NCBI RefSeq assembly: GCF_014646815.1
Contig: NZ_BMNZ01000001.1
Coordinates: 62,001 to 126,000, forward strand
Length of the DNA stretch: 64,000 bases
Reading direction: 5' to 3'
From: Terrabacter tumescens
Lineage (GTDB): Bacteria > Actinomycetota > Actinomycetes > Actinomycetales > Dermatophilaceae
Both the position numbers and the translations under genes were made by a program. The notes beneath the pieces were generated by a model. The model was not told the origin of the DNA and did no database searches. It was given only the letters and a program-made list of their open reading frames with translations. Shown here piece after piece: positions 1 to 64,000 of this stretch; the stretch's first letter is position 1, and each line of letters begins with the position of its first letter.

Positions 1-1113
1 GTCCCGTACTGGGACGAGTCCGCCTGCTACGAGCTCACCGAGGGCGACGTCGAGGTGCTCGAGCGGGCCACCGGGGAGCTGCACCGGATGACCGTCGCCG
101 CCGTGCACCGGATGGCCCACGACCCGGAGGTCATCGCCCGCCACGGTCTGCCCGACGGGGCCGGCGCGTGGCTCGCGGCGTCGCTGTCGGACCCTGACGC
201 GACGTCGGTCTACGGCCGGTTCGACCTCGCCTGGGACGGCGACGGGCCGCCCAAGCTGCTCGAGTACAACGCCGACACCCCGGCCGGTCTCGTCGAGGCC
301 GCGGTGTGCCAGTGGTTCTGGCTCGAGGACCTCCACCCGGGGCTCGACCAGTGGAACCTGTTGCACGAGAGGCTCGTCGAGGGCTGGCGCCGCATGCGGG
401 CCCGCACCGGCGTGCGGGCCGTGCACTTCGCGGTCGGCCAGGACGAGCCGACCGAGGACTGGGCCACCGTCGCCTACCTGCGCGACACCGCGCAGGAGGC
501 CGGGCTCGTGGCGCTCGGCATCACGATGGAGGACGTCGGCTGGCACCACGGGCAGCGCCGCTTCGTCGACGTGCACGGCGAGCCGATCACGCACTGCTTC
601 AAGATGTACCCGACCGAGTGGATGCTCGACTCCCCGTTCGGCAGCTACCTGCTCGGCGGCGCCTCCACCACCCAGTGGATCGAGCCGCCGTGGAAGCTGC
701 TCGCCGGCTCGAAGGCGCTGCTGCCGGTCCTGTGGGAGATGTTCCCCGGCCACCCCAACCTGCTCCCGGCGTACTTCGACCACCCGCACGGCCTCACGGC
801 ATGCGCCTCCAAGCCGCTCTTCGGCTGGGAGGGTGACGGCGTCGACGTCGTCGGTCCGGACGGCGAGGAGCGCTCGCCGCGACTGCGCACCGAGGGACAG
901 CAGCGGATCTACCAGCAGTACGCACCCCTGCCCGACTACGACGGCAACCACCCCGTGCTCGGCACGTGGGTCGTCGACGGCAAGCCCGCGGGCCTCGGCA
1001 TCCGCGAGTCGACGAACCTCGTGACCAACACCGGAGCCCGGTTCGTGCCGCACCGCATGCTGGCGCCCCGCTCGAGCCCCGAGCAGGTCGCCTCGTGGGT
1101 CGCCGAGCCCTGA
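1..1113 (+). CDS. Glutathionylspermidine synthase family ATP-grasp protein (5' end outside window)
   Basis: The reading frame is open from base 1 (VPYWDESACYELTEGDVEVL), so the start codon lies upstream and the gene is partial. The sequence matches the GSP_synth (PF03738) ATP-grasp family, whose E. coli members YgiC and YjfC have unclear substrates: it shows the YWDESACYELT opening, KLLEYNADTPAGLVEAA, and the C-terminal QQYAPLPDY...LGTWVVDGKPAGLGIRES region. An amidase half such as that of GspS is not present in the visible part. A DUF350 membrane gene follows 72 bp downstream; in E. coli yjfC and the DUF350 gene yjfL are likewise neighbours. A peptide-amine ligase role is inferred from the family. 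The exact substrate is unknown. Confidence 0.88.
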   Translation, partial: VPYWDESACYELTEGDVEVLERATGELHRMTVAAVHRMAHDPEVIARHGLPDGAGAWLAASLSDPDATSVYGRFDLAWDGDGPPKLLEYNADTPAGLVEAAVCQWFWLEDLHPGLDQWNLLHERLVEGWRRMRARTGVRAVHFAVGQDEPTEDWATVAYLRDTAQEAGLVALGITMEDVGWHHGQRRFVDVHGEPITHCFKMYPTEWMLDSPFGSYLLGGASTTQWIEPPWKLLAGSKALLPVLWEMFPGHPNLLPAYFDHPHGLTACASKPLFGWEGDGVDVVGPDGEERSPRLRTEGQQRIYQQYAPLPDYDGNHPVLGTWVVDGKPAGLGIRESTNLVTNTGARFVPHRMLAPRSSPEQVASWVAEP

Positions 1114-1185
1114 GCACGCCACCATCGCACGACGTCACCACCCCTGCCTGGACCCCGAAACCCATCCCTGAAGCTGGAGCCCTGA

Positions 1186-1608
1186 ATGGACCTGCTCGTC
1201 CACACCGGATACGCCCTCGTCTACGCCGTCGTCGGCATCGCCGTCCTCGGCCTGGGTTACGCCGCGCTGGACCTCGTGACACCCGGCCACCTCGGCTCGC
1301 ACATCTGGACCGAGCGGTGCGTCAACGCGGCGATCGTGCTCGCCGCCGGGCTGCTCGGGCTGGGGTTCGTCGTCTTCGCGGCGATCTGGACCAACGCCAC
1401 CGGCTCGCTCGGTGTGGCGCTCGGGTGGACCGTCGTCTTCGGCGTCCTCGGCGTGCTGCTCCAGGCGCTCGCCTTCCGGCTGCTCGACCTCCTGACACCC
1501 GGAGACATGGCCGAGCTCGTGACGCAGCGCGAGTTCCACCCGGCGTCGGTCGTCGCGGCCGCCGTGCAGCTCGCGGTCTCGCTCATCGTCGTGGCCTCGA
1601 TCGCCTGA
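1186..1608 (+). CDS. DUF350 (UPF0719) integral membrane protein
   Basis: 140-residue, very hydrophobic protein with four predicted membrane segments at about residues 8-30, 45-68, 75-98 and 118-138. The repeated pattern LDLVTPG (residues about 28-34) and LDLLTPGD (about 100-107) reflects the internal duplication of the DUF350 family (PF03994). The ATG at 1186 has a CTGGAG ribosome-binding site just upstream. It follows the GSP-synthase-like gene closely and is probably co-transcribed, ending at the hairpin at 1624-1642. Family function is unknown; linkage to GSP-synthase-like enzymes suggests a shared envelope-associated role. Confidence 0.85.
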   Translation: MDLLVHTGYALVYAVVGIAVLGLGYAALDLVTPGHLGSHIWTERCVNAAIVLAAGLLGLGFVVFAAIWTNATGSLGVALGWTVVFGVLGVLLQALAFRLLDLLTPGDMAELVTQREFHPASVVAAAVQLAVSLIVVASIA

Positions 1609-1623
1609 GCCTCGGGCGGATGT

Positions 1624-1642
1624 CCCTCCGCGGAGCGGAGGG
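1624..1642 (+). terminator. Hairpin after DUF350 gene
   Basis: Perfect inverted repeat CCCTCCGC / GCGGAGGG with a 3-nt GGA loop, 15 bp after the DUF350 stop codon and before the amidohydrolase start. There is no T-run, as is usual in high-GC actinobacteria. Intrinsic terminator by position and structure. Confidence 0.6.
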
Positions 1643-1665
1643 GCTCGGAGGTTAGGGTCGGGACC

Positions 1666-2754
1666 ATGAGTGCACCGGTGCTCCACGTCCGCGGTCGCGT
1701 GCTCGTCGGGCCCGACGAGGTCGTCGACGAGCTGTGGGTGGTCGGCGGGCGCGTGTCCTTCACGCCGCCCTCGGACCGCAGCGAGGTGCAGACCCTCGAG
1801 GGCTGGGTGCTGCCCGGGCTCGTGGACGCCCACTGCCACGTCGGCCTCGGCCCCCACGGCGCCGTGCCACGCGACGAGGCCGAGCAGCAGGCGATCACCG
1901 ACCGCGACCGCGGCACGCTCCTCATCCGCGACGCGGGGCAGCCCGGCGACACGCACTGGGTCGACGACCGCGAGGACCTGCCGAAAATCATCCGCGCCGG
2001 ACGCCACATCGCGCGCACCCGCCGCTACATCCGCAACTACGCGCACGAGGTGGAGGAGGACGAGCTCGCCCGCCACGTCCGGCTCGAGGCGCACCGCGGC
2101 GACGGCTGGGTCAAGCTCGTCGGCGACTGGATCGACCGCGACGTCGGCGACCTCGCCCCGAGCTGGTCGCGCCAGGCCGTCGCCGACGCCATCGCGGCGG
2201 CCCACGAGGAGGGCGTCCGCGTCACCGCCCACTGCTTCGGCGAGGAGTCGCTGCGCGACCTGGCCGCCGCCGGCATCGACTGCATCGAGCACGCGACGGG
2301 CCTGCAGGAGGACTCCATCGACACCTTCGCCGCGCAGGGCATCGCCATCGTGCCGACCCTCGTCAACATCGCCCAGTTCCCCGACCTCGCGGAGCCGGCC
2401 AAGGAGAAGTTCCCCGACTACCACCGGCACATGCTCGACCTGCACGAGCGTCGCTACGCCACCGTCGGGGCGGCGCACGAGGCCGGCGTGCCGATCTACG
2501 TCGGCACCGACGCCGGGGGCAGCCTCCCGCACGGGCTCGTCGCGCAGGAGATGGTCGAGCTGACCAAGGCGGGCCTCAGCAACGCCGAGGTCGTCGCCGC
2601 GGCCACGTGGGGCGCCCGGGAGTGGCTCGGCCGGCCCGGCATCGTCGAGGGCGAGGACGCCGACCTCGTCGTCTACGCCGCCGACCCGCTGGCCGATGTC
2701 ACCGTCGTCGGCGACCCGCTCGGCGTCGTGCTGCGAGGCCGCGTTGTCGTCTGA
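1666..2754 (+). CDS. Amidohydrolase family protein (imidazolonepropionase-like)
   Basis: 362-residue metal-dependent hydrolase of the amidohydrolase superfamily. Visible motifs: WVLPGLVDAHCHVGLGPHG (about residues 47-65, HxH metal ligands), KLVGDW (candidate bridging Lys, about residue 150), VTAHCFGEES and GIDCIEHATG (downstream His ligands) and YVGTDAGGSLPHG (catalytic Asp), followed by the C-terminal beta-sandwich segment (GIVEGEDADLVVYAADPLADV). The ATG at 1666 is preceded by GGAGGTTAGGG. Its 3' end overlaps the next gene. Likely cytoplasmic; the substrate cannot be told from sequence, and no histidine-degradation genes are nearby. Confidence 0.88.
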   Translation: MSAPVLHVRGRVLVGPDEVVDELWVVGGRVSFTPPSDRSEVQTLEGWVLPGLVDAHCHVGLGPHGAVPRDEAEQQAITDRDRGTLLIRDAGQPGDTHWVDDREDLPKIIRAGRHIARTRRYIRNYAHEVEEDELARHVRLEAHRGDGWVKLVGDWIDRDVGDLAPSWSRQAVADAIAAAHEEGVRVTAHCFGEESLRDLAAAGIDCIEHATGLQEDSIDTFAAQGIAIVPTLVNIAQFPDLAEPAKEKFPDYHRHMLDLHERRYATVGAAHEAGVPIYVGTDAGGSLPHGLVAQEMVELTKAGLSNAEVVAAATWGAREWLGRPGIVEGEDADLVVYAADPLADVTVVGDPLGVVLRGRVVV

Positions 2755-3712
2755 CCGCGCCGCCGAGCACCCCGCCGACCACGCCGGGGAGCCCGCTGCC
2801 GCCGAGCCGCCGCTCACCGCGACGGGGGAGCGGGTCGAGGTGCGGCCGCCGTCGGTGGCTGACATCGAGGCGTATGCCGCTGCCGTCACCCTCTCGGAGC
2901 GGCGCCTCGCCGACTTCGCGATCCCCAACCCGCACAACCTGCCGGTCGTCCTCGACAGCCAGTCGCAGACCTACCGCACGTTCATGGTGCACGCCCTCGA
3001 TGCCGAGGGCTCGCACGGGCTCGTGGGCCGGATCAACGTCGCCAACGTCGTCGGCGGCTCGTTCCGCAGCGCGACGATCGGCTACGACTCCTACGACCCG
3101 TATGCCGGCCGGGGCCTGTTCGCCGAGGGGCTGCGGCTCACGCTCGACCTCGTCTTCGCCGACCCGCCCCAGGGGATGGGCCTGCACCGCATCGAGGCGA
3201 ACATCCAGCCGGCCAACCACCGCTCAGCCGGCCTCGTGCGCTCCCTCGGCTTCGTCCACGAGGGCTTCTCCCGCGACTTCCTGCACCTGCCCGGCCTCGA
3301 CGGGCGGCGCGACTGGCGCGACCACGACCGCTTCACCCTGCTGTCGAGCGACTGGCCGGCCGTGCCCTACCGTCCGCACGGGCACCGGCGCACCGCGTGC
3401 GTCGTCACCGGCCCCAGCGGCCCGGGCTACGGCTACGCGGGCGTCAGCCTGGCCGCGGCCGTGGCCGCCGAGCTCGGCATCCCGCTCTTCTCGGCGAGCG
3501 TCGTGGGCAGCACGGCCGCGCTCTTCGAGCTGCTCCGCGCCTCGCCCGTCGGTGGGGTGGTGGAGTGCCGGCTCTCCGGCCCCGAACTGCGGATGGGTCT
3601 GGCCCGCGCCGGCTACGAGCCCTCGGGCGTGCCCGTCCTCGACAACGCCGTCGACGTGCCCCGGCGCGAGGTCGTGAGGCAGGCCCTCGCGGTCCGCGCG
3701 GCGCGCGCCTGA
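2744..3712 (+). CDS. GNAT-family N-acetyltransferase with an unassigned C-terminal region
   Basis: N-terminal GNAT (RimJ/RimL type) domain covering roughly residues 25-210, with GRINVANVVGGSFRSATIGYD, YAGRGLFAEGLRL and HRIEANIQPANHRSAGLVRSLGF (split here for description only) corresponding to the acetyl-CoA fold. After this come about 105 residues beginning TACVVTGPSGPGYGYAG that do not look like GNAT. I chose the TTG at 2744, which overlaps the amidohydrolase end by 11 bp; an ATG at 2696 would add a low-complexity stretch that mirrors the other gene's frame, and a GTG at 2840 would cut into the domain. Substrate unknown. Confidence 0.75.
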   Translation: MSSDRAAEHPADHAGEPAAAEPPLTATGERVEVRPPSVADIEAYAAAVTLSERRLADFAIPNPHNLPVVLDSQSQTYRTFMVHALDAEGSHGLVGRINVANVVGGSFRSATIGYDSYDPYAGRGLFAEGLRLTLDLVFADPPQGMGLHRIEANIQPANHRSAGLVRSLGFVHEGFSRDFLHLPGLDGRRDWRDHDRFTLLSSDWPAVPYRPHGHRRTACVVTGPSGPGYGYAGVSLAAAVAAELGIPLFSASVVGSTAALFELLRASPVGGVVECRLSGPELRMGLARAGYEPSGVPVLDNAVDVPRREVVRQALAVRAARA

Positions 3713-3898
3713 CGAGGCGGACGGCATACGCCCTCACGGGGCCGTGTCCGGAGCACCCCTCCGGGTCTGGCAGAATTGAGTGCTGTACCCGTCCGGCCCC
3801 CTCTCGGCTGGACCGGACGCCTACACACCGAGCGTCGGCACCCCGGCTGAACCCAGTCGGTCTCGCCGCGCTCACTACTGGTTGAGGAGACCGCCACC

Positions 3899-4378
3899 AT
3901 GGCAGTCAAGATCCGTCTGAAGCGCATGGGCAAGATCCGTGCACCGTACTACCGCGTCGTCGTCATGGACTCGCGCACGAAGCGCGACGGCCGTGCCATC
4001 GAGGAGATCGGCAAGTACCACCCCACCGAGCAGCCGTCGCTCATCGACATCGACATCGAGCGCGCGCACTACTGGCTCGGCCAGGGCGCGCAGCCGACTG
4101 AGGCCGTCGCGGCGCTCATCAAGATCGTCGACGAGGGCAAGCTCCAGACCAAGGAGCCGAAGACCCCGAAGAAGGACCTCTACGAGGCCGCTGTCGCCGC
4201 TGCCGGTGGCAAGAACGACGCCGGCACCGACGGCCCGACGCCGCGCAAGAAGGCCGCCAAGAAGGCCGAGCCGAAGGCCGACGCCAAGGCTGACGAGAAG
4301 ACCGACGAGAAGACCGACGAGAAGACCGAGGCCCCGGCCGAGGCTGCTGCCGACGAGGCCGCGAAGGCCGAGGCCTGA
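3899..4378 (+). CDS. rpsP: 30S ribosomal protein S16
   Basis: 159 residues, beginning [19 protein letters not shown], the classic S16 N-terminus, followed by [21 protein letters not shown]16 is a primary assembly protein of the small subunit. The core ends near residue 85; the rest is a Lys/Ala/Glu/Asp-rich tail with three DEKT units (about residues 130-142), an extension common in actinobacteria. Ribosome-binding site GTTGAGGAGA lies 9 bp before the ATG. First gene of an rpsP-khpA unit ending at the hairpin at 4648-4682. Confidence 0.97.
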
Positions 4379-4380
4379 GC

Positions 4381-4623
4381 ATGCTCGAGGAGGCGCTCGA
4401 GCACCTCGTCAAGGGCATCGTCGACCACGACGAGGACGTCGTCGTGCGCCGCAAGGAGCTGCGTCGCGGTGAGCTGCTCGAGGTCCGGGTCCACCCCGAC
4501 GACCTCGGCCGCGTCATCGGCCGCTCCGGCCGCACGGCGAGCGCGCTGCGCACCGTCGTCGGCGCCCTCGCGGGCAACAACAACGTGCGCGTCGACATCG
4601 TCGACACCGACCGCGCGCGCTGA
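4381..4623 (+). CDS. khpA: KhpA, KH-domain RNA-binding protein
   Basis: 80-residue single KH-domain protein. It starts MLEEALEHLVKGIVDHDEDV and carries the RNA-binding loop VIGRSGRTASALRTVV at about residues 42-57. KhpA family proteins bind RNA, often as KhpA/KhpB complexes, and regulate cell division and translation in other Gram-positives. Starts 2 bp after rpsP, so it is translationally coupled. The invariable rpsP-khpA-rimM order supports the call. Confidence 0.94.
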   Translation: MLEEALEHLVKGIVDHDEDVVVRRKELRRGELLEVRVHPDDLGRVIGRSGRTASALRTVVGALAGNNNVRVDIVDTDRAR

Positions 4624-4647
4624 GCGCCGACTCCACCCGAGTCACCG

Positions 4648-4682
4648 AGAGGGGCGTCCCGGATCTACCGGGGCGCCCCTCT
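4648..4682 (+). terminator. Strong hairpin after khpA
   Basis: A 15-bp stem, AGAGGGGCGTCCCGG (4648-4662) with CCGGGGCGCCCCTCT (4668-4682), with one G.U pair and a 5-nt ATCTA loop. It sits 25 bp after khpA and before rimM. Good intrinsic terminator or attenuator separating rpsP-khpA from rimM-trmD. Confidence 0.8.
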
Positions 4683-4751
4683 GCTCGTCCCCGCCGCCCT
4701 TCTCCGGCCCACTGGTCTCGTGGGGCCCACAGAACTGAGAGGATTCGGCCC

Positions 4752-5279
4752 ATGAACGTCGTCCTCGCCCGCATCGGCAAACCCCATGGCCTGCAGGGAG
4801 AGGTGACCGTCCAGCTGCACACGGACGACCCCGAGACGCGCTTCGCCGTCGGCACCGTCATCGCGACCGAGGCCGACCCGGGGTCCGGGGTGCCCAAGAC
4901 CCTCACGATCGCGTCGACGCGGGTGCACCGCGGCATCTGGCTGCTCACCTTCGAGGAGATCCCCGACCGCACCGGCGCCGAGAGCCTGCGCGGCACCCGG
5001 CTCGTGCTGCCCGAGTCAGACCCGCAGGACGAGGACGAGGCCTTCTACGAGGAGGATCTCGTCGGCCTCGAGGTGCGTGACACGAGCGGCGCGCAGGTCG
5101 GCACGGTCAGCGGTCTCGAGATCGGTCCGGCCCAGGACCGCCTCGTCGTGACGCTCACCGACGGCGTCACGGCCTACGTCCCCTTCGTCAAGCGCATCGT
5201 GCCCGTCGTCGCCGACGACCACGTGGTCGTCGACCCGCCGCCCGGCCTCTTCGACCTCTACCGCGAGGGCACCGAGTGA
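4752..5279 (+). CDS. rimM: 16S rRNA processing protein RimM
   Basis: 175 residues. N-terminal RimM domain ([20 protein letters not shown]) and C-terminal PRC-barrel ([20 protein letters not shown] ... FVKRIVPVV, ending PPPGLFDL). RimM assists maturation of the 30S head and binds S19. The ATG at 4752 is preceded by GAGAGGATTC. The stop codon overlaps the trmD GTG by 4 bp (GTGA), so the two are translationally coupled. Confidence 0.97.
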
Positions 5280-6502
5280 GCGTGCACCACGAGGGGGCGC
5301 CGGCGCCCGCCATGCGCGTCGACGTCGTCACGATCTTCCCCGACTACCTCGCCCCGCTCGACCTGTCGCTCATCGGCAAGGCGCGCGAGGACGGCCTGCT
5401 CGACGTCCGGGTGCACGACCTGCGGGACTTCACCCACGACCGGCACCGCACCGTCGACGACACCCCCTACGGCGGGGGAGCGGGCATGGTCATGAAGCCC
5501 CAGCCCTGGTCCGAGGCGCTCGACCACGTTCTGGCACAGGACAACCCGACCGGCGCCAAGCCGCGGCTCATCGTCCCCGGGCCGGGTGGGCAGCCGTTCA
5601 CCCAGGCGCTCGCGCGCGAGCTCGCCGAGGAGCCGTGGCTCGCCTTCGCCTGCGGGCGCTACGAGGGCATCGACGAGCGCGTCTACGACCACGCCCGTGA
5701 GGACCTCGGTCTGGAGGTCTCGGTCGTCAGCCTCGGCGACTACGTCCTCAACGGCGGCGAGGTCGCCGTGCTCGCCATGGTCGAGGCCGTCGGCCGGCTC
5801 GTCCCCGGCGTCATCGGCAACGCCGCGTCGCTCGTCGAGGAGTCGCACGAGGACGGGCTGCTCGAGTACCCCATCTACACCAAGCCGAGCTCGTGGAACG
5901 GCCGCGAGGTGCCCCCGGTCCTGCTCTCGGGCAACCACGGCGCCATCGCCGAGTGGCGTCACGAGCAGCGGCTCGCCCGCACCGCAGCACGCCGGCCCGA
6001 CCTGCTGCACGCCTCGCACGGCACCGACGCCGGTGACATCGAGATCAGCGCTGCGACGCCGGGCGACGTGCCCGAGCTCGCCGTGCTGATGCGGGCCTGC
6101 TGGGTGCAGGAGGCCGTCGCCAACGAGACCCTCGAGATCCCCGCCCTGCACGAGAGCCTCGACGACGTCCGCGCGAGCCTCGAGCACACGCAGACCTGGG
6201 TGGCCCGCAGCGGCGGCCGCCTCGTCGGCGCGGTGCGCACGTCGCGCACCGGACCCGACGCCGACGACTGGTTCATCGGTCGCCTCTGCGTCGTCCCGGA
6301 CCTGCAGGGCCGTGGACTCGGCCGCCGCCTGCTCGAGCACGCCGAGTCGACCGCGCCGGACGGCATACGCACGTTCACCCTCCACACGGGGGCGCGCAGC
6401 ACGGACAACCTGCGGATGTACAAGAAGGCCGGCTACCGCCTCGTCGAGCAGCCCGCGTCGATCCCCGGGGCGGTCACGCTCGTCAAGCGCCGTCGCCGCT
6501 GA
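5276..6502 (+). CDS. trmD: tRNA (guanine37-N1)-methyltransferase TrmD fused to a GNAT domain
   Basis: 408 residues against about 240-270 for ordinary TrmD. The TrmD part (residues about 13-250) has [56 protein letters not shown] and [14 protein letters not shown], all typical of the trefoil-knot SAM-binding methyltransferase that makes m1G37. From about residue 255 a second domain begins ([22 protein letters not shown]), with the GNAT acetyl-CoA loop [20 protein letters not shown] and [12 protein letters not shown]. The frame is continuous, so this is a true fusion and not a frameshift. Start is GTG at 5276, overlapping rimM; an internal ATG at 5312 would also fit the TrmD core. The acetyltransferase substrate is unknown. 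Confidence 0.95.
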
Positions 6503-6514
6503 CCCGCGCGCCCG

Positions 6515-7273
6515 TCACGACACGAGCGCGAGGCCGAGGTCGTCCGGCAGCAGCAGGCGTCGGCGGATCAGGGCGGCCTGCACCCCCGCGGTGATCGACT
6601 GCGTCGCCATGATCGCGAAGAGCACCAGCACCTGGGCCGTCGCGGCCTGGACCGCGCTGCCGCCGCCGAGCATGACGCCGATGAAGGCGCCCGGCAGCGT
6701 GACGATGCCCGAGGTGCGCACCTGGTCGAGGCTCGGCACGATGCCCTCCGGGACGCGACGGGCGATGATCTCGTCGATGGCCTGGCCCGAGGTGAGCCCG
6801 AGCGAGAGCGACGCCTCGTACTGCCCGTGCTCCTCGCGCAGCGCCGCGAAGGTGCGCCGACCGACGAGCGTGTGCACCGTCATCGTGTTGCCGATGACGA
6901 TCCCGGCCACGGGGATGACGGCGATCCCCGTCAGCGGCACCGAGCCCGTGGCCAGCACGATCCCCACGACCGGGACGACGCCGCACGCCATCGCGGCGGC
7001 CGCCCAGGGCCAGGTGCCCGGCGCGCCGACGCGCTTGGACGTCGTGGCGACCGCCGTCGCGAACATCGCGCCCACCGCGACGAACGACCACCACAGGGAG
7101 CCGACGACCGCGGTGATGACGAGCGCCACGAGTCCGAGCTGCACGACGGCCCGGGCGCCGGCGACCGCCGACTGGCGACCGAGGCCGATGCCGCTGACGC
7201 GGTTGGCGACGACGGTCACGAGCATGAGGACGACGAGACAGACGTAGACGGGCCAGCCGGGGGAGACGCTCAC
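6515..7273 (-). CDS. FetB/UPF0014 family permease
   Basis: 252-residue integral membrane protein of the UPF0014 family (E. coli FetB, formerly YbbM). Family features are the central IPVAGIVIGNTMTVHTLVGRR and the segment SLGLTSGQAIDEIIARRVP ... PSLDQVRTSGIVTLPGAFIG (described as two stretches), with about seven hydrophobic segments. FetB pairs with the ATPase FetA in iron export in E. coli, but no ATPase gene is adjacent here. It is convergent with trmD (12-bp gap) and divergent from rplS, interrupting the usual trmD-rplS order. Whether it transports iron is unproven. Confidence 0.85.
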   Translation of the reverse strand: MSVSPGWPVYVCLVVLMLVTVVANRVSGIGLGRQSAVAGARAVVQLGLVALVITAVVGSLWWSFVAVGAMFATAVATTSKRVGAPGTWPWAAAAMACGVVPVVGIVLATGSVPLTGIAVIPVAGIVIGNTMTVHTLVGRRTFAALREEHGQYEASLSLGLTSGQAIDEIIARRVPEGIVPSLDQVRTSGIVTLPGAFIGVMLGGGSAVQAATAQVLVLFAIMATQSITAGVQAALIRRRLLLPDDLGLALVS

Positions 7274-7501
7274 GGGCCCACGCTAGGGCACGGCCGGCCT
7301 ACGCTCGCCTCACCGATTTCAGGTATGCCGCGTGCTCTGGCAGACTTGCTCCTTGCGTCCGGCACATGACGGCCCCTGCCACAGGGGGAGTTCGGTCACC
7401 ACCTCGCACGACCAGCAGCACCGGTGACCTGACGCGGCCCGACGGACGCATCCACACCTTTGTGACGAGGTGGCCTGTGGCACCCAGGAAAGCGAAGCAT
7501 C

Positions 7502-7876
7502 ATGCACACGTTTGACGAGATCAACGCCGCATCGCTGCGCTCGGACGTTCCCGAGTTCCGCGCCGGCGACACCCTCAAGGTCCACGTCAAGGTCATCGAG
7601 GGCACGCGCTCGCGTGTCCAGGTGTTCCAGGGCATCGTCATCCGTCGCCACGGCGGCGGCGTCGGCGAGACCTTCACCGTCCGCAAGATCTCCTTCGGTG
7701 TCGGCGTCGAGCGCACCTTCCCGCTGCACACCCCGGTCATCGACAAGATCGAGGTCGTGACCCGCGGTGACGTCCGTCGCGCCAAGCTCTACTACCTGCG
7801 TGGTCTGCGCGGCAAGGCTGCCAAGATCCGCGAGAAGCGCGACACCATCCCGGCCAAGGCCGGCGCCAAGAGCTGA
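7502..7876 (+). CDS. rplS: 50S ribosomal protein L19
   Basis: 124 residues, [20 protein letters not shown] followed by [23 protein letters not shown] and [14 protein letters not shown], and the L19 signature [21 protein letters not shown]19 sits at the 30S-50S interface. GGAAAGCG precedes the ATG. It has its own 228-bp upstream region because of the inserted fetB-like gene and is followed after 27 bp by lepB. Confidence 0.97.
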
Positions 7877-7903
7877 CGACCTGCTGACGCAGCCGTCCGC
7901 CCA

Positions 7904-8701
7904 GTGACGCAAGGCGCGGTGGACCCCGAGCGGGCCGTCCCGGAGACATCCGGGACGCCCCCAGAGGCGGGGTCCGCCGCGCCTTCGTCGCGTCCGGGCG
8001 AGGGCGGCGCGCCGGGTGCTGGTCGTGCGGGTCTGGCCGGTCGGTCCGGGGCGTATGCCGCCGCGCGACGTCACCGGTGGCTGCTCGGTCCCGCGCTGCT
8101 GCTGCTCGCGATCGTGGTGATCCGGGCCTTCCTCGTGACGCCCTTCGGCATCCCGAGCGAGTCCATGCAGGACACCCTGCTCATCGGTGACCGCATCCTC
8201 GTCAGCCGCACGACGGCGCCGGCGGACCTGCGCCGCGGCGACATCGTCGTCTTCGACGCCTCCCAGGCCTTCAACCTCCGCGTGCCCGAGCGCGGCCTCC
8301 TCCAGACCTTGGTCGAGGCCGTCGAGAGCCTGGCCGGCAAGGGCCAGCCGACCGACTACGTCAAGCGCATCATCGGGCTGCCCGGCGACCACGTGAGGTG
8401 CTGCGCCGCCGACGGCCGTCTCGAGATCAACGGCGTCGCCGTCACCGAGCCCTACGTGGCACCGGGGCAGAAACCGAGCCTGCTCACCTTCGACGTGACG
8501 GTGCCGCCCGACCGGTTCTGGGTCATGGGCGACAACCGGGGATCGTCCGCGGACTCCCGTGCGCACCTCGGCGACCCGGGTGGCGGCATGGTGCCGGGGG
8601 ACGACATGATCGGCAAGGTTTGGGTGCGATACTGGCCGCTCGATCGGCTCGGACCGGTCGAGCAAGGACAAATTGCCTCCGTCCCACGAAATGGTGAGTG
8701 A
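7904..8701 (+). CDS. lepB: Signal peptidase I (first of two)
   Basis: 265 residues. A Pro/Gly/Ala-rich cytoplasmic N-terminus is followed by one membrane segment (about residues 58-78, WLLGPALLLLAIVVIRAFLV) and the catalytic domain. The Ser nucleophile is S87 in IPSESM and the Lys general base is K154 in [14 protein letters not shown]; box E is FWVMGDNRGSSADSRAHLG. It cleaves signal peptides of exported proteins. GTG start at 7904; the stop overlaps the next lepB (TGATG). A Cys pair at CC in DHVRCCAADGRLEING is unusual. Confidence 0.95.
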   Translation: MTQGAVDPERAVPETSGTPPEAGSAAPSSRPGEGGAPGAGRAGLAGRSGAYAAARRHRWLLGPALLLLAIVVIRAFLVTPFGIPSESMQDTLLIGDRILVSRTTAPADLRRGDIVVFDASQAFNLRVPERGLLQTLVEAVESLAGKGQPTDYVKRIIGLPGDHVRCCAADGRLEINGVAVTEPYVAPGQKPSLLTFDVTVPPDRFWVMGDNRGSSADSRAHLGDPGGGMVPGDDMIGKVWVRYWPLDRLGPVEQGQIASVPRNGE

Positions 8702-9594
8702 TGTCGCAGTACACCGGACGCCCCGAAGACCCGACGCGCGGGCGCACTGCTGCTGACACCGACGACCTGGACGACGACCTCGACGACGACGACTACGACG
8801 ACGAGCCGCGCAGCTTCGGCGCGACCATCCTGGCCGGCATCAAGGAGCTCGTCATCGTCGTCGTCCTCGCAATGGCGCTCTCCTTCGTGGTCAAGACCTG
8901 GCTCTTCCAGGCCTTCTACATCCCGTCCGGCTCGATGGAGAACACCCTCGTCAAGGACGACCGCGTCATCGTCAGCAAGCTGACGCCGGGGCCGTTCGAC
9001 CTCAAGCGCGGCGACGTCGTCGTCTTCGAGGACCCGGGTGCGCCGACCCCGTGGCTCGGTGACCTCGGCGGCCAGCGCAGCAACGTCGGTGGGCCCTTCC
9101 ACGACGCACTCGTCTTCGTCGGCCTGCTCCCCGAGGACTCCGAGAACCACCTCATCAAGCGCGTCATCGGCCTGCCCGGCGACCACGTCCAGGCCGACGG
9201 CGACACGGGCAAGATCAAGGTCAACGGCGTCGAGATCACCGAGCCCTACGTCAAGCCGGGCGACTACCCGAGCGAGGGCAAGAAGTTCGACATCACGGTG
9301 CCGGCGGGTCGCATCTGGGTCATGGGCGACCACCGCAGCGACTCCTCCGACAGCCGCTGGCACGACGACGGCACCGGCGCCACCGGCTCGGTCCCGATGG
9401 ACAAGATCGTCGGCCGGGCGCTGTTCGTCGTCTGGCCCATCGACCACGTGACCTGGCTCGGCGTGCCCGAGCGCACCTTCTCGCAGGTCCCGACGGCCAC
9501 GACGCCGTCGACGAAGCCGACGGGCAAGGGCACGGTCAACCCGAGCCCCACCGGCAAGCCGCGCCCGTCGGCCACGACGACGAAGGCCGGCTGA
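8701..9594 (+). CDS. lepB: Signal peptidase I (second of two)
   Basis: 297 residues from the ATG at 8701, which overlaps the previous stop (TGATG). The N-terminus has an acidic run ([15 protein letters not shown], about residues 21-35), then a membrane segment (about 45-65). Catalytic S78 is in IPSGSM and K153 in [14 protein letters not shown]; box E is [17 protein letters not shown]. The C-terminus is a Thr/Pro/Lys-rich tail (about 265-297). The two peptidases differ in N-terminus and insertions, so they may prefer different substrates. Both carry full catalytic residues. Confidence 0.95.
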
Positions 9595-9620
9595 TCGCCA
9601 GCCCCGGCAGCCCCCGCACC

Positions 9621-10400
9621 ATGGCACGACCTGCACCGTCGAAGAAACCGTCCCTGCGGGTCGAGCGCGCCCTGCAGCGCTCCGGCCACCGCCTCCTCGC
9701 CGGCATGGACGAGGTGGGCCGGGGCGCCCTCGCGGGCCCGGTCAGCGTCGGCGTCGTCGTCATCGACGAGACCGTGCGGTCCGCGCCCACTGGGGTCAAG
9801 GACTCCAAGCTGCTGACCGAGCGGGCCCGCACGGTGCTCGTGCCGCGCATCCAGCGGTGGTCGGTCGCCCACGCGGTCGGGCACGCGAGCGCCGACGAGA
9901 TCGACGAGATCGGCATCATGGCCGCCCTGCGGCTGGCCGGCCTCCGCGCCCTCGGGGCCATCCGTGACGCCGGGATCGTGCCCGACCTCGTCATCCTCGA
10001 CGGCAACCACGACTGGCTCACCGCGCCGACGGAGGTCGGCCTCTTCGCCTTCGCGGACGCGCACGGCCCGGCGACGCCGCCGGTGACGACCATGGTCAAG
10101 GCAGACCTGAAGTGCTCCTCCGTCGCGGCCGCGAGCGTGCTGGCGAAGGTCGAGCGCGACGAGATGATGGTGACCTTCTCGGCCCAGCACCCGGCATACG
10201 GCTGGGCGCTCAACAAGGGCTACTCGGCGCCCGAGCACATGGACGCGCTCACGCGGCTCGGCCCGTGCGAGCTGCACCGTCGCTCGTGGCGCCTGCCCGG
10301 CGTGTACGCCGAGGGGCCGGTCGAGGTGTTGAATGAGGGCACGGAGAACCTCGCTCCGGTGCCCACCACGGCAGAGCAGACAGGGACGGCGATCAGGTGA
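9621..10400 (+). CDS. rnhB: Ribonuclease HII
   Basis: 259 residues. RNase HII motif [13 protein letters not shown] (D30, E31), then [10 protein letters not shown] and [25 protein letters not shown], supplying the carboxylates for two-metal catalysis. It removes RNA from RNA:DNA hybrids and single ribonucleotides from DNA. About 35 residues after the core ([18 protein letters not shown]) are low-complexity. The stop overlaps the DUF2469 gene by 4 bp (GTGA). Confidence 0.96.
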
Positions 10401-10717
10401 GTTCGGAAGATCTCGAGAAGTACGAGACCGAGATGGAGCTCCAGCTCTACAAGGAGTACCGCGACGTCGTCGGCCTCTTCACCCACGTCGTCGAGACCGA
10501 GCGCCGCTTCTACCTCGCCAACTCCGTCGACGTGAAGGTGCGCAGCGACGGCGGCGAGGTGTTCTTCGACGTGACGATGGCCGACGCCTGGGTGTGGGAC
10601 ATCTACCGGCCGGCGCGGTTCGTCAAGAACGTGCGCGTCGTGACGTTCAAGGACGTCAACGTCGAGGAGCTGCCCAAGCCCGACATCAAGCTCCCGGAGA
10701 GCGGCGACTTCAGCTGA
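10397..10717 (+). CDS. DUF2469 domain-containing protein
   Basis: 106-residue soluble protein starting [20 protein letters not shown], with [20 protein letters not shown] in the centre. This is the actinobacteria-specific DUF2469 family, almost always located after rnhB. GTG start overlaps the rnhB stop. Function unknown; conserved coupling to RNase HII suggests a nucleic-acid role, which is inference. Confidence 0.93.
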
Positions 10718-10828
10718 CGTCCGGCCGCTTGGCCGCGTCGTCCACACCCCCTCACCGATGGCGTATGCCGTCCACAGCCACGCGCCGACGGGTGTCCTCC
10801 GCGGGTCGCCGCCGGGAGAGTGGCCGGC

Positions 10829-11194
10829 ATGGACCTCTCGACTCGTGCCCTCGGCGACTACGGCGAGCGCCTCGCCTGCCGCTACCTGCTCGCGCAGGGA
10901 CTGACGATCCTCGACCGCAACTGGCGGTGCGTGCGCGGCGAGATCGACGTCGTCGCCCGTGACGGTCGCGAGCTCGTGGTCTGTGAGGTCAAGACGCGCA
11001 CGACCGAGGCCTACGGCGCCCCGTTCGAGGCCGTCACGTGGCGCAAGCAGCGGCGGCTGAGACACCTGGCCGGTCTGTGGCGCGACGACCACGCCGACCT
11101 CGCCCGTGGTCTCGCCCTGCGGATCGACGTCATCTCGATCCTCCGGCCTCCATCGGGCCAGGCGCGGCTCCAGCATCTCCAGGGGGTGTGCTGA
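10829..11194 (+). CDS. YraN/UPF0102 family nuclease-like protein
   Basis: 121 residues with the UPF0102 signature: GDYGERLACRYLLAQGLTIL, then NWRCVRGEIDVVARDGRELVVCEVKTR, the last containing the E-x-D and E-x-K of the PD-(D/E)xK nuclease fold. I chose the ATG at 10829, which has GGGAGAG at good spacing; the in-frame GTG at 10820 directly abuts that site. It overlaps yifB by one base (TGATG). The YraN-YifB-DprA order is standard in actinobacteria. Confidence 0.92.
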   Translation: MDLSTRALGDYGERLACRYLLAQGLTILDRNWRCVRGEIDVVARDGRELVVCEVKTRTTEAYGAPFEAVTWRKQRRLRHLAGLWRDDHADLARGLALRIDVISILRPPSGQARLQHLQGVC

Positions 11195-12750
11195 TGGGTC
11201 TCGGGCGCACCCGGTCGGTGGGCCTTCGAGGGGTGCACGGCTTCGTCGTCGACGTCGAGGCGCACGTGACGCAGGGCCTCCCGGGCTTCGCGATCAGCGG
11301 CCTCGGCGACTCGGCCGTCAAGCAGTCCTCCGACCGGATCAAGGCCGCTGCCGCCCTCATCGACAAGATGCCGGTGAGTCAGCGTCGGGTCACCGTCAAC
11401 CTGTCGCCGGCGGGCGAGCGCAAGGTCGGGACCGGCTTCGACCTCGGCATCTTCGTCGCCGTCGCCGCGGCCATGGACCTCGTCCAGGTCCGGGTCGTGC
11501 GCGACGTCGTCCACATCGGCGAGGTCGGTCTCGACGGGACGGTGCGCCCGGTGCCCGGCGTGCTGCCGCTCGTGCGCGCTGCCTCCCTCGCGGGCGTCCG
11601 CCACGTCGTCGTGCCGGTCGCCAACGCGGGCGAGGCCAGACTCGTGTCGGGGGTGCACGTGCACCCCGTGGCCGACGTCGTGGAGCTCGTCCGGCGCTAC
11701 GACGCCCTCGGCAAGGGACGGGTCGTCGACGAGGTGCCCGTCCCTCTCGTGATGGCGCCGCCTCCCGAGCCGGTGCGCGACCTCAGCGAGGTCGTCGGCC
11801 AGGCCGACGCCAAGCTGGCGCTCGAGATCGCGGCGGCCGGGGGCCACCACCTGCTGCTCGCCGGCCCTCCGGGCGCCGGCAAGACGATGCTGGCCGAGCG
11901 GCTGCCGGGGCTGCTGCCGCCGCTCGGCGAGACCGAGTCGATGGAGGTCACGGCGATCCACTCGGTGCTCGGGACCCTCGGCTCCGGGCACGACGCGTGC
12001 CTCATCTCCCGGCCGCCGTTCGTGGCCCCGCACCACGGCGCCTCCCAGGCCGCCGTCATCGGCGGCGGAAGCGGGCACATCCGCCCCGGCGCGATCACCC
12101 AGGCCCACCACGGCGTCCTCTTCCTCGACGAGACGCCCGAGTTCGACAAGAGCGTGCTCCAGTCGCTGCGCACGCCGCTCGAGCGGGGGTCGGTCTCGAT
12201 CGCCCGCGCCCACGAGACGGTCACCTTCCCGGCCCGCTTCCAGCTCGTCCTCGCCGCCAACCCGTGCCCGTGCGGCAACGGCTGGGGCAAGGGCCTGGAC
12301 TGCACGTGCACCCCGCTCATGCGGCGCTCCTACTTCGGCAGGCTGAGCGGCCCGCTGCTCGACCGCGTCGACCTCCAGGTGCACGTGCAGCCGCCGGGCC
12401 TGTCGATGGCGGGAGCCCCGCCGGGGGAGCCGACGGCGTCCGTGGCCGCTCGGGTCGCTGCCGCGCGCTCGGCGCAGGGCGAGCGCTGGCGCGCGGTCCT
12501 CGAGCGGGGCGGTGGGGTCAACGCGGACGTGCCGGGCTCGGTGCTCAGGGGTCGACCGTGGCGGCTGCCGACCTCGGCGACGACCACCCTCGACCGGGCG
12601 CTGGAGCGGGGTTCGCTCAGCCTGCGCGGCTACGACCGCACGCTGCGGTGCGCCTGGACCATCGCCGACGTCATGGGCCTCCAGCGTCCCGGCCTGGAGC
12701 AGGTCGACCTCGCCCTGAGCCTGCGTCACCGTGCGGGGGTGGCCGCATGA
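11194..12750 (+). CDS. YifB family Mg-chelatase-like AAA ATPase
   Basis: 518 residues from ATG 11194; the frame is open further upstream but this start overlaps the yraN stop and begins with the family N-terminus (LGRTRSVGLRGVHGFVVDVE). Domains: N-terminal ChlI-like fold (TQGLPGFAISGLGDSAVKQS, about 25-44), then the AAA+ domain with Walker A GPPGAGKTML, Walker B GVLFLDE, and LVLAANPCPCG, then the Mg_chelatase_C region. A related protein, ComM, promotes branch migration during transformation. The neighbouring DprA fits a recombination or DNA-processing role. Confidence 0.94.
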   Translation: MGLGRTRSVGLRGVHGFVVDVEAHVTQGLPGFAISGLGDSAVKQSSDRIKAAAALIDKMPVSQRRVTVNLSPAGERKVGTGFDLGIFVAVAAAMDLVQVRVVRDVVHIGEVGLDGTVRPVPGVLPLVRAASLAGVRHVVVPVANAGEARLVSGVHVHPVADVVELVRRYDALGKGRVVDEVPVPLVMAPPPEPVRDLSEVVGQADAKLALEIAAAGGHHLLLAGPPGAGKTMLAERLPGLLPPLGETESMEVTAIHSVLGTLGSGHDACLISRPPFVAPHHGASQAAVIGGGSGHIRPGAITQAHHGVLFLDETPEFDKSVLQSLRTPLERGSVSIARAHETVTFPARFQLVLAANPCPCGNGWGKGLDCTCTPLMRRSYFGRLSGPLLDRVDLQVHVQPPGLSMAGAPPGEPTASVAARVAAARSAQGERWRAVLERGGGVNADVPGSVLRGRPWRLPTSATTTLDRALERGSLSLRGYDRTLRCAWTIADVMGLQRPGLEQVDLALSLRHRAGVAA

Positions 12751-12813
12751 CGGCATTGGGCGGGCGCCGCCCCGTGGCGGCCCGAATCACGAACGACCTC
12801 CTGGAGGTGGACG

Positions 12814-13920
12814 GTGGACGCTGACCGGTTCGCTCGTGCGGCACTGTCGCGGCTCGCGGAGCCGTGCGACAAGGACGTGCCCGGGCTCGTGGCGCAGCTG
12901 GGCGCCGTCGAGACGGTCGAGCGCATCCGTGCTGGGCGGGGCACGCTCGCCCGCTTCGCCGCGCGGCTCGCGACCCTCGACACCGCACGTGACCTCGACA
13001 TCGCGGCGAAGGTCGGGGCGCGGGTCGTCGTGCCGGACGACGACGAGTGGCCCGAGCGGCTCCGGCAGATCGACATCCCGCCCTACTGCCTGTGGGTGCG
13101 GGGGCCGCTCGACCTCGCGGAGACCGTCGAGCGCTCCGTGGCGGTCGTCGGCTCGCGGACCGCCACCGCCTACGGCGAGCAGATGGCCGCCGACATCGCC
13201 GCCGGGCTGTGCCAGCGGGGATGGACCGTGGTGTCCGGGGCGGCGTTCGGCATCGACGGCAGCGCGCACCGCGGGGCCCTGGCGGTCGAGGGAGCGACGG
13301 TCGCCGTGCTCGCCGGAGGGGTCGAGCGGCCCTACCCGTCGGGGCACGCCGCCCTGCTGTCCCGGATCGCCCGCGACGGACTCGTGGTCTCGGAGGTGGC
13401 TCCGGGGTCGGCCCCGATGAAGTCGCGCTTCCTCGCCCGCAACCGCCTCATCGCGGGGATGACTCGCGGCACCGTCGTCGTCGAGGCCGACCTGCGGTCC
13501 GGCTCGCGCAACACCGTCAAGCACGCGATCGAGGCAGGCCGTCATGTCGGGGCCGTCCCCGGGCCTGTCACCTCGATGGCCTCCGCCGGCTGTCACCAGG
13601 AGATCCGCGACCTCAGGGCCGTGCTCGTCACCAGCGCGGAGGAGGTCATCGACCTCGTCGGGGACCTCGGCGACGATGCGCACGAGCCGGGGAGAGGCCC
13701 GGTCCGTCCCGGTGACGACCTCCCGCAGCTCGATGCCTCGGTCCTCGAAGCCGTGCCGTTCCGCTCGGGGCTCACCCTCGACGCGATCGTGCGGCAGGTG
13801 GCCCACGCGCCGCTGACGGTCCGGGCGGCTCTGGGCCGCCTCGAACGGCTCGACCTCGTCAGCGAGTCCGCCGGCACGTGGCGCAAGCGTCCTCAACGGC
13901 GCCAGCTCCCGCTCGGCTGA
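12814..13920 (+). CDS. dprA: DNA-processing protein DprA
   Basis: 368 residues. The Rossmann-like DprA core spans about residues 90-290: VAVVGSRTATAYGEQMAADI, WTVVSGAAFGIDGSAHRGAL, ARNRLIAGMTRGTVVVEA and SGSRNTVKHAIEAGRHVGAVPG (segments). A C-terminal winged helix follows (about 305-360, FRSGLTLDAIVRQVAHAPLTV). DprA loads RecA on incoming single-stranded DNA in transformable species. GTG start with GGAGGTGGACG just upstream. No other competence genes are in the window. Confidence 0.95.
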   Translation: MDADRFARAALSRLAEPCDKDVPGLVAQLGAVETVERIRAGRGTLARFAARLATLDTARDLDIAAKVGARVVVPDDDEWPERLRQIDIPPYCLWVRGPLDLAETVERSVAVVGSRTATAYGEQMAADIAAGLCQRGWTVVSGAAFGIDGSAHRGALAVEGATVAVLAGGVERPYPSGHAALLSRIARDGLVVSEVAPGSAPMKSRFLARNRLIAGMTRGTVVVEADLRSGSRNTVKHAIEAGRHVGAVPGPVTSMASAGCHQEIRDLRAVLVTSAEEVIDLVGDLGDDAHEPGRGPVRPGDDLPQLDASVLEAVPFRSGLTLDAIVRQVAHAPLTVRAALGRLERLDLVSESAGTWRKRPQRRQLPLG

Positions 13921-13971
13921 GCCGCCGCTGCGCCGTCCTCTGCTGACACTCGAAGGACCCGTCCAGGCAGC

Positions 13972-14094
13972 TCGAGTGAGCGTTCCGTCGCAGATCGAAG
14001 CGAGCGTCCCGCCCCAGTCGAGTGGCCCCGCGGCACCACCCGTTGCCCGGCCGGTCGAGTGAGCACTTCGTCGCAGATCGAGTGAGCGCTCGGT
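13972..14094 (+). repeat. Direct repeats built on TCGAGTGAGC between dprA and xerC
   Basis: Two copies, at 13972 and 14055 (83 bp apart), share TCGAGTGAGC, five variable bases, then GTCGCAGATCGA. A third TCGAGTGAGC is at 14078, and degenerate forms at 13995 (TCGAAGCGAGC) and 14018 (TCGAGTGGCC). The 262-bp gap holds no credible gene. The reverse complement of the same decamer recurs in the cluster at 15797-15930. Function unknown. Confidence 0.75.
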
Positions 14095-14182
14095 CACGTC
14101 TTCGGAGGTCGGGCCCCTTCACCCAAGCAGCCACCACGGCGCGGCGCTTGCCAGTTGGCATGGGGTTTGCGATGGTGCGGGA

Positions 14183-15121
14183 GTGACGGATGTGGTGAAC
14201 GCCGAGACCGACGTGCTCGAGCGGCACGCCGAGCTGTTCCACGCGTACTCACGTCACCTCGGTGCCGAGCGGGGGCGCTCGGTGCACACCCGCCGCGCGT
14301 ACCTCGGTGACGTCCGGCACCTGCTCGGCTTCGCCGCCGAGCGCGGCATCGACGAGATCGGGGACCTGCGGATCGGGGACCTGCGTGCGTGGCTCGGCAG
14401 CCAGGCCGACGCGGGCGCCGCTCGCGCGACCATCGCGCGCCGGGCTGCCTCGGCACGCACCTTCCTGAGGTGGGCCGAGCACACCGGCCGCATCCCGACC
14501 GACCCCTCCCTGCGGCTGGTGGCGCCGAAGCGACACGCGACCCTGCCGGGTGTCCTGCGCCAGGGCGAGGCCACCGAGCTGCTCGACCTCGCCGCCGTCC
14601 GGGCCGACGACGAGGACCCGATCCACGTGCGCGACCGGGCCGTGCTCGAGCTGCTCTACGCGAGCGGCATCCGCGTGGGTGAGCTCGCAGCCCTCGACAT
14701 CGACGACGTCGACCTGGCACAGGGAGTGGTGCGCGTCATGGGCAAGGGCGCGAAGGAGCGGATCGTGCCCTTCGGTGCCCCGGCCGGCCGAGCCATCGAG
14801 GGCTGGCTCGCCGTCCGTCCCCGCCTCGTCGGCGAGCACTCGGGGCCGGCACTCTTCCTCGGGCGGCGCGGGCGCCGCGTCGATGCGCGACAGGTGCGCT
14901 CGGCCGTGCACGAGCTGCTCTCGCACCTGCCCGAGGCGCCCGACCTCGGCCCCCACGGCCTGCGGCACAGCGCCGCCACGCACCTGCTCGAGGGCGGTGC
15001 GGACCTGCGCATGGTCCAGGAGATCCTCGGTCACGCGAGCCTCGCGACCACCCAGATCTACACCCACGTCTCGGTGGACCGGCTCCGGCGCAGCTACGAG
15101 CAGGCCCACCCGCGCGCCTGA
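14183..15121 (+). CDS. xerC: Tyrosine recombinase XerC
   Basis: 312 residues. N-terminal SAM-like core-binding domain (about 12-105), then the catalytic domain. Active-site residues: R164 ([15 protein letters not shown]), K188 ([12 protein letters not shown]), H258 and R261 ([11 protein letters not shown]), H284 and the nucleophile Y293 ([13 protein letters not shown]). Housekeeping XerC/XerD acts at dif to resolve chromosome dimers. Its place in the dprA-xerC-M23 order indicates the chromosomal enzyme and not a phage integrase. GTG start. Confidence 0.93.
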
Positions 15122-15154
15122 CCGTCGCTGCCTGACGGGCTGTCATGCGGTGGC

Positions 15155-15691
15155 TCAGGGGAGGGGGAGCAGGATGACCGGGGACCGGCCGACGAAGGAC
15201 AGCGGGTCGAGGTAGGTCTCGCCCCGGAGCACGCCCCAGTGCACGCAGGTGCGGGGCGCGCAGTGGCCGGGCGTGGACGTCACGGTGCCGACAGGCCCGC
15301 CCCGCGCGACCGCGGTCCCCACTGCCGACGTCGCCGTCACGGGCTCGAAGGTGCTGCGCAGGCCGCCCGGATGGGCCACGACCACGACGCCGCGACCGGC
15401 GATGACGCCGGTCCACGAGATGCGCCCGCCGGTCGGCGCCAGGACGGCCTGGTCGACGGTCGCGGCCAGGTCGACGCCACGATGCCCCGGCAGCCACGGC
15501 TGGTCGGGCCGGTCGAACCGCCGCACCACCTCAGGCTCGGGCGACAGCGGCCAGGTCCATCTGCCGGCGGTCGCTCCCGGGGCTGAAGCCTGAGCAGCGG
15601 TGGCCGGGACGGCGGGAGGCGAGACGGCGCTCGCGCTCGTCACCGACGCCGCCGCGAGCACCGCACCCAGCAGGGCTGACCCGATCGACAT
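15155..15691 (-). CDS. M23 family metallopeptidase (secreted, compact)
   Basis: 178 residues from the ATG at 15691 (MSIGSALLGAVLAAASVTSA gives a signal peptide). The M23/LytM domain covers about 60-178: GHRGVDLAATVDQAVLAPTGG holds the first metal ligands (H and D), GRGVVVVAHPGGL and CVHWGVLRGETYLDP the last His (HWG). The expected H-x-H of LytM is HWG, as in many actinobacterial homologues in this position. Predicted to hydrolyse or bind peptidoglycan peptides outside the membrane. Convergent with xerC (33-bp gap). Confidence 0.87.
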   Translation of the reverse strand: MSIGSALLGAVLAAASVTSASAVSPPAVPATAAQASAPGATAGRWTWPLSPEPEVVRRFDRPDQPWLPGHRGVDLAATVDQAVLAPTGGRISWTGVIAGRGVVVVAHPGGLRSTFEPVTATSAVGTAVARGGPVGTVTSTPGHCAPRTCVHWGVLRGETYLDPLSFVGRSPVILLPLP

Positions 15692-15796
15692 GTCGCCATG
15701 CTCGCCCGGACCATGGTGGCTCGCCGGCCGCCTCACGTTCCTGTGGACGGCCGACGGTCCGAACCTGGGGGTGTGGACAGGCTGGGGCGGGGAGGC

Positions 15797-15930
15797 CACT
15801 CGAGTGGGTGTGACTGGTGGGGTGGGGTGCTCACTCGATGTTTTGGGGTGGGTGGGGCGCTCACTCGAGGGGATGGGGCTGTTGGGGTGGGGCGCTCGCT
15901 CGACTCGTGGTGGGGTGGGGGCTCACTCGA
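15797..15930 (-). repeat. Tandem TCGAGTGAGC repeats with C-rich spacers
   Basis: Read on the minus strand, TCGAGTGAGC occurs at 15921-15930, 15859-15868 and 15829-15838, and TCGAGCGAGC at 15894-15903; a palindromic CACTCGAGTG lies at 15797-15806. Spacing is 27-35 bp, with spacers of CCCCACCCC type. The first copy supplies the stop codon (GAG TGA) of the upstream aminotransferase. Same decamer as at 13972-14094. No gene seen in the 231-bp gap. Confidence 0.75.
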
Positions 15931-17098
15931 CTCGGGGGCGGGTGCCGGCGGCGGCGAGGCGACGGCTCGCCTCGAGCAGGACCTCGTCCTTCTTGCAGAA
16001 CGCGAACCGGACCAGGGTGCGCGCCGCGTCCTGGTCGTCGTGGAAGACCGACACGGGCACCCCGACCACGCCGGCGATCTCGGGCAGCCGTCGCGCGAAG
16101 TCCAGCCCGTCCACGGCGCCGAGGGGCGCGGCGTCGGCGATGACGAAGTACGTCCCCGACGGGCGGGCGACCTGCAGCCCGGACGTCTCGAGCGCCGAGC
16201 ACAGCAGGTCGCGCTTGGCCTGCAGCGAGTCGCGCAGGCCGGCATACACCTGGTCGCCGAGACCCAGGGCCACGGCCACCGCCGGCTGGAAGGGGCCGGA
16301 CCCGACGTAGGTGAGGAACTGCTTGACGGTGCGTGCCGCGGCGACCGCCTCGGCCGGCCCCGAGAGCCATCCGACCTTCCACCCCGTCGCGGAGAACGTC
16401 TTGCCGGCGGAGCTGATCGTGATGGTCCGCTCGGCCATCCCCGGCAGGGTCGCCACCGGCACGTGCTGCGCGTCGTCGAAGACCAGGTGCTCGTAGACCT
16501 CGTCGGTGACGACCCACGCGTCGTGCTCGCGGGCGAGAGATGCGACCAGCTCGAGCTCGTCGCGCGTGAAGACCTTGCCCGTGGGGTTGTGCGGGGTGTT
16601 GAGCAGCACGAGGCGGGTGCGCGGCGAGAACGCCGCCCGCAGCGACGCCTCGTCGACGGCGAAGTCGGGGAAGCGCAGCACCGACGTGCGGCGGGTCGCT
16701 CCGGCGAGGGCGATCGTGGCGGCATACGAGTCGTAGTACGGCTCGAAGGTGACGACCTCGTCGCCGGGCTCGCACAGCGCGAGCACGACCGACGCGATGG
16801 CCTCGGTCGCGCCGACGGTGACGAGCACCTGCGACGACGGGTCGAGCCGGATGCCGTAGAAGCGCTCCTGGTGGGCGGCGACCGCCTCGAGCAGCTCGGG
16901 GACGCCGGGGCCGGGCGGGTACTGGTTGCGCCCGGCGTCGATGGCCGCCTTGGCCGCGTCGAGCATCACGCGCGGGCCGTCGGTGTCGGGGAAGCCCTGG
17001 CCGAGGTTGATGGCACCGGTCCGGGTGGCCAGCATCGACATCTCGGCGAAGATCGTGGTGCCGAAGGGCTGCATGCGCGAGATCAGCGGCGAGCTCAT
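15923..17098 (-). CDS. Pyridoxal phosphate-dependent aminotransferase (class I/II)
   Basis: 391 residues from ATG at 17098 (MSSPLISRMQPFGTTIFAEM). Fold-type I features: INLGQGFPDTDGP, the VTVGATEAIASVV segment, NTPHNPTGKVFT, DEVYEHLVFD, and PLP Lys K233 in ISSAGKTFSATGWKVGW. This resembles the kynurenine/glutamine/methionine aminotransferase group (YbdL/KAT-like); the specific amino acid cannot be read from sequence. A longer frame upstream to 17278 exists but crosses two hairpins and lacks family similarity. Minus strand, downstream of the DUF6541 gene. Confidence 0.92.
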   Translation of the reverse strand: MSSPLISRMQPFGTTIFAEMSMLATRTGAINLGQGFPDTDGPRVMLDAAKAAIDAGRNQYPPGPGVPELLEAVAAHQERFYGIRLDPSSQVLVTVGATEAIASVVLALCEPGDEVVTFEPYYDSYAATIALAGATRRTSVLRFPDFAVDEASLRAAFSPRTRLVLLNTPHNPTGKVFTRDELELVASLAREHDAWVVTDEVYEHLVFDDAQHVPVATLPGMAERTITISSAGKTFSATGWKVGWLSGPAEAVAAARTVKQFLTYVGSGPFQPAVAVALGLGDQVYAGLRDSLQAKRDLLCSALETSGLQVARPSGTYFVIADAAPLGAVDGLDFARRLPEIAGVVGVPVSVFHDDQDAARTLVRFAFCKKDEVLLEASRRLAAAGTRPRVE

Positions 17099-17149
17099 GG
17101 CCCGAGCGTAGCCACGGGTGCCGTCGACCGATCGGCCCGCCACGTGGGA

Positions 17150-17180
17150 GAGCCCCCGCCGGGGCACGTGGCGGGGGCTC
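17150..17180 (-). terminator. Hairpin upstream of the aminotransferase
   Basis: GAGCCCCCGCC (17150-17160) pairs perfectly with GGCGGGGGCTC (17170-17180), 9-nt loop. It lies between the DUF6541 gene and the aminotransferase, 52 bp before the aminotransferase start. Probably part of the DUF6541 terminator region or a leader attenuator of the aminotransferase. Confidence 0.5.
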
Positions 17181-17225
17181 ACACGACTCGCGGCGGCTGT
17201 GGAGGGGTCCTTGCCGCGGGACGTG

Positions 17226-17270
17226 GGTGGAGATCCCACCCGGTCAGGGGGTCCGTGTGGGATCTCCACC
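17226..17270 (-). terminator. 14-bp perfect inverted repeat after the DUF6541 gene
   Basis: GGTGGAGATCCCAC (17226-17239) and GTGGGATCTCCACC (17257-17270), 17-nt spacer, 84 bp past the DUF6541 stop on the minus strand. A second hairpin follows at 17150-17180. Either a terminator or an operator; the perfect symmetry and mixed base composition leave the operator option open. Confidence 0.5.
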
Positions 17271-17353
17271 CTCACCATCGCGGACGGGACGAAAGCGTTA
17301 CGCCCATCGCCGGAGAAATGCGCGAAGAAGTGGACGTATGCCGTGTGGCCGGC

Positions 17354-19273
17354 TCAGCCGGCCGCGCCGAGGCCGCAGCCGGTGACGCGGTAGAGCGTGT
17401 AGTCGCCGTCGGTGCGTACCGGCTCGACCCCGTCGACGTGGGCGAGGTCCTTGAGGCCGGAGGACCGCTCGGGCCGGTCGAGCCAGTAGACGTGCGTCGA
17501 GTCGACGGCCCAGCGGATGTCGTGGCGCGCCATGGCCTCGCACACGTCGGGGCGGTGCTCCATGTCGTTGAACCCGGTGCCGATGACGATCTCGTCGCCC
17601 GTCGTGGGGATGGGGATCGAGCGGTAGAGCGTGTTGGTGCCGAACAGCGGCCACATGAGGGGTGAGCCGTTCTCGGGGCGGCCCACGACGCCCTGGCCGG
17701 CGGGGATGAGCGCGGCGAGGCGGCGCAGCGAGTCCTGGCCTTCGAACGAGAGGATGACCCGCTCGGGCGACGTGGGGCGGAAGAATCCGCTCAGCATGCG
17801 GTGGCGGGTGGCCCCGTTGAGCCCCAGCGTGAGGACGGGGATCACGAGCACGGCGACGAGGCCCACGGCGACGGGGCGCGACCCGAGCGCGGGCACCTTG
17901 CGCAGCAGCTCGCGCAGGGCCGGGGCGGCGGCCGCGACGAGGACGACACCGGGGACCGCGGCCAGCGAGGCGAGCCGGACCTTGTCGTTGTACCAGTAGC
18001 CGGTCACGAGCGAGGTCCACGACAGCGTCGACGACGCCGCCATGACGTAGAGCACGACGCAGGCGAACCACATCGCCACGACCGGCAGGGCCGCCCTGAC
18101 GCGCAGTGCGATCCAGCCGATCCCGAGGGCTAGCAGGACCACGAGCCCCCAGAGCACGTCGGGGATCTGCAGCCGGCCGCCGACCACCTCGACGAGCGCC
18201 GTCCAGACCGGCACGCGGTCCTTCCACTGGTAGGACTGGGTCGAGGCGAGCTGGGCCGAGACGACGGGTGCGGCCACGAGCCCCGCCACGCCGACGGCGG
18301 CCACCACGGCGAGGTCGCGCGCGACCACCCACCACGACAGGTGGCGGAGCAGGCCGGCCCGCAGGCGAGCCGTCACGAACCAGACGAGGGCGAAGACGAC
18401 GAGGGCGACGAGGGCGTTGGGCTGGATGAGGGCGAGGCCGGGCATCGCCGCGACGAAGCCGAGCCACTGGCCGATCCGCCTCGAGCGCGCGGCCTGCAGC
18501 AACAGGGCGAGGGCGCCCGGCGTGAGGGCGGTCGCCATGAGGTTGGGCCAGAGCACGCCCCACCCGAGGAGGATCGTCGGGAAGGCGATGAAGGCCGCGG
18601 AGGCGAACCCCGCGGCATACGTGACGAGGCGGGACGTGCCGAGCGCGTGGCGCACGAGGGCCACGCAGCCGATCGGCCACACGAGCGCGGCGAGCACGAT
18701 CGTCGCGACGTTGGTGCCGGGCAGCACGTCGGCGACGCCCGGCAGCAGCCCGGTGGCGATCCACGAGTGGAAGCCGTTGGGGTAGAACGTCGGGTTGGCG
18801 ATGGAGAAGTTGCCCGACTCGAGGAACGTCTTGATCCGGCCGAGGTGGTAGACCGCGTCGGGGGAGTCGACGAGCTCGTCGGGGCGCCCCATGGCCGGCA
18901 GGATCGTCGCGAGCGCGAGGACGGCGCCGATGACGATGGCCACGACGGCGTCGGGGCGGGGGCGGCCGAGCAGGCGGCGGGCCGCCCCGAGCTCGGGGTC
19001 GTGCCGGCCGAAGACGCGCATCCCGCCCCAGGCGAGCGCCACGCAGACCGCCGTCACGACGGCGAGCGGCAGCAGCCCCCAGCGCACGCCGACCCGTTGG
19101 GCGACGGTCGCGAACGCGGCGATCAGGCCGGTCGAGACGGCGGGGGAGACCGCCAGCGCCTCGAGGCCGCGGGCCCCGAGCGCACGCACGAGCAGCCAGC
19201 CGGGAAGGAAGAGGACGACCGAGAGGACGACGAAGGTCGGGATCGTCTCAACCCAGTGCGCCATGCGGGCCAT
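17354..19273 (-). CDS. Large polytopic membrane protein, DUF6541 family (glycosyltransferase-C-like topology)
   Basis: About 639 residues from the ATG at 19273 (MARMAHWVETIPTFVVLSVV); an ATG nine bases further in is equally possible. More than ten hydrophobic segments fill residues 10-500. A hydrophilic loop follows the first membrane pairs with DSPDAVYHLGRIKTFLESGN and NPTFYPNGFHSWIATGL, resembling the acidic extracytoplasmic loop of GT-C enzymes. A soluble C-terminal part (about 520-639) ends with YWLDRPERSSGLKDLAHVDG. Assignment to DUF6541 rests on this pattern. A role in cell-surface polysaccharide or lipid glycosylation is inference. Confidence 0.75.
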   Translation of the reverse strand: MARMAHWVETIPTFVVLSVVLFLPGWLLVRALGARGLEALAVSPAVSTGLIAAFATVAQRVGVRWGLLPLAVVTAVCVALAWGGMRVFGRHDPELGAARRLLGRPRPDAVVAIVIGAVLALATILPAMGRPDELVDSPDAVYHLGRIKTFLESGNFSIANPTFYPNGFHSWIATGLLPGVADVLPGTNVATIVLAALVWPIGCVALVRHALGTSRLVTYAAGFASAAFIAFPTILLGWGVLWPNLMATALTPGALALLLQAARSRRIGQWLGFVAAMPGLALIQPNALVALVVFALVWFVTARLRAGLLRHLSWWVVARDLAVVAAVGVAGLVAAPVVSAQLASTQSYQWKDRVPVWTALVEVVGGRLQIPDVLWGLVVLLALGIGWIALRVRAALPVVAMWFACVVLYVMAASSTLSWTSLVTGYWYNDKVRLASLAAVPGVVLVAAAAPALRELLRKVPALGSRPVAVGLVAVLVIPVLTLGLNGATRHRMLSGFFRPTSPERVILSFEGQDSLRRLAALIPAGQGVVGRPENGSPLMWPLFGTNTLYRSIPIPTTGDEIVIGTGFNDMEHRPDVCEAMARHDIRWAVDSTHVYWLDRPERSSGLKDLAHVDGVEPVRTDGDYTLYRVTGCGLGAAG

Positions 19274-19551
19274 TGTGTCGGGTCGCCACGATTTCTCCAC
19301 CACCCGGGTCAGGACGTACGATGGCTGGCGGTCACGTGTGCTCGTCGCACGGGACCGAAATTCGCGCGTCTTCTGCCGGTCCGCCGGACCGGGTCGCACC
19401 ACGGCAGTCCCCATCCGCTCGCGGAGGGGCGGGGTGCGTCAGGCGCCAGGAGTGAGGTCGTATGCCGCCCGCCGGGCCACGTGCTCCACGTGACCGCCGA
19501 GCGCCAGCGCCCACGCACAACTGACAACAACGAAACAAGGGAGAACACGGC

Positions 19552-20469
19552 ATGGCCGTCGTCACCATGCGCCAGCTCCTCGAGAGCGGCGTCCACTTCG
19601 GGCACCAGACCCGTCGCTGGAACCCCAAGATGAAGCGCTTCATCATGACCGAGCGCAACGGCATCTACATCATCGACCTGCAGCAGTCGCTGACGTACAT
19701 CAACAACGCCTACGAGTTCGTCAAGGAGACCGTCGCCCACGGCGGCAGCATCCTCTTCGTCGGCACGAAGAAGCAGGCCCAGGAGCCCATCGCCGAGCAG
19801 GCGACGCGCGTCGGCATGCCTTACGTCAACCACCGCTGGCTCGGTGGCATGCTCACCAACTTCCAGACGATCTCCAAGCGCCTCACGCGCCTCAAGGAGC
19901 TCGAGGAGCTGAACTTCGACGACGTGGCCGGCTCGGGCTACACGAAGAAGGAGCTGCTCATCCTCAAGCGCGAGATGATCAAGCTCGAGAAGACCCTCGG
20001 TGGCATCCGCACGATGGCCAAGGTCCCCTCGGCCGTGTGGATCGTCGACACCAAGAAGGAGCACCTCGCCGTCGACGAGGCCCGCAAGCTCGGCCTGCCG
20101 GTCATCGCGATCCTCGACACGAACTGCGACCCCGACGAGGTCGACTACAAGATCCCCGGCAACGACGACGCGATCCGCTCCGTCACGCTGCTGACGCGGG
20201 TCATCGCCGACGCCGTCGCCGACGGTCTCGTCCAGCGCTCGTCCGGCAAGTCCGGCGCCGACGCGCAGGCCGAGGAGCCCCTGGCGGAGTGGGAGCGCGA
20301 GCTCTACGCCGACGCCGCTGCTGCGGAGGCGCCGGTCGAGACCCCCGTCGAGACGCCGGCCCCCGAGGTCGCCGCCGAGATCGCGGTCGACGCCCCCGCC
20401 GAGGCCCCTGCCGAGGCTCCTGCCGAGGCCCCGGCTGCCGACGCGACGGCCGGTGCCGAGAAGGCCTGA
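19552..20469 (+). CDS. rpsB: 30S ribosomal protein S2
   Basis: 305 residues. S2 hallmarks: [53 protein letters not shown], and [20 protein letters not shown] (the S2 signature). From about residue 245 it carries an Ala/Pro/Glu-rich tail with repeated PAEA units. A possible -10 box TACGAT lies at 19316-19321 in the 278-bp upstream gap, which otherwise holds no gene. AAGGGAGA precedes the ATG. Confidence 0.97.
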
Positions 20470-20541
20470 CGGCCTTTTCGCACCAGCCCGACCAGCTGAC
20501 ACACGAGTCAATCTCCACTGACGAAAAGAGCGATACAGAGC

Positions 20542-21372
20542 ATGGCGAACTACACCGCCGCTGACATCAAGGCGCTGCGCGAGCAGACCGGCGCCGGCAT
20601 GATGGACGTCAAGAAGGCGCTCGACGAGGCCGACGGCGACCGCGCCAAGGCCGTCGAGATCCTGCGCGTCAAGGGCCTCAAGGGCGTCACGAAGCGTGAG
20701 GGCCGCTCGGCCTCCAACGGTCTCGTGGCGGCTTCGGCCACCGATGGCGTCGGCACCCTCGTCGAGGTCAACTGCGAGACCGACTTCGTCGCCAAGGGCG
20801 AGAAGTTCATCGCCCTGGCCGACCAGGTCCTGACGCAGGCCGTCGCGGCCGGCGCCACCGACGCCGACTCGCTCCTCGCGAGCACGCTCGAGGACGGCAA
20901 GACCGTCAAGGAGCTGCTCGACGAGGCCAACGCCACCATCGGCGAGAAGATCGAGGTCCGCCGCGTGGCGCGCCTCGAGGGCGACAAGGTCGTGTCCTAC
21001 CTGCACAAGACGAGCCCCGACCTGCCCGCGCAGATCGGCGTCCTCGTCGCGCTGCAGGGTGGCGACGAGGCCGTGGGCCGCGACGTCGCGATGCACATCG
21101 CGGCGTTCAGCCCGACCGTCCTGACGCGTGACGAGGTCCCGGCCGAGACGGTCGAGAACGAGCGTCGCGTCGCCGAGGCCACGGCCAAGGAGGAGGGCAA
21201 GCCCGAGGCTGCCCTTCCCCGCATCATCGAGGGTCGCGTCAACGGCTTCTTCAAGGAGAACGTCCTGCTCGAGCAGGCGTTCGCCAAGGACGCCAAGAAG
21301 ACCGTCGGCAAGGTGCTCGAGGAGGGCGGCGCCCAGGCGACGTCCTTCGCACGCTTCCGCGTCGGCCAGTGA
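20542..21372 (+). CDS. tsf: Elongation factor Ts
   Basis: 276 residues. N-terminal UBA-like domain MANYTAADIKALREQTGAGM, then MDVKKALDEADGD, and the EF-Ts signature VEVNCETDFVAKGEKF that contains the TDFV motif inserted into EF-Tu. Full length and two core subdomains are present. Catalyses nucleotide exchange on EF-Tu. Follows rpsB by 72 bp and ends at the strong hairpin 21431-21474. Confidence 0.97.
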   Translation: MANYTAADIKALREQTGAGMMDVKKALDEADGDRAKAVEILRVKGLKGVTKREGRSASNGLVAASATDGVGTLVEVNCETDFVAKGEKFIALADQVLTQAVAAGATDADSLLASTLEDGKTVKELLDEANATIGEKIEVRRVARLEGDKVVSYLHKTSPDLPAQIGVLVALQGGDEAVGRDVAMHIAAFSPTVLTRDEVPAETVENERRVAEATAKEEGKPEAALPRIIEGRVNGFFKENVLLEQAFAKDAKKTVGKVLEEGGAQATSFARFRVGQ

Positions 21373-21430
21373 GGTCCTGACCTCCCTGGTGCCAGTGCAC
21401 CACTCGTAGCGCAGAACCCGCGCATCACGA

Positions 21431-21474
21431 CGACGTATGCCGGTCGCCCCCTTGAGGGGCGGCCGGCATCGTCG
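21431..21474 (+). terminator. Terminator of rpsB-tsf
   Basis: Long stem: CGACG-T-ATGCCGGTCGCCCC (21431-21450) against GGGGCGGCCGGCATCGTCG (21456-21474), loop CTTGA, one bulged T and one G.U pair. The octamer GTATGCCG (21435-21442) forms part of the stem. 58 bp after tsf. Confidence 0.82.
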
Positions 21475-21537
21475 CGTCCGGGGCCGGGTTGACCGACCCG
21501 CCTGCCGCCGGACCATCCCCAGAGGAGACCCTCGAGC

Positions 21538-22152
21538 ATGAGCACCAGCACCAGCACCGGCACCGGCATCGCGACCGGGCCCACGCCGGCGAGCGCGGTC
21601 GACGGTCCGCTGACCGTGTCGATCACCCGCCGGGTCGCGCCCGAGGACGAACTGCTCATGCAGGCGTGGGTGCACGCCGGCACGTCGATGGCCGAGCGGT
21701 TCGAGGGCTTCCTCGGGGCCGGGTGGGTGCGCTCGGGCGCCGAGGACTGGCACATGCTCTACCGGTTCGACTCGCGAGCGCATCTCGACGCGTGGGAGCG
21801 CTCGCCCGAGCGCATGCGGTGGCTGCGCTCCGCGGCCGACCTCGTCGAGCACCGGCGTACGGAGTACCGCACGGGCATCGAGGGCTGGTTCGACGAGCCG
21901 GCGACGTCGTCGGTGCACGAGGCGGGCCCGGGCGCCTCCGCAGCACCGCCGCGGTGGAAGCAGGCGAGCGTCATCTGGATCGCCTTCTTCCCGACGAGCC
22001 TGGCGTTGACCTACCTGCTCTCGCCCTTCAGCGGGGACTGGCCGGCTGCCGTGCGCGTCCTCGTCACGACCCTCGTGGCGACCCCATGGATGACCTACGT
22101 CCTGCTGCCGTTCGTGACCCGGCTCTTCGGCCGGTGGCTCAAGGGCACCTGA
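21538..22152 (+). CDS. ABM-domain (antibiotic biosynthesis monooxygenase-like) membrane protein
   Basis: 204 residues. A Ser/Thr-rich leader is followed by an ABM ferredoxin-like domain at about 28-120 (LTVSITRRVAPEDELLMQAW, FLGAGWVRSGAEDWHMLYRF, LDAWERSPER). Two hydrophobic segments at about 143-165 and 172-195 anchor it in the membrane. This architecture is known in actinobacteria and proteobacteria; function is undefined. ATG at 21538 after GAGGAGACCCTCGAGC. Confidence 0.8.
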   Translation: MSTSTSTGTGIATGPTPASAVDGPLTVSITRRVAPEDELLMQAWVHAGTSMAERFEGFLGAGWVRSGAEDWHMLYRFDSRAHLDAWERSPERMRWLRSAADLVEHRRTEYRTGIEGWFDEPATSSVHEAGPGASAAPPRWKQASVIWIAFFPTSLALTYLLSPFSGDWPAAVRVLVTTLVATPWMTYVLLPFVTRLFGRWLKGT

Positions 22153-22172
22153 GCCCCTCGGCCCGGAGGGGC
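22153..22172 (+). terminator. Hairpin after the ABM-domain gene
   Basis: GCCCCTC (22153-22159) and GAGGGGC (22166-22172), 6-nt loop GGCCCG, directly after the stop codon. Compact GC-rich hairpin in terminator position. Confidence 0.5.
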
Positions 22173-22270
22173 GGATCTGCTTGTGAGGCAAGCCTTCTGT
22201 CTCCGAGGTCACAGCCCCGTTGTCTGCTGGCTCACAGCCGACGGCATACCCTCCGGGGTACCGTCGAACC

Positions 22271-23527
22271 ATGACCACCACCATGAGGTCCCTCGTGGTT
22301 CTGGGAGCGGGCACGGCCGGCACCATGGTCGTGAACAAGCTGAGGCACCGTCTCCCCACCAGCGAGTGGCGTATCACCGTCGTCGACAAGGACGACGTCC
22401 ACGACTACCAGCCCGGCTACCTCTTCCTGCCCTTCGGGCTCATCGAGCCCGACCAGGTCAGGCGCAGCCGGCACGCGCTCATCACGGACGGCGTCGAGCT
22501 CGTCCTCGGTGACGTCGACCGCATCGACCCGCAGGCCCGCGAGGTCTCCCTCGTCGACGGACGCACGCTCGGCTACGACGAGCTCGTCATCTCCAGCGGC
22601 ACCTCGGCCCGACCCGACCAGACGCCGGGGATGCTCGGACCGGAGTGGCACCGGAGCGTCGGCGAGTTCTACACCTTCGAGGGCGCCACGGCGCTCCGGG
22701 AGTCGCTCGCCTCGTTCGTGGGCGGACGCCTGGTCGTGCACGTCACGGAGATGCCGATCAAGTGCCCCGTGGCCCCGCTCGAGTTCACCTTCCTCGCGGA
22801 CGACTTCCTGCGCCGCCGCGGTCTGCGCGAGCGCACCGAGATCGTCTTCGTCACGCCCCTCGACGGCGCCTTCACCAAGCCGGTCGCGAGCCGCGAGCTC
22901 GGTCACCTGCTCGCCGACAAGGGCATCACGGTCGAGACAGACTTCATGGTCGAGCACGTCGACCAGGAGCGCCGCGTCCTCGTCTCCTACGACGAGCGCG
23001 AGGTCGCCTACGACCAGCTCGTGACGATCCCGCTCAACATGGGCGCCGACTTCGTCGCGCGGTCGGGCCTCGGGGACGAGCTGAACTACGTCCCGGTCGA
23101 CAAGCACACGAGCCAGTCCACCGAGCACCCGTCGATCTTCGTCCTCGGGGACGCGAGCAACATCCCGACGTCCAAGGCCGGCTCCGTCGCGCACTTCTCG
23201 GTCGAGGTCTTCGTCGACAACTTCCTCGAGCACGTCGCCGGTCGCCCCATGAGCCACGCCTTCGACGGGCACGCCAACTGCTTCGTCGAGTCCGGCGGGG
23301 GCAAGGCGATGCTCCTCGACTTCAACTACGACACCGAGCCCCTGACCGGCACCTTCCCGCTGCCGCGCCTCGGCCCGATGACGCTGCTCAAGGAGTCGCG
23401 CGCCAACCACATCGGCAAGCTCGCGTTCCGCCACATCTACTGGAACCTCCTGCTCCCCGGACGACCTCTCGGCCTGCCCGCGCAGATGTCGATGGCGGGG
23501 AAGGTCCCCGCCCCCGTGAGCGCTTGA
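22271..23527 (+). CDS. sqr: Sulfide:quinone oxidoreductase-like FAD-dependent oxidoreductase
   Basis: 418 residues from ATG 22271. N-terminal FAD-binding motif VVLGAGTAGTMV (about 9-20), DYQPGYLFLPFGL as in SQR/Ndh2 proteins, SSGTSARPDQTPGMLGPEWH, MPIKCPVAPLEF (a candidate redox Cys), and FVLGDASNIPTSKAGSVAHF for the second flavin motif. Family function: oxidise sulfide and pass electrons to menaquinone at the cytoplasmic membrane face. The tail NLLLPGRPLGLPAQM could be membrane-associating. Followed 13 bp later by the DsrC/TusE gene, which supports a sulfur role. Confidence 0.88.
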   Translation: MTTTMRSLVVLGAGTAGTMVVNKLRHRLPTSEWRITVVDKDDVHDYQPGYLFLPFGLIEPDQVRRSRHALITDGVELVLGDVDRIDPQAREVSLVDGRTLGYDELVISSGTSARPDQTPGMLGPEWHRSVGEFYTFEGATALRESLASFVGGRLVVHVTEMPIKCPVAPLEFTFLADDFLRRRGLRERTEIVFVTPLDGAFTKPVASRELGHLLADKGITVETDFMVEHVDQERRVLVSYDEREVAYDQLVTIPLNMGADFVARSGLGDELNYVPVDKHTSQSTEHPSIFVLGDASNIPTSKAGSVAHFSVEVFVDNFLEHVAGRPMSHAFDGHANCFVESGGGKAMLLDFNYDTEPLTGTFPLPRLGPMTLLKESRANHIGKLAFRHIYWNLLLPGRPLGLPAQMSMAGKVPAPVSA

Positions 23528-23540
23528 AAGGAGCGTCCCC

Positions 23541-23855
23541 ATGCCCACCACGACGATCGCCGGCCATGCCGTCGAGGTCAACGACGAGGGCTTCCTCACC
23601 CGCCCCGACCAGTGGTCGGACGACCTCGGTGCGGAGCTCGCCCGCCTCATCGGCATCGAGCTGACCGACGAGCACTGGAAGCTCGTGCACTTCCTGCGTG
23701 ACGACTTCGCGCTCCAGGGCGAGACGGCGACCCTGCGCCGGGTCAGCACGCAGACCGGAACCCCAGTCAAGTCCCTCTTCGAGCTCTTCCCCGGCAAGCC
23801 GGCCAAGAAGATGGCCTACGTCGCGGGCCTGCCCAAGCCGAAGGGATGTGTGTGA
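23541..23855 (+). CDS. TusE/DsrC-family sulfur carrier protein
   Basis: 104 residues. MPTTTIAGHAVEVNDEGFL, LTDEHWKLVHFLRDDF and the C-terminal arm AGLPKPKGCV define the DsrC/TusE family. The only Cys is C103, the conserved penultimate Cys of the swinging arm; the second Cys of true dissimilatory DsrC, about ten residues upstream, is absent, so this is a TusE-like single-Cys form. AAAGGAGCG precedes the ATG. The stop overlaps the next gene (TGATG). Confidence 0.92.
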   Translation: MPTTTIAGHAVEVNDEGFLTRPDQWSDDLGAELARLIGIELTDEHWKLVHFLRDDFALQGETATLRRVSTQTGTPVKSLFELFPGKPAKKMAYVAGLPKPKGCV

Positions 23856-24373
23856 TGACCACCCAGACCACCGAGACCGCACCGTTCGTGCCGTCGTTCG
23901 ACGCGCCGGAGTCGCAGGGTCGCAAGCTCGCGATCATCTGCAGCAAGGGCAACCTCGACATGGCCTACCCGGGCCTCATCCTCGCCAACGCCGCTCTGGG
24001 TGAAGGGATCGAGACGCACCTGTTCTTCACCTTCTGGGGCTTCGACATGATCAACAGGAAGACGTCCGGCGAGCTGAAGTTCACGATGCTCGGCAACACC
24101 GCGACGCACATGCCCCAGGGGCTCGGCGGCATCCCCGGGATGACGCACCTCGCCACCTCGCAGATGAAGAAGGCCATTGCCGACCTCGACGTGCCCGAGG
24201 TCCCGGAGTTCCTCGACCAGATCGTCGCCTCCGGCGGTCACCTGTGGGCGTGCCGGATGTCGGCCGACATGCAGCACCTGGGCGAGAAGGACCTGCGGGA
24301 CGACGTCGAGGGCATCATCTCGGCCTCCGACTTCATCGAGCTGACGGAGGGCGCGCAGCTGCTCTTCATCTGA
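23855..24373 (+). CDS. DsrE/DsrF/DrsH-like (DsrE2-type) sulfur transfer protein
   Basis: 172 residues from ATG 23855 (an ATG at 23846 lies in the same frame). DsrE-like fold: GRKLAIICSKGNLDMAYPGL, GIETHLFFTFWGFDMINRK, MKKAIADLDVPEVPEFLD and GGHLWACRMSADM with C133, the likely persulfide-carrying Cys; C29 is a second candidate. Such proteins relay sulfane sulfur to TusA or DsrC. Coupled translationally to the DsrC/TusE gene. No tusA or rhodanese gene is adjacent. Confidence 0.9.
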   Translation: MTTQTTETAPFVPSFDAPESQGRKLAIICSKGNLDMAYPGLILANAALGEGIETHLFFTFWGFDMINRKTSGELKFTMLGNTATHMPQGLGGIPGMTHLATSQMKKAIADLDVPEVPEFLDQIVASGGHLWACRMSADMQHLGEKDLRDDVEGIISASDFIELTEGAQLLFI

Positions 24374-24394
24374 GCCACCGTGGTGGGTGGGAGT

Positions 24395-24426
24395 GCCCGG
24401 CCGGGCCGGTGTGGGCCCGGCCGGGC
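24395..24426 (+). terminator. Terminator of the sulfur triad
   Basis: Perfect 13-bp stem GCCCGGCCGGGCC (24395-24407) and GGCCCGGCCGGGC (24414-24426), 6-nt loop, 21 bp after the DsrE gene. Marks the end of the SQR-DsrC-DsrE operon. Confidence 0.8.
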
Positions 24427-24488
24427 TTCACAGGATCTCCACACGTCGCACCCTCACCACCCGCGTGCCCGCTCCTAGGCTCGGTGAC

Positions 24489-25295
24489 ATGAACCAGGGG
24501 TATGCCGCACCGTCGCCCGACATTGCATCGCCGACGCTGCTCGTCGTCGAGGATGACCCGACGATCAACCAGGCGGTCACGGATCGGCTTGTGGCAGAGG
24601 GCTTCCGGGTGGTCCAGGCGTTCGACGGTCCTTCCGCTGTCGCCGCTCACGCGGAGCACGCACCCGACCTCGTCGTCCTCGACCTCATGCTGCCGGGATT
24701 CGACGGGCTCGAGGTGTGCCGTCGCATCCAGGGGGAGCGGCCGGTGCCCGTCCTGATGCTGACGGCACGGGCCGACGAGACCGACCTGCTCGTCGGGCTC
24801 GGCGTCGGGGCCGACGACTACGTGACCAAGCCCTTCCGGATGCGGGAGGTCGTGGCGCGCATCCGGGCCCTGCTGCGCCGGGTCGACCGGGCCCGTGAGC
24901 TCGCCGCGGAGCAGCCGCCGGTGCTCGCCGTAGGCGACCTGACCGTCGACCGGGGCTCGCGCCGCGTCACGGCCCGGGGGAGCGAGGTGCACCTGACGCC
25001 GCTCGAGTTCGACCTGCTCCTGGCGCTCGCCGCCGACCCGGGCGCGGTGCGCGAGCGCGACGAGCTGATGCGCGAGGTCTGGGGCTGGGCCGACTCCGGT
25101 GGCACGCGCACCCTCGACAGCCACGTGAAGTCCTTGCGCGCCAAGGTCGGTGCCGGCCGCGTGCGCACCGTCCACGGCGTCGGCTACGCCCTCGAGACCG
25201 GCCCGGTGCCCGAGACCCCGAGCGCCGCGGGCATGCTCGACCTGACCGACCCCATCGACCGAGCTGGTTCAGCAGACTCCCCGGACGCGCCGTGA
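24489..25295 (+). CDS. OmpR/PhoB-family response regulator
   Basis: 268 residues from ATG 24489. Receiver domain about 16-130 with the acidic pair E21-D22-D23, phospho-acceptor D65 (VVLDLMLPGFDG), T/A switch region LMLTARADETD and K114 (YVTKPFRM). C-terminal winged-helix DNA-binding domain about 150-245 with DSHVKSLRAKVGAGRVRTVHG. The stop overlaps the kinase start (GTGA), so the two form a two-component operon. Confidence 0.94.
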   Translation: MNQGYAAPSPDIASPTLLVVEDDPTINQAVTDRLVAEGFRVVQAFDGPSAVAAHAEHAPDLVVLDLMLPGFDGLEVCRRIQGERPVPVLMLTARADETDLLVGLGVGADDYVTKPFRMREVVARIRALLRRVDRARELAAEQPPVLAVGDLTVDRGSRRVTARGSEVHLTPLEFDLLLALAADPGAVRERDELMREVWGWADSGGTRTLDSHVKSLRAKVGAGRVRTVHGVGYALETGPVPETPSAAGMLDLTDPIDRAGSADSPDAP

Positions 25296-27973
25296 ACGCC
25301 GACCGGCCGCTCGACGGCATCCGCTCGATCAAGGCCAAGCTCGGCCTGCTCGTCGCGGCCAGCATCATGGCCGCCTCGCTCGTCTCGGTCATCGGCGACC
25401 GCGCCGGCGTGCCCGGCTGGTTCACGCTCCCCGTGACGATCGCCGCGGCGCTCGGCGTCACCCAGTGGCTGGCCCGCGGCATGACGTCCCCGCTGCGAGA
25501 GATGACCGCGGCGGCGTCACGGATGGCGACGGGGGACTACTCCCGTCGTGTCACGGCGACGTCCGCCGACGAGGTGGGCGTGCTCGCCGACGCCTTCAAC
25601 ACGATGGCAGCCGACCTCGCCGGCGCCGACCAGCAGCGCCGGCAGCTCGTGGCGACGGTCTCGCACGAGCTGCGGACACCGCTTGCGGCCCAGCAGGCAC
25701 TGCTCGAGAACCTCGTCGACGGCGTCGTGCACCCCGACGACGCCGTGCTGCGCACCGCGCTGGCCCAGGCCGAGCGGCTCGGCGCCCTCGTCGGCGACCT
25801 GCTCGACCTCAGCCGGGTCGACGGCGGTCGCACGCCGCTCGCGCTCGCGGCGGTCGACGTCCGGCAGCTCGTCGACCGTGCCGTGGCCGAGGCCGGGGTG
25901 TCCCGACGCGGCACCGTCCACGTCGTCGACGTCCCGGCCGACCTGCACGTCACCGCCGACGCCGCGCGACTCGAGCAGGTGCTCGCCAACCTGCTCGACA
26001 ACGCCGACCGGCACAGCCCGCCCGGTGGTCGGGTCACCGTGAGCGCCGGCCCCGAGGGCCCGGACCGCTGGTGGCTCATGGTCGCCGACGAGGGCAGCGG
26101 CATCCCGCCCGAGCAGAGCCACCGCATCTTCGACCGCTTCGGCTCCGGCGACGACGCCGGCGGCGGCACCGGCATCGGGCTGGCCATCGCCAGCTGGGTC
26201 TGCGAGCTGCACGGCGGGTCCATCGCCGCCGTCAGCCCGCCGGCGGGGGAGCACGGCGCGCGCATCCGCGCCGTCCTGCCGCGGTCCCCAGCGGCAGCGC
26301 CCCCAGCTGCCGCCGAGCGGCCCACCGACACCAAGACCCCCGACACCACACCACCCGACGACCGCCGGGCCGACGTCCCGACCGAGGAGAGCACCGTGCC
26401 CGCACCCGTCCCCGCTGCAGCAGGACCCAGCCCAGCCCCGTCGACAGGGAGCGCCGGCCCGTCGACCGGCCACACGGCATACGCCACCGTCCCGGTCGGG
26501 GCGCCCAAGCCGGTCATCGACTCGCTCTTCGGCGACCTCTGGCCCGAGGCGGGTCTCGTCCCCCAGGTGCGGCTGCTGCTCACCTGCCTCGGCGTCGGTG
26601 TCCTCTCGGCGATCGTGCTGCCCTACCGGGGGATCGGCGTCGCGCTCTTCGGCGTGCTGCTCGTCGGTGGCGTCGTGCTGTGGCGCACGACAGAGCGTCG
26701 CCGGGCCCGGTGGACGGTGCTCAGCAGCGTGCTGTGCGTGGCCCTCGCGTCGCTGTCGGTGCTGCGGGCGGCCGAGTGGCTGACCGTCATCGCCGTCATG
26801 CTCGGTGTCGTCGTGCTGACGACGGCGCTCACCGACGCCAAGGGCCTGCTGTCCCTGGCTGCCGGGCTCGCGTCGTGGCCGCTCGCGGCCGTCCGCGGAC
26901 TGCCCCTGCTGGGACGCACCGTGGCCGTCACGAGCCGGATCAACGTCCTGTGGCCCGTCGTGCGCACGGTGGCGATCTCGCTCGTCGCGCTCGTCGTCTT
27001 CGGGGGCCTGTTCGCCTCCGGCGACGCGGTCTTCGGCTCGTGGGCCCAGGCGCTCGTGCCGCAGTTCCCCTGGGACGGCCTGACGTTCCGCTTCTTCGTC
27101 GGCTTCGTCATGGGCGGCGCGCTGCTCGCGGCCGGCTACGTCGCGCTCAACCCGCCACGCGTGGATCGGGTGGTGCTGCCGGAGGGACGCCCCGTCGCTC
27201 GCCTGTGGGAGTGGGTGGTCCCGGTCGGCCTCGTCGTCGCGCTGTTCGCCGCGTTCGTCGTGGCGCAGGCGGCCGCCCTCTTCGGTGGCCACGACTACGT
27301 GCAGCGCACGACCGGGCTCACGTATGCCGAGTACGTCCACCAGGGCTTCGGCCAGCTCACCGCGGCCACGGTGCTCACCCTCGCCACCGTCGCGCTCGCC
27401 GTGCGCAAGGCGCCCCGGTCGACGGCGCGCGAGCGGCTCGTCCTCCGGGTCTCGCTGGGGGCCCTCTGCGCCCTGACGCTCGTCGTCGTCGCGTCGGCGC
27501 TGCACCGGATGGACCTCTACCAGCAGGCCTACGGCTTCACCCTGCTGCGTGTCCTCGTCGACGCCTTCGAGCTCTGGCTCGGCCTGCTCGTCGTGCTCGT
27601 CCTCGTGGCCGGGGTGCGGCTCTCGGGGTGGTGGCTCCCGCGGGCCGCCCTCGTCTCGGCGGCCGTCTTCGTGCTCGTCGGTGGCCTCGCCAACCCCGAG
27701 GCGTGGGTCGCCCAGCGCAACATCGACCGCTACCAGGCCACCGGCAGGCTCGACCCGTACTACCTGGCGGGGCTCGGCGCCGACGCCGACCCGACCATCG
27801 CAGCCGGCCTGCCTGCACCGGTCTCCTCCTGCATCCTCTCCACGCGACCCGCACCCACGCCCGACGACCTCCTCGGCTGGAACCTCGGCCGCAGTCGCGC
27901 CGCGGCCCAGCGGCCGGCCACCGGGGCCTCCGACCCGGCGTCGGCCACCTGCCTGTCGCAGCTAGCCCGGTGA
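25292..27973 (+). CDS. Sensor histidine kinase fused to a DUF4173/DUF4153-type membrane domain
   Basis: 893 residues in one uninterrupted frame. Residues 1-360: two membrane helices (about 17-33, 42-62), HAMP (about 60-112), HisKA with H125 in VSHELRTPLA, HATPase with N-box LANLLDNADRH, G1 DEGSGIPP and G2 GGGTGIGLAIA. Residues about 310-410 are a Pro/Ala/Thr-rich linker. Residues about 425-800 hold about ten hydrophobic segments and motifs such as LTDAKGLLSLAAG, GLTYAEYVHQGFGQL and DLYQQAYGFTLLRVLVDAFE typical of DUF4173/4153 proteins. The C-terminus (NIDRYQATGRLDPYYLAGLG) completes that family. Unusual: a kinase carrying a large membrane module after its catalytic domain. Confidence 0.9.
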   Translation: MNADRPLDGIRSIKAKLGLLVAASIMAASLVSVIGDRAGVPGWFTLPVTIAAALGVTQWLARGMTSPLREMTAAASRMATGDYSRRVTATSADEVGVLADAFNTMAADLAGADQQRRQLVATVSHELRTPLAAQQALLENLVDGVVHPDDAVLRTALAQAERLGALVGDLLDLSRVDGGRTPLALAAVDVRQLVDRAVAEAGVSRRGTVHVVDVPADLHVTADAARLEQVLANLLDNADRHSPPGGRVTVSAGPEGPDRWWLMVADEGSGIPPEQSHRIFDRFGSGDDAGGGTGIGLAIASWVCELHGGSIAAVSPPAGEHGARIRAVLPRSPAAAPPAAAERPTDTKTPDTTPPDDRRADVPTEESTVPAPVPAAAGPSPAPSTGSAGPSTGHTAYATVPVGAPKPVIDSLFGDLWPEAGLVPQVRLLLTCLGVGVLSAIVLPYRGIGVALFGVLLVGGVVLWRTTERRRARWTVLSSVLCVALASLSVLRAAEWLTVIAVMLGVVVLTTALTDAKGLLSLAAGLASWPLAAVRGLPLLGRTVAVTSRINVLWPVVRTVAISLVALVVFGGLFASGDAVFGSWAQALVPQFPWDGLTFRFFVGFVMGGALLAAGYVALNPPRVDRVVLPEGRPVARLWEWVVPVGLVVALFAAFVVAQAAALFGGHDYVQRTTGLTYAEYVHQGFGQLTAATVLTLATVALAVRKAPRSTARERLVLRVSLGALCALTLVVVASALHRMDLYQQAYGFTLLRVLVDAFELWLGLLVVLVLVAGVRLSGWWLPRAALVSAAVFVLVGGLANPEAWVAQRNIDRYQATGRLDPYYLAGLGADADPTIAAGLPAPVSSCILSTRPAPTPDDLLGWNLGRSRAAAQRPATGASDPASATCLSQLAR

Positions 27974-27992
27974 GGTGGGGCAGGATGACCGG

Positions 27993-29120
27993 GTGCGTCG
28001 TGACATCGCCGAGCTGTTCGAGCTCGACCCGGACCTGACCCACCTCAACCACGGCGCCTTCGGCGCGGTTCCCAGGTCGGTCCGGGAGGCCCAGGACCGC
28101 GCCCGGACCCGCATCGAGCAGGCCCCGATGCGGGCCTTCCGTGACGAGCTGCCGTCGGCGCTCGCGACGGCGCGCGAGTCGGCGGCGGACTTCATCGGCG
28201 TGCCGGCCGACGGGGTGGCCCTCGTGCGCAACGTCACCGAGGCCGTCGGGGTCGTGCTGCAGGGCCTCGGTGTCGGACCGGGCGACGACGTGGTCGTCAG
28301 CAACCACGGCTACCTCACGGCCGGATGGTCCGCCGAGGCGCGGGGCGCGACGCTGCGGACGGCGACCTTCGCCGTCGACGCCGACCCGGCCGACGTCGTC
28401 GCAGCCCTCGCCGAGGCCATGACCGACCGCACCCGCCTCGTCGTCATCGACCAGCTCACCTCGCCGACGGCGCTCGAGCTGCCCGTCGCGGCCGTCGCGG
28501 CCGCCGTGGCACCCGTCCCGGTCCTCGTCGACGCCGCCCACGTGCCGGGAGCGCTGCCCGGGCTCGACGTCGAGGGCCTCGGCGTCGCCTTCTGGGCGGG
28601 CAACCTGCACAAGTGGGCCTACACGCCGCGGGCCGCCGCGACGCTGTGGGTGGCGCCCGAGCACCGCGAGGCGATGCGCCCGCTCGTCACGTCGTGGAGC
28701 CACGGCCTGCCCTATCCCGAGCGCTTCGACCTGCAGGGCACCGTCGACCACTCGTCGTGGGTCGCCGTGCCCGACGGCCTCGCCGCGTGGCGCGACCTCG
28801 GCGGGTGGGAGCAGGTGGCGCGCAACGCCGACCTGCTCGTCCGTGGGGCCGAGCACGTGCGGTCCGCGCTCGGCACGCCCGACCCGCGTGCCGGCATACG
28901 CTCGGCCCCCTGCCTGCGGCTCGTCGCGCTGCCGGACGGCGTGGCCACGACGACCGAGTCCGCGGAGGCGCTCTGGCAGCAGCTGTATGCCGCGGGCCTC
29001 GTCGTCCCGCCCGTGTCCTTCGAGGGGCGCGGATACCTGCGGCTCGCCGCCGCGCCGTACAACGACGAGGACGACTACGCACGGCTCGCCGCTGCCCTGC
29101 CCGGGATCCTCGGGGCCTGA
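27993..29120 (+). CDS. Class V aminotransferase (isopenicillin N epimerase/cysteine desulfurase-like)
   Basis: 375 residues from GTG 27993 (RBS GAGGTGGGGCAGG); a GTG at 27975 is in frame too. Class V features: [16 protein letters not shown] at the N-terminus, [33 protein letters not shown], and the PLP Lys K207 in [13 protein letters not shown]. The LNHG.FG start and HKW lysine context point to the isopenicillin N epimerase-like subgroup and not to IscS/SufS; there is no Cys loop. Substrate unknown. Confidence 0.88.
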
Positions 29121-29200
29121 CGCCCGATGCGGCCGATGGCCGCCCGGTGTGGAAAGATCGACCGACCGCCGGAACGCTGCCCACGAGGAGGCCCTGCGCC

Positions 29201-29929
29201 ATGACCGACGCCCAGACGACCCCCTTCCACCGGGTCCTTCTCAAGCTCTCCGGAGAGGTGTTCGGGGGTGGCCGCATCGGCCTGGACCCGGCCGTCGTCG
29301 CCGGGATCGCCAAGCAGATCGCCGACGCCGTGCGCGGTGGCGTCGAGGTCGCCGTCGTCATCGGCGGTGGCAACTTCTTCCGCGGCGCCGAGCTCCAGCA
29401 GCGCGGCATGGACCGCACCCGTGCCGACTACATGGGGATGCTGGGCACCGTCATGAACTGCCTCGCCCTGCAGGACTTCCTCGAGAAGGAGGGTGTCGAG
29501 ACGCGGGTCCAGTCCGCGATCGCCATGCAGCAGGTCGCCGAGCCCTACATCCCGCGCCGCGCCATCCGCCACCTCGAGAAGCACCGCGTCGTCATCTTCG
29601 GCGCCGGTGCCGGCATGCCGTTCTTCTCCACCGACACCGTGAGCGCGCAGCGCGCGCTCGAGATCAAGTGCGACGCGGTGCTCATCGCCAAGAACGGCGT
29701 CGACGGCGTCTACGACGCCGACCCGCGCACCAACCCCGAGGCCAAGAAGCTCGAGACGGTGACCTTCCAGGACGCCATCGTCGAGGGCCTCAAGGTCGTG
29801 GACGCCGCAGCCTTCAGCCTCTGCATGGAGAACAAGCTGCCCATGGTCGTCTTCGGCATGGAGGGCGCGGGAAACATCACGCGCGCCCTGCTCGGTGAGA
29901 AGATCGGCACGCTGGTCACCAACGCCTGA
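29201..29929 (+). CDS. pyrH: UMP kinase
   Basis: 242 residues from ATG 29201 (GAGGAGGCC upstream). Amino-acid-kinase fold: [60 protein letters not shown] and [13 protein letters not shown]. Converts UMP to UDP in pyrimidine synthesis; forms hexamers. In related genomes it directly follows tsf; here a 7.8-kb insertion separates them. Confidence 0.97.
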
Positions 29930-30016
29930 CCCCGGCCGCCGCGCCGGGTCCGCGTGACCAGGCGAGCAGCGCCGCACCGCACACGACACGAACGAGGGAC
30001 GAGGAACCGAAGACCC

Positions 30017-30574
30017 ATGATCGAAGAGACGATGTTCGAGGCCGAGGAGAAGATGGACAAGGCCGTCGAGGTCCTCAAGGAGGACTTCGCGGGCATCCGC
30101 ACCGGCCGTGCCAACCCGGGACTGTTCAACAAGCTGACGGTCGAGTACTACGGTGCGCCGACGCCGCTGCAGCAGCTCGCCTCGTTCCAGAACCCCGAGC
30201 CGCGCACCATCCTCGTCATCCCGTTCGACAAGTCGGCGATGCACGAGATCGAGCGGGCCATCCGTGACTCCGACCTCGGCGTCAACCCGAGCAGCGACGG
30301 CAACCAGATCCGCTGCGTCATGCCGGAGCTGACCGAGGAGCGTCGTCGGGAGTACATCAAGCTCGCGCACGGCAAGGCCGAGGACGCTCGCGTCTCGGTG
30401 CGCAACATCCGTCGCAAGGCCAAGACCGACATCGACAAGCTCGTCAAGGACGGCGAGGTCGGCGAGGACGACGGCACGCGCGCCGAGAAGGAGCTCGACG
30501 GGCTCACCAAGAAGCACACCGACCTCGTCGACGTGCTCGTCAAGGCCAAGGAGTCCGAGCTGCTCGAGGTGTGA
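30017..30574 (+). CDS. frr: Ribosome recycling factor
   Basis: 185 residues from ATG 30017. RRF hallmarks: [74 protein letters not shown]. Works with EF-G to split post-termination ribosomes. The stop overlaps the cdsA GTG by 4 bp. Confidence 0.97.
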
Positions 30575-31554
30575 CCTCGATGCTCGACCCGATGATGACG
30601 ACTGACTCCCCGTCGGACCCCGTGGAGCCTGCACCCCCGGCGCAGGACGGCGGGTCCGGGCCCCTCGAGCCCGTCCCGTACGACCCGAGTCTCGACGACC
30701 TCGCCGGCATCCCCGCCGAGGAGGTGCTGCAGAAGAAGCAGAGTCGTGCCGGTCGCAACCTCCCGGCCGCGATCGCGGTCGGGGTGGGACTCGGCATCGT
30801 CATCGTCGCCACGCTCCTGATCAAGAAGGAGTCGTTCCTTCCCGTCGTCGCGGTCGCCGTCGGCATCGGCATCTGGGAGCTGCGCGGCGCCCTGCGGCAC
30901 GCAGCGGTCGAGGCGCCGCTCGTCCCGCCGGTCGTCGGCATGGTGGCGATGCTGTGGGCGGCCTACGTCCACGGGCCCGCCGGTCTCGTGGTCGCCTGGT
31001 GCCTCACCTGCCTGGCCGTCGTGCTGTGGCGCGGCACCGGGCGGCTCGACGGAGCCGGGCGCGACGTGCTCGGCGGCGTCTTCATCTCCACCTACCCGAC
31101 CTTCCTCGTCGGCTTCGCGGTGCTGCTGCTCGCCCCCGAGGACGGCGTCGGGCGGATCTTCGTCTTCCTCATCACGACCGTCTGCAGCGACGTCGGGGGG
31201 TATGCCGCGGGCGTCCTCCTCGGCAAGCACCCCATGGCGCCCACCATCAGTCCCAAGAAGTCGTGGGAGGGCTTCGCGGGGTCGGTCCTCTTCTGCGTCG
31301 TGGGCGGCTCGCTGTCCGTCCACTTCCTGCTCGACCACTCGTGGGTCATCGGCATCGCGCTCGGGGTCGGCGTGGCCATCGCGGCCACCGTGGGCGACCT
31401 CATGGAGTCGCTCATCAAGCGCGACCTCGGCATCAAGGACATGTCCAACGTGCTCCCCGGGCACGGCGGCATCATGGACCGCCTCGACTCGCTCGTCGTC
31501 GTCGCGCCCATCGTCTGGGCCGTCCTGACGCTGCTGGCCGCCAAGCCCGTCTGA
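30571..31554 (+). CDS. cdsA: Phosphatidate cytidylyltransferase
   Basis: 327 residues. Pro/Asp-rich N-terminal tail (about 1-60), then about eight membrane helices. The CdsA signature is [18 protein letters not shown] then [10 protein letters not shown] near the C-terminus (about 280-310). Makes CDP-diacylglycerol for phospholipid synthesis in the membrane. GTG start overlaps frr; nearby ATGs at 30580 and 30592 would also serve. Confidence 0.95.
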
Positions 31555-31585
31555 GCGTGACGGCGAACCTGCGGCCGGACGTCCC

Positions 31586-32452
31586 GTGACCCTGCCCTTC
31601 GACCAGTCCGGCCGGGTCGTCCTCGTCACCGGGGCGGGGAGCCCGAGCGGGATCGGCATGGCCACCGCGCGGCTGCTCGGGCGCCTCGGTGCGGCGGTCG
31701 TCCTCGGAGCCACGACCGACCGCGTCCACGAGCGCGTCGCCGAGCTGCGCGCGGAGGGCCTGCTGGCGACGGGCCGGGTCGGCGACCTCACCGACGAGTC
31801 CCAGGCAGACGCGCTCGTCGGGAGCTGCGTCGCGGAGCACGGCCGCCTCGACGTCGTCGTCAACAACGCCGGCATGACCAGTGCCGCCGAGCCGGACACG
31901 CTCGGGGGCGACCTGCTGGCCACCGACCCGGACCGGTGGCGCCGCTCGCTCGCCCGCAACCTCGACACCGCCTACCTCGTCAGCCGGGCCGCCCTGCCGC
32001 ACCTGCGGGCCTCGGGCGCCGGCCGGCTCGTCCTCGTCAGCAGCGTGACGGGCGGCGTCATGGCCATGCGGGACGAGGTCGCCTACGCCACGGCGAAGGC
32101 GGGCCTGCTGGGGCTCGCGCGTGCCCTGGCCGTCGACGAGGGACGGCACGGCGTGACCGTCAACGCCGTCGCCCCGGGCTGGGTGGCGACCGGCTCACAG
32201 ACCGACGACGAGGCACGCGAAGGTCGGGCCACCCCGCTCGGGCGCTCCGGCACGGCCGACGAGGTCGCCGCCGCAGTGGCGTTCCTCGCGAGCCGCGAGT
32301 CCTCCTACGTCACCGGCCAGGTGCTCGTCGTCGACGGCGGCAACGCGGTTGCCGAGCAGCGGTCCGCGGCGCGCGACTGCGCGCGGTCGTCCGGCGAGGG
32401 GGACGGCATACCTCCTCGGCTCGCGCCCACGGCGCGTTTTGACTCCACCTGA
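31586..32452 (+). CDS. SDR family oxidoreductase with an atypical C-terminal tail
   Basis: 288 residues. Classical SDR: cofactor motif VTGAGSPSGIGMATARLLG, NNAGMTS, catalytic S (VLVSSVTGG) and YATAK (Y-x-x-x-K), then the usual end YVTGQVLVVDGGN near residue 253. About 35 further residues (AVAEQRSAARDCARSSGEGD and on) do not resemble SDRs and include a GTATGCCG-type octamer (32404-32411), using the rare Ile codon ATA. Cofactor probably NAD(P); substrate unknown. Lies between cdsA and rlmN, where it is an added gene. Confidence 0.88.
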   Translation: MTLPFDQSGRVVLVTGAGSPSGIGMATARLLGRLGAAVVLGATTDRVHERVAELRAEGLLATGRVGDLTDESQADALVGSCVAEHGRLDVVVNNAGMTSAAEPDTLGGDLLATDPDRWRRSLARNLDTAYLVSRAALPHLRASGAGRLVLVSSVTGGVMAMRDEVAYATAKAGLLGLARALAVDEGRHGVTVNAVAPGWVATGSQTDDEAREGRATPLGRSGTADEVAAAVAFLASRESSYVTGQVLVVDGGNAVAEQRSAARDCARSSGEGDGIPPRLAPTARFDST

Positions 32453-32467
32453 GACAATGGACAGGAG

Positions 32468-33679
32468 ATGACTGAGACCCCAGCCCCCGCCTCCGAAGTC
32501 CCCTCCGAGGCCGCTCCCGTCGCGCTGCCCGAGCCGACGACCGCCCGCCCCGTGCCGGGGCAGCTGACCTTCCAGGCGCCCCGCCGTGGCAAGCCGCCGC
32601 GGCACCTCGCCGACTTCAGCCCGGCCGAGCGCAAGGCGGCCGTCGAGGCACTGGGCCACAAGGGTTTCCGGGCCAAGCAGCTCTCGACGCACTACTTCGA
32701 GCGGCTCGAGGACGACCCCGAGCAGATGACCGACCTGCCCAAGGCCGTGCGGTCCGAGCTCGTCGCCGACCTGCTCCCGACGCTGCTGACCCCCATCGTG
32801 CAGCGCGTGGCCGACGACGGGCAGACGATGAAGTACGCCTGGCGACTGCACGACGGCGCCATCGTCGAGTCGGTGCTCATGCGCTACCCCAAGCGCGTCA
32901 CCATCTGCATCTCGAGCCAGGCCGGCTGCGGCATGAACTGCCCGTTCTGCGCCACCGGTCAGGCGGGTCTGACCCGCAACATGTCGGCGGGCGAGATCGT
33001 CGAGCAGGTCGTCTGGGCCGCCCGGGCGCTGCGGCGGGGCGAGCTCGCCGGTGGGGGAGACGAGGACCGCGAGGAGCCCCTGCGCGTCAGCAACGTCGTG
33101 TTCATGGGCATGGGTGAGGCGCTCGCCAACTACAAGGCCTCGATCGGTGCCATCCGGCGCCTCACCGATCCGACGCCCGAGGGCCTCGGCATGTCGGCGC
33201 GCGGCATCACGATGTCGACGGTCGGTCTCGTGCCCGGCATCGACAAGCTGACCGCCGAGGGCATCCCGGTGACGCTCGCGCTGTCGCTGCACGCGCCGGA
33301 CGACGAGCTGCGCAACGAGCTCGTGCCGATCAACACCCGCTGGTCGGTCGACGAGGCGCTCGACGCCGCCTACCGCTACTTCGAGGCGACGGGTCGTCGC
33401 GTGTCGATCGAGTACGCCCTCATCCGCGACATGAACGACCAGGGCTGGCGCGCCGACCTGCTCGGCGAGAAGCTCAACCGCCGCGGCCGGGGCTGGGTCC
33501 ACGTCAACCCGATCCCGCTCAACCCCACGCCCGGCTCGAAGTGGACGGCGTCCCGACCGGGCGTCGAGCAGAACTTCGTCGAGCGGCTGCGGGCCCACGG
33601 CATCCCGACGACGATCCGCGACACGCGCGGGCAGGACATCGACGGAGCCTGCGGCCAGCTCGCCGCCTCGACGGCCTGA
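32468..33679 (+). CDS. rlmN: Dual-specificity 23S rRNA/tRNA (adenine-C2)-methyltransferase RlmN
   Basis: 403 residues. Radical-SAM CxxxCxxC in [19 protein letters not shown] (about residues 153-171), [31 protein letters not shown] and the catalytic C-terminal Cys in [10 protein letters not shown]. Methylates A2503 of 23S rRNA and A37 of some tRNAs. A Pro/Ala-rich N-terminal extension (1-35) is present. GACAGGAG precedes the ATG. Confidence 0.97.
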
Positions 33680-33714
33680 CGCGCGTACGCTGGCGAGGTC
33701 GGTCCCGACCCGAG

Positions 33715-33736
33715 CCCCGGCGGCCGGTCGCCGGGG
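33715..33736 (+). terminator. Hairpin after rlmN
   Basis: CCCCGGCG (33715-33722) and CGCCGGGG (33729-33736), loop GCCGGT, 36 bp after rlmN and 33 bp before the next ATG. A smaller hairpin GGTCGG-TC-CCGACC lies just before it at 33697-33710. Probable rlmN terminator at the border of the accessory insertion. Confidence 0.55.
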
Positions 33737-33768
33737 AGGGCGCGGGCCGGCCCACAGGAGGTTCGCGC

Positions 33769-34917
33769 ATGGCGCAGCTCAGCGTCGGGGTCATGGGACG
33801 GTCGCTCAAGGAGAACGAGCACCGCCTGCCGCTGCACCCCAGGCACTTCGACCGCATCCCCGAGGCGCTGAGGTCCGGGATCTTCCTCGAGCACGGCTAC
33901 GGCCTGCGCCACGGCGTCGCCGACGACCAGCTCGAGCGGTTCGTCGGTGGCTTCCGCAGCCGAGACGAGCTCGTGGCGCAGTGTGACGTCATCCTCGCGC
34001 CCAAGCCGCTCCTCAGCGACATCACCGCCCTCCGGGTCGGGCAGGTGCTCTGGGGCTGGCCGCACTGCGTGCAGGACTCCCAGCTGACGCAGGTCGCCAT
34101 CGACCGGCAGCTGACGCTCATCGCCTTCGAGGCGATGAACCACTGGAACAAGGACGGCTCGTTCAACCTGCACGTCTTCCACAAGAACAACGAGCTCGCC
34201 GGCTACTGCTCGGTGCTGCACGCCTTCTCGCTCGCGGGCATCTCGGGCGACTACGGTCCGCACCGCCGCGCGGTCGTCATCGGCTTCGGCGCCACGGCGC
34301 GAGGCGCCGTCACCGCGCTCAACGCGCTGGGCATCGGTGACGTCGACGTGCTCACCCACCGGCAGCGGGCGGCGGTCGCCGCGCCCATCCACTCCGCCAC
34401 CATCGTGCACTTCGACACCGACGACACGACGACGCGGGCGAGCCACGCGGTCACCGAGGCCGGGCCGGTGGCCCTCGAGGAGTTCCTCGCCGAGCACGAC
34501 ATCGTCGTCAACTGCGTGCTCCAGGACACCGACGCCCCGCTGACCTTCATGACCGAGGACGACCTCAAGCGCATGAGCCCGGGCAGCCTCGTCGTCGACG
34601 TGTCCTGCGACGAGGGCATGGGGTTCAGCTGGGCGCGCCCGACGACCTTCACCGAGCCGACGTTCGTCGTCGGCGACCACGTGCTCTACTACGCCGTCGA
34701 CCACAGCCCGTCCTACCTCTGGGACGCCGCGACGTGGGAGATCAGCGAGGCCCTGCTGCCGTTCCTGCCGACCGTCATGGCCGGCCCCGACGCGTGGGAG
34801 GCCAGCCCGACCATCCGCCGCGCCATCGAGATCCGCGGCGGCGTGGTGCAGAACCCCGCCATCCTGTCGTTCCAAGGGCGCTCGCCGGTGCACCCCCACC
34901 TCCCGATCGCCACCTGA
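33769..34917 (+). CDS. N5-(carboxyethyl)ornithine synthase family protein
   Basis: 382 residues from ATG 33769 (ACAGGAGGTTCGC upstream). Alanine dehydrogenase/PNT-like fold: VGVMGRSLKENEHRLPLHPR at the N-terminus, WGWPHCVQDSQLTQVAID, AMNHWNKDGSFNLHVFHKNN, Rossmann motif VVIGFGATARGAVTALNALG and DVSCDEGMGFSWA. This matches the NADPH-dependent enzymes joining pyruvate to ornithine or lysine (Lactococcus CeoA type). Biological role of the product is unclear. Next to a GlxA regulator in convergent orientation. Confidence 0.87.
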   Translation: MAQLSVGVMGRSLKENEHRLPLHPRHFDRIPEALRSGIFLEHGYGLRHGVADDQLERFVGGFRSRDELVAQCDVILAPKPLLSDITALRVGQVLWGWPHCVQDSQLTQVAIDRQLTLIAFEAMNHWNKDGSFNLHVFHKNNELAGYCSVLHAFSLAGISGDYGPHRRAVVIGFGATARGAVTALNALGIGDVDVLTHRQRAAVAAPIHSATIVHFDTDDTTTRASHAVTEAGPVALEEFLAEHDIVVNCVLQDTDAPLTFMTEDDLKRMSPGSLVVDVSCDEGMGFSWARPTTFTEPTFVVGDHVLYYAVDHSPSYLWDAATWEISEALLPFLPTVMAGPDAWEASPTIRRAIEIRGGVVQNPAILSFQGRSPVHPHLPIAT

Positions 34918-34932
34918 GCGGCCGTGCCCGCC

Positions 34933-35937
34933 TCAGGCGGAGTCGGCGCGGTAGGTGCGGCGGTAGGCGAGCGGTGACACGCCGACGGCGGCCGCGAGGT
35001 GCTGGCGCAGCGACGCGCTCGTGCCGAAGCCGGCCGCCTCCGCGACGCGGTCGACGGGCAGGTCGGTCGTCTCGAGCAGGTGCCGGGCGCGGTCGACGCG
35101 CGCGCGGGCGAGCCACGCGCCCGCCGTCTCACCGGTCTCCTCGCGGAAGCGTCGGGTGAAGGTGCGCACGCTCATCCCGGCGTGACGGGCCAGGTCCGAC
35201 AGGCCGATCGGCTCGTCGAGGTGCTCGAGGACCCACACGCGGGTCGCGCCCGTGCCGGTGTCGGACTCGTCGGGCACGGGGCGGTCGATGAACTGCGCCT
35301 GCCCGCCGGCACGCCACGGCGCCACGACGGCTCCGCGGGCGACGCGGTTGGCGGCCTCGGTGCCGAGGTCGGAGCGCAGCACGTGCAGCAGCAGGTCGAT
35401 GCCGGCGGCGTTGCCGGCGGAGGTGAGCACGTCGCCGTGGTCGACGTAGAGCACGTCGGGGTCGAGCTGCACCTGGGGGAAGTGCCGACGGAACGCGTCG
35501 ACGTGGCACCAGTGCGTCGTGGCCCGGCGACCGTCGAGCTTGCCGAGCGCGGCGAGGACGAACGCGCCGGTGCAGATGGACAGCCAGCGCGCATCGGGTC
35601 GGGCGGTCGCGGCAAGGCGGTGCAGCTCGTCGGGCAACCGCCCGGTCTCGACGATGTCGCTGTTGATGCCCGGCACGACGACGGTGTCCGCGCGCGCGAG
35701 CTCGGAGTTCGGGTGGGTCGGCAGCACGGCATACCCCGCGGAGGTGGTCACGGGGCCGTCGTCGAGGGTCACGAGGCGCACGTCGTAGGGCGGTGCCGCT
35801 CCGGTCGGCGGGCCGGGCCACCCGGGGTCGAGCGCGCTGGCCCGCAGGAACCGGTGGGGCAGGCCGACCTCGAAGGCGATGGCTGTGTCGAGGGCGAGGA
35901 CGACGACGAGGTGGGGCCGTCCTGCTGCGTGTCGCAT
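34933..35937 (-). CDS. GlxA-family transcriptional regulator (DJ-1/PfpI plus AraC HTH)
   Basis: 334 residues. N-terminal DJ-1/PfpI domain (about 10-190) with WLSICTGAFVLAALGKLDGR and RATTHWCHVDAFRRHFP typical of GlxA proteins, and C-terminal AraC-type HTH (about 235-330) with LARHAGMSVRTFTRRFREET and VAEAAGFGTSASLRQHL. Such regulators often sense amines, betaines or similar compounds. It is divergent from the MFS gene at 36009 across a 71-bp gap, so probably controls it. Confidence 0.92.
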   Translation of the reverse strand: MRHAAGRPHLVVVLALDTAIAFEVGLPHRFLRASALDPGWPGPPTGAAPPYDVRLVTLDDGPVTTSAGYAVLPTHPNSELARADTVVVPGINSDIVETGRLPDELHRLAATARPDARWLSICTGAFVLAALGKLDGRRATTHWCHVDAFRRHFPQVQLDPDVLYVDHGDVLTSAGNAAGIDLLLHVLRSDLGTEAANRVARGAVVAPWRAGGQAQFIDRPVPDESDTGTGATRVWVLEHLDEPIGLSDLARHAGMSVRTFTRRFREETGETAGAWLARARVDRARHLLETTDLPVDRVAEAAGFGTSASLRQHLAAAVGVSPLAYRRTYRADSA

Positions 35938-36008
35938 GGCCAGATCCTTTCACATGATGTCCCTCCGGCCACTCGTTCGACCGATGGCGTATGCCGCAGG
36001 CTGGGCCC

Positions 36009-37385
36009 GTGAGCCTCACCGACCGACACTCCGCCGCCGACGACGCCCTCGGGGCCGGCTCCGGCGCATCGCTGCCCTCCGCCGCACGCCACCGTCTGCA
36101 CCCCGCGTGGTGGGTCGCGGTCGTCACCTTCCTGACGATCATCGGAGCGGCCGGATTCCGTTCGACGCCGGGCGTGCTCATGACGCCGCTGCACGACGAG
36201 TTCGGCTGGCCCATGGGCGTCATCGGCGGTGCGGTCTCGGTCAACCTCGTGCTCTTCGGCCTCGCTGCTCCCTTCTCCGCGGCGCTGATGGAGCGGCTCG
36301 GCATCCAGCGGGTCGTCGCCGTGGCGCTCGTCCTCGTCAGTGTCGGGTCGCTGCTGCCGGTCTGGATGTCGCAGTCGTGGCAGCTCGTGCTCTGCTGGGG
36401 GATCGTCGTCGGGATGGGCACCGGCGCCATGTCGATGGGGCTCGTCGCGACCGTGGCAGGTCGCTGGTTCGTCGAGCGGCGGGGCCTCGTGACGGGTGTG
36501 CTCACCGCGGCGGGCGCGACCGGCCAGCTCGTCTTCCTGCCCTTCCTCGCCTGGCTCGCGGGCCAGCACGGCTGGCGCAGCGCCGCCGTCGCGACCTCGG
36601 TGGCGGCCCTGGCGGTCGTGCCCCTCGTGGTGTGGAAGCTGCACGACCACCCGAGCGACCTCGGCATCACCTCCTACGGGGCGCCCGCCGGCACGTCGGT
36701 GACCCGGCCGCCCCGACCCACCGGACACCCGGCGCGGCTCGCCGTCGACACCCTGCGCCACGCCGCGCGCACCCGCGTCTTCTGGCTCCTCGCCGGCAGC
36801 TTCGCCGTCTGCGGCGCGTCGACCAACGGGCTCGTCGGCACCCACTTCATCCCGGCCGCCCACGACCACGGCATGCCGACGACCACCGCAGCCGGGCTGC
36901 TCGCGCTCGTCGGGGTCTTCGACGTCGTCGGCACCATCTTCTCCGGCTGGCTGACCGACCGGGTCGACCCGCGGGTCCTGCTCGCGGCGTACTACACGCT
37001 CCGCGGCGCCTCGCTCTTCCTGCTCCCGTCGCTCTTCAGCGACTCGATGCACGTCAACATGCTGGCCTTCGTGCTCTTCTACGGCCTCGACTGGGTCGCC
37101 ACGGTGCCTCCGACGATCGCCCTGTGCCGCAGCGCCTACGGCGAGCGGGCGCCCATCGTCTTCGGCTGGGTCTTCGCCTCGCACCAGCTCGGGGCGGCGG
37201 CCGCGGCCCTCGGCGCCGGGCTCGTGCGCGACCACCTCGGTGCCTACACGCTGGCCTGGTACGTCGCGGGGACCCTGTGCCTGGCCGCCGCCGGCATGTG
37301 CGTCGCGATCACGACCGCTCGTCTGTCAGATGCGTCACCTCGGCGCACGGACTCTGGCGCGGAGGCCGCACCGGCGGCACAGTGA
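36009..37385 (+). CDS. MFS transporter
   Basis: 458 residues from GTG 36009. Twelve predicted membrane segments in two halves, with LMERLGIQRVVAVALVLVSV after the second helix and GRWFVERRGLVTGVLTAAGA later, as in MFS carriers of the monocarboxylate/oxalate type. Divergent from the GlxA regulator, suggesting regulated uptake or efflux; substrate unknown. The 71-bp divergent gap contains one copy of the 16-mer CCGATGGCGTATGCCG at 35981-35996. Confidence 0.9.
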   Translation: MSLTDRHSAADDALGAGSGASLPSAARHRLHPAWWVAVVTFLTIIGAAGFRSTPGVLMTPLHDEFGWPMGVIGGAVSVNLVLFGLAAPFSAALMERLGIQRVVAVALVLVSVGSLLPVWMSQSWQLVLCWGIVVGMGTGAMSMGLVATVAGRWFVERRGLVTGVLTAAGATGQLVFLPFLAWLAGQHGWRSAAVATSVAALAVVPLVVWKLHDHPSDLGITSYGAPAGTSVTRPPRPTGHPARLAVDTLRHAARTRVFWLLAGSFAVCGASTNGLVGTHFIPAAHDHGMPTTTAAGLLALVGVFDVVGTIFSGWLTDRVDPRVLLAAYYTLRGASLFLLPSLFSDSMHVNMLAFVLFYGLDWVATVPPTIALCRSAYGERAPIVFGWVFASHQLGAAAAALGAGLVRDHLGAYTLAWYVAGTLCLAAAGMCVAITTARLSDASPRRTDSGAEAAPAAQ

Positions 37386-37389
37386 GGCC

Positions 37390-39315
37390 ATGAGCGAGCC
37401 CACGAGCGAAGGCGCTGCGACGGCATACCAGAACATCTACGACGCGAGTCTGCGCGACCCGGAAGGGTTCTGGCGCACGGCTGCCGAAGGCATCGACTGG
37501 GTGACGCCGCCGTCGCGGATCCTCGACGACTCGAGGCCGCCGTTCTACCGGTGGTACCCGGACGCCGAGCTCAACGTGTGCTTCAACGCCGTCGACCGCC
37601 ACGTCGCCGCGGGGCGTGGCGAGCAGGCGGCCATCCACTACGACTCGCCCGTCACGGGCACCAAGAGCACGATGACGTATGCCGTCCTGCTGGAGCGGGT
37701 GCGCGCCGTGGCCGGGGGCCTGCGCGGGCTCGGCGTCGGCAAGGGCGACCGGGTCGTCATCTACATGCCGATGGTGCCCGAGGCCGTCGTCGCGATGCTC
37801 GCCTGCGCCCGCATCGGCGCAATCCACTCAGTGGTCTTCGGCGGCTTCGCGCCGCAGGAGCTGGCGGCCCGCATCGACGACGCCGCCCCCAAGGTCGTGC
37901 TGTCGGCGTCGTGCGGTGTCGAGCCGAGCCGGGTCGTGCCCTACAAGCCGTTCCTCGACGAGGCCATCCGGCGCTCGGAGCACCAGCCTGAGCACTGCGT
38001 CGTCCTCCAGCGCGAGCAGCAGCCCGCCGAGCTGGGCGAGCGCGACATCGACTGGGCCGACTTCGAGTCCGGCGACGCGGCCCGGGCGGGCAGCGAGTGC
38101 GTGACGGTCGCCGCCACCGACCCGCTCTACATCCTCTACACCTCCGGCACGACGGGGAAGCCCAAGGGCATCTACCGCGACAGCGGGGGCTACGCCGTCG
38201 CGCTGCGCTGGTCGATGGCCAACATCTACGACGTCGCCCCCGGCGAGACGATGTTCACCGCCAGCGACGTCGGCTGGGTCGTCGGCCACTCCTACATCGT
38301 CTACGCCCCGCTGCTCACGGGCGCGACGACAGTGCTCTACGAAGGCAAGCCGGTCGGCACCCCGGACGCCGGCGCGTTCTGGCGCGTCATCGCCGAGTAC
38401 GGCGCGGTCTGCCTCTTCACCGCGCCGACGGCCTTCCGCGCCATCAAGAAGGACGACTCGACGGCGTCCAAGCTCGCCGAGCACGACCTGTCGCGCTTCC
38501 GCGCGCTCTTCCTCGCGGGGGAGCGGCTCGACCCAGACACCTACGAGTGGGCGTCCTCCGCCCTCAGCAAGCCGGTCATCGACAACTGGTGGCAGACCGA
38601 GACCGGGTGGCCGATCGCCTCCAACCCCAAGGGGATCGGGCTCCTGCCGATCAAGGCGGGATCACCGACTGTGGCCGTCCCCGGCTACGACGTGCAGGTC
38701 CTCGACGGCACCGGCGAGCCGGTCAAGCCCGGCGTCGAGGGTGCCATCTGCATCAAGCTGCCGATGCCGCCCGGCACCCTGCCCACGCTCTGGGGCGACG
38801 ACGACCGCTACGTCAGCTCCTACCTCTCGGCCTACCCCGGCTACTACCTGACCGGTGACGGCGGCTACCTCGACGAGGAGGGCTACCTCTACGTCATGGG
38901 CCGCACCGACGACGTGCTCAACGTCGCCGGGCACCGGCTGTCGACCGGGTCGCTCGAGGCCGCCCTCGCCGGGCACGAGGCGGTGGCGGAGTGTGCGGTC
39001 ATCGGTGTGCACGACGACCTCAAGGGCCAGGTCCCGCGGGCCCTCGTCGTGCTCAAGTCCGGCGTCGACGCCGAGGCCGACGGCGAGCGGATCAGGCGCG
39101 AGCTCGTCGCGCGGGTCCGTGCCGAGGTCGGCGCGGTGGCGGCCCTGCACCAGGTCGACATCGTGGCCGGGCTGCCCAAGACGCGGTCGGGCAAGATCCT
39201 GCGCAAGACGATGCGCGAGCTCGCCGACGGCAAGAGCCCGTCCGTCCCGGCGACGATCGAGGACGCCTCGGTCCTCGAGACCCTGACCCCGGTCCTGCGC
39301 GGTCCCGCCTCCTGA
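37390..39315 (+). CDS. prpE: Propionyl-CoA synthetase (acetyl-CoA synthetase family)
   Basis: 641 residues from ATG 37390, 4 bp after the MFS stop. AMP-forming acyl-CoA synthetase: N-terminal ACAS_N region (YQNIYDASLRDPEGFWRTAA), A3 motif LYILYTSGTTGKPKGIYRD, A5 region DNWWQTETGWPI, A8 GRTDDVLNVAGHRLSTGSLE and the catalytic Lys region LPKTRSGKILRKTMR. WWQTETGWPI and GIYRDSGGYAVAL favour propionyl-CoA synthetase (PrpE) over acetyl-CoA synthetase. Could work with the MFS carrier in short-chain acid use; no methylcitrate genes are in the window. Confidence 0.92.
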   Translation: MSEPTSEGAATAYQNIYDASLRDPEGFWRTAAEGIDWVTPPSRILDDSRPPFYRWYPDAELNVCFNAVDRHVAAGRGEQAAIHYDSPVTGTKSTMTYAVLLERVRAVAGGLRGLGVGKGDRVVIYMPMVPEAVVAMLACARIGAIHSVVFGGFAPQELAARIDDAAPKVVLSASCGVEPSRVVPYKPFLDEAIRRSEHQPEHCVVLQREQQPAELGERDIDWADFESGDAARAGSECVTVAATDPLYILYTSGTTGKPKGIYRDSGGYAVALRWSMANIYDVAPGETMFTASDVGWVVGHSYIVYAPLLTGATTVLYEGKPVGTPDAGAFWRVIAEYGAVCLFTAPTAFRAIKKDDSTASKLAEHDLSRFRALFLAGERLDPDTYEWASSALSKPVIDNWWQTETGWPIASNPKGIGLLPIKAGSPTVAVPGYDVQVLDGTGEPVKPGVEGAICIKLPMPPGTLPTLWGDDDRYVSSYLSAYPGYYLTGDGGYLDEEGYLYVMGRTDDVLNVAGHRLSTGSLEAALAGHEAVAECAVIGVHDDLKGQVPRALVVLKSGVDAEADGERIRRELVARVRAEVGAVAALHQVDIVAGLPKTRSGKILRKTMRELADGKSPSVPATIEDASVLETLTPVLRGPAS

Positions 39316-39330
39316 CGCCCCACCTCCCGC

Positions 39331-39400
39331 ACCGAACGCAGCGTTCGGTCTCGAACTCACTGTTCTAACAGCGCGTTCGGCACCGAACGCGGCGTTCGGT
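39331..39400. repeat. Palindromic cluster between convergent prpE and LOG genes
   Basis: Two 19-bp palindromes ACCGAACGCAGCGTTCGGT (39331-39349) and ACCGAACGCGGCGTTCGGT (39382-39400). A further half-site GCGTTCGG at 39373 gives an alternative hairpin with the second palindrome, and CTGTTCTAACAG (39360-39371) is a small palindrome between them. The gap is 122 bp and both flanking genes end here, so a bidirectional terminator is likely; a protein-binding array is also possible. Confidence 0.7.
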
Positions 39401-39403
39401 CAG

Positions 39404-39452
39404 GAAGTCGGGGAGTCGGGAGTCGGCAGTCAGGGAGTCAGGGAGTCGGGGG
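39404..39452 (-). repeat. Short tandem repeat of GACTCCC(T)
   Basis: On the minus strand about six units of 7-8 bp, variants of GACTCCC(T), run through the end of the LOG gene. The LOG stop codon (TGA at 39438-39440) is inside the repeat, so unit number changes could alter the protein's last residues (PPTP). Confidence 0.65.
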
Positions 39453-40553
39453 TCCGAGGAGGGGGAGGACCTCGTCGATGGAGTCGACGAGGTGGATGGC
39501 GTCCGCCATCGGGCGGCCGGCAGCGAGGGCCTGGACGGTCGCCCAGACCGGGACGCGCTCGGTCCAGTGCTCACGCCCGACGAGCACGAGCGGCGGCAGG
39601 GGAGCGTCGTCGGAGGCGTAGAAGAGCGGGGTGACGGCCTGGAAGACCTCCTGCACCGTCCCGGCGGCCCCGTCGAGCACGACGATCCCGCCGTTCGACC
39701 GCGCCAGCAGCCCCTCCTCGCGGATCGCGTTGGAGAAGTACTTGGCGATGACGTCGCAGAAGACGTTGGGCGGCTCGTGGCCGTAGAACCACGTCGGGAT
39801 GCCCAGTGACCGGGCGGACGGTCCCATCGTCTCCGTCGGGGCCTGGGGCTGGTCGCCCACGACGACGTCCCGGGCCGCGAGGGCGGTCGCGGCCCACGAG
39901 GTGACGTCGGGCCGGAAGCCCGGGACTCCGGCGATGTGGCCGATGGCGTCCTCGAGCGCTGCAGCGCTCCTGCACAGCGCGCCGAGGTTGGCCGCCTCCA
40001 TCGCGCCGGGACCGCCGCCGGTCGCGACGAGGTGCCCCTCCTCGGCAAGCGCGTGCCCCAGCTGCGCCGCGCCTGCGTATGCCGCTGAGTTCCGTTGCAG
40101 CGCATGGCCACCCATGATGCCCACCACCGATCTGCCCTGCACGAACTCGTCCAGCTCGTCGGTCACGGAGTCGTCGTGGATCGCCCGCACGAGGGTGCAG
40201 TAGGCGTCCGTGCGCAGCTGCGCGTCGACGAACCAGGCGTACGCACGGGCATCCGGTGTCGAGGAGTAGCCGTCCTCGAGACCGGCGTAGAGGTCCGACG
40301 GGAGGTAGAGCCCGCGCCACGGGTCGACCGGTGCGTCGGCCACGCCGGGGAAGATGATCGCGCCGCGGGTGAGGAGCAGCTCGGCCACCGGGACCGGGAC
40401 GGTGCCACCCAGCACGACGAGGCCGGTGAGGTCCCCGTGGGCCGCGAGGCGCGCGCCGTAGGTCGTGAGGTCGAGGCCCTGCAGGCGCAGGCCGCGCAGC
40501 GGTCCGTCGGAGTCGAGGTGGTCGTCCAGCTCGTCGAGCGTCTCGATCTCCAT
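39438..40553 (-). CDS. LOG family protein (long form)
   Basis: 371 residues against about 190 for typical LOG phosphoribohydrolases. An N-terminal region of about 135 residues (MEIETLDELDDHLDSDGPLR, then a repeat-like GLRLQGLDLT) precedes the Rossmann-like domain with VVGIMGGHALQRNS, ATGGGPGAMEAANLGA and VVLDGAAGTVQEVFQAVTP. The canonical PGGxGTxxE is altered to DGAAGTVQE, keeping G-T-x-x-E. LOG proteins cleave nucleoside 5'-monophosphates, as in cytokinin activation, and the long form resembles nucleosidases such as PpnN only loosely. Start ATG at 40553. Confidence 0.82.
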   Translation of the reverse strand: MEIETLDELDDHLDSDGPLRGLRLQGLDLTTYGARLAAHGDLTGLVVLGGTVPVPVAELLLTRGAIIFPGVADAPVDPWRGLYLPSDLYAGLEDGYSSTPDARAYAWFVDAQLRTDAYCTLVRAIHDDSVTDELDEFVQGRSVVGIMGGHALQRNSAAYAGAAQLGHALAEEGHLVATGGGPGAMEAANLGALCRSAAALEDAIGHIAGVPGFRPDVTSWAATALAARDVVVGDQPQAPTETMGPSARSLGIPTWFYGHEPPNVFCDVIAKYFSNAIREEGLLARSNGGIVVLDGAAGTVQEVFQAVTPLFYASDDAPLPPLVLVGREHWTERVPVWATVQALAAGRPMADAIHLVDSIDEVLPLLGPPTP

Positions 40554-40634
40554 CCGCCCATCCTGCCCCGCCGGGACGGCCGAGGAGCGGACCCGCTCGA
40601 CGCCACGCCCGCCGTCGCTGCAAGGATCACCGGC

Positions 40635-41573
40635 ATGGTCGGTGTGCTCGAGGGTTTCGCCACCATCGCGATCATCGTCGCGGTGGGGTGGCTCCTCGCC
40701 GACCGCCGCGTCCTAGACGACTCGGCGCAGGTCAACCTCTCGCGCCTCGCCTTCCACGTCGCCTCGCCTGCGCTGCTCCTGACCGTCATGCAGCGCACGT
40801 CGCTCGACGCTGTCCTGTCGGCGAACCTCGTGACGTCGCTCATCAGCTTCGCGCTCGTCGTGGGTCTCTACCTGCTCATCGCCCGGTTCCGTTGGGCGGG
40901 AGGGCCGCTCGGTTCACGGCTCATCGGCAGCCTCTCGGCGGCCTACGTCAACGCGGGCAACCTCGGCATCCCCATCGCGCTCTACGTCCTCGGCGACGTC
41001 GCGTGGGTGGCGCCGACGCTGCTCATGCAGCTGCTCATCATCACGCCCGTCTACATGGCGCTCTTCGACAGCGACGCGCGCGGTGAACGCCCGACCCTCG
41101 GCCGAAGTCTGCGGCGGATGTTCAGCAACCCGATCACGCTCGGTGCCGTCGCGGGCCTGCTCATCGCCGTGTTCGACATCGACCTGCCGCGCGTCGTCGC
41201 GGCGCCCATCGACCTGCTCGGTGCGATGGCCGTCCCCTCGATGCTCGTCGCCTTCGGCATCTCGCTGCGGCGCGGCCCGCGACCTGCGACCGGTCGCTCC
41301 GCGGGTCACGTGTGGACGATCGTCGGCCTCAAGACCCTGCTCATGCCCGCGATCGCGTTCGGCGTGGGTCTGGCGCTGGGCCTGCGCGGCGAGGCGCTGT
41401 TCGCCGTCGTCGTGACGGCTGCCCTCCCGACGGCGCAGAACATCTTCACGTATGCCGTCCGCTACCGGCGGGAGGTCAACCTCGCCCGCGACGTCATCTT
41501 CGTCAGCACGTTCGCCTCGGTGCCGGTGATCCTCGGGATCGCCGGGCTCTTCCACTGGCTCGCCGGCGTCTGA
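40635..41573 (+). CDS. AEC family transporter
   Basis: 312 residues from ATG 40635, divergent from the LOG gene (81-bp gap). Auxin-efflux-carrier fold with about ten membrane helices in two five-helix halves; SAAYVNAGNLGIPIALYVLG in helix 4 and AALPTAQNIFTYAVRY in helix 9 are the crossover regions with conserved Asn and Pro. Members move malonate, malate or other organic anions; substrate here unknown. Confidence 0.9.
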   Translation: MVGVLEGFATIAIIVAVGWLLADRRVLDDSAQVNLSRLAFHVASPALLLTVMQRTSLDAVLSANLVTSLISFALVVGLYLLIARFRWAGGPLGSRLIGSLSAAYVNAGNLGIPIALYVLGDVAWVAPTLLMQLLIITPVYMALFDSDARGERPTLGRSLRRMFSNPITLGAVAGLLIAVFDIDLPRVVAAPIDLLGAMAVPSMLVAFGISLRRGPRPATGRSAGHVWTIVGLKTLLMPAIAFGVGLALGLRGEALFAVVVTAALPTAQNIFTYAVRYRREVNLARDVIFVSTFASVPVILGIAGLFHWLAGV

Positions 41574-41585
41574 CCCGCGGGCCGC

Positions 41586-41957
41586 TCAGCCCCAGTTGGC
41601 GGCCTGGGTGAGGCAGAACGGGTGGCCGCTCGGGTCGAGCAGCACCCGCCACGTCTCTCCGGGCTGCTCGTCCGGGAGCGTCGCACCGGCCGCGACGCAG
41701 TCCGCCGCTGCGGCGTCGAGGTCCTCGACGGCGAGATCCAGGTGGAACTGCTTGCTGCCGTGGGCGTTCGGCCAGCCCGGTGCCTCGTGGTCGTCGACCA
41801 GACCGAGTCCCAGGGCGACTCCGGCAGGACCGGTCAGCATGGCGTACTCGTCCTGCAGGTGCGCGACCTCCCAGCCGAGCACCGTCGACCAGAAGGCGGC
41901 GTCCCGGCGGGCGTCCGAGCTGTCGAGGGTGAGCATCTTCAGGGCGGCGATGGCCAT
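41586..41957 (-). CDS. VOC family protein (glyoxalase/bleomycin-resistance-like)
   Basis: 123 residues from ATG 41957 (MAIAALKMLTLDSSDARRDA). Single VOC module pair: AAFWSTVLGWEV, QFHLDLAVEDLDAAAADCVA, LLDPSGHPFCLTQA. A longer frame to 42026 exists but the chosen ATG begins the fold. Convergent with the AEC gene (12-bp gap). Could be a small dioxygenase, isomerase or binding protein. Confidence 0.87.
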   Translation of the reverse strand: MAIAALKMLTLDSSDARRDAAFWSTVLGWEVAHLQDEYAMLTGPAGVALGLGLVDDHEAPGWPNAHGSKQFHLDLAVEDLDAAAADCVAAGATLPDEQPGETWRVLLDPSGHPFCLTQAANWG

Positions 41958-42091
41958 GGGGTCTGCCTTTCGTCGGTGACGGTGGGAGTCCAGCCTCGCC
42001 GGACCGGCCGTCCCCGTCTTGGACAAACCCGACAGGCTTCCGGACGGGGCTCCCCAGACAGGAGTCGCGGGACAGGGCTCCCGGGCAGACG

Positions 42092-42154
42092 CGCGCGGCG
42101 CCCGGTTCCGTGGCCCCGATCAGGTCGGGGACCGCGGGAACCGAGCGCCGCGCG
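42092..42154 (-). terminator. Long three-part hairpin after the Gly-rich protein gene
   Basis: Stem segments CGCGCGGCGC/GCGCCGCGCG (42092-42101 and 42145-42154), CGGTTCC/GGAACCG (42103-42109 and 42137-42143) and CCCCGA/TCGGGG (42114-42119 and 42125-42130), 23 bp paired in all. It lies 23 bp past the stop of the minus-strand Gly-rich gene. Very stable terminator candidate. Confidence 0.75.
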
Positions 42155-42177
42155 GGCGTGTGGCCTACGGAGTCCGG

Positions 42178-42897
42178 TCAGAACCCCCCGAAGTCACCAC
42201 CACCGAAGTCGCCGCCGAAGTCGCCCCCACCGCCGAAGTCGCCCCCACCGCCGAAGTCGCCGAAGTCGGAGCCGCCGGCGTCACCGCCGACATCTCCGCC
42301 CGCGTCGCCACCGGCGTCACCGCCGGCATCTCCGGAGTCGCCCGCGTCACCACCGGCGTCGGCGTTCGCGTCACCGGCCTCCTGGGCCTCGGGCGAGGAG
42401 TCGTAGCCTCCGAGCATCATGTCGGCCAGGGCCGAGCCGACGACGACGCCGGCGATGGTGCCGAGCATCGAGCCGGCGATCATGCCGCCCATCCCCATGC
42501 CGCCCATGCCGCCACGGCCACCACCGAAGGCGCCCTGGAGGTAGCCGGGTCGGCTCATCTCGGCGCGGGTCGCGCTGCGCGCGAGGTCGGCGGGCTGGTC
42601 GCTGCGCGGGCGCTCACCCTCGGGCAGGTCCTCGTTGAGGCGCTGGAGCACCATCTGGCGCTGCTCGGGCGAGAGCTTGGCGAAGGCTTCGGTGTGCACC
42701 TTCTCGATGTCCTCCGGCGGCGCGGTGCGCAGCAGGTACCTGTAGCGGGCGATGGCGCGCTCGTCCTCCGACGAGGCGCCGCCACGCGGCGCGGACACGG
42801 CGTAGGGCTGGCCGGTCGGCGGCTGGGCCTGCTGAGCCTGCTGGGGGCGCTGCTGCTGCAGCGGCTCACGGCCCAGCAGCTTGTCGAGGAATCCCAT
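42178..42897 (-). CDS. Hypothetical Gly/Asp-rich protein with repetitive C-terminus
   Basis: 239 residues from ATG 42897 (MGFLDKLLGREPLQQQRPQQ). A Gln/Pro-rich leader, then a conserved helical region about 40-115 (IARYRYLLRTAPPEDIEKVH, LSPEQRQMVLQRLNEDLPEG), a Gly/Met hydrophobic stretch (about 127-165, GGMGMGGMIAGSMLGTIAGV) and a tail of about 60 residues made of GGDAGGD and GGDFGG units. Similar proteins in actinobacteria carry unreliable names. No enzyme motif seen. The low-complexity tail suggests surface or condensate behaviour, which is speculation. Confidence 0.8.
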   Translation of the reverse strand: MGFLDKLLGREPLQQQRPQQAQQAQPPTGQPYAVSAPRGGASSEDERAIARYRYLLRTAPPEDIEKVHTEAFAKLSPEQRQMVLQRLNEDLPEGERPRSDQPADLARSATRAEMSRPGYLQGAFGGGRGGMGGMGMGGMIAGSMLGTIAGVVVGSALADMMLGGYDSSPEAQEAGDANADAGGDAGDSGDAGGDAGGDAGGDVGGDAGGSDFGDFGGGGDFGGGGDFGGDFGGGDFGGF

Positions 42898-43010
42898 GTC
42901 TTCTCCTTGGTCGGCGGTGCGTCGGCGTCGCACTCGTCGGATACCTACCCCAACGAACGGCGCCCACCAGCGTTCCGGCACGGCGCCGCCCGCGCCGCCA
43001 CCGGGAAACG

Positions 43011-43042
43011 CACGAAGCCACCCGCGAACGGGTGGCTTCGTG
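43011..43042 (-). terminator. Terminator of the class III aminotransferase
   Basis: Perfect 14-bp stem CACGAAGCCACCCG (43011-43024) and CGGGTGGCTTCGTG (43029-43042) with a CGAA tetraloop, 49 bp beyond the aminotransferase stop on the minus strand. It also lies between the starts and ends of two minus-strand genes. Confidence 0.82.
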
Positions 43043-43091
43043 GCCGGCGACACCCCCACGGCATACGCACGGAGTCAGGGAGGGCCAGGGG

Positions 43092-44531
43092 TCAGAGGTG
43101 GTTCTCGGCCTCTGTCAGCACCGAGCGCAGCCGCGACTCGATGTCGTCGAACTGCTCCGGGCCCATGATGAGCGGCGGCGCGAGCTGGATGACGGGGTCC
43201 CCGCGGTCGTCGGCGCGGCAGTAGAGCCCTGCGTCGAAGAGCGCCTTGGACAGGAAGCCGCGCAGCAGCCGCTCGGACTCGGCGTCGTTGAACGTCTCGC
43301 GGGTGGCCTTGTCCTTGACGAGCTCGATGCCGTAGAAGTAGCCGGCGCCGCGGACGTCGCCGACGAGCGGCAGGTCGAGCAGCTTGTCGAGCGTCGCCTT
43401 GAAGACCGGTGCGTTGGTCTTGACCCGGTCGTTGAGCCCCTCGCGCTCGAAGATGTCGAGGTTGGCCATCGCGACAGCGGCCGACACGGGGTGCCCGCCG
43501 AAGGTGTAGCCGTGCGGGAAGTAGGTCGTGCCCGACTTGAACGGCTCGAACAGCCGGTCGCTCGCGATCATCGCGCCGATGGGGGAGTAGCCGCTCGTCA
43601 TGCCCTTGGCGCACGTGATGATGTCGGGCACGTAGCCGAAGTCGTCGCACGCGAACATCGAGCCGATGCGGCCGAAGGAGCAGATGACCTCGTCGGACAC
43701 GAGCAGCACGTCGTACTCGTCGCAGATCTCGCGGACCCGCTCGAAGTAGCCGGCGGGCGGCGGGAAGCAACCACCGGAGTTCTGCACCGGCTCGAGGAAG
43801 ACGGCGGCGACGGTGTCGGGACCCTCGAACTCGATGGCCTCGGCGATGCGGTCGGCGGCCCAGCGGCCGAAGGCCTTCTCGTCGTCGCGCAGGTGCTCGG
43901 GCGCGCGGTACATGTTGGTGTTGGGCACCTTGTGCGCGCCGGGCACGAGCGGCTCGAACATCTCCTTGGCCGCCGGGATGCCGGTGATCGACAGGGCGCC
44001 CTGGGGCGTGCCGTGGTAGGCGACCGCGCGGGAGATGACCTTGTGCTTGGTCGGCTTGCCGGTCAGCTTGAAGTACTGCTTCGCGAGCTTCCAGGCGGTC
44101 TCGACGGCCTCGCCGCCACCCGTCGTGAAGAACACGCGGTTGAGGTCGCCGGGGGCGTGGCTCGCGAGCCGCTCGGCGAGCTCGATCGCCTTGGGGTGCG
44201 CGTAGCTCCACAGCGGGAAGAACGCGAGCTCCTTGGCCTGCTTGGCCGCTGCCTCGGCGAGCTCCTCACGGCCGTGACCGGCCTGGACGACGAAGAGTCC
44301 GGCGAGACCGTCGATGTACTCGTTGCCGCGGTCGTCCCAGATCTTCCAGCCGTCGCCCTTGGTGATGATGGGGACGGTGTGGCCGAGCCCACCCTCGCTG
44401 CGGTCCTCGAAGACCGAGTGGCGGGTGAAGTGCATCCACAGGTGGTCGCGCGCGGCCTCCGAGTGCAGGGAGCCGGCGGGCGTGCGGTGGTCCGAGGTGG
44501 GTTCCCAGACCTCGTTCGGGTTGATGCTCAT
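43092..44531 (-). CDS. Class III aminotransferase (putrescine/omega-amino acid type)
   Basis: 479 residues from ATG 44531, overlapping the Lrp gene stop by 4 bp. Fold-type I class III features: GWKIWDDRGNEYIDGLAGLF, FFTTGGGEAVETAWKLAKQY, AYHGTPQGALSITG, DEVICSFGRIGSMFA, PLP Lys K309 in ITCAKGMTSGYSPIG and PHGYTFGGHPVSAAVA. Location beside PatD, PotDABC and GabD makes putrescine:pyruvate (or 2-oxoglutarate) transamination the likely reaction, giving 4-aminobutyraldehyde. Exact amino acceptor is not evident. Confidence 0.92.
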   Translation of the reverse strand: MSINPNEVWEPTSDHRTPAGSLHSEAARDHLWMHFTRHSVFEDRSEGGLGHTVPIITKGDGWKIWDDRGNEYIDGLAGLFVVQAGHGREELAEAAAKQAKELAFFPLWSYAHPKAIELAERLASHAPGDLNRVFFTTGGGEAVETAWKLAKQYFKLTGKPTKHKVISRAVAYHGTPQGALSITGIPAAKEMFEPLVPGAHKVPNTNMYRAPEHLRDDEKAFGRWAADRIAEAIEFEGPDTVAAVFLEPVQNSGGCFPPPAGYFERVREICDEYDVLLVSDEVICSFGRIGSMFACDDFGYVPDIITCAKGMTSGYSPIGAMIASDRLFEPFKSGTTYFPHGYTFGGHPVSAAVAMANLDIFEREGLNDRVKTNAPVFKATLDKLLDLPLVGDVRGAGYFYGIELVKDKATRETFNDAESERLLRGFLSKALFDAGLYCRADDRGDPVIQLAPPLIMGPEQFDDIESRLRSVLTEAENHL

Positions 44532-45040
44532 CGTGTACCCCAGTTGTAGAGCTGTTTGTTGAGTTTCAGGTAGACGAACGTCTCGGTCGCCGTGACGCCC
44601 GGGAGCGGGCGGATGCGGCTCGTGAGCAGCTCGAGCAGGTGGGCGTCGTTCTCGCAGACGACCTCGGCGAGCACGTCGAAGCTCCCGGCCGTCGTGACGA
44701 CGTAGGACACCTCCTCCATCTCGGTCAGCGCGTCGGCGACCGACGTCATGTCCCCTGAGACCCGAAGGCCCACCATCGCCTGGCGCTGGAACCCGACCTG
44801 CAACGGGTCCGTCACCGCGACGATCTGCATGACGTCGGCATCGAGGAGGCGCTGCACGCGCTGGCGCACGGCGGCCTCCGAGAGGCCGACCTCCTGCGCG
44901 ATGGACGCGTAGGACTTGCGCCCGTCGTGCTGGAGCAGCTCGATGATCGTCTTGCTCACGTCGTCGAGGTTGACCGAGGGCCGTTTGGCGCCGTTGCCCC
45001 CGGAGCCGGCCGCATTGGCCACGCCGCGGATGGTCGTCAT
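44528..45040 (-). CDS. Lrp/AsnC family transcriptional regulator
   Basis: 170 residues from ATG 45040 (MTTIRGVANAAGSGGNGAKR). N-terminal HTH (about 25-75) with DDVSKTIIELLQHDGRKSYA and GLSEAAVRQRVQRLLDADVM, C-terminal RAM ligand-binding domain (about 80-165) with GSFDVLAEVVCENDAHLLEL. Translationally coupled to the aminotransferase and divergent from patD, so a local regulator of polyamine use is likely. Effector unknown. Confidence 0.93.
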   Translation of the reverse strand: MTTIRGVANAAGSGGNGAKRPSVNLDDVSKTIIELLQHDGRKSYASIAQEVGLSEAAVRQRVQRLLDADVMQIVAVTDPLQVGFQRQAMVGLRVSGDMTSVADALTEMEEVSYVVTTAGSFDVLAEVVCENDAHLLELLTSRIRPLPGVTATETFVYLKLNKQLYNWGTR

Positions 45041-45096
45041 GCGCCGATACTGACCTGTGGAACGCGCTGTTGGCAAGTCCCGCCGCAACTGATTCC

Positions 45097-45132
45097 GAAG
45101 TTTCTTCTCGACAAGTCTTCACGATTGCGAAG
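45097..45132. promoter_or_regulatory. Candidate Lrp operators in the lrp-patD divergent region
   Basis: Two inverted repeats: GAAG-TTT-CTTC (45097-45107) and imperfect CTTCACGATTGCGAAG (45117-45132), about 22 bp between centres, roughly two helical turns on one face. The region between lrp (start 45040) and patD (start 45154) is unusually AT-rich for this window. Both share GAAG/CTTC arms. Inference only. Confidence 0.45.
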
Positions 45133-45153
45133 GTCTGCGTTTAGCATTCCCGC

Positions 45154-46602
45154 ATGACTTCCCAGCCGCGCCAGCTCCGCAACTTCATCGGTGGCCAGTA
45201 CGTCGACCACGAGGGCGACGCGACGGCCGACATCGTCGACCCGTCGACCGCCCAGGTCGTGGCCAAGGCCCCCGTCAGCACCCAGTCCGACGTCGACCGG
45301 GCGTATGCCGCGGCGTCGACCGCGTTCGAGACGTGGGGCGACACGACCCCGGGCGAGCGCCAGGCCGCCCTGCTGAAGTTCGCCGACGCCATCGAGGCCC
45401 GCGCCGAGGACCTCATCCGCCTCGAGGGCGAGAACACCGGCAAGCCGCACGCCCTGACGCGGAGCGAGGAGATCCCGCCGATGGTCGACCAGCTGCGCTT
45501 CTTCGCCGGCGCGGCGCGCGTCCTCGAGGGCAAGTCGGCCGGCGAGTACATGAAGGGCCACACCTCCTTCGTGCGCCGCGAGCCCATCGGGGTCGTCGGC
45601 CAGGTGACCCCGTGGAACTACCCGATGATGATGGCGATGTGGAAGATCGCCCCGGCGCTCGCCGCGGGCAACACCATCGTCCTCAAGCCGTCCGACACGA
45701 CGCCCGAGACGACGCTGCTCATGGCCGAGCTCGCCTCGGAGTTCCTGCCCGAGGGCACCTTCAACGTCATCACCGGTGACCGCGAGACCGGGCGCATGCT
45801 CGTCGAGCACCCGACGCCGGCACTCGTGGCGATCACCGGTTCGGTGCGGGCCGGCATGCAGGTCGCCGAGAGCGCGTCGCGCGACCTCAAGCGGGTGCAC
45901 CTCGAGCTCGGCGGCAAGGCGCCGGTCATCGTCTTCGACGACGCCGACATCGAGGCTGCAGTCGAGGGCATCGCGGGCGCCGGCTACTTCAACGCCGGGC
46001 AGGACTGCACCGCGGCCACCCGCGTGCTCGCCGGACCGCGGGTCCACGACGACTTCGTCGCCGCCCTGGCCGAGTACGCCCGCAGCTCGGTCAAGGTCGG
46101 CATGCCGTCCGACGACGACGCGAGCCTCGGCCCGGTCAACAACGTCAACCAGATGGCGCACGTCTCGGGGTTCATGGACCGGCTGCCCGACCACGCCCGC
46201 GTGGCCGCCGGCGGGTCGCGCATCAACACCCTCGGCGACGGCTTCTTCTTCGAGCCGACCGTTCTCGCGGGCCTGCGCCAGGACGACGAGCACATCCAGA
46301 GCGAGATCTTCGGGCCCGTCATCACGGTGCAGCAGTTCAGCGACGAGGCCGAGGCTCTCGCCTGGGCCAACGGCGTGCAGTACGGCCTCGCCTCGAGCGT
46401 GTGGACCCGCGACTTCGGCAAGGCCATGCGCATGAGCAAGAAGCTCGACTTCGGCTGCGTCTGGATCAACACCCACATCCCGATCGTCGCCGAGATGCCG
46501 CACGGGGGTTTCAAGCACAGCGGCTACGGCAAGGACCTCTCGATGTACGGCCTGGAGGACTACACCCGCATCAAGCACGTCATGGCCAACATCGACTCCT
46601 GA
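45154..46602 (+). CDS. patD: Gamma-aminobutyraldehyde dehydrogenase
   Basis: 482 residues. ALDH superfamily with VTPWNYPMMMAMWKIAPALA, catalytic E251 (LELGGKAP) and nucleophile C285 (NAGQDCTAATR), and SEIFGPVITVQQF. Sequence around NAGQDCTAATRV and the partners nearby point to aminobutyraldehyde dehydrogenase (Prr/PatD), which oxidises 4-aminobutyraldehyde to GABA with NAD+. Divergent from lrp, followed by a hairpin at 46606-46632 before potD. Confidence 0.93.
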   Translation: MTSQPRQLRNFIGGQYVDHEGDATADIVDPSTAQVVAKAPVSTQSDVDRAYAAASTAFETWGDTTPGERQAALLKFADAIEARAEDLIRLEGENTGKPHALTRSEEIPPMVDQLRFFAGAARVLEGKSAGEYMKGHTSFVRREPIGVVGQVTPWNYPMMMAMWKIAPALAAGNTIVLKPSDTTPETTLLMAELASEFLPEGTFNVITGDRETGRMLVEHPTPALVAITGSVRAGMQVAESASRDLKRVHLELGGKAPVIVFDDADIEAAVEGIAGAGYFNAGQDCTAATRVLAGPRVHDDFVAALAEYARSSVKVGMPSDDDASLGPVNNVNQMAHVSGFMDRLPDHARVAAGGSRINTLGDGFFFEPTVLAGLRQDDEHIQSEIFGPVITVQQFSDEAEALAWANGVQYGLASSVWTRDFGKAMRMSKKLDFGCVWINTHIPIVAEMPHGGFKHSGYGKDLSMYGLEDYTRIKHVMANIDS

Positions 46603-46605
46603 GCC

Positions 46606-46632
46606 TCGCGCCGTCCAGCCCGGGCGGCGCGA
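46606..46632 (+). terminator. Hairpin between patD and potD
   Basis: TCGCGCCGTCC (46606-46616) and GGGCGGCGCGA (46622-46632), 11-bp stem with one G.U, loop AGCCC, 3 bp past the patD stop. Terminator or partial terminator reducing readthrough into the transporter genes. Confidence 0.65.
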
Positions 46633-46728
46633 ACTCACTTGTCGGACACGGCATCCCACAGCAGCACCACCTCGGGTCAGCGTCGATCCCTCCACACCGG
46701 CCCACCAAACCCCCTGGAGATGAACCCC

Positions 46729-47976
46729 ATGAACGACAACTCCTTCGACATGGACAACCCGGTCCTGCGAGCCGCCCTCGCGCGTGGGCTCGTCAGTCGT
46801 CGCTCGGCGATGATGGGCGCCGCCGGCGTGAGCGCCGCCGCCTTCCTCGCGGCCTGTGGTTCGGCCGGGAAGAACCCCACCACCGGTGGGGCCTCCGGCA
46901 CGGCTGCGCCCGCCAAGACCGCGGCCGCCGCGCAGGACATGTCCGACACCGAGAAGCTCGTGAACTGGTCGAACTGGACCGAGTACATCGACACCAGCGA
47001 CGACGGCAAGTCGCGCCCGTCCCTCGACGCCTTCCAGAAGAAGACCGGCATCAAGGTGAACTACACCGAGGACTACCTCGACAACGACGAGTTCTACGCC
47101 AAGGTGCGCCCGCTGCTCGAGGGCGGCAAGGACACCGGTCGTGACGTGTGGTGCAGCACCGACTGGATGGTCGCGCGGCTGATCCGACAGGGCTACGTGC
47201 AGAAGCTCGACCTGGCCAACATCCCCAACGCGGCCAACCTCGACGACTCGCTCAAGAACGTCGAGTTCGACCCGGGCCGGCTCTACTCGCTCCCGTGGCA
47301 GAGTGGATTCGCCGGTATCGGCTACAACCTCAAAGCCACCGGCGGCAAGAAGATCGAGTCGATCACGCAGCTGCTCACCGACCCTGCGCTCAAGGGCAAG
47401 GTCACGCTGCTCACCGAGATGCGCGACACCGTCGGCCTCGTGATGATGGAGCAGGGCAAGAAGATCGACTCGTTCACCGACGCCGACTTCCAGGCCGCCA
47501 TCGACATGATCCAGCAGGCCAAGGACTCCGGGCAGATCCTGCGCTTCACCGGCAACGAGTACACCGAGGGCCTCGCCAAGGGCGACATCGCGGCCTGCGT
47601 GGCGTGGACCGGCGACGTCGTCCAGCTCCAGTTCGACGACCCGAAGATCCAGTACGCCCTCCCGCAGAAGGGCTTCACGCTCTGGTCCGACAACTTCGTC
47701 ATCCCGGCGCTGGCCAAGCACAAGAAGAACGCCGAGAAGCTCATCGACTACTACTACGACCCGGCCGTCATGGCGCAGGTCGCCGCCTTCGTCAACTACA
47801 TCGCCCCCGTCAAGGGCACGGCGGCCGAGCTGGTGAAGCTCGACCCGAAGCTCGGCAAGAACCCCCTCATCGTGCCGACGCCCGACGTGCTCGCGCGCGC
47901 CCAGGTCTTCCGCGGGCTCAGCACCGCGGAGGAGACCAAGTACAACAAGCTCTTCTCGGCCCTGACGACGGCATGA
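46729..47976 (+). CDS. potD: Polyamine ABC transporter substrate-binding lipoprotein
   Basis: 415 residues from ATG 46729 (GGAG nine bases before it; ATG 46720 is also in frame). Signal region LVSRRSAMMGAAGVSAAAFL with twin Arg (24-25) followed by lipobox LAAC at C43, so probably a Tat-type lipoprotein. Mature domain has LVNWSNWTEYID, NYTEDYLDNDEFYAKVRPLL and PWQSGFAGIGYN, the PotD/PotF family pattern. Captures spermidine or putrescine outside the cell. Overlaps potA (ATGA). Confidence 0.92.
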   Translation: MNDNSFDMDNPVLRAALARGLVSRRSAMMGAAGVSAAAFLAACGSAGKNPTTGGASGTAAPAKTAAAAQDMSDTEKLVNWSNWTEYIDTSDDGKSRPSLDAFQKKTGIKVNYTEDYLDNDEFYAKVRPLLEGGKDTGRDVWCSTDWMVARLIRQGYVQKLDLANIPNAANLDDSLKNVEFDPGRLYSLPWQSGFAGIGYNLKATGGKKIESITQLLTDPALKGKVTLLTEMRDTVGLVMMEQGKKIDSFTDADFQAAIDMIQQAKDSGQILRFTGNEYTEGLAKGDIAACVAWTGDVVQLQFDDPKIQYALPQKGFTLWSDNFVIPALAKHKKNAEKLIDYYYDPAVMAQVAAFVNYIAPVKGTAAELVKLDPKLGKNPLIVPTPDVLARAQVFRGLSTAEETKYNKLFSALTTA

Positions 47977-49094
47977 GCAAGCAGCAGGGGAAGGGCGACC
48001 TCGGCCTCGTCGCCCTCACGAAGTCCTTCGCCACCTTCACCGCCGTCCACCCGCTGGACCTGGTCGTCCCGCAGGGCTCCTTCTTCGCCCTTCTGGGGCC
48101 CTCGGGCTGCGGCAAGACGACGACGCTCCGGATGATCGCGGGCCTCGAGGAGCCCACGAGCGGGCGCATCCGGATCGGTGACAGCGACATCACCGACACC
48201 AAGGCCTACCAGCGCAACGTCAACACGGTCTTCCAGAGCTACGCGCTCTTCCCGCACATGAGCGTGCTCGACAACGTGATGTTCGGGCTGCGGCGGCGCG
48301 GCGACAAGGACGCCAAGGCCAAGGCGAAGGAGGTGCTCGAGCTCGTGCAGCTCGAGCAGGTGGCGAGCAAGAAGCCCACCCAGCTCTCCGGCGGCATGCA
48401 GCAGCGCGTCGCGCTGGCGCGGGCACTCGTCAACCGGCCCGACGTGCTGCTCCTCGACGAGCCCCTGGGCGCCCTCGACCTCAAGCTGCGCCGGCAGATG
48501 CAGATCGAGCTCAAGCGCATCCAGCAGGAGGTCGGCCTGACCTTCATCCACGTCACCCACGACCAGGAGGAGGCCATGACCATGGCCGACTCGATCGCCG
48601 TGATGAACGCCGGCCGGCTCGAGCAGCTCGGTGACCCGGCGACGCTCTACGAACAGCCCCGGTCGACGTTCGTCGCCAACTTCCTCGGCCAGTCCAACCT
48701 GCTGCGGGCCACGGTCAACCCCGGCGGCACGGACCACGTGGTCACGGTCCGCGCCCACGACACGGACCTCGAGGTCTCGCGTGAGCACCTCCCCGAGGGC
48801 GTGCGTGACGTGTGGCTCGGCGTGCGGCCCGAGAAGCTGCGCCTGGGCGAGGGTGGCGGTCCCAACCAGCTGCGCGGCATCGTGCGCGACGTGTCGTTCA
48901 GCGGCGTCGCGACGCAGTACTCCGTGCAGATGCCGTGGGGGCAGGAGCTGATCGTCGTCCAGCAGAACGACGGCACGGCGCGTGCGGTCCTGGGTGAGAC
49001 CGTCACCGTCTCGTGGGCCGCCCAGCACGGTTTCGCCCTCGACGCGTCGCAGGACGCCGAGGCCGGGGCCGAGCTGGTGGACGACCATGGCTGA
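47973..49094 (+). CDS. potA: Polyamine ABC transporter ATP-binding protein
   Basis: 373 residues from ATG 47973, which overlaps the potD stop. Walker A GPSGCGKTTT (about 42-51), Q-loop FQSYALFPHM, signature LSGGMQQRVALARAL, Walker B VLLLDEPLGALD, switch His in FIHVTHDQEEAMTMAD, then a C-terminal TOBE domain (about 285-365). PotA energises polyamine import. Confidence 0.95.
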   Translation: MSKQQGKGDLGLVALTKSFATFTAVHPLDLVVPQGSFFALLGPSGCGKTTTLRMIAGLEEPTSGRIRIGDSDITDTKAYQRNVNTVFQSYALFPHMSVLDNVMFGLRRRGDKDAKAKAKEVLELVQLEQVASKKPTQLSGGMQQRVALARALVNRPDVLLLDEPLGALDLKLRRQMQIELKRIQQEVGLTFIHVTHDQEEAMTMADSIAVMNAGRLEQLGDPATLYEQPRSTFVANFLGQSNLLRATVNPGGTDHVVTVRAHDTDLEVSREHLPEGVRDVWLGVRPEKLRLGEGGGPNQLRGIVRDVSFSGVATQYSVQMPWGQELIVVQQNDGTARAVLGETVTVSWAAQHGFALDASQDAEAGAELVDDHG

Positions 49095-50001
49095 GGCGGC
49101 GGTCCTCTCGACGGGGTCGTCGGCTCCGCCGACGAGGCGTCGGCGCAACTGGGTGCCCTACGCGCTCCTGCTCCCGGGTCTGCTGTGGCTCGTCGTCTTC
49201 TTCGTGCTCCCGATGGTGACCCTCGCGTCACAGTCGCTGCAGGAGGGCAACGTCGACGACGGCTACACCTTCACGGGCAATGTCGGCATCTACGTCGACG
49301 CCCTGAAGCAGTACTGGCCGCAGTTCGTGCGCTCGTTCCTCTACGCCGGCACGGCTACCGTGCTCGCGCTGCTGCTCGGCTACCCACTGGCGTACTTCAT
49401 CGCCCAGAAGGCCGGTCGCTACAAGAACCTCGTGCTCGTGCTGGTCATCGCGCCGTTCTTCACCAGCTTCCTGATCCGCACGCTGGCGTGGCGCACGATC
49501 CTCTCCGACGACTGGTTCGTCACCACCTGGGCGCAGAAGCTGCACATCACGGACCTGCTGCAGGCCGTGGGCCTCACCGCCAACGACTCGCTGCTGTCCT
49601 CGAAGTTCGCCGTCATCATGGGTCTGACCTACAACTTCCTGCCCTTCATGATCCTGCCGCTCTACACCTCGCTCGAGCGCCTGGACCCTCGTCTCATCGA
49701 GGCGGCCGGTGACCTCTACGCCTCGCCGTGGCAGACCTTCCGCAAGGTCACCTGGCCGCTGTCGCTGCCGGGCGTCGTCGCAGGCACGCTGCTGACCTTC
49801 ATCCCGGCCGCCGGCGACTTCATCAACGCCCGTCTGCTCGGCAACACCCAGACGACGATGATCGGCTCGGTCATCGACAGCCAGTTCCTGCGGGTGCTCG
49901 ACTACCCGCTGGCGGCGGCGCTGTCGTTCATCCTGCTCATCGTCATCGTCACGATGGTCTCGGTCTACGTGCGCCGGGCCGGAACGGAGGAGCTGCTCTG
50001 A
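49087..50001 (+). CDS. potB: Polyamine ABC transporter permease PotB
   Basis: 304 residues from ATG 49087, overlapping potA by 8 bp. Six predicted membrane helices, first at about 25-45 (YALLLPGLLWLVVFFVLPMV). EAA loop: LIEAAGDLYASPWQTFRKVT followed by WPLSLPGVVAG. Stop overlaps potC (TGATG). Confidence 0.94.
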   Translation: MAEAAVLSTGSSAPPTRRRRNWVPYALLLPGLLWLVVFFVLPMVTLASQSLQEGNVDDGYTFTGNVGIYVDALKQYWPQFVRSFLYAGTATVLALLLGYPLAYFIAQKAGRYKNLVLVLVIAPFFTSFLIRTLAWRTILSDDWFVTTWAQKLHITDLLQAVGLTANDSLLSSKFAVIMGLTYNFLPFMILPLYTSLERLDPRLIEAAGDLYASPWQTFRKVTWPLSLPGVVAGTLLTFIPAAGDFINARLLGNTQTTMIGSVIDSQFLRVLDYPLAAALSFILLIVIVTMVSVYVRRAGTEELL

Positions 50002-50795
50002 TGGCCTGGATCAAGCGACACCTCATCTCCTTCGCCGCCATCGCGGTGCTCGTCTACATGCTCGTGCCCAACGTGGTCGTGGCGGCCTTCTCGTTCAACG
50101 ACCCGAAGGGCAAGTACAACTACAACTTCAACGAGTTCTCCGCCGCGGCGTGGACGAATCCCTGTGGGGCGCAAGGCATCTGCGAGTCGCTCGGCCTGAG
50201 CCTGCAGATCGGCGTCATCGCCTCTCTCACGGCCACCGTGCTGGGGACGATGATCGCCTTCGCCCTCGGCCGCTACCGGTTCCGAGGGCGGTCGGCGACC
50301 AACCTGCTGATCTTCATGCCGATGGCCACGCCCGAGGTCGTCATGGGCTCGAGCCTGCTCACGCTCTTCCTCATGCTCGGGGTGCCGTCGGGTCGCACGG
50401 CGATCCTCATCGCGCACATCATGTTCTGCGTGTCGTTCGTCGTCGTCGCCGTCAAGGCGAGGGTCGCGACGCTCGACCCGAAGCTCGAGGAGGCGGCGGC
50501 GGACCTCGGTGCCAACCCGACCCAGACCTTCCTGCGCGTCACGCTTCCGCTGGCCGCACCGGGCATCGCGGCCGGCGCGCTCCTCGCGTTCTCGCTGAGC
50601 TTCGACGACTACATCATCACCAACTTCAATGCGAGCCCGAGCTCGATCACCTTCCCGATGTACGTCTGGGGCGCGTCGGCGCGCGGGGTACCCGTGCAGG
50701 TCTACGTCATCGGCACGGTGATGTTCGTGCTGACGCTCGTCGTCGTCATGACCGGACAGCTCATCTCCAGCCGACGCAACCGACAGGTGGCCTGA
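50001..50795 (+). CDS. potC: Polyamine ABC transporter permease PotC
   Basis: 264 residues from ATG 50001. Six membrane helices; the loop between the first two (FNDPKGKYNYNFNEFSAAAW) matches PotC. EAA loop LEEAAADLGANPTQTFLRVT then LPLAAPGIAAG. Completes the PotDABC importer. Confidence 0.94.
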   Translation: MAWIKRHLISFAAIAVLVYMLVPNVVVAAFSFNDPKGKYNYNFNEFSAAAWTNPCGAQGICESLGLSLQIGVIASLTATVLGTMIAFALGRYRFRGRSATNLLIFMPMATPEVVMGSSLLTLFLMLGVPSGRTAILIAHIMFCVSFVVVAVKARVATLDPKLEEAAADLGANPTQTFLRVTLPLAAPGIAAGALLAFSLSFDDYIITNFNASPSSITFPMYVWGASARGVPVQVYVIGTVMFVLTLVVVMTGQLISSRRNRQVA

Positions 50796-50801
50796 TCCGT
50801 C

Positions 50802-52049
50802 ATGCGTGTCCTCATGATCGGCTCCGGTGGAGTCGGTGACGCCGCCGCGCGCATCGCGTCCGAGCGAGACTTCTTCGACCGCTGGGTCGTCGCCGACTAC
50901 GACGTCGCGCGTGCCGAGCGCACCGTCGCGGCCGTCACCGGCCGCCGGCCGGGTGAGTCGCGCTTCGTCGCGGCCAGGGTCGACGCCTCGTCGGCCGAGG
51001 CGGTGACGGCGCTGGCCCTCGAGCACGGCGCGTCGCACGTCTTCAACGCCGTCGACCCGAAGTTCAACATGTCGGTCTTCGACGGGGCCAAGGCCGCCGG
51101 GGCCGACTACCTCGACATGGCGATGAGCCTGTCGCAGCGTCATCCCGAGCAGCCGTATGCCGTCACCGGGGTCAAGCTCGGCGACGAGCAGTTCGCGGTT
51201 GCGGGGGAGTGGGAGGCCGACGGCCGGCTCGCGCTCGTCGGCATCGGCGTCGAGCCCGGCCTGTCCGACGTCTTCGCCCGCTACGCCGCCGACCACCTCT
51301 TCTCCGAGATCGACGAGCTCGGCACCCGCGACGGGGCCAACCTCGTCGTGCACGACGAGCTCGGCAACGAGGTCTTCGCGCCGAGCTTCTCGATGTGGAC
51401 GACGATCGAGGAGTGCCTCAACCCGCCGGTCGTGTGGGAGAAGGACCGCGGCTGGTTCACCACCGCGCCGTTCAGCGAGCCGGAGGTCTTCGACTTCCCG
51501 GAGGGCATCGGGCCGGTCGAGTGCGTCAACGTCGAGCACGAGGAGGTCCTCCTCATGCCGCGCTGGGTCGACGCCAGGAGGGTCACCTTCAAGTACGGCC
51601 TCGGCGACGAGTTCATCACCATCCTCAAGGTCCTCAATACTCTCGGCCTGGACCGCACCGAGCCGATCACGGTCAAGGGCGTGCAGGTCTCGCCGCGCGA
51701 CGTCGTGGCGGCGGCGCTGCCCGACCCGGCGACCATCGGCCCGCGGATGACCGGCAAGACGTGTGCCGGCCTCTTCGTCACGGGCACCGGCAAGGACGGC
51801 CGACCGCGGCGCACGTACCTCTACCACCTCGTCGACAACGCCGACACGATGCGCGACTACGACGCCCAGTGCGTCGTCTGGCAGACGGCGATCAACCCGG
51901 TCGTCGCGCTCGAGCTGCTCGCCCGCGGCACGTGGAAGGGTGTCGGCGTCCTCGGCGCCGAGGCGTTCGACGCCGTTCCCTTCCTCGACCTGCTCGCCGC
52001 GCCCAAGCCGGAGGGCTACGGCTCCCCGTGGGGCCTCGACGAGCGGTGA
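50802..52049 (+). CDS. Saccharopine dehydrogenase family protein
   Basis: 415 residues, 6 bp after potC. N-terminal Rossmann domain: MRVLMIGSGGVGDAAARIAS, then HVFNAVDPKFNMSVFDGAKA and ADYLDMAMS. C-terminal catalytic/dimerisation domain covers about 130-400 (GIGVEPGLSDVFARYAADHL). The family includes saccharopine reductase and carboxynorspermidine dehydrogenase. Its place inside the polyamine operon makes a polyamine-derived substrate plausible, but there is no lysine-degradation gene to decide between options. Confidence 0.87.
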   Translation: MRVLMIGSGGVGDAAARIASERDFFDRWVVADYDVARAERTVAAVTGRRPGESRFVAARVDASSAEAVTALALEHGASHVFNAVDPKFNMSVFDGAKAAGADYLDMAMSLSQRHPEQPYAVTGVKLGDEQFAVAGEWEADGRLALVGIGVEPGLSDVFARYAADHLFSEIDELGTRDGANLVVHDELGNEVFAPSFSMWTTIEECLNPPVVWEKDRGWFTTAPFSEPEVFDFPEGIGPVECVNVEHEEVLLMPRWVDARRVTFKYGLGDEFITILKVLNTLGLDRTEPITVKGVQVSPRDVVAAALPDPATIGPRMTGKTCAGLFVTGTGKDGRPRRTYLYHLVDNADTMRDYDAQCVVWQTAINPVVALELLARGTWKGVGVLGAEAFDAVPFLDLLAAPKPEGYGSPWGLDER

Positions 52050-52132
52050 GGGCGAGGGCTGAGGGCGAGCGCTGACCACGCGTCCTCCGGGGCGGCGACG
52101 ACCACCATCACGACAGGAATAGGGTTTCAGGC

Positions 52133-53602
52133 ATGGCAGCGGTGACACAGAAGTCAGTGATCGACGCAGTGCCCAAGGGCCTGCTCATCGGTGGGCAGTG
52201 GCGTGACGGCAGCGAGGGAGAGACCATCGCGGTCGACGACCCCTCGAACGGCAAGGTGCTGACCCACGTCGCGGCGGCGTCCGTCGCCGACGGCCGGGCG
52301 GCGCTCGACGCCGCGGTGGCGGCGCAGGCGGACTGGGCCCGCACGGCCCCGCGCGACCGTGGCGAGCTGCTGCGGGCGGCATACGAGAAGATCACCGAGC
52401 GCGCGGACGAGTTCGCGATGCTCATGACGCTCGAGATGGGCAAGACGCTCGCCGAGAGCCGCGGCGAGGTCGCCTACGGCGCCGAGTTCTTCCGCTGGTT
52501 CTCCGAGGAGGCCGTGCGCATCTCGGGTCGCTGGTCGACGGCCCCCAACGGGGCAACCCGTCTCATGACGATGAAGCAGCCCGTCGGCCCGACGCTGATG
52601 ATCACGCCGTGGAACTTCCCGCTCGCGATGGGCACCCGCAAGATCGGCCCCGCCATCGCGGCCGGCTGCACCATGGTCGTCAAGCCGGCGAGCCAGACGC
52701 CCCTGACGATGCTCGCCCTCGCCGAGCTGCTGCGCGAGTGCGGCCTGCCCGACGGCGTGCTCAACGTCGTCATGACGACGCACGGCACCACCGGCGACGT
52801 CATGGAGCCGCTCATCCGCGACCCGCGCCTGCGCAAGCTGACCTTCACCGGCTCGACGCCCGTGGGCCGTTCGCTCATGGAGCAGGCGTCGCAGGGCATC
52901 CTGCGGGTCTCGATGGAGCTCGGCGGGAACGCGCCGTTCCTCGTCTTCGAGGACGCCGACGTCGAGAAGGCCGTCGAGGGCGCGATGCTCGCCAAGATGC
53001 GCAACATGGGCGAGGCCTGCACGGCCGCCAACCGCTTCTACGTCCACGAGTCGCTCGCCGACGAGTTCAGCGCCAAGCTGGCCCGCCGGATGGGTGCCCT
53101 GACCCTCGGCAAGGGCACCAAGGACGGCGTCGACGTCGGCCCGCTCGTCGACGAGAAGGCCCGCGACAAGGTCTCGGCGCTCGTCGACGACGCCGTCTCC
53201 AAGGGCGCCAAGGTCCTCGTGGGTGGCAAGGTGCCCGACGGCGCGGGCTGGTTCTACGAGCCGACCGTGCTCGCGGACGTCCCCGACGACGCCGACATGG
53301 CCCGCGAGGAGATCTTCGGACCGGTCGCCCCGGTCACGACGTTCCGCACCGACGCCGAGGCGATCCGCCTGGCCAACGACACCGAGTATGGCCTCGTGGC
53401 CTACCTGTTCACCCAGGACCTCTCGCGCGCCATCACGATGAGCGAGGCGCTCGAGTACGGCATGGTCGGCGTCAACCAGGGCATCGTCTCCAACCCGGCG
53501 GCTCCCTTCGGCGGCGTCAAGGCCTCCGGGGTCGGGCGCGAGGGCGGCTTCGAGGGCATCGACGAGTACCTCGAGACGAAGTACGTCGGCATCGCCCTCT
53601 GA
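52133..53602 (+). CDS. gabD: NAD(P)-dependent succinate-semialdehyde dehydrogenase
   Basis: 489 residues. ALDH family: ITPWNFPLAMGTRKIGPAIA, FTGSTPVGRSLMEQAS, catalytic E262 (SMELGGNAPFLVFEDAD), nucleophile C296 (GEACTAANRFYV), EEIFGPVAPVTTF, and the C-terminal GVGREGGFEGIDEYLETKYV typical of GabD/SSADH. Oxidises succinic semialdehyde to succinate, the last step of putrescine-GABA catabolism. The GABA transaminase itself could be the class III enzyme at 43092 or lie elsewhere. Confidence 0.92.
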   Translation: MAAVTQKSVIDAVPKGLLIGGQWRDGSEGETIAVDDPSNGKVLTHVAAASVADGRAALDAAVAAQADWARTAPRDRGELLRAAYEKITERADEFAMLMTLEMGKTLAESRGEVAYGAEFFRWFSEEAVRISGRWSTAPNGATRLMTMKQPVGPTLMITPWNFPLAMGTRKIGPAIAAGCTMVVKPASQTPLTMLALAELLRECGLPDGVLNVVMTTHGTTGDVMEPLIRDPRLRKLTFTGSTPVGRSLMEQASQGILRVSMELGGNAPFLVFEDADVEKAVEGAMLAKMRNMGEACTAANRFYVHESLADEFSAKLARRMGALTLGKGTKDGVDVGPLVDEKARDKVSALVDDAVSKGAKVLVGGKVPDGAGWFYEPTVLADVPDDADMAREEIFGPVAPVTTFRTDAEAIRLANDTEYGLVAYLFTQDLSRAITMSEALEYGMVGVNQGIVSNPAAPFGGVKASGVGREGGFEGIDEYLETKYVGIAL

Positions 53603-53660
53603 CGTCCGGACATTCGCCGAACCGGCCCGACGCCCTGTCGCGCTGTGGTCCAATCTGCGC

Positions 53661-54677
53661 ATGGTGACACCAGCCGGTCCGCGTGACGCCGGAGCCCTGC
53701 GCCCGCTCGACGCCCTTCTCAGCGAGACGGACGACGTGCTGAGGCGCGGGGCGCCGGCGGGCGCGCGGGTCTGGTCGACGGGCTTCCCGGCGCTCGACAC
53801 CGTGCTCACGGGGGGCCTGCGCTCGGGCGAGCTCGTCCTGCTCGGTGGCCCGGCCGGCCACGGCAAGACGACGATCGGGATGCAGTTCGCCCGCAACGTC
53901 GTCGCTGCCGGGGCGAGCGCGCTGGTCTTCTCCTACGAGCACGAGAGCCACACCCTGCTCGAGCGGCTCATCTCGATGGAGGCCGCCGAGGGTGACCCCG
54001 GCGAGGTCGCGGGGGTCGTCGACGTGCGCCGCGCGCTCGAGACCGCCGACCACGGCGACTCGCTCGACGCGGTGCTCGGCGCCCTGCCCGGCGGGTCACG
54101 CGCGCTCGCGGCGCTCGTGGGCTACCGCGACCGCCTCCAGATCCACGAGTCGTCGGGCGCTACGACGACGCTCGAGCAGATCCGCGCGGCGGTCGAACGT
54201 GTCACGGAGACGACGGGGCAGGCGCCCTTCGTGCTGCTCGACTACATCCAGAAGCTGCCCGTCGACCGTCCGGGCGAGGACGAGCGCATCACCGCCGCCG
54301 CGGAGGGCCTGAAGGACCTCGCCCTGGCCGCGCGCGTGCCGGTCGTCGCCATCTCGGCCGCCGACAAGGACGCACTGGCCGCAGGGCACCGGATGCGCAC
54401 CCACGACCTGCGTGGCTCCTCGGCCCTGGCCTTCGAGGCCGACGTCGTCCTCATCGTCAACGACAAGGTCGACGTCGTCTCGCGCGAGCACCTCGTCTAC
54501 AACCTCGGCAACATCGACCGGTTCCGCGGGTGGTCGGTCGTCAGCATCGAGAAGAACCGCCACGGCAAGGCCCACGTCGAGCTCGAGTTCGCCAAGGACT
54601 TCGAGCACGGCCGGTTCCACACCGAGGGCCAGCAGGTCACCGAGCGCCTCATCGACGACCGGGTCTTCGTCTCCTGA
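53661..54677 (+). CDS. Stand-alone DnaB-like helicase C-terminal (RecA-fold) ATPase
   Basis: 338 residues. RecA/DnaB core: STGFPALDTVLTGGLRSGEL, Walker A GGPAGHGKTT (62-71), Walker B FVLLDYIQKLPVD, and the DnaB-like EKNRHGKAHVELEFAKDFEH near the C-terminus with an upstream DLRGSSALAFEADVVL. The N-terminal primase-interacting domain of replicative DnaB is missing; only about 30 residues precede the core. No zinc finger or Lon-like domain, so it is not RadA. Also has similarity of layout to phage gp4 helicases. Role unknown. Confidence 0.85.
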   Translation: MVTPAGPRDAGALRPLDALLSETDDVLRRGAPAGARVWSTGFPALDTVLTGGLRSGELVLLGGPAGHGKTTIGMQFARNVVAAGASALVFSYEHESHTLLERLISMEAAEGDPGEVAGVVDVRRALETADHGDSLDAVLGALPGGSRALAALVGYRDRLQIHESSGATTTLEQIRAAVERVTETTGQAPFVLLDYIQKLPVDRPGEDERITAAAEGLKDLALAARVPVVAISAADKDALAAGHRMRTHDLRGSSALAFEADVVLIVNDKVDVVSREHLVYNLGNIDRFRGWSVVSIEKNRHGKAHVELEFAKDFEHGRFHTEGQQVTERLIDDRVFVS

Positions 54678-54686
54678 CCACCCGAT

Positions 54687-54755
54687 GGCGTATGCCGTGT
54701 GGCTGCGCGAGCGAGCCCGCGCGGGCACGCGGGAGGTCACGTGACGGCATACGCC
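54687..54755. terminator. Inverted pair of octamers between convergent genes
   Basis: GGCGTATGCCGT (54687-54698) is the exact reverse complement of ACGGCATACGCC (54744-54755). The loop has a GC-rich internal inverted repeat (GAGCCCGCGCGGGCACGCG region). It lies in the 88-bp gap between the convergent helicase-like and barstar genes, so it likely terminates both. Both arms are copies of the window-wide GTATGCCG octamer. Confidence 0.65.
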
Positions 54756-54765
54756 CGCGTGCGCC

Positions 54766-55113
54766 TCAGCGGGTCACGACCGTGACGTTGAGGTCGTCGC
54801 GCTCGTCGGCGACCTGCTCGAGGATCTCGACGACCGTGTCGTAGGCGTCGCGGTCCTGCTCGCGCAGGTGGGCCGCGTGGTCCCAGACGAGCTCGATGGG
54901 CACGCCACGCCGGCTGTCGAGGTCGCGCAGCGCGTCGACCAGGGCGTCCCAGTTGTGCCCGAACCAGTCGGGCAGCTCGAGGCCGGTCGCAAAGGCCTCG
55001 AGCACGCTCGCCTTGTCGTGGCCGCCGGACACGACGCGCACGTCGTGCCCCAGCCACCGCAGCTGCTCGAGGTGGTCGTCGGCCTCGCTGTGCCTGCCCA
55101 GGAACGTCGTCAC
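54766..55113 (-). CDS. Barstar family RNase inhibitor
   Basis: 115 residues from GTG 55113, overlapping the RNase stop by 4 bp. Barstar fold features: LELPDWFGHNWDALVDALRD (the conserved WFGxNWDAL segment, about 48-60) and IELVWDHAAHLREQDRDAYD. It inhibits the partner RNase in the cytoplasm. The immediate coupling to the RNase gene (RNase first, inhibitor second, as on one transcript) supports a cognate pair. Confidence 0.92.
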   Translation of the reverse strand: MTTFLGRHSEADDHLEQLRWLGHDVRVVSGGHDKASVLEAFATGLELPDWFGHNWDALVDALRDLDSRRGVPIELVWDHAAHLREQDRDAYDTVVEILEQVADERDDLNVTVVTR

Positions 55114-55577
55114 GTGCCCTCCCTGATCCGGCTGAACGACTCGTAGTGGTCGGCGGTCCAGTACTTCTCGCCGGCACTGCCGGTGATGATGCGTCGGGCG
55201 CCGCGGTCCTCGGATCCCGGTGTCACGACGGTGAACTCGCGGTAGTAGCCGCGAGTCTGCTTCGGCAGCAGACGTTCCCGGTTGTCGAAGACCTGGTTGT
55301 CGCTGCGGGGGAAGGGGAACGGGCCGCCCGCCCGGATCAGGGCGAGGGTGTCGGCGGCCTGTCGCGGGAGCGCCGACTCGGCCACCCACGGCAACCCCGA
55401 GACCGGGTCGGTGCCCTGGGGGCCCGGCGTGCGGGTGTCCGTCGCGCTCGTGCGAGGTCCGTCTGTCGTGGCGCTCGTCGACGGCGCCTGCGGGGTGCGG
55501 ACGACCACCCACGCGAGCACGACGAGGGCCACGGCGAGGACGCCGAGCAGGACCTGACGCGAGCCGAGCGTCTTCAC
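55110..55577 (-). CDS. Barnase-like ribonuclease with N-terminal membrane or signal segment
   Basis: 155 residues from GTG 55577 (the frame is open further upstream but reads into unrelated DNA). Hydrophobic N-terminus (KTLGSRQVLLGVLAVALVVL, to about residue 27) then a Thr/Pro/Ser-rich linker (30-60), then a microbial RNase domain (60-155) with catalytic E114 (YYREFTVVTP), R128/R129 and H144 (DHYESFSR), matching barnase residues Glu73, Arg87 and His102. Secreted RNase possibly used against competitors, kept in check inside by the adjacent barstar. SPase cleavage before the linker would free it. Confidence 0.87.
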   Translation of the reverse strand: MKTLGSRQVLLGVLAVALVVLAWVVVRTPQAPSTSATTDGPRTSATDTRTPGPQGTDPVSGLPWVAESALPRQAADTLALIRAGGPFPFPRSDNQVFDNRERLLPKQTRGYYREFTVVTPGSEDRGARRIITGSAGEKYWTADHYESFSRIREGT

Positions 55578-55649
55578 GCCCTCATCATGCCCGAGGGAAT
55601 GCCGCGAATCCGCTGACGAGGCAGTCTCGCCGGGGGGAGACTGCCGGGC

Positions 55650-56963
55650 GTGAGCCTTCTGCGCGGCCTCTTCGGGGACCGGGGTGGTCGTCGTGACGAG
55701 CCGGCCCCGGCCGTCGTGGTGCACGACGTCGGCCACCGCGTCTTCGTCGAGCGCCCGCCCGCGGACGTCTGGCCGCACCTCGTGTCGCCCCGTCCGGGTG
55801 CGGAGCTCGGGGTGGACTGCGTCCGAGTCGTGGCCCTGCCGGCCACCGGTCCGGCCGGGCTGCCGGAGTTCGCCGGCGTCTGGCGGCGGTCGAACGGGCG
55901 CCTCTGGGCTGGTCTCAGCACCGTCGTCGACGTCGAGCACGGGAAGCGCGTCGTGTCGCAGGCGGCCGACGGAGCGGTCGCCCTCGTCCTGACGACGACG
56001 CTCGAGCCCCTCGACGGCGGATGCGTCGTCGCCCAGCAGCTGGACGGCGTCGCGCCTGTCGATCCCGTGGCGGAGTTCGCCCGGGCTTGGATGGCGCGCG
56101 CCCTGCTCGGCCTCAAGGCGGACGTCGAGGGCACTTCCCGCGGCGGGACCCGGGACCCCGCGATGGACGAGCCGGTGGACGCCGCCATGGCGAGCGGCTT
56201 CGTCGGTCACGGCGTCGCGACGGCGGGCGGCCCGGGCGTCGCGCCCGTGCACGAGAGGGCGTCGATCGACGTCGCCACGTCACCGGAACGCCTGTGGGAG
56301 CTGCTCGGCCAGCCCTCGTCGGAGCAGCTGCTCAAGCCCTCGCTCGAGCAGCTCCTGCGCACCGAGCTCGCCGACGAGCCCGGACGCGAGCACGTGCTCG
56401 CGGTCCACCGCAGCGACGACGGGCGGCGCGCGGCCTCGGTGTCGCTCGTGGTCGAGGCGACACCGCCTGCACGCTCCGTCGAGCGCGACCTGACGTCGTC
56501 GCACGAGGCCGACGTCGTCACGACCATCGAGCCGTGCGAGCTCGGCGCCCGTCTCACGGAGACGTTCACCGGCTGGCTGCCGGCGGGCCCCGGCCGTGTC
56601 GTCGACGCGTCCGGGATCGCTGCGCTGATGCGGACGCGGCTCGCGGTCGTCAAGAACCTCGCCGAGGCCGGCGTCGAGCCGCAGCGTGATCCTGCGACCG
56701 GCTTCCTGCCCCCGGGGACCGTCCCGGACCTGCCGCCTCCGTCAGGCGAGCCGGTGTGCCTGCCCGGGGAGGTCCCGGCCGACGTCGCGGCCGCTGTGCC
56801 CGCGCTCGCGTCGAAACCTGCGTCGGGACCGGCGTCGCTGCCGTCGAGCGTGCTGCTGCCGCCACCGCACGTCGCCGCCCCGGCAGCGGGCTACGACGTC
56901 GGCTCGTGGCTCACCTGGGGCGAGGACGGCTTCTCCACGGCAGCCGACGCCAGCTGGTGGTGA
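55650..56963 (+). CDS. Hypothetical protein with two SRPBCC-like domains
   Basis: 437 residues. Two regions look like START/SRPBCC folds: about 25-175 (DVGHRVFVERPPADVWPHLV ... LVLTTTLEPLDGGCVVAQQL) and about 193-350 (HERASIDVATSPERLWELLG ... VTTIEPCELGARLTETFTGW). The C-terminal 85 residues are Pro/Ala-rich and end VGSWLTWGEDGFSTAADASW. No catalytic residues can be named. GTG start, divergent from the RNase gene (72-bp gap). Confidence 0.75.
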   Translation: MSLLRGLFGDRGGRRDEPAPAVVVHDVGHRVFVERPPADVWPHLVSPRPGAELGVDCVRVVALPATGPAGLPEFAGVWRRSNGRLWAGLSTVVDVEHGKRVVSQAADGAVALVLTTTLEPLDGGCVVAQQLDGVAPVDPVAEFARAWMARALLGLKADVEGTSRGGTRDPAMDEPVDAAMASGFVGHGVATAGGPGVAPVHERASIDVATSPERLWELLGQPSSEQLLKPSLEQLLRTELADEPGREHVLAVHRSDDGRRAASVSLVVEATPPARSVERDLTSSHEADVVTTIEPCELGARLTETFTGWLPAGPGRVVDASGIAALMRTRLAVVKNLAEAGVEPQRDPATGFLPPGTVPDLPPPSGEPVCLPGEVPADVAAAVPALASKPASGPASLPSSVLLPPPHVAAPAAGYDVGSWLTWGEDGFSTAADASWW

Positions 56964-57025
56964 CGCCCGTCGATGGCGCAAGGACGATCAGGTCCACTGT
57001 CGGCGCCCGGCGCTAGCGTCGGAGG

Positions 57026-57547
57026 ATGCTCGAGACACCTGACGAGACCGCCGCCCTGCAGGCCCTGCTCGACGCCTCCCACGAGCGCGCGACGGGCCAC
57101 CTGCGCAGCATCATCGACGACGACCGCACCCTGACGGCCGAGCAGCTCGTCGCGCTGCTGACCGGCATGAAGGTGCTGTCCGTCGCCACCGTCACGGCGG
57201 CCGGCGAGCCGCGCATCAGCGCCCTCGACGGTCACTTCCTCCACGGCACGTGGACCTTCGGCACGGCAGGGAGCTCGGCCAAGGCCAGGCACCTCGCGGC
57301 GCGGCCCGCAGTCAGCGTCGCCCACATCGACGGCGAGGACCTGGCGCTCTTCAGCCACGGCCGGGCCGAGCTCATCGAGCCGGGTCCGGAGCGGGACGAG
57401 GTCGACGCGCACTGGACCGCCCACTACGGCAGCAGCCCCTTCAGCTGGGGCGACGACATCCGGATGTACCGCCTGCGCATGACGTGGGCCGTCGCCTACG
57501 CCTTCAAGCGTGACGAGCTCTTGCGGTCCAGGGGAGTGACCACCTGA
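57026..57547 (+). CDS. Pyridoxamine 5'-phosphate oxidase family protein
   Basis: 173 residues. Split-barrel FMN-binding fold: VLSVATVTAAGEPRISALDG, FGTAGSSAKARHLAARPAVS and DGEDLALFSHGRAELIEPGP, followed by RMYRLRMTWAVAYAFKRDEL. It is the general flavin/F420-binding PNPOx-like group, not PdxH. Substrate unknown. Last gene of the 24-kb insertion before dxr. Confidence 0.87.
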   Translation: MLETPDETAALQALLDASHERATGHLRSIIDDDRTLTAEQLVALLTGMKVLSVATVTAAGEPRISALDGHFLHGTWTFGTAGSSAKARHLAARPAVSVAHIDGEDLALFSHGRAELIEPGPERDEVDAHWTAHYGSSPFSWGDDIRMYRLRMTWAVAYAFKRDELLRSRGVTT

Positions 57548-57580
57548 GCCGCCGGCCGGCACCTGCGCGAGAATGCCGGG

Positions 57581-58786
57581 GTGACTGACACCCCGGCCCG
57601 TCCCCGCCGCATCGTCCTGCTCGGATCGACCGGCTCGATCGGCACTCAGGCCCTCGACCTCGTGCACCGCAACCGCGACCGCTTCGAGGTCGTCGGGCTC
57701 TCGGCCGGCGCCAACCTCGACCTCGTCGCCGAGCAGGCCGTCGCCCTCCGAGTTCCCGTCGTGGCCGTGGCGAGCGGGACGCCGGACGACCTCGCGGCAG
57801 CGCTCGCGCGCGCGGCCGACGCGGCCGGCGTCACGGCATACGACCCCGACCTGCTCGTCGGCCCCGACGCGAGCTCGACGCTGGCCGCCCGGGACGCCGA
57901 CGTCGTCGTCAACGGCATCACCGGTGCGATCGGGCTCGAGCCGACGCTCGCGGCCCTGCGGGCCGGGACGATCTTGGCGCTCGCCAACAAGGAGTCGCTC
58001 ATCATCGGCGGCCCGCTCGTCAAGGCGCTCGCGGCGCCCGGGCAGATCGTGCCCGTCGACAGCGAGCACTCCGCCATCGCCCAGTGCCTGCGCGGAGGCC
58101 GCGCCGAGGAGGTGCGACGGCTCGTCGTGACCGCCAGCGGCGGGCCGTTCCGCGGGCGCTCGCGAGCCGAGCTCGCCGGCGTCACGCCCGAGCAGGCGCT
58201 CGCGCACCCGAACTTCTCGATGGGCCGCGTCATCACGACGAACTCGGCGACGCTCGTCAACAAGGGTCTCGAGGTCATCGAGGCACACCTGCTCTTCGAC
58301 ATCCCGTTCGAGCGCATCGACGTCGTCGTGCACCCGCAGCAGATGATCCACTCGATGGTCGAGTTCGTAGACGGGTCGACCATCGCCCAGGCCGGACCGC
58401 CACGGATGCTCGTGCCCATCGCGCTCGGCATGAGCTGGCCCGAGCGCATCGCCGACGCCGACGTGCCCGTCGACTGGACCAGGGCGCAGAGCTGGGAGTT
58501 CGAGCCGCTCGACGACGAGGCCTTCCCTGCGGTCGCGCTGGCCCGCCGGGTGGGGGAGGCGGGCGGCACGTGGCCGGCTGTCTACAACGCCGCCAACGAG
58601 GTCGCCGTCGACGCCTTCCACGAGGGCCGCATCGGCTTCGTCGACATCGTCGACACGGTGGCCGTGGTCGTGGACTCGTATGCCGCAGAGCCGGCCTCGC
58701 AGGTGCGCGACCTCACCCTCGACGACGTCCTCGCCGCCGACACCTGGGCCAGGAGCGCCGCCGAGCGCAGCATCCCCACCCCCTGA
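57581..58786 (+). CDS. dxr: 1-deoxy-D-xylulose 5-phosphate reductoisomerase
   Basis: 401 residues. NADPH motif [43 protein letters not shown], the substrate-metal site [20 protein letters not shown] then [20 protein letters not shown], and [17 protein letters not shown]. Second step of the MEP isoprenoid pathway; the pathway gene ispG lies 1.5 kb downstream. GTG start at 57581. Confidence 0.96.
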
Positions 58787-58794
58787 CCCGCGGT

Positions 58795-58834
58795 GGAGGT
58801 GATCCGCGACCGCATCCGGTCGCCGATCACCTCC
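58795..58834 (+). terminator. Terminator between dxr and rip
   Basis: GGAGGTGATC-C-GCGACCG, CATC loop, CGGTCGC-C-GATCACCTCC: 17 paired bases around one C.C mismatch, 58795-58834. Nine bases past the dxr stop. Strong intrinsic hairpin. Confidence 0.82.
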
Positions 58835-58893
58835 GATCCCGCGCTGGGGCACATCGAATCGGGTTCACAGGAAGTCGATGTGACAATGAAGGG

Positions 58894-60240
58894 GTGCTGT
58901 TCTTCCTAGGGGTCCTGGTCGTCGTCATCGGTGTGGCGCTGAGCATCGCGCTGCACGAGATCGGCCACCTCGTGCCGGCCAAGAAGTTCGGGGTCAAGGT
59001 GACCCAGTACATGGTCGGCTTCGGCCCCACGGTCTGGTCGCGCAAGCGGGGCGAGACCGAGTACGGCATCAAGGCCATCCCGCTCGGCGGCTACGTCCGC
59101 ATGATCGGCATGCTGCCGCCGCGACCCGGTGACAAGCCCGGTGAGCTGCGCACCCTCTCGACGGGCCGTTTCAGCCAGATGGTCGACCAGGCCCGCGCCG
59201 ACTCCATGGAGGAGGTCAAGCCCGGCGACGAGGACCGCGTCTTCTACAAGCTGAGCCCCGGCAAGAAGATCGTCATCATGATGGGCGGGCCCCTCATGAA
59301 CCTGCTCATCGGCTTCGTGCTCATCACCGGCGTCATCACGCTCTACGGCCTGCCGCAGGTCGCCCCCAAGGTCGGGGCACTCTCCGCGTGCGTGCCGACG
59401 ACCGCACCGACCGTGCAGGTCCCGCAGCCGCAGTGCCAGCCCGGCGACCCCGTCGCGCCGGCCAAGGCCGCCGGTCTGCAGGCACGCGACCGCATCGTCT
59501 CCGTCGACGGCAGGGCCATCAGCACGTGGGACCAGGTGACCGCGGCCATCCGCGACAGCAAGGGCCGCACCATGACGTGGGTCGTCCAGCGCGGTGACCA
59601 GAAGGTGTCGATCTCGATCACCCCCGCCGTCATCGACCGGGCCACCTACGACGACCAGGGCAACCCCGTCGCCAAGGACGGCAAGCCGGTCCTGGCCTCG
59701 ATGGGCTTCGCCGGCATCACGCCCGGTCAGGAGCTCGTCCGCACCCCGATCACCCAGGCTCCCGGCTTCGTCTGGGACCGCGTCGTCGACACCGCCTCGA
59801 TCATCGTCAAGATCCCCGAGAAGATGACCGGCGTCGTCCAGGCCGCCTTCGGCTCCGAGGCGCGTGACCCCAACGGTCCCATCTCGGTCGTCGGCGTCGG
59901 CCGCATCGGCGGGGAGGTCGCGGCTCTCGACATCCCGGCGGACGAGGGCGGCAACTGGGTCAAGCTCGCGCAGCTGATCCTGCTCATCGCCTCGCTCAAC
60001 CTCGCGCTCTTCGTCTTCAACCTCGTCCCGCTGCTGCCGCTCGACGGTGGGCACGTGGCCGGCGCCATCTGGGAGTGGGTCAAGAAGGGCTGGGCCCGCC
60101 TCCGCCACCGCCCTGACCCCGGCTTCGTCGACGTCGCCAAGGGCCTGCCCATCGCCTACGGCATGAGTCTCGTTCTCATCACCATGTCGGTGCTCCTCAT
60201 CTACGCCGACATCGTCAAGCCGATCAAGCTCTTCGGCTGA
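58894..60240 (+). CDS. rip: Site-2 intramembrane metalloprotease (Rip1/RseP)
   Basis: 448 residues from GTG 58894; the frame is open upstream into dxr but this start gives the usual short N-terminus VLFFLGVLVVVIGVALSIAL. HEIGH zinc motif (about residues 22-26), GIKAIPLGGYVRMIGMLPP, a PDZ domain at about 190-240 (AAGLQARDRIVSVDGRAIST), and the C-terminal NLVPLLPLDGGH (second metal motif with LDG). Cleaves anti-sigma factors and other membrane proteins. The 107-bp gap before it contains a terminator, so it likely has its own promoter. Confidence 0.95.
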   Translation: MLFFLGVLVVVIGVALSIALHEIGHLVPAKKFGVKVTQYMVGFGPTVWSRKRGETEYGIKAIPLGGYVRMIGMLPPRPGDKPGELRTLSTGRFSQMVDQARADSMEEVKPGDEDRVFYKLSPGKKIVIMMGGPLMNLLIGFVLITGVITLYGLPQVAPKVGALSACVPTTAPTVQVPQPQCQPGDPVAPAKAAGLQARDRIVSVDGRAISTWDQVTAAIRDSKGRTMTWVVQRGDQKVSISITPAVIDRATYDDQGNPVAKDGKPVLASMGFAGITPGQELVRTPITQAPGFVWDRVVDTASIIVKIPEKMTGVVQAAFGSEARDPNGPISVVGVGRIGGEVAALDIPADEGGNWVKLAQLILLIASLNLALFVFNLVPLLPLDGGHVAGAIWEWVKKGWARLRHRPDPGFVDVAKGLPIAYGMSLVLITMSVLLIYADIVKPIKLFG

Positions 60241-60288
60241 GCCCGCCCGAGGGTACGAGCGATCACCGGGGCGGGACATAATGGCGAC

Positions 60289-61449
60289 ATGAGCGTCTCC
60301 CTCGGCATGCCGCCCCTGCCCCCGCCGGTCCTCGCCCCGCGGCGCCAGACCCGTCAGATCCAGGTCGGCAAGGTCGGGGTCGGCAGCGACTTCCCGGTGT
60401 CGGTGCAGTCGATGACGACGACGCCCACCACCGACATCAACGCGACGCTCCAGCAGATCGCCGAGCTCACCGCGAGCGGCTGTGACATCGTGCGCGTCGC
60501 GTGCCCGAGCCAGGACGACGCCGACGCCCTGCCGGCGATCGCGCGCAAGAGCCAGATCCCGGTCATCGCCGACATCCACTTCCAGCCGAAGTACGTCTAC
60601 GCGGCCATCGAGGCCGGCTGCGCGGCCGTGCGCGTCAACCCGGGCAACATCCGCCAGTTCGACGACCAGGTCAAGCAGATCGCGCGCGAGGCCAAGGACG
60701 CCGGTGTCTCGATCCGCATCGGCGTCAACGCCGGCAGCCTCGACAAGCGGATCATGGAGAAGTACGGCAAGGCGACGCCCGAGGCGCTCGTCGAGTCGGC
60801 CGTCTGGGAGGCGAGCCTTTTCGAGGAGCACGACTTCCACGACTTCAAGATCTCGGTCAAGCACAACGACCCGGTCATCATGGTGCGCGCCTACGAGCTG
60901 CTCGCCGAGCGCGGCGACTGGCCCCTGCACCTCGGCGTCACCGAGGCCGGCCCCGCATTCCAGGGCACCATCAAGTCGGCGACGGCCTTCGGGGCCCTGC
61001 TCTCGCGCGGCATCGGCGACACGATCCGCGTCTCCCTGTCGGCTCCGCCCGTCGAGGAGGTCAAGGTCGGCATCCAGATCCTGCAGAGCCTCAACCTGCG
61101 ACCGCGCAAGCTCGAGATCGTCTCGTGCCCCTCGTGCGGCCGCGCGCAGGTCGACGTCTACACCCTCGCCGACCAGGTCACCGCCGGACTCGAGGGCATG
61201 ACCGTGCCGCTGCGCGTCGCCGTCATGGGCTGCGTCGTCAACGGTCCGGGCGAGGCCCGCGAGGCCGACCTCGGCGTGGCCTCCGGCAACGGCAAGGGCC
61301 AGATCTTCGTCAAGGGCGAGGTCATCAAGACCGTGCCCGAGGCCCAGATCGTCGAGACCCTCATCGAGGAGGCCATGCGCCTGGCCGAGGAGATGGGCGA
61401 GCCGATCGACGAGGAGTCGGCCGGCGCCCCCAGCGTCACCGTCAGCTGA
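60289..61449 (+). CDS. ispG: 4-hydroxy-3-methylbut-2-en-1-yl diphosphate synthase (GcpE)
   Basis: 386 residues from ATG 60289. Features: [71 protein letters not shown], and the [4Fe-4S] ligands in [12 protein letters not shown] and [20 protein letters not shown]. Penultimate MEP-pathway step. Follows rip by 48 bp. Confidence 0.97.
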
Positions 61450-61450
61450 C

Positions 61451-62182
61451 GTGCGGGCCCCCGTCCCCGCGACCGGGAATGGAGCCGGGGACGAGCCACG
61501 CCCGAGCTCGCGAGGGCCTGGCACGTCACTCCGGCATGCAGTCCTGCGCGACCTCGCCGAGCGTGTCGTCGCGCTACGGCCCGGGGAGCGCGTGGCCGTA
61601 GCCGTCGACGGTTTCGACGGCGCCGGCAAGACCGTGCTGGCCGACCAGCTCGCCGAGGTGATCGGCGCCGTGGACGGCTCACGCGACGTGCTGCGCGTCT
61701 CGATCGACGGGTTCCACCGGCCGAGGGCCGAGCGCATCGCCCGTGGCCGGGGACCCGAGAGCTTCTACGAGGACTCGTACGACTACGTCGCGTTCCGCCG
61801 GGCCGTCCTCGCCCCGTTCCGCCGCGGCGAGCCGGTCACCCCGACCGTCAACGACGTGGAGGCCGACCGCCCCGTGCACCCCGAACCGGTTTCGGTCGAG
61901 GCGGACACGGTGCTGCTCGTCGACGGGATCTTCCTCCAGCGACCGGAGCTGGCGGACGTGTGGGACGCAGCCGTGTGGGTCGACGTGCCGTTCGCGGTGT
62001 CCGTGCCACGCGGCAACGCGCGGTTCGGCGACGGCCACGACGCCGACCCCGAGGCGCCTGCGAACCGGCGCTACGTCGGCGGGCAACGCCTCTACCTCGA
62101 GGCGGCCGACCCGCGCGGCCGCGCGACCTGGGTGCTCGACAACACCGACCTCGACCGTCCGGTCCTGCACACCCGCGCCTGA
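61451..62182 (+). CDS. Uridine kinase-like P-loop protein
   Basis: 243 residues. P-loop VAVDGFDGAGKTVLADQLAE (about 51-70), then VLRVSIDGFHRPRAERIARG, ESFYEDSYDY and LLVDGIFLQRPELADVWDAAV, as in the uridine kinase/phosphoribulokinase family. The actinobacterial subgroup differs from Udk and its substrate is not settled. GTG start one base after ispG. Confidence 0.87.
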   Translation: MRAPVPATGNGAGDEPRPSSRGPGTSLRHAVLRDLAERVVALRPGERVAVAVDGFDGAGKTVLADQLAEVIGAVDGSRDVLRVSIDGFHRPRAERIARGRGPESFYEDSYDYVAFRRAVLAPFRRGEPVTPTVNDVEADRPVHPEPVSVEADTVLLVDGIFLQRPELADVWDAAVWVDVPFAVSVPRGNARFGDGHDADPEAPANRRYVGGQRLYLEAADPRGRATWVLDNTDLDRPVLHTRA

Positions 62183-62261
62183 GCGCGCCCCGGGAGCGCT
62201 GTGACGCGTTCGTGAGGCGCGCCGGGGTGACACCCGGGCCGTGGGAAGGCACTCTTGGGAG

Positions 62262-63107
62262 GTGCTCCGCCAACGACTCCCCGTGCGCCCCCTGTCGGCG
62301 GCCGACCTCGATACGGCGCTCGAGGTGTGCGCGCGCGACCGGGTGGCCAACGCCTTCGTGGCGGCACGCATCGTCGAGGGCTCGCTGCGCACGTCCCCGG
62401 GCGCGCTCCTCGGCCACTGGGCCGACGGCGAGCTGCGGGGTCTGGCCTGGGTCAGCGCCAACGTCGTCCCGGTCGAGCTCGACGAGGACGGCGTCTCCGC
62501 CGTCGCGGCGCGGATCAGCCGGATGCGGCGCCAGTGCGCCTCGATCTTCGGTCCCAGCGAGCAGGTCAGGGGCCTCTGGGACCGCCTGGGGCCGACGTGG
62601 GGCCCGGTCAGGGCCATCCGCACGCACCAGCCCCTGCTGACGACGCGGACGCTGCCCTCGGGCCTCGGCCTCACCCTGGACCCGGACGTGCGTCCGGCGC
62701 GTCTCGACGAGGTCGACCTCGTGCTCCCGGCGGCCGCCGCGATGTTCACCGAGGAGATCGGCTACCCGCCCTACTTCGGGTCCGACCGCAGCTACCGGGC
62801 GAGCATCGGCTCGCTCATCCGGGCGGGACACACCTTCGTCAAGGTCGAGGACGGCGAGGTCGTCTTCAAGGCGGACGTCGGCTCCCTGGCGCTCGGTTGC
62901 GCCCAGGTGCAGGGGGTCTGGCTGCACCCCCGGCTGCGCGGACAGGGCCTGTCGGTCCCTGCCATGGCGAGCGTCGTCGAGCAGTGCCTGTCGGGCCTGG
63001 CCGACGAGGTCTCGCTCTACGTCAACGACTTCAACGTCGCGGCCCGGGCCACCTACGCGCGGTGCGGCTTCCATGAGGTCGGGGCCTTCACGACCGTCCT
63101 GCTCTAG
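62262..63107 (+). CDS. GNAT-family N-acetyltransferase with DUF4081-type N-terminal domain
   Basis: 281 residues from GTG 62262 (another GTG at 62241 is in frame). N-terminal DUF4081-like domain (about 1-125, RVANAFVAARIVEGSLRTSP, GELRGLAWVSANVVPVELDE) followed by a GNAT domain (about 130-281, FKADVGSLALGCAQVQGVWL, RLRGQGLSVPAMASVVEQCL, LYVNDFNVAARATYARCGFH). This two-domain arrangement is conserved just after ispG in many actinobacteria; substrate unknown. Confidence 0.88.
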   Translation: MLRQRLPVRPLSAADLDTALEVCARDRVANAFVAARIVEGSLRTSPGALLGHWADGELRGLAWVSANVVPVELDEDGVSAVAARISRMRRQCASIFGPSEQVRGLWDRLGPTWGPVRAIRTHQPLLTTRTLPSGLGLTLDPDVRPARLDEVDLVLPAAAAMFTEEIGYPPYFGSDRSYRASIGSLIRAGHTFVKVEDGEVVFKADVGSLALGCAQVQGVWLHPRLRGQGLSVPAMASVVEQCLSGLADEVSLYVNDFNVAARATYARCGFHEVGAFTTVLL

Positions 63108-63135
63108 CCCGCGGTCGTCCGCCTAGGGTGAGGTC

Positions 63136-63546
63136 ATGAAGACCGCCACCAACGCCCCGCTCGGCAAGGACGCCATCGCCCTGGCCGGACTCTTCCTCAC
63201 CTCGGGCACGATGCACTTCGTCAAGCCCGAGCCGTTCGAGGCGATGGTGCCGAAGCAGCTGCCGTCGCGACGCGCGCTGGTGTATGCGTCGGGTGCCCTC
63301 GAGATCGCTTGTGCGGTGGGCCTGTTCGTCCCTCGCACGCGTCGTGTCGCCGGGCTGGTCTCCGCGGCGCTCCTCGTCGCCGTCTTCCCTGCGAACGTCA
63401 CCATGACGGGGCAGGCCAAGCGCCGCCTCGACCGCAAGCCGGACGACGCCAAGCGGCAGGGCTACCTCGCCGCCACGGTGGCGCGGTTGCCGCTCCAGTG
63501 GCCGATGATCCGGACGGCCCTGCGCGCCGGGGAAGTCATGCGCTGA
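63136..63546 (+). CDS. DoxX family membrane protein
   Basis: 136 residues. Membrane segments at about 10-30, 50-70 and 72-92; GLFLTSGTMHFVKPEPFEAM and PKQLPSRRALVYASGALEIA match the DoxX-like group. A basic stretch (KRRLDRKPDDAKRQGYLAAT) precedes the C-terminal ARLPLQWPMIRTALRA. The 3' end overlaps the convergent GNAT gene by 11 bp. Function undefined. Confidence 0.82.
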   Translation: MKTATNAPLGKDAIALAGLFLTSGTMHFVKPEPFEAMVPKQLPSRRALVYASGALEIACAVGLFVPRTRRVAGLVSAALLVAVFPANVTMTGQAKRRLDRKPDDAKRQGYLAATVARLPLQWPMIRTALRAGEVMR

Positions 63547-64000
63547 GGCCGGCCCGGCCGAACCCGATCGTGACGCTCTCGCCGACCCGGCGGTAGCCCA
63601 GCGCCCGGTAGATCGCGTTGGAGGTCGGGTTGGCGAGGTCCGTGTAGAGCATGCACGCCTCGCCCGCGTCCTGCCGGTCGCTGCTCAGTGCGGCGACGAC
63701 CGCGCTCGCGTAGCCGTGCCCGCGCAGCTCGCGAGGGGTCCAGACGCCGGAGATGCGGGTCACGCCCCCACTCGGGGACGACGCATACGCCATCGAGACC
63801 GTCCGGCCGTCGTGCTCCCACAGTCCGACCCGCCCGGCCTCGACGGTCCGCACCAGCGAGGCGACGGTGCGGCCACCGCCCTCGATGGCGTCGACGAACT
63901 GCTGGTGCCACTCGTCGACGAGCGCGCAGTCGGCACCGGTGGCGACGCGGAAGGATCCGGCGACCTCGAAGGGCATCCGGGGACGCTCGGGCAGGTCGAA
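63536..64000 (-). CDS. GNAT-family N-acetyltransferase (5' end outside window)
   Basis: The frame runs from base 64000 leftward without a stop (FDLPERPRMPFEVAGSFRVA), and the visible 154 residues cover only the GNAT C-terminal part, so the start lies beyond the window; an internal ATG at 63976 is less likely. GNAT motif: ISGVWTPRELRGHGYASAVV and LYTDLANPTSNAIYRALGYR. Convergent with doxX. Confidence 0.85.
   Translation of the reverse strand, partial: FDLPERPRMPFEVAGSFRVATGADCALVDEWHQQFVDAIEGGGRTVASLVRTVEAGRVGLWEHDGRTVSMAYASSPSGGVTRISGVWTPRELRGHGYASAVVAALSSDRQDAGEACMLYTDLANPTSNAIYRALGYRRVGESVTIGFGRAGLSA

Follow-up and report, generated by a model that had tools for sequence, protein, structure and literature searches.

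The octamer GTATGCCG, repeated throughout the genome of Terrabacter, is a putative address tag of the DNA-uptake-sequence kind that would have evolved within this actinobacterial family, a reading to which we give an even chance. The sequences demonstrate that eight bases (seven in a relaxed dialect) are held in place by something, and that the two orientations are treated separately, with one copy making additional same-orientation copies superfluous for about 1 kb.

An exact search finds 36 copies in the window (the 64-kb stretch of DNA analysed here), 20 on the plus and 16 on the minus strand, the same counts as in the preliminary description. Dinucleotide shuffles of the window (n = 100) yield a mean of 0.64 and at most 5, and Markov models of order 1, 2 and 3 predict 0.77, 0.78 and 1.83, so that the massive over-representation claimed there holds. 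Its positions are correct for all copies but one, a minus-strand site given as 16730 that lies at 16720. As it also stated, every TATGCC (36 of 36) falls within the octamer, and the one-base variant GTACGCCG, put at about four, occurs exactly 4 times. A rough gene caller leaves 10 copies outside its genes and puts 2 more (35989 and 43059) on gene edges, against the eleven intergenic copies first proposed. The three exact 16-mers reported earlier, CCGATGGC + GTATGCCG, are seen in the site contexts, and intergenic sites in Terrabacter carry an extended, asymmetric flank beside GTATGCCG. The sites, all GTATGCCG unless the extended form is given, are as follows.

2872..2879, +, within called gene; retained in 3/6 aligned relatives
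3100..3107, +, within called gene; exact search, alignment
3722..3729, -, outside called genes; exact search
6361..6368, -, acetyltransferase-like end of trmD reading frame
7323..7330, +, outside called genes; exact search
8053..8060, +, within called gene; exact search
10192..10199, -, within RNase HII gene
10755..10770, +, CCGATGGC + GTATGCCG, outside called genes, upstream of Mg-chelatase/ComM-like gene; extended Terrabacter flank; core retained in 8/9 aligned relatives
16240..16247, -, within called gene; exact search
16720..16727, -, within called gene; exact search
17336..17343, +, outside called genes; exact search
18613..18620, -, within called gene; exact search
19460..19467, +, outside called genes, preceding rpsB
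21435..21442, +, outside called genes, past tsf
22242..22249, -, outside called genes; the only site that Intrasporangium flavum alone among aligned relatives retains
24500..24507, +, within called gene; exact search
26475..26482, -, within called gene; exact search
27322..27329, +, within called gene; exact search
28892..28899, -, within called gene; exact search
28985..28992, +, within called gene; exact search
31200..31207, +, within called gene; exact search
32404..32411, -, within called gene; exact search
35727..35734, -, within called gene; exact search
35981..35996, +, CCGATGGC + GTATGCCG, extended form, gene edge
37421..37428, -, within called gene; exact search
37677..37684, +, within called gene; exact search
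40077..40084, +, within called gene; exact search
41450..41457, +, outside called genes (possibly missed gene)
43059..43066, -, gene edge; exact search
45303..45310, +, within called gene; exact search
51155..51162, +, within called gene; exact search
52377..52384, -, within called gene; exact search
54682..54697, +, CCGATGGC + GTATGCCG, outside called genes; inverted pair, left member
54745..54752, -, outside called genes; inverted pair, right member (55 bp apart)
57834..57841, -, within dxr
58678..58685, +, within dxr

The excess extends to the whole Terrabacter genome (4.7 Mb), which contains 2358 copies (1158 + 1200) compared with 199 (111 + 88) of the reversed octamer, as expected of the genome-wide signature first suggested. 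Codon-aware counts, a check also put forward at that stage, cover 446 kb of the window's contig, window included, with the rough gene caller. Called genes contain 153 copies, 146 above the codon-shuffle mean of 7.2 (maximum 12 in 30 shuffles), and intergenic pieces contain 65 against a Markov-2 expectation of 1.8. The motif does recruit rare codons, accounting for 87 of 154 TAT and 17 of 30 ATA codons in this segment. A single reading frame dominates the coding sites (87 of 151), Tyr-Ala being the commonest. Intergenic DNA is enriched both in the window's genome, G000 (72 versus 40), and in G142 (107 versus 87).

The octamer is a trait of the family to which Terrabacter belongs. In 30 of its 53 genera at least one genome carries more than 390 copies, at densities of about 0.1 to 1.4 per kb, and the others lie near background; no count above 177 was seen in 238 genomes representing 19 further families of the order. 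Exceptions that resemble losses occur within genera (G008, G084 and G114, compared with their congeners). Of 113 aligned cells in Terrabacter and its nearest genera, 86 retain the octamer unchanged, compared with 24–43% for local controls. I. flavum, the one relative that has lost the octamer (at one locus), drifts to C at T4: among its 8 changed sites without gaps, 7 read C at position 4. Near-relative conservation, family-wide spread and an excess far above codon-aware expectation fit a selected genome-wide signature, and the earlier suggestion of a selected, putatively protein-binding site fits them as well.

The spacing of copies depends on their relative orientation. Same-orientation GTATGCCG pairs within about 1 kb are depleted (119 versus 286 expected), whereas opposite-orientation pairs are not (329 versus 285), a pattern present in three genera and with a reach of about 1 kb across genomes that differ in site density. 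Because same-orientation copies exclude each other and opposite-orientation copies do not, something reads the two strands directionally, with a range of about 1 kb. In G000 the exclusion is alike for sense–sense, antisense–antisense and intergenic pairs, which rules out transcription or gene direction as its cause there. Spacing within each orientation is regular, with a coefficient of variation (CV) of 0.68–0.69 in G000 and 0.79–0.81 in G142, and is uneven when both orientations are pooled (0.84 and 1.09, respectively), which weighs against the uptake reading. Along the chromosome, 50-kb bins covering 400–446 kb of three genomes are near balance and display no replication-like strand bias (114:109, 196:175 and 119:98 overall). 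The preliminary description of a non-polar motif therefore stands at the chromosomal scale, but locally orientation matters strongly. Close inverted pairs, which can form hairpins with stems of 8 bp (motif only) to 17 bp, number 7 in G000, 16 in G142 and 4 in G009; no excess of them was found between convergent genes.

The octamer also occurs in dialects. Genus g4 uses GTATGVCG, relaxed at base 6, for which the same exclusion rule holds. In 400 kb of G009 (g4) we count 217 copies of GTATGCCG, 70 of GTATGGCG, 50 of GTATGACG and 19 of GTATGTCG; the A and G forms lie within 1 kb of GTATGCCG 20 times in the same orientation (63.2 expected) and 58 times in the opposite one (66.8 expected). Among themselves, the GTATG[AG]CG sites of this genome show hardly any exclusion (14 versus 19.2 within 1 kb; 5 versus 1.9 within 100 bp). 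GTACGNCG is commoner than the codon-matched word CTACGNCG in G084, G002, G088, G089 + G090 and G015; 20-kb pieces of G013 (4 to 8) and G004 (15 to 18), with whole-genome GTACGCCG counts of 2529 and 785, display no excess over CTACGNCG. The GTACGNCG dialects obey the exclusion rule weakly or not at all: for the GTACG dialect, exclusion is weak in G089 (126 versus 173 same-orientation pairs within 500 bp) and hardly detectable in G084. Conservation of GTACGCCG is barely above controls in G089 (2 of 9 cells; control 18%) and G090 (2 of 8; 16%). These weak points of the dialects (the GTATG[AG]CG sites among themselves, GTACG exclusion and GTACGCCG conservation, and the missing excess in G013 and G004) count against an uptake tag. 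In G008, the candidate dialect GTAGACC occurs 54 times in 80 kb compared with 17 under an order-3 Markov model, a ratio similar to those that codon effects reach.

If GTATGCCG is an uptake-type tag, it would be bound in double-stranded DNA from kin by a DNA-binding component of the transformation machinery of the family, which has genes for Tad-type pili, ComEC and DprA. The orientation of the tag would decide which strand enters, and hence which flank. Tagged fragments would recombine more often; biased transmission would thereby build up and maintain the tags, and another same-orientation tag inside one imported stretch would gain nothing. A changed receptor in a species could give rise to dialects, and a species that lost specificity would lose its tags by mutation.

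The window encodes DprA (PF02481) and a ComM-like protein of the Mg_chelatase family. ComEC is present in 180 of 186 genomes, tag-free ones included, and T2SSF-domain proteins in 183 of 186, with counts that fail to separate tagged from tag-free genomes; neither predicts the tag, and the PilM kind of type IV pilus was found in only 7 of 186. The prfB-adjacent Tad locus encodes TadA, B, C, E, F and G in tag-free G183 and G154 as in G000, G009, G165 and G008, and Tad minor pilins are present in two tag-free genomes just as in enriched ones. ComEC and Tad genes also occur in tag-free genomes, so a genome that has the machine need not have the tag, which counts against the uptake reading. Among the Tad and pilus genes compared, no counterpart of the ComP receptor was identified. 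A further point against it is that tadA on the prfB side is an interrupted gene in the strain from which the window comes. According to the consulted portion of PMC6370729, another actinobacterium, Micrococcus luteus, uses Flp/Tad pili for transformation.

A directional function in the living chromosome would involve no DNA exchange; a translocase, a nucleoid protein or a repair protein might, for example, load or halt there. The direction and the reach of about 1 kb are established by sequence, and Tad and ComEC are uncorrelated with the tag, both of which suit this explanation. The loss-like genomes and I. flavum (one locus) would nevertheless argue against an essential role, and there is no strand pattern along the chromosome; we consider such a function unlikely.

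E. coli Chi is likewise an octamer read in one direction, and is polar with replication. By analogy, a helicase-nuclease such as AdnAB, acting at a double-strand break, could recognise GTATGCCG on approach from one side and switch to recombination; both orientations would be needed because breaks occur anywhere, and a tracking enzyme would produce direction-specific exclusion. Unlike Chi, however, GTATGCCG is not co-oriented with replication in the 50-kb bins of the three genomes, and the exclusion reaches about 1 kb in genomes that differ in site density. RecC, found in 89 of 186 genomes, does not correlate with the tag: it is missing from the window's genome and 7 of 8 other genomes of the genus, yet 15 of the 16 tag-free genomes of g27 have it, which makes RecBCD an unlikely reader. 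We regard a Chi-like signal as improbable.

A third alternative is a HIP1-like site tied to a methyltransferase, or a scar of C-to-T conversion at methylated GTACGCCG, both raised in the preliminary description. Cyanobacterial HIP1 is, in the excerpt of PMC4390886 consulted, an over-represented octamer with lineage-specific replacement or loss, and in abundance and turnover GTATGCCG resembles it. The likeness ends there: HIP1 is palindromic and is generally accompanied in the genome by a matching methyltransferase, whereas GTATGCCG is no palindrome. Of the two methyltransferase families searched, PF00145 occurs in 21 of 42 genomes and PF01555 in 9 of 42; both are absent from 11 of 27 enriched genomes, and neither is common to the enriched genomes, which disfavours a methylation site. 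Conversion draws some support from coding GTACGCCG, at half its codon-shuffle mean (27 versus 55.5 in the 446 kb), but this deficit of 28 amounts to one fifth of what GTATGCCG gains, and the change in I. flavum runs towards C. Large tag-free genera hold little GTACGCCG (130–317 per genome in g27, 448–656 in g47), although g3, g35 and some single genomes hold an excess. The constant sum of GTATGCCG and GTACGCCG expected under conversion, taken from 40-kb samples, is refuted by the family counts and the codon shuffle. Orientation-specific exclusion would also not be expected of a mutation scar, and we regard this alternative as very improbable. Ordinary codon or amino-acid bias, to which the prevalence of the Tyr-Ala frame might point, can be dismissed given the coding and intergenic excesses and the same-orientation clustering, without exclusion, of codon-matched CTACGNCG words.

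The uptake-tag reading can be extended, more tentatively and at somewhat short of even chances, to a DNA address system of the uptake type that would be the first in a Gram-positive phylum, with family dialects of its own and read one-directionally. Each tag would serve about 1 kb on one strand, giving independent, regularly spaced tag sets per strand. Its reader, perhaps part of a Tad/Flp pilus, would then be a DNA receptor of a new, sequence-specific kind. If uptake tags arose independently in Gram-positive soil bacteria, they evolve repeatedly, and GTATGCCG would help in transforming these organisms. Orientation-specific exclusion records quantitatively how far and in which direction a tag acts; any DUS or USS genome can be examined for it, and it has a bearing on strand choice in uptake. 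The loss-like cases and dialects inside genera provide natural pairs for finding the reader.

Neisseriaceae and Pasteurellaceae have sequence words by which they recognise their own DNA during uptake, and the USS of the latter has a longer preferred flank around a short core. GTATGCCG shares that arrangement, together with one favoured reading frame and regular spacing within each orientation. Like the Neisseriaceae DUS, whose receptor is ComP, it is non-palindromic, is present in hundreds to thousands of copies in genes and intergenic DNA with an intergenic excess, has no chromosomal orientation bias (in three genomes), forms hairpin-capable inverted pairs at a minority of sites, and has family-restricted dialects with an invariant core, clearly for GTATGVCG and less surely for GTACGNCG. 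Known uptake sequences are described in these terms in extracts of three papers: no chromosomal orientation bias, a non-coding excess and about 10% inverted repeats (PMC1939737); a single favoured in-frame orientation and intergenic hairpins (PMC2346458); and family dialects sharing an invariant core (PMC3630211). GTATGCCG differs from the DUS in sequence and phylum, in the near absence of PilM, and in its measured orientation-specific exclusion. The machine differs from that of the USS as well, and orientation governs the spacing of GTATGCCG, whereas in H. influenzae, according to the same extract of PMC1939737, USS orientation is without effect on uptake.

An exact search of the window for the octamer GTATGCCG (the tag) recovers the 36 copies of the preliminary description, 20 on the plus and 16 on the minus strand, except that one start lies at 16720 and not at 16730. 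Shuffled window sequence contains 0.64 copies on average. The reported over-representation is real; the expectation, put at about two from base composition, is 0.8 to 1.8 under low-order Markov models. Every TATGCC of the window lies inside the octamer, as had been noticed by eye, and the one-base variant GTACGCCG, with C at position 4, is as scarce as described (four copies). Instead of the 11 intergenic copies claimed, we count 10 that fall in no called gene and two more on the edge of a gene. The whole genome (G000; 4,707,860 bases, with the window at G000:C1:62001-126000) contains 1158 + 1200 copies, versus 111 + 88 for the reversed word. Contig 1 (446 kb, including the 64 kb of the window) contains 223. 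Within its called genes there are 153 copies versus 7.2 after synonymous-codon shuffling (30 shuffles, maximum 12), and within its intergenic pieces 65 versus 1.8 expected. Intergenic or edge positions account for 72 of the 223 sites, compared with 40 expected from the coverage of a rough gene caller. The proposed recruitment of rare codons is also evident, with 87 of 154 TAT and 17 of 30 ATA codons in the 446 kb contained in the motif.

We surveyed 186 genomes from 53 genera of the family, and 30 genera include at least one genome with >390 copies. Each of the nine genomes in the window's genus has 1423–2358 copies; the range is 1971–3277 in the nine of genus g30 and 625–3986 in the eleven of g44, and G100 has 4724. 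All sixteen g27 genomes (9–38 copies) and all twelve g47 genomes (18–35) are near background, and intermediate counts of about 150–360 occur in g3, g9, g10, g13, two g15 genomes and one g52 genome. Three low counts within genera look like losses, judging from the copy numbers: G114 (50, versus 394–1901 in the other 30 genomes of g42), G084 (19, versus 3681 and 1062 in its two congeners) and G008 (37, versus 1251–1660 in four g4 congeners). In a draw of 258 genomes from the order, in which GTATGCCG alone was sought, none of the 238 genomes from 19 other families exceeds 177 copies, and the top genome has 135 of the reversed word. A phage of Tetrasphaera jenkinsii (49 kb, 58% GC) has two copies.

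The spacing of the tag depends on its orientation. In three genomes from three genera, G000 (446 kb), G142 (400 kb) and G009 (400 kb), neighbouring copies have opposite orientations in 148 of 222, 261 of 370 and 140 of 216 cases, numbers matched by none of 10,000 orientation shuffles of each genome (one of 20,000 for G000 in a separate run). Relative to expectations that assume uniform placement, same-orientation pairs within 1 kb number 18, 84 and 17 versus 55, 172 and 59, and opposite-orientation pairs 60, 199 and 70 versus 56, 171 and 58; the pooled counts are 119 versus 286 and 329 versus 285, respectively. Opposite pairs are in clear excess below 100 bp, the hairpin range (48 versus 28.5), and number 281 versus 257 between 100 bp and 1 kb. 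The same-orientation deficit fades at 1–2 kb (19 versus 27.6, 71 versus 85.6 and 30 versus 29.3 in the 1–1.5 kb bin), and does so over the same range in G142 even though its site density is nearly twice that of the others. Twenty-four 20-kb pieces of enriched genomes, many of them orthologous and so not independent, give 21 versus 57 same-orientation and 70 versus 62 opposite pairs within 1 kb. Spacing within one orientation is regular, with a CV of 0.68–0.69 in G000 and 0.79–0.81 in G142, and total spacing is less regular or not regular (0.84 and 1.09).

A G000 null that keeps gene positions and the numbers of sense, antisense and intergenic sites predicts 59.4 same-orientation and 55.5 opposite pairs where 18 and 60 are observed. 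The deficit is present in each class (sense–sense 9 versus 20.4, antisense–antisense 1 versus 5.8, intergenic 2 versus 13.2). Codon-matched control words, CTACGNCG, show the reverse behavior: they cluster with like orientation, which is what the direction of genes would impose. Transcription is thus ruled out as the cause of the exclusion. Together, the pair counts, this null and the control words indicate that each strand has its own set of tags and that a single copy suffices over roughly 1 kb along its own direction. The motif had been called non-polar; 50-kb bins indeed reveal no replication-like strand bias, but orientation governs local spacing.

Intergenic sites in G000 prefer C-G-A-(T/G)-G-(G/A)-C on the 5′ side of the core and T on the 3′ side, which accounts for the three 16-mers noted earlier; flank preferences in G142 are only mild. 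Close inverted pairs (up to ~60 bp apart) occur in the +− and −+ arrangements 5 and 2 times in G000, 10 and 6 times in G142, and 4 and 0 times in G009. Their stems measure between 8 bp, the length of the motif itself, and 17 bp. Intergenic sites show no preference for convergent gene pairs.

The window DprA (PF02481) shares 92% identity with its T. aerolatus (Terrabacter aerolatus) counterpart, and its other close matches are from Terrabacter, Terracoccus, Humibacillus, Intrasporangium and two more members of the Dermatophilaceae/Intrasporangiaceae group; these matches assign the window to a Terrabacter within that group. We aligned ten relatives over the opening 26 kb of the window, the region around dprA, leaving out four of 14 loci (one short metagenome contig and three distant ones). 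The exact octamer is retained in 86 of 113 aligned cells (one site in one relative), Intrasporangium flavum excluded, and nearby control octamers in 24–43% per species. Humibacillus (80% identity) retains 9 of 11 sites and Intrasporangium oryzae (79%) 8 of 12. I. flavum (83%) retains one of 13, below its own controls (27%), and C replaces T at position 4 in seven of its eight ungapped changed sites. Around comEC, seven congeners retain the G000 sites in 44 of 51 cells (39% for controls). Conservation appears weaker in g4, where four genomes used in turn as query give 1/10, 8/12, 7/11 and 6/14 retained cells (controls 21–34%); these cells are not independent, and relaxed forms are scored as losses. 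GTACGCCG sites are retained in 2 of 9 cases in G089 and 2 of 8 in G090, close to controls (18% and 16%). The alignments thus indicate that GTATGCCG sites are maintained, most clearly around Terrabacter, and that where the trait is gone they would drift to C, as expected of GC-biased mutation. Both features argue against the proposed C-to-T mutation scar and for a reader, a factor recognizing the tag. The strongest other word in 21 kb of I. flavum is ATCGGCAA, which exceeds expectation in I. oryzae and T. aerolatus too (6–8 copies versus 0.3–0.4 in the dprA regions L092, L099 and L100 of three species); its excess, including in the tag-losing species, may be a codon effect. In Terrabacter sp. 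MAHUQ-38 (L096), alone among the aligned Terrabacter, window sites 8053, 18613 and 19460 read GTACGCCG, and this species may be shifting toward a C dialect.

Altered forms of the tag occur in several genomes. The sixth base is relaxed in g4: G009 (400 kb) contains 217 GTATGCCG, 70 GTATGGCG, 50 GTATGACG and 19 GTATGTCG, and G000 and G142 have only 1–2 of each of the last three. Within 1 kb, the A and G forms of G009 pair with GTATGCCG 20 times in the same orientation (63.2 expected) and 58 times in the opposite one (66.8), and thus behave as one signal with it. Pairs made up of A and G forms only show a slight deficit (14 versus 19.2; 5 versus 1.9 below 100 bp). Other genomes have an excess of GTACGCCG (e.g. 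4185 copies in G089 and 2366 in G002). We compared GTACGNCG with CTACGNCG, which differ only in the base preceding the Tyr codon. GTACGNCG predominates in G084 (134:28), G002 (59:18), G089 and G090 together (51:18), G088 (53:17) and G015 (23:4), and slightly in G014 (17:11). There is no such excess in tag-free G001 (26:32), G154 and G158 together (30:37), G052 (15:19), G010 (4:14), G183 (10:17), G020 (17:19), G114 (8:9) and G008 (14:51), nor in pieces of G013 (4:8) and G004 (15:18), despite whole-genome GTACGCCG counts of 2529 and 785 in the last two. One G013 piece (L081, G013:C28:27001-47000) has no GTACGCCG; its genome, listed at 5% contamination, may be mixed. Exclusion by GTACGMCG is weak in G089 (126 versus 173 same-orientation pairs within 500 bp), and in G084 there is hardly any. 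This makes the GTACG dialects less certain. Their overlapping copies form CGNCGTACGNCG, so they may function in part as palindromes, or they may be on the way out. GTAGACC, with 54 copies in 80 kb of G008 (L025, L026, L074 and L091) versus 17 under an order-3 Markov model, is possibly the dialect of this g4 genome without GTATGCCG. Samples with the GTATGCCG dialect have observed/expected GTAC ratios of 0.5–0.7 (mixed G147, 0.89) and most others 0.73–0.95, but the ratios of tag-free G008 (0.54) and G114 (0.67) are low as well. CTATCTG occurs 14 times in one 20-kb piece (L076, G049:C40:54001-74000; 0.9 expected), perhaps as a local repeat.

The window encodes dprA and a Mg-chelatase family gene that we take to be ComM-like. 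ComEC is found in 180 and T2SSF-domain proteins in 183 of the 186 family genomes. Tad-like T2SSF genes are present in all 14 genomes inspected closely (a single match in G001), and next to a prfB-like gene G000, G009, G165 and G008 have TadA, B, C, E, F and G (named partly by eye), as do the tag-free G183 and G154. Having the transformation machinery is therefore no predictor of the tag, so that a specificity factor is missing from this picture. RecC (89 of 186 genomes; only G176 within the window's genus) was rejected as the reader because it is patchy and uncorrelated with the tag. Of 27 enriched genomes searched for two methyltransferase families (PF00145 and PF01555), 11 lack both (G173, G007, G009, G045, G079, G108, G110, G115, G117, G139 and G168). 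In G000, the tadA beside the prfB-like gene (L086, G000:C6:330001-350000, at 11597-18517) is split into two T2SSE pieces separated by ~5.4 kb of lower GC content (0.653 versus 0.708). This insert encodes a serine recombinase with Resolvase and Recombinase domains; transformation genes interrupted by mobile elements are known elsewhere. In the window, the trmD frame at 5276-6502 ends with a GNAT acetyltransferase-like part (residues about 293–388), a possible TrmD–GNAT fusion.

Chi, uptake words and HIP are described as classes of such oligomers (PMC4390886, in the part compared here). The tag resembles HIP1, to which it had been likened, in being hugely over-represented genome-wide, but HIP1 is by definition a palindrome and GTATGCCG is not; it also lacks the polarity that defines Chi. 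Among the matches listed, open-licence full texts contain no prior description of GTATGCCG, which is weak evidence, and no uptake words for this bacterial group or for Gram-positive bacteria; GTATGCCG is not among the words in the compared part of an octamer-frequency study (PMC3497702). With the uptake class (DUS/USS), GTATGCCG shares those sequence-level features that were testable. Passages on that class report family-wide dialects with an invariant core (PMC3630211), one orientation favoured within reading frames (PMC2346458), chromosomes without orientation bias, an excess in non-coding DNA and about 10% inverted repeats (PMC1939737) and, for H. influenzae, uptake irrespective of orientation and position (PMC1939737); a passage on Micrococcus luteus reports that transformation requires Flp/Tad pili (PMC6370729). 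By this analogy GTATGCCG behaves like a DUS, a candidate and not a proven one, to which we give about an even chance. To the rules in the uptake-sequence passages compared it adds one that is absent from them, orientation-specific exclusion.
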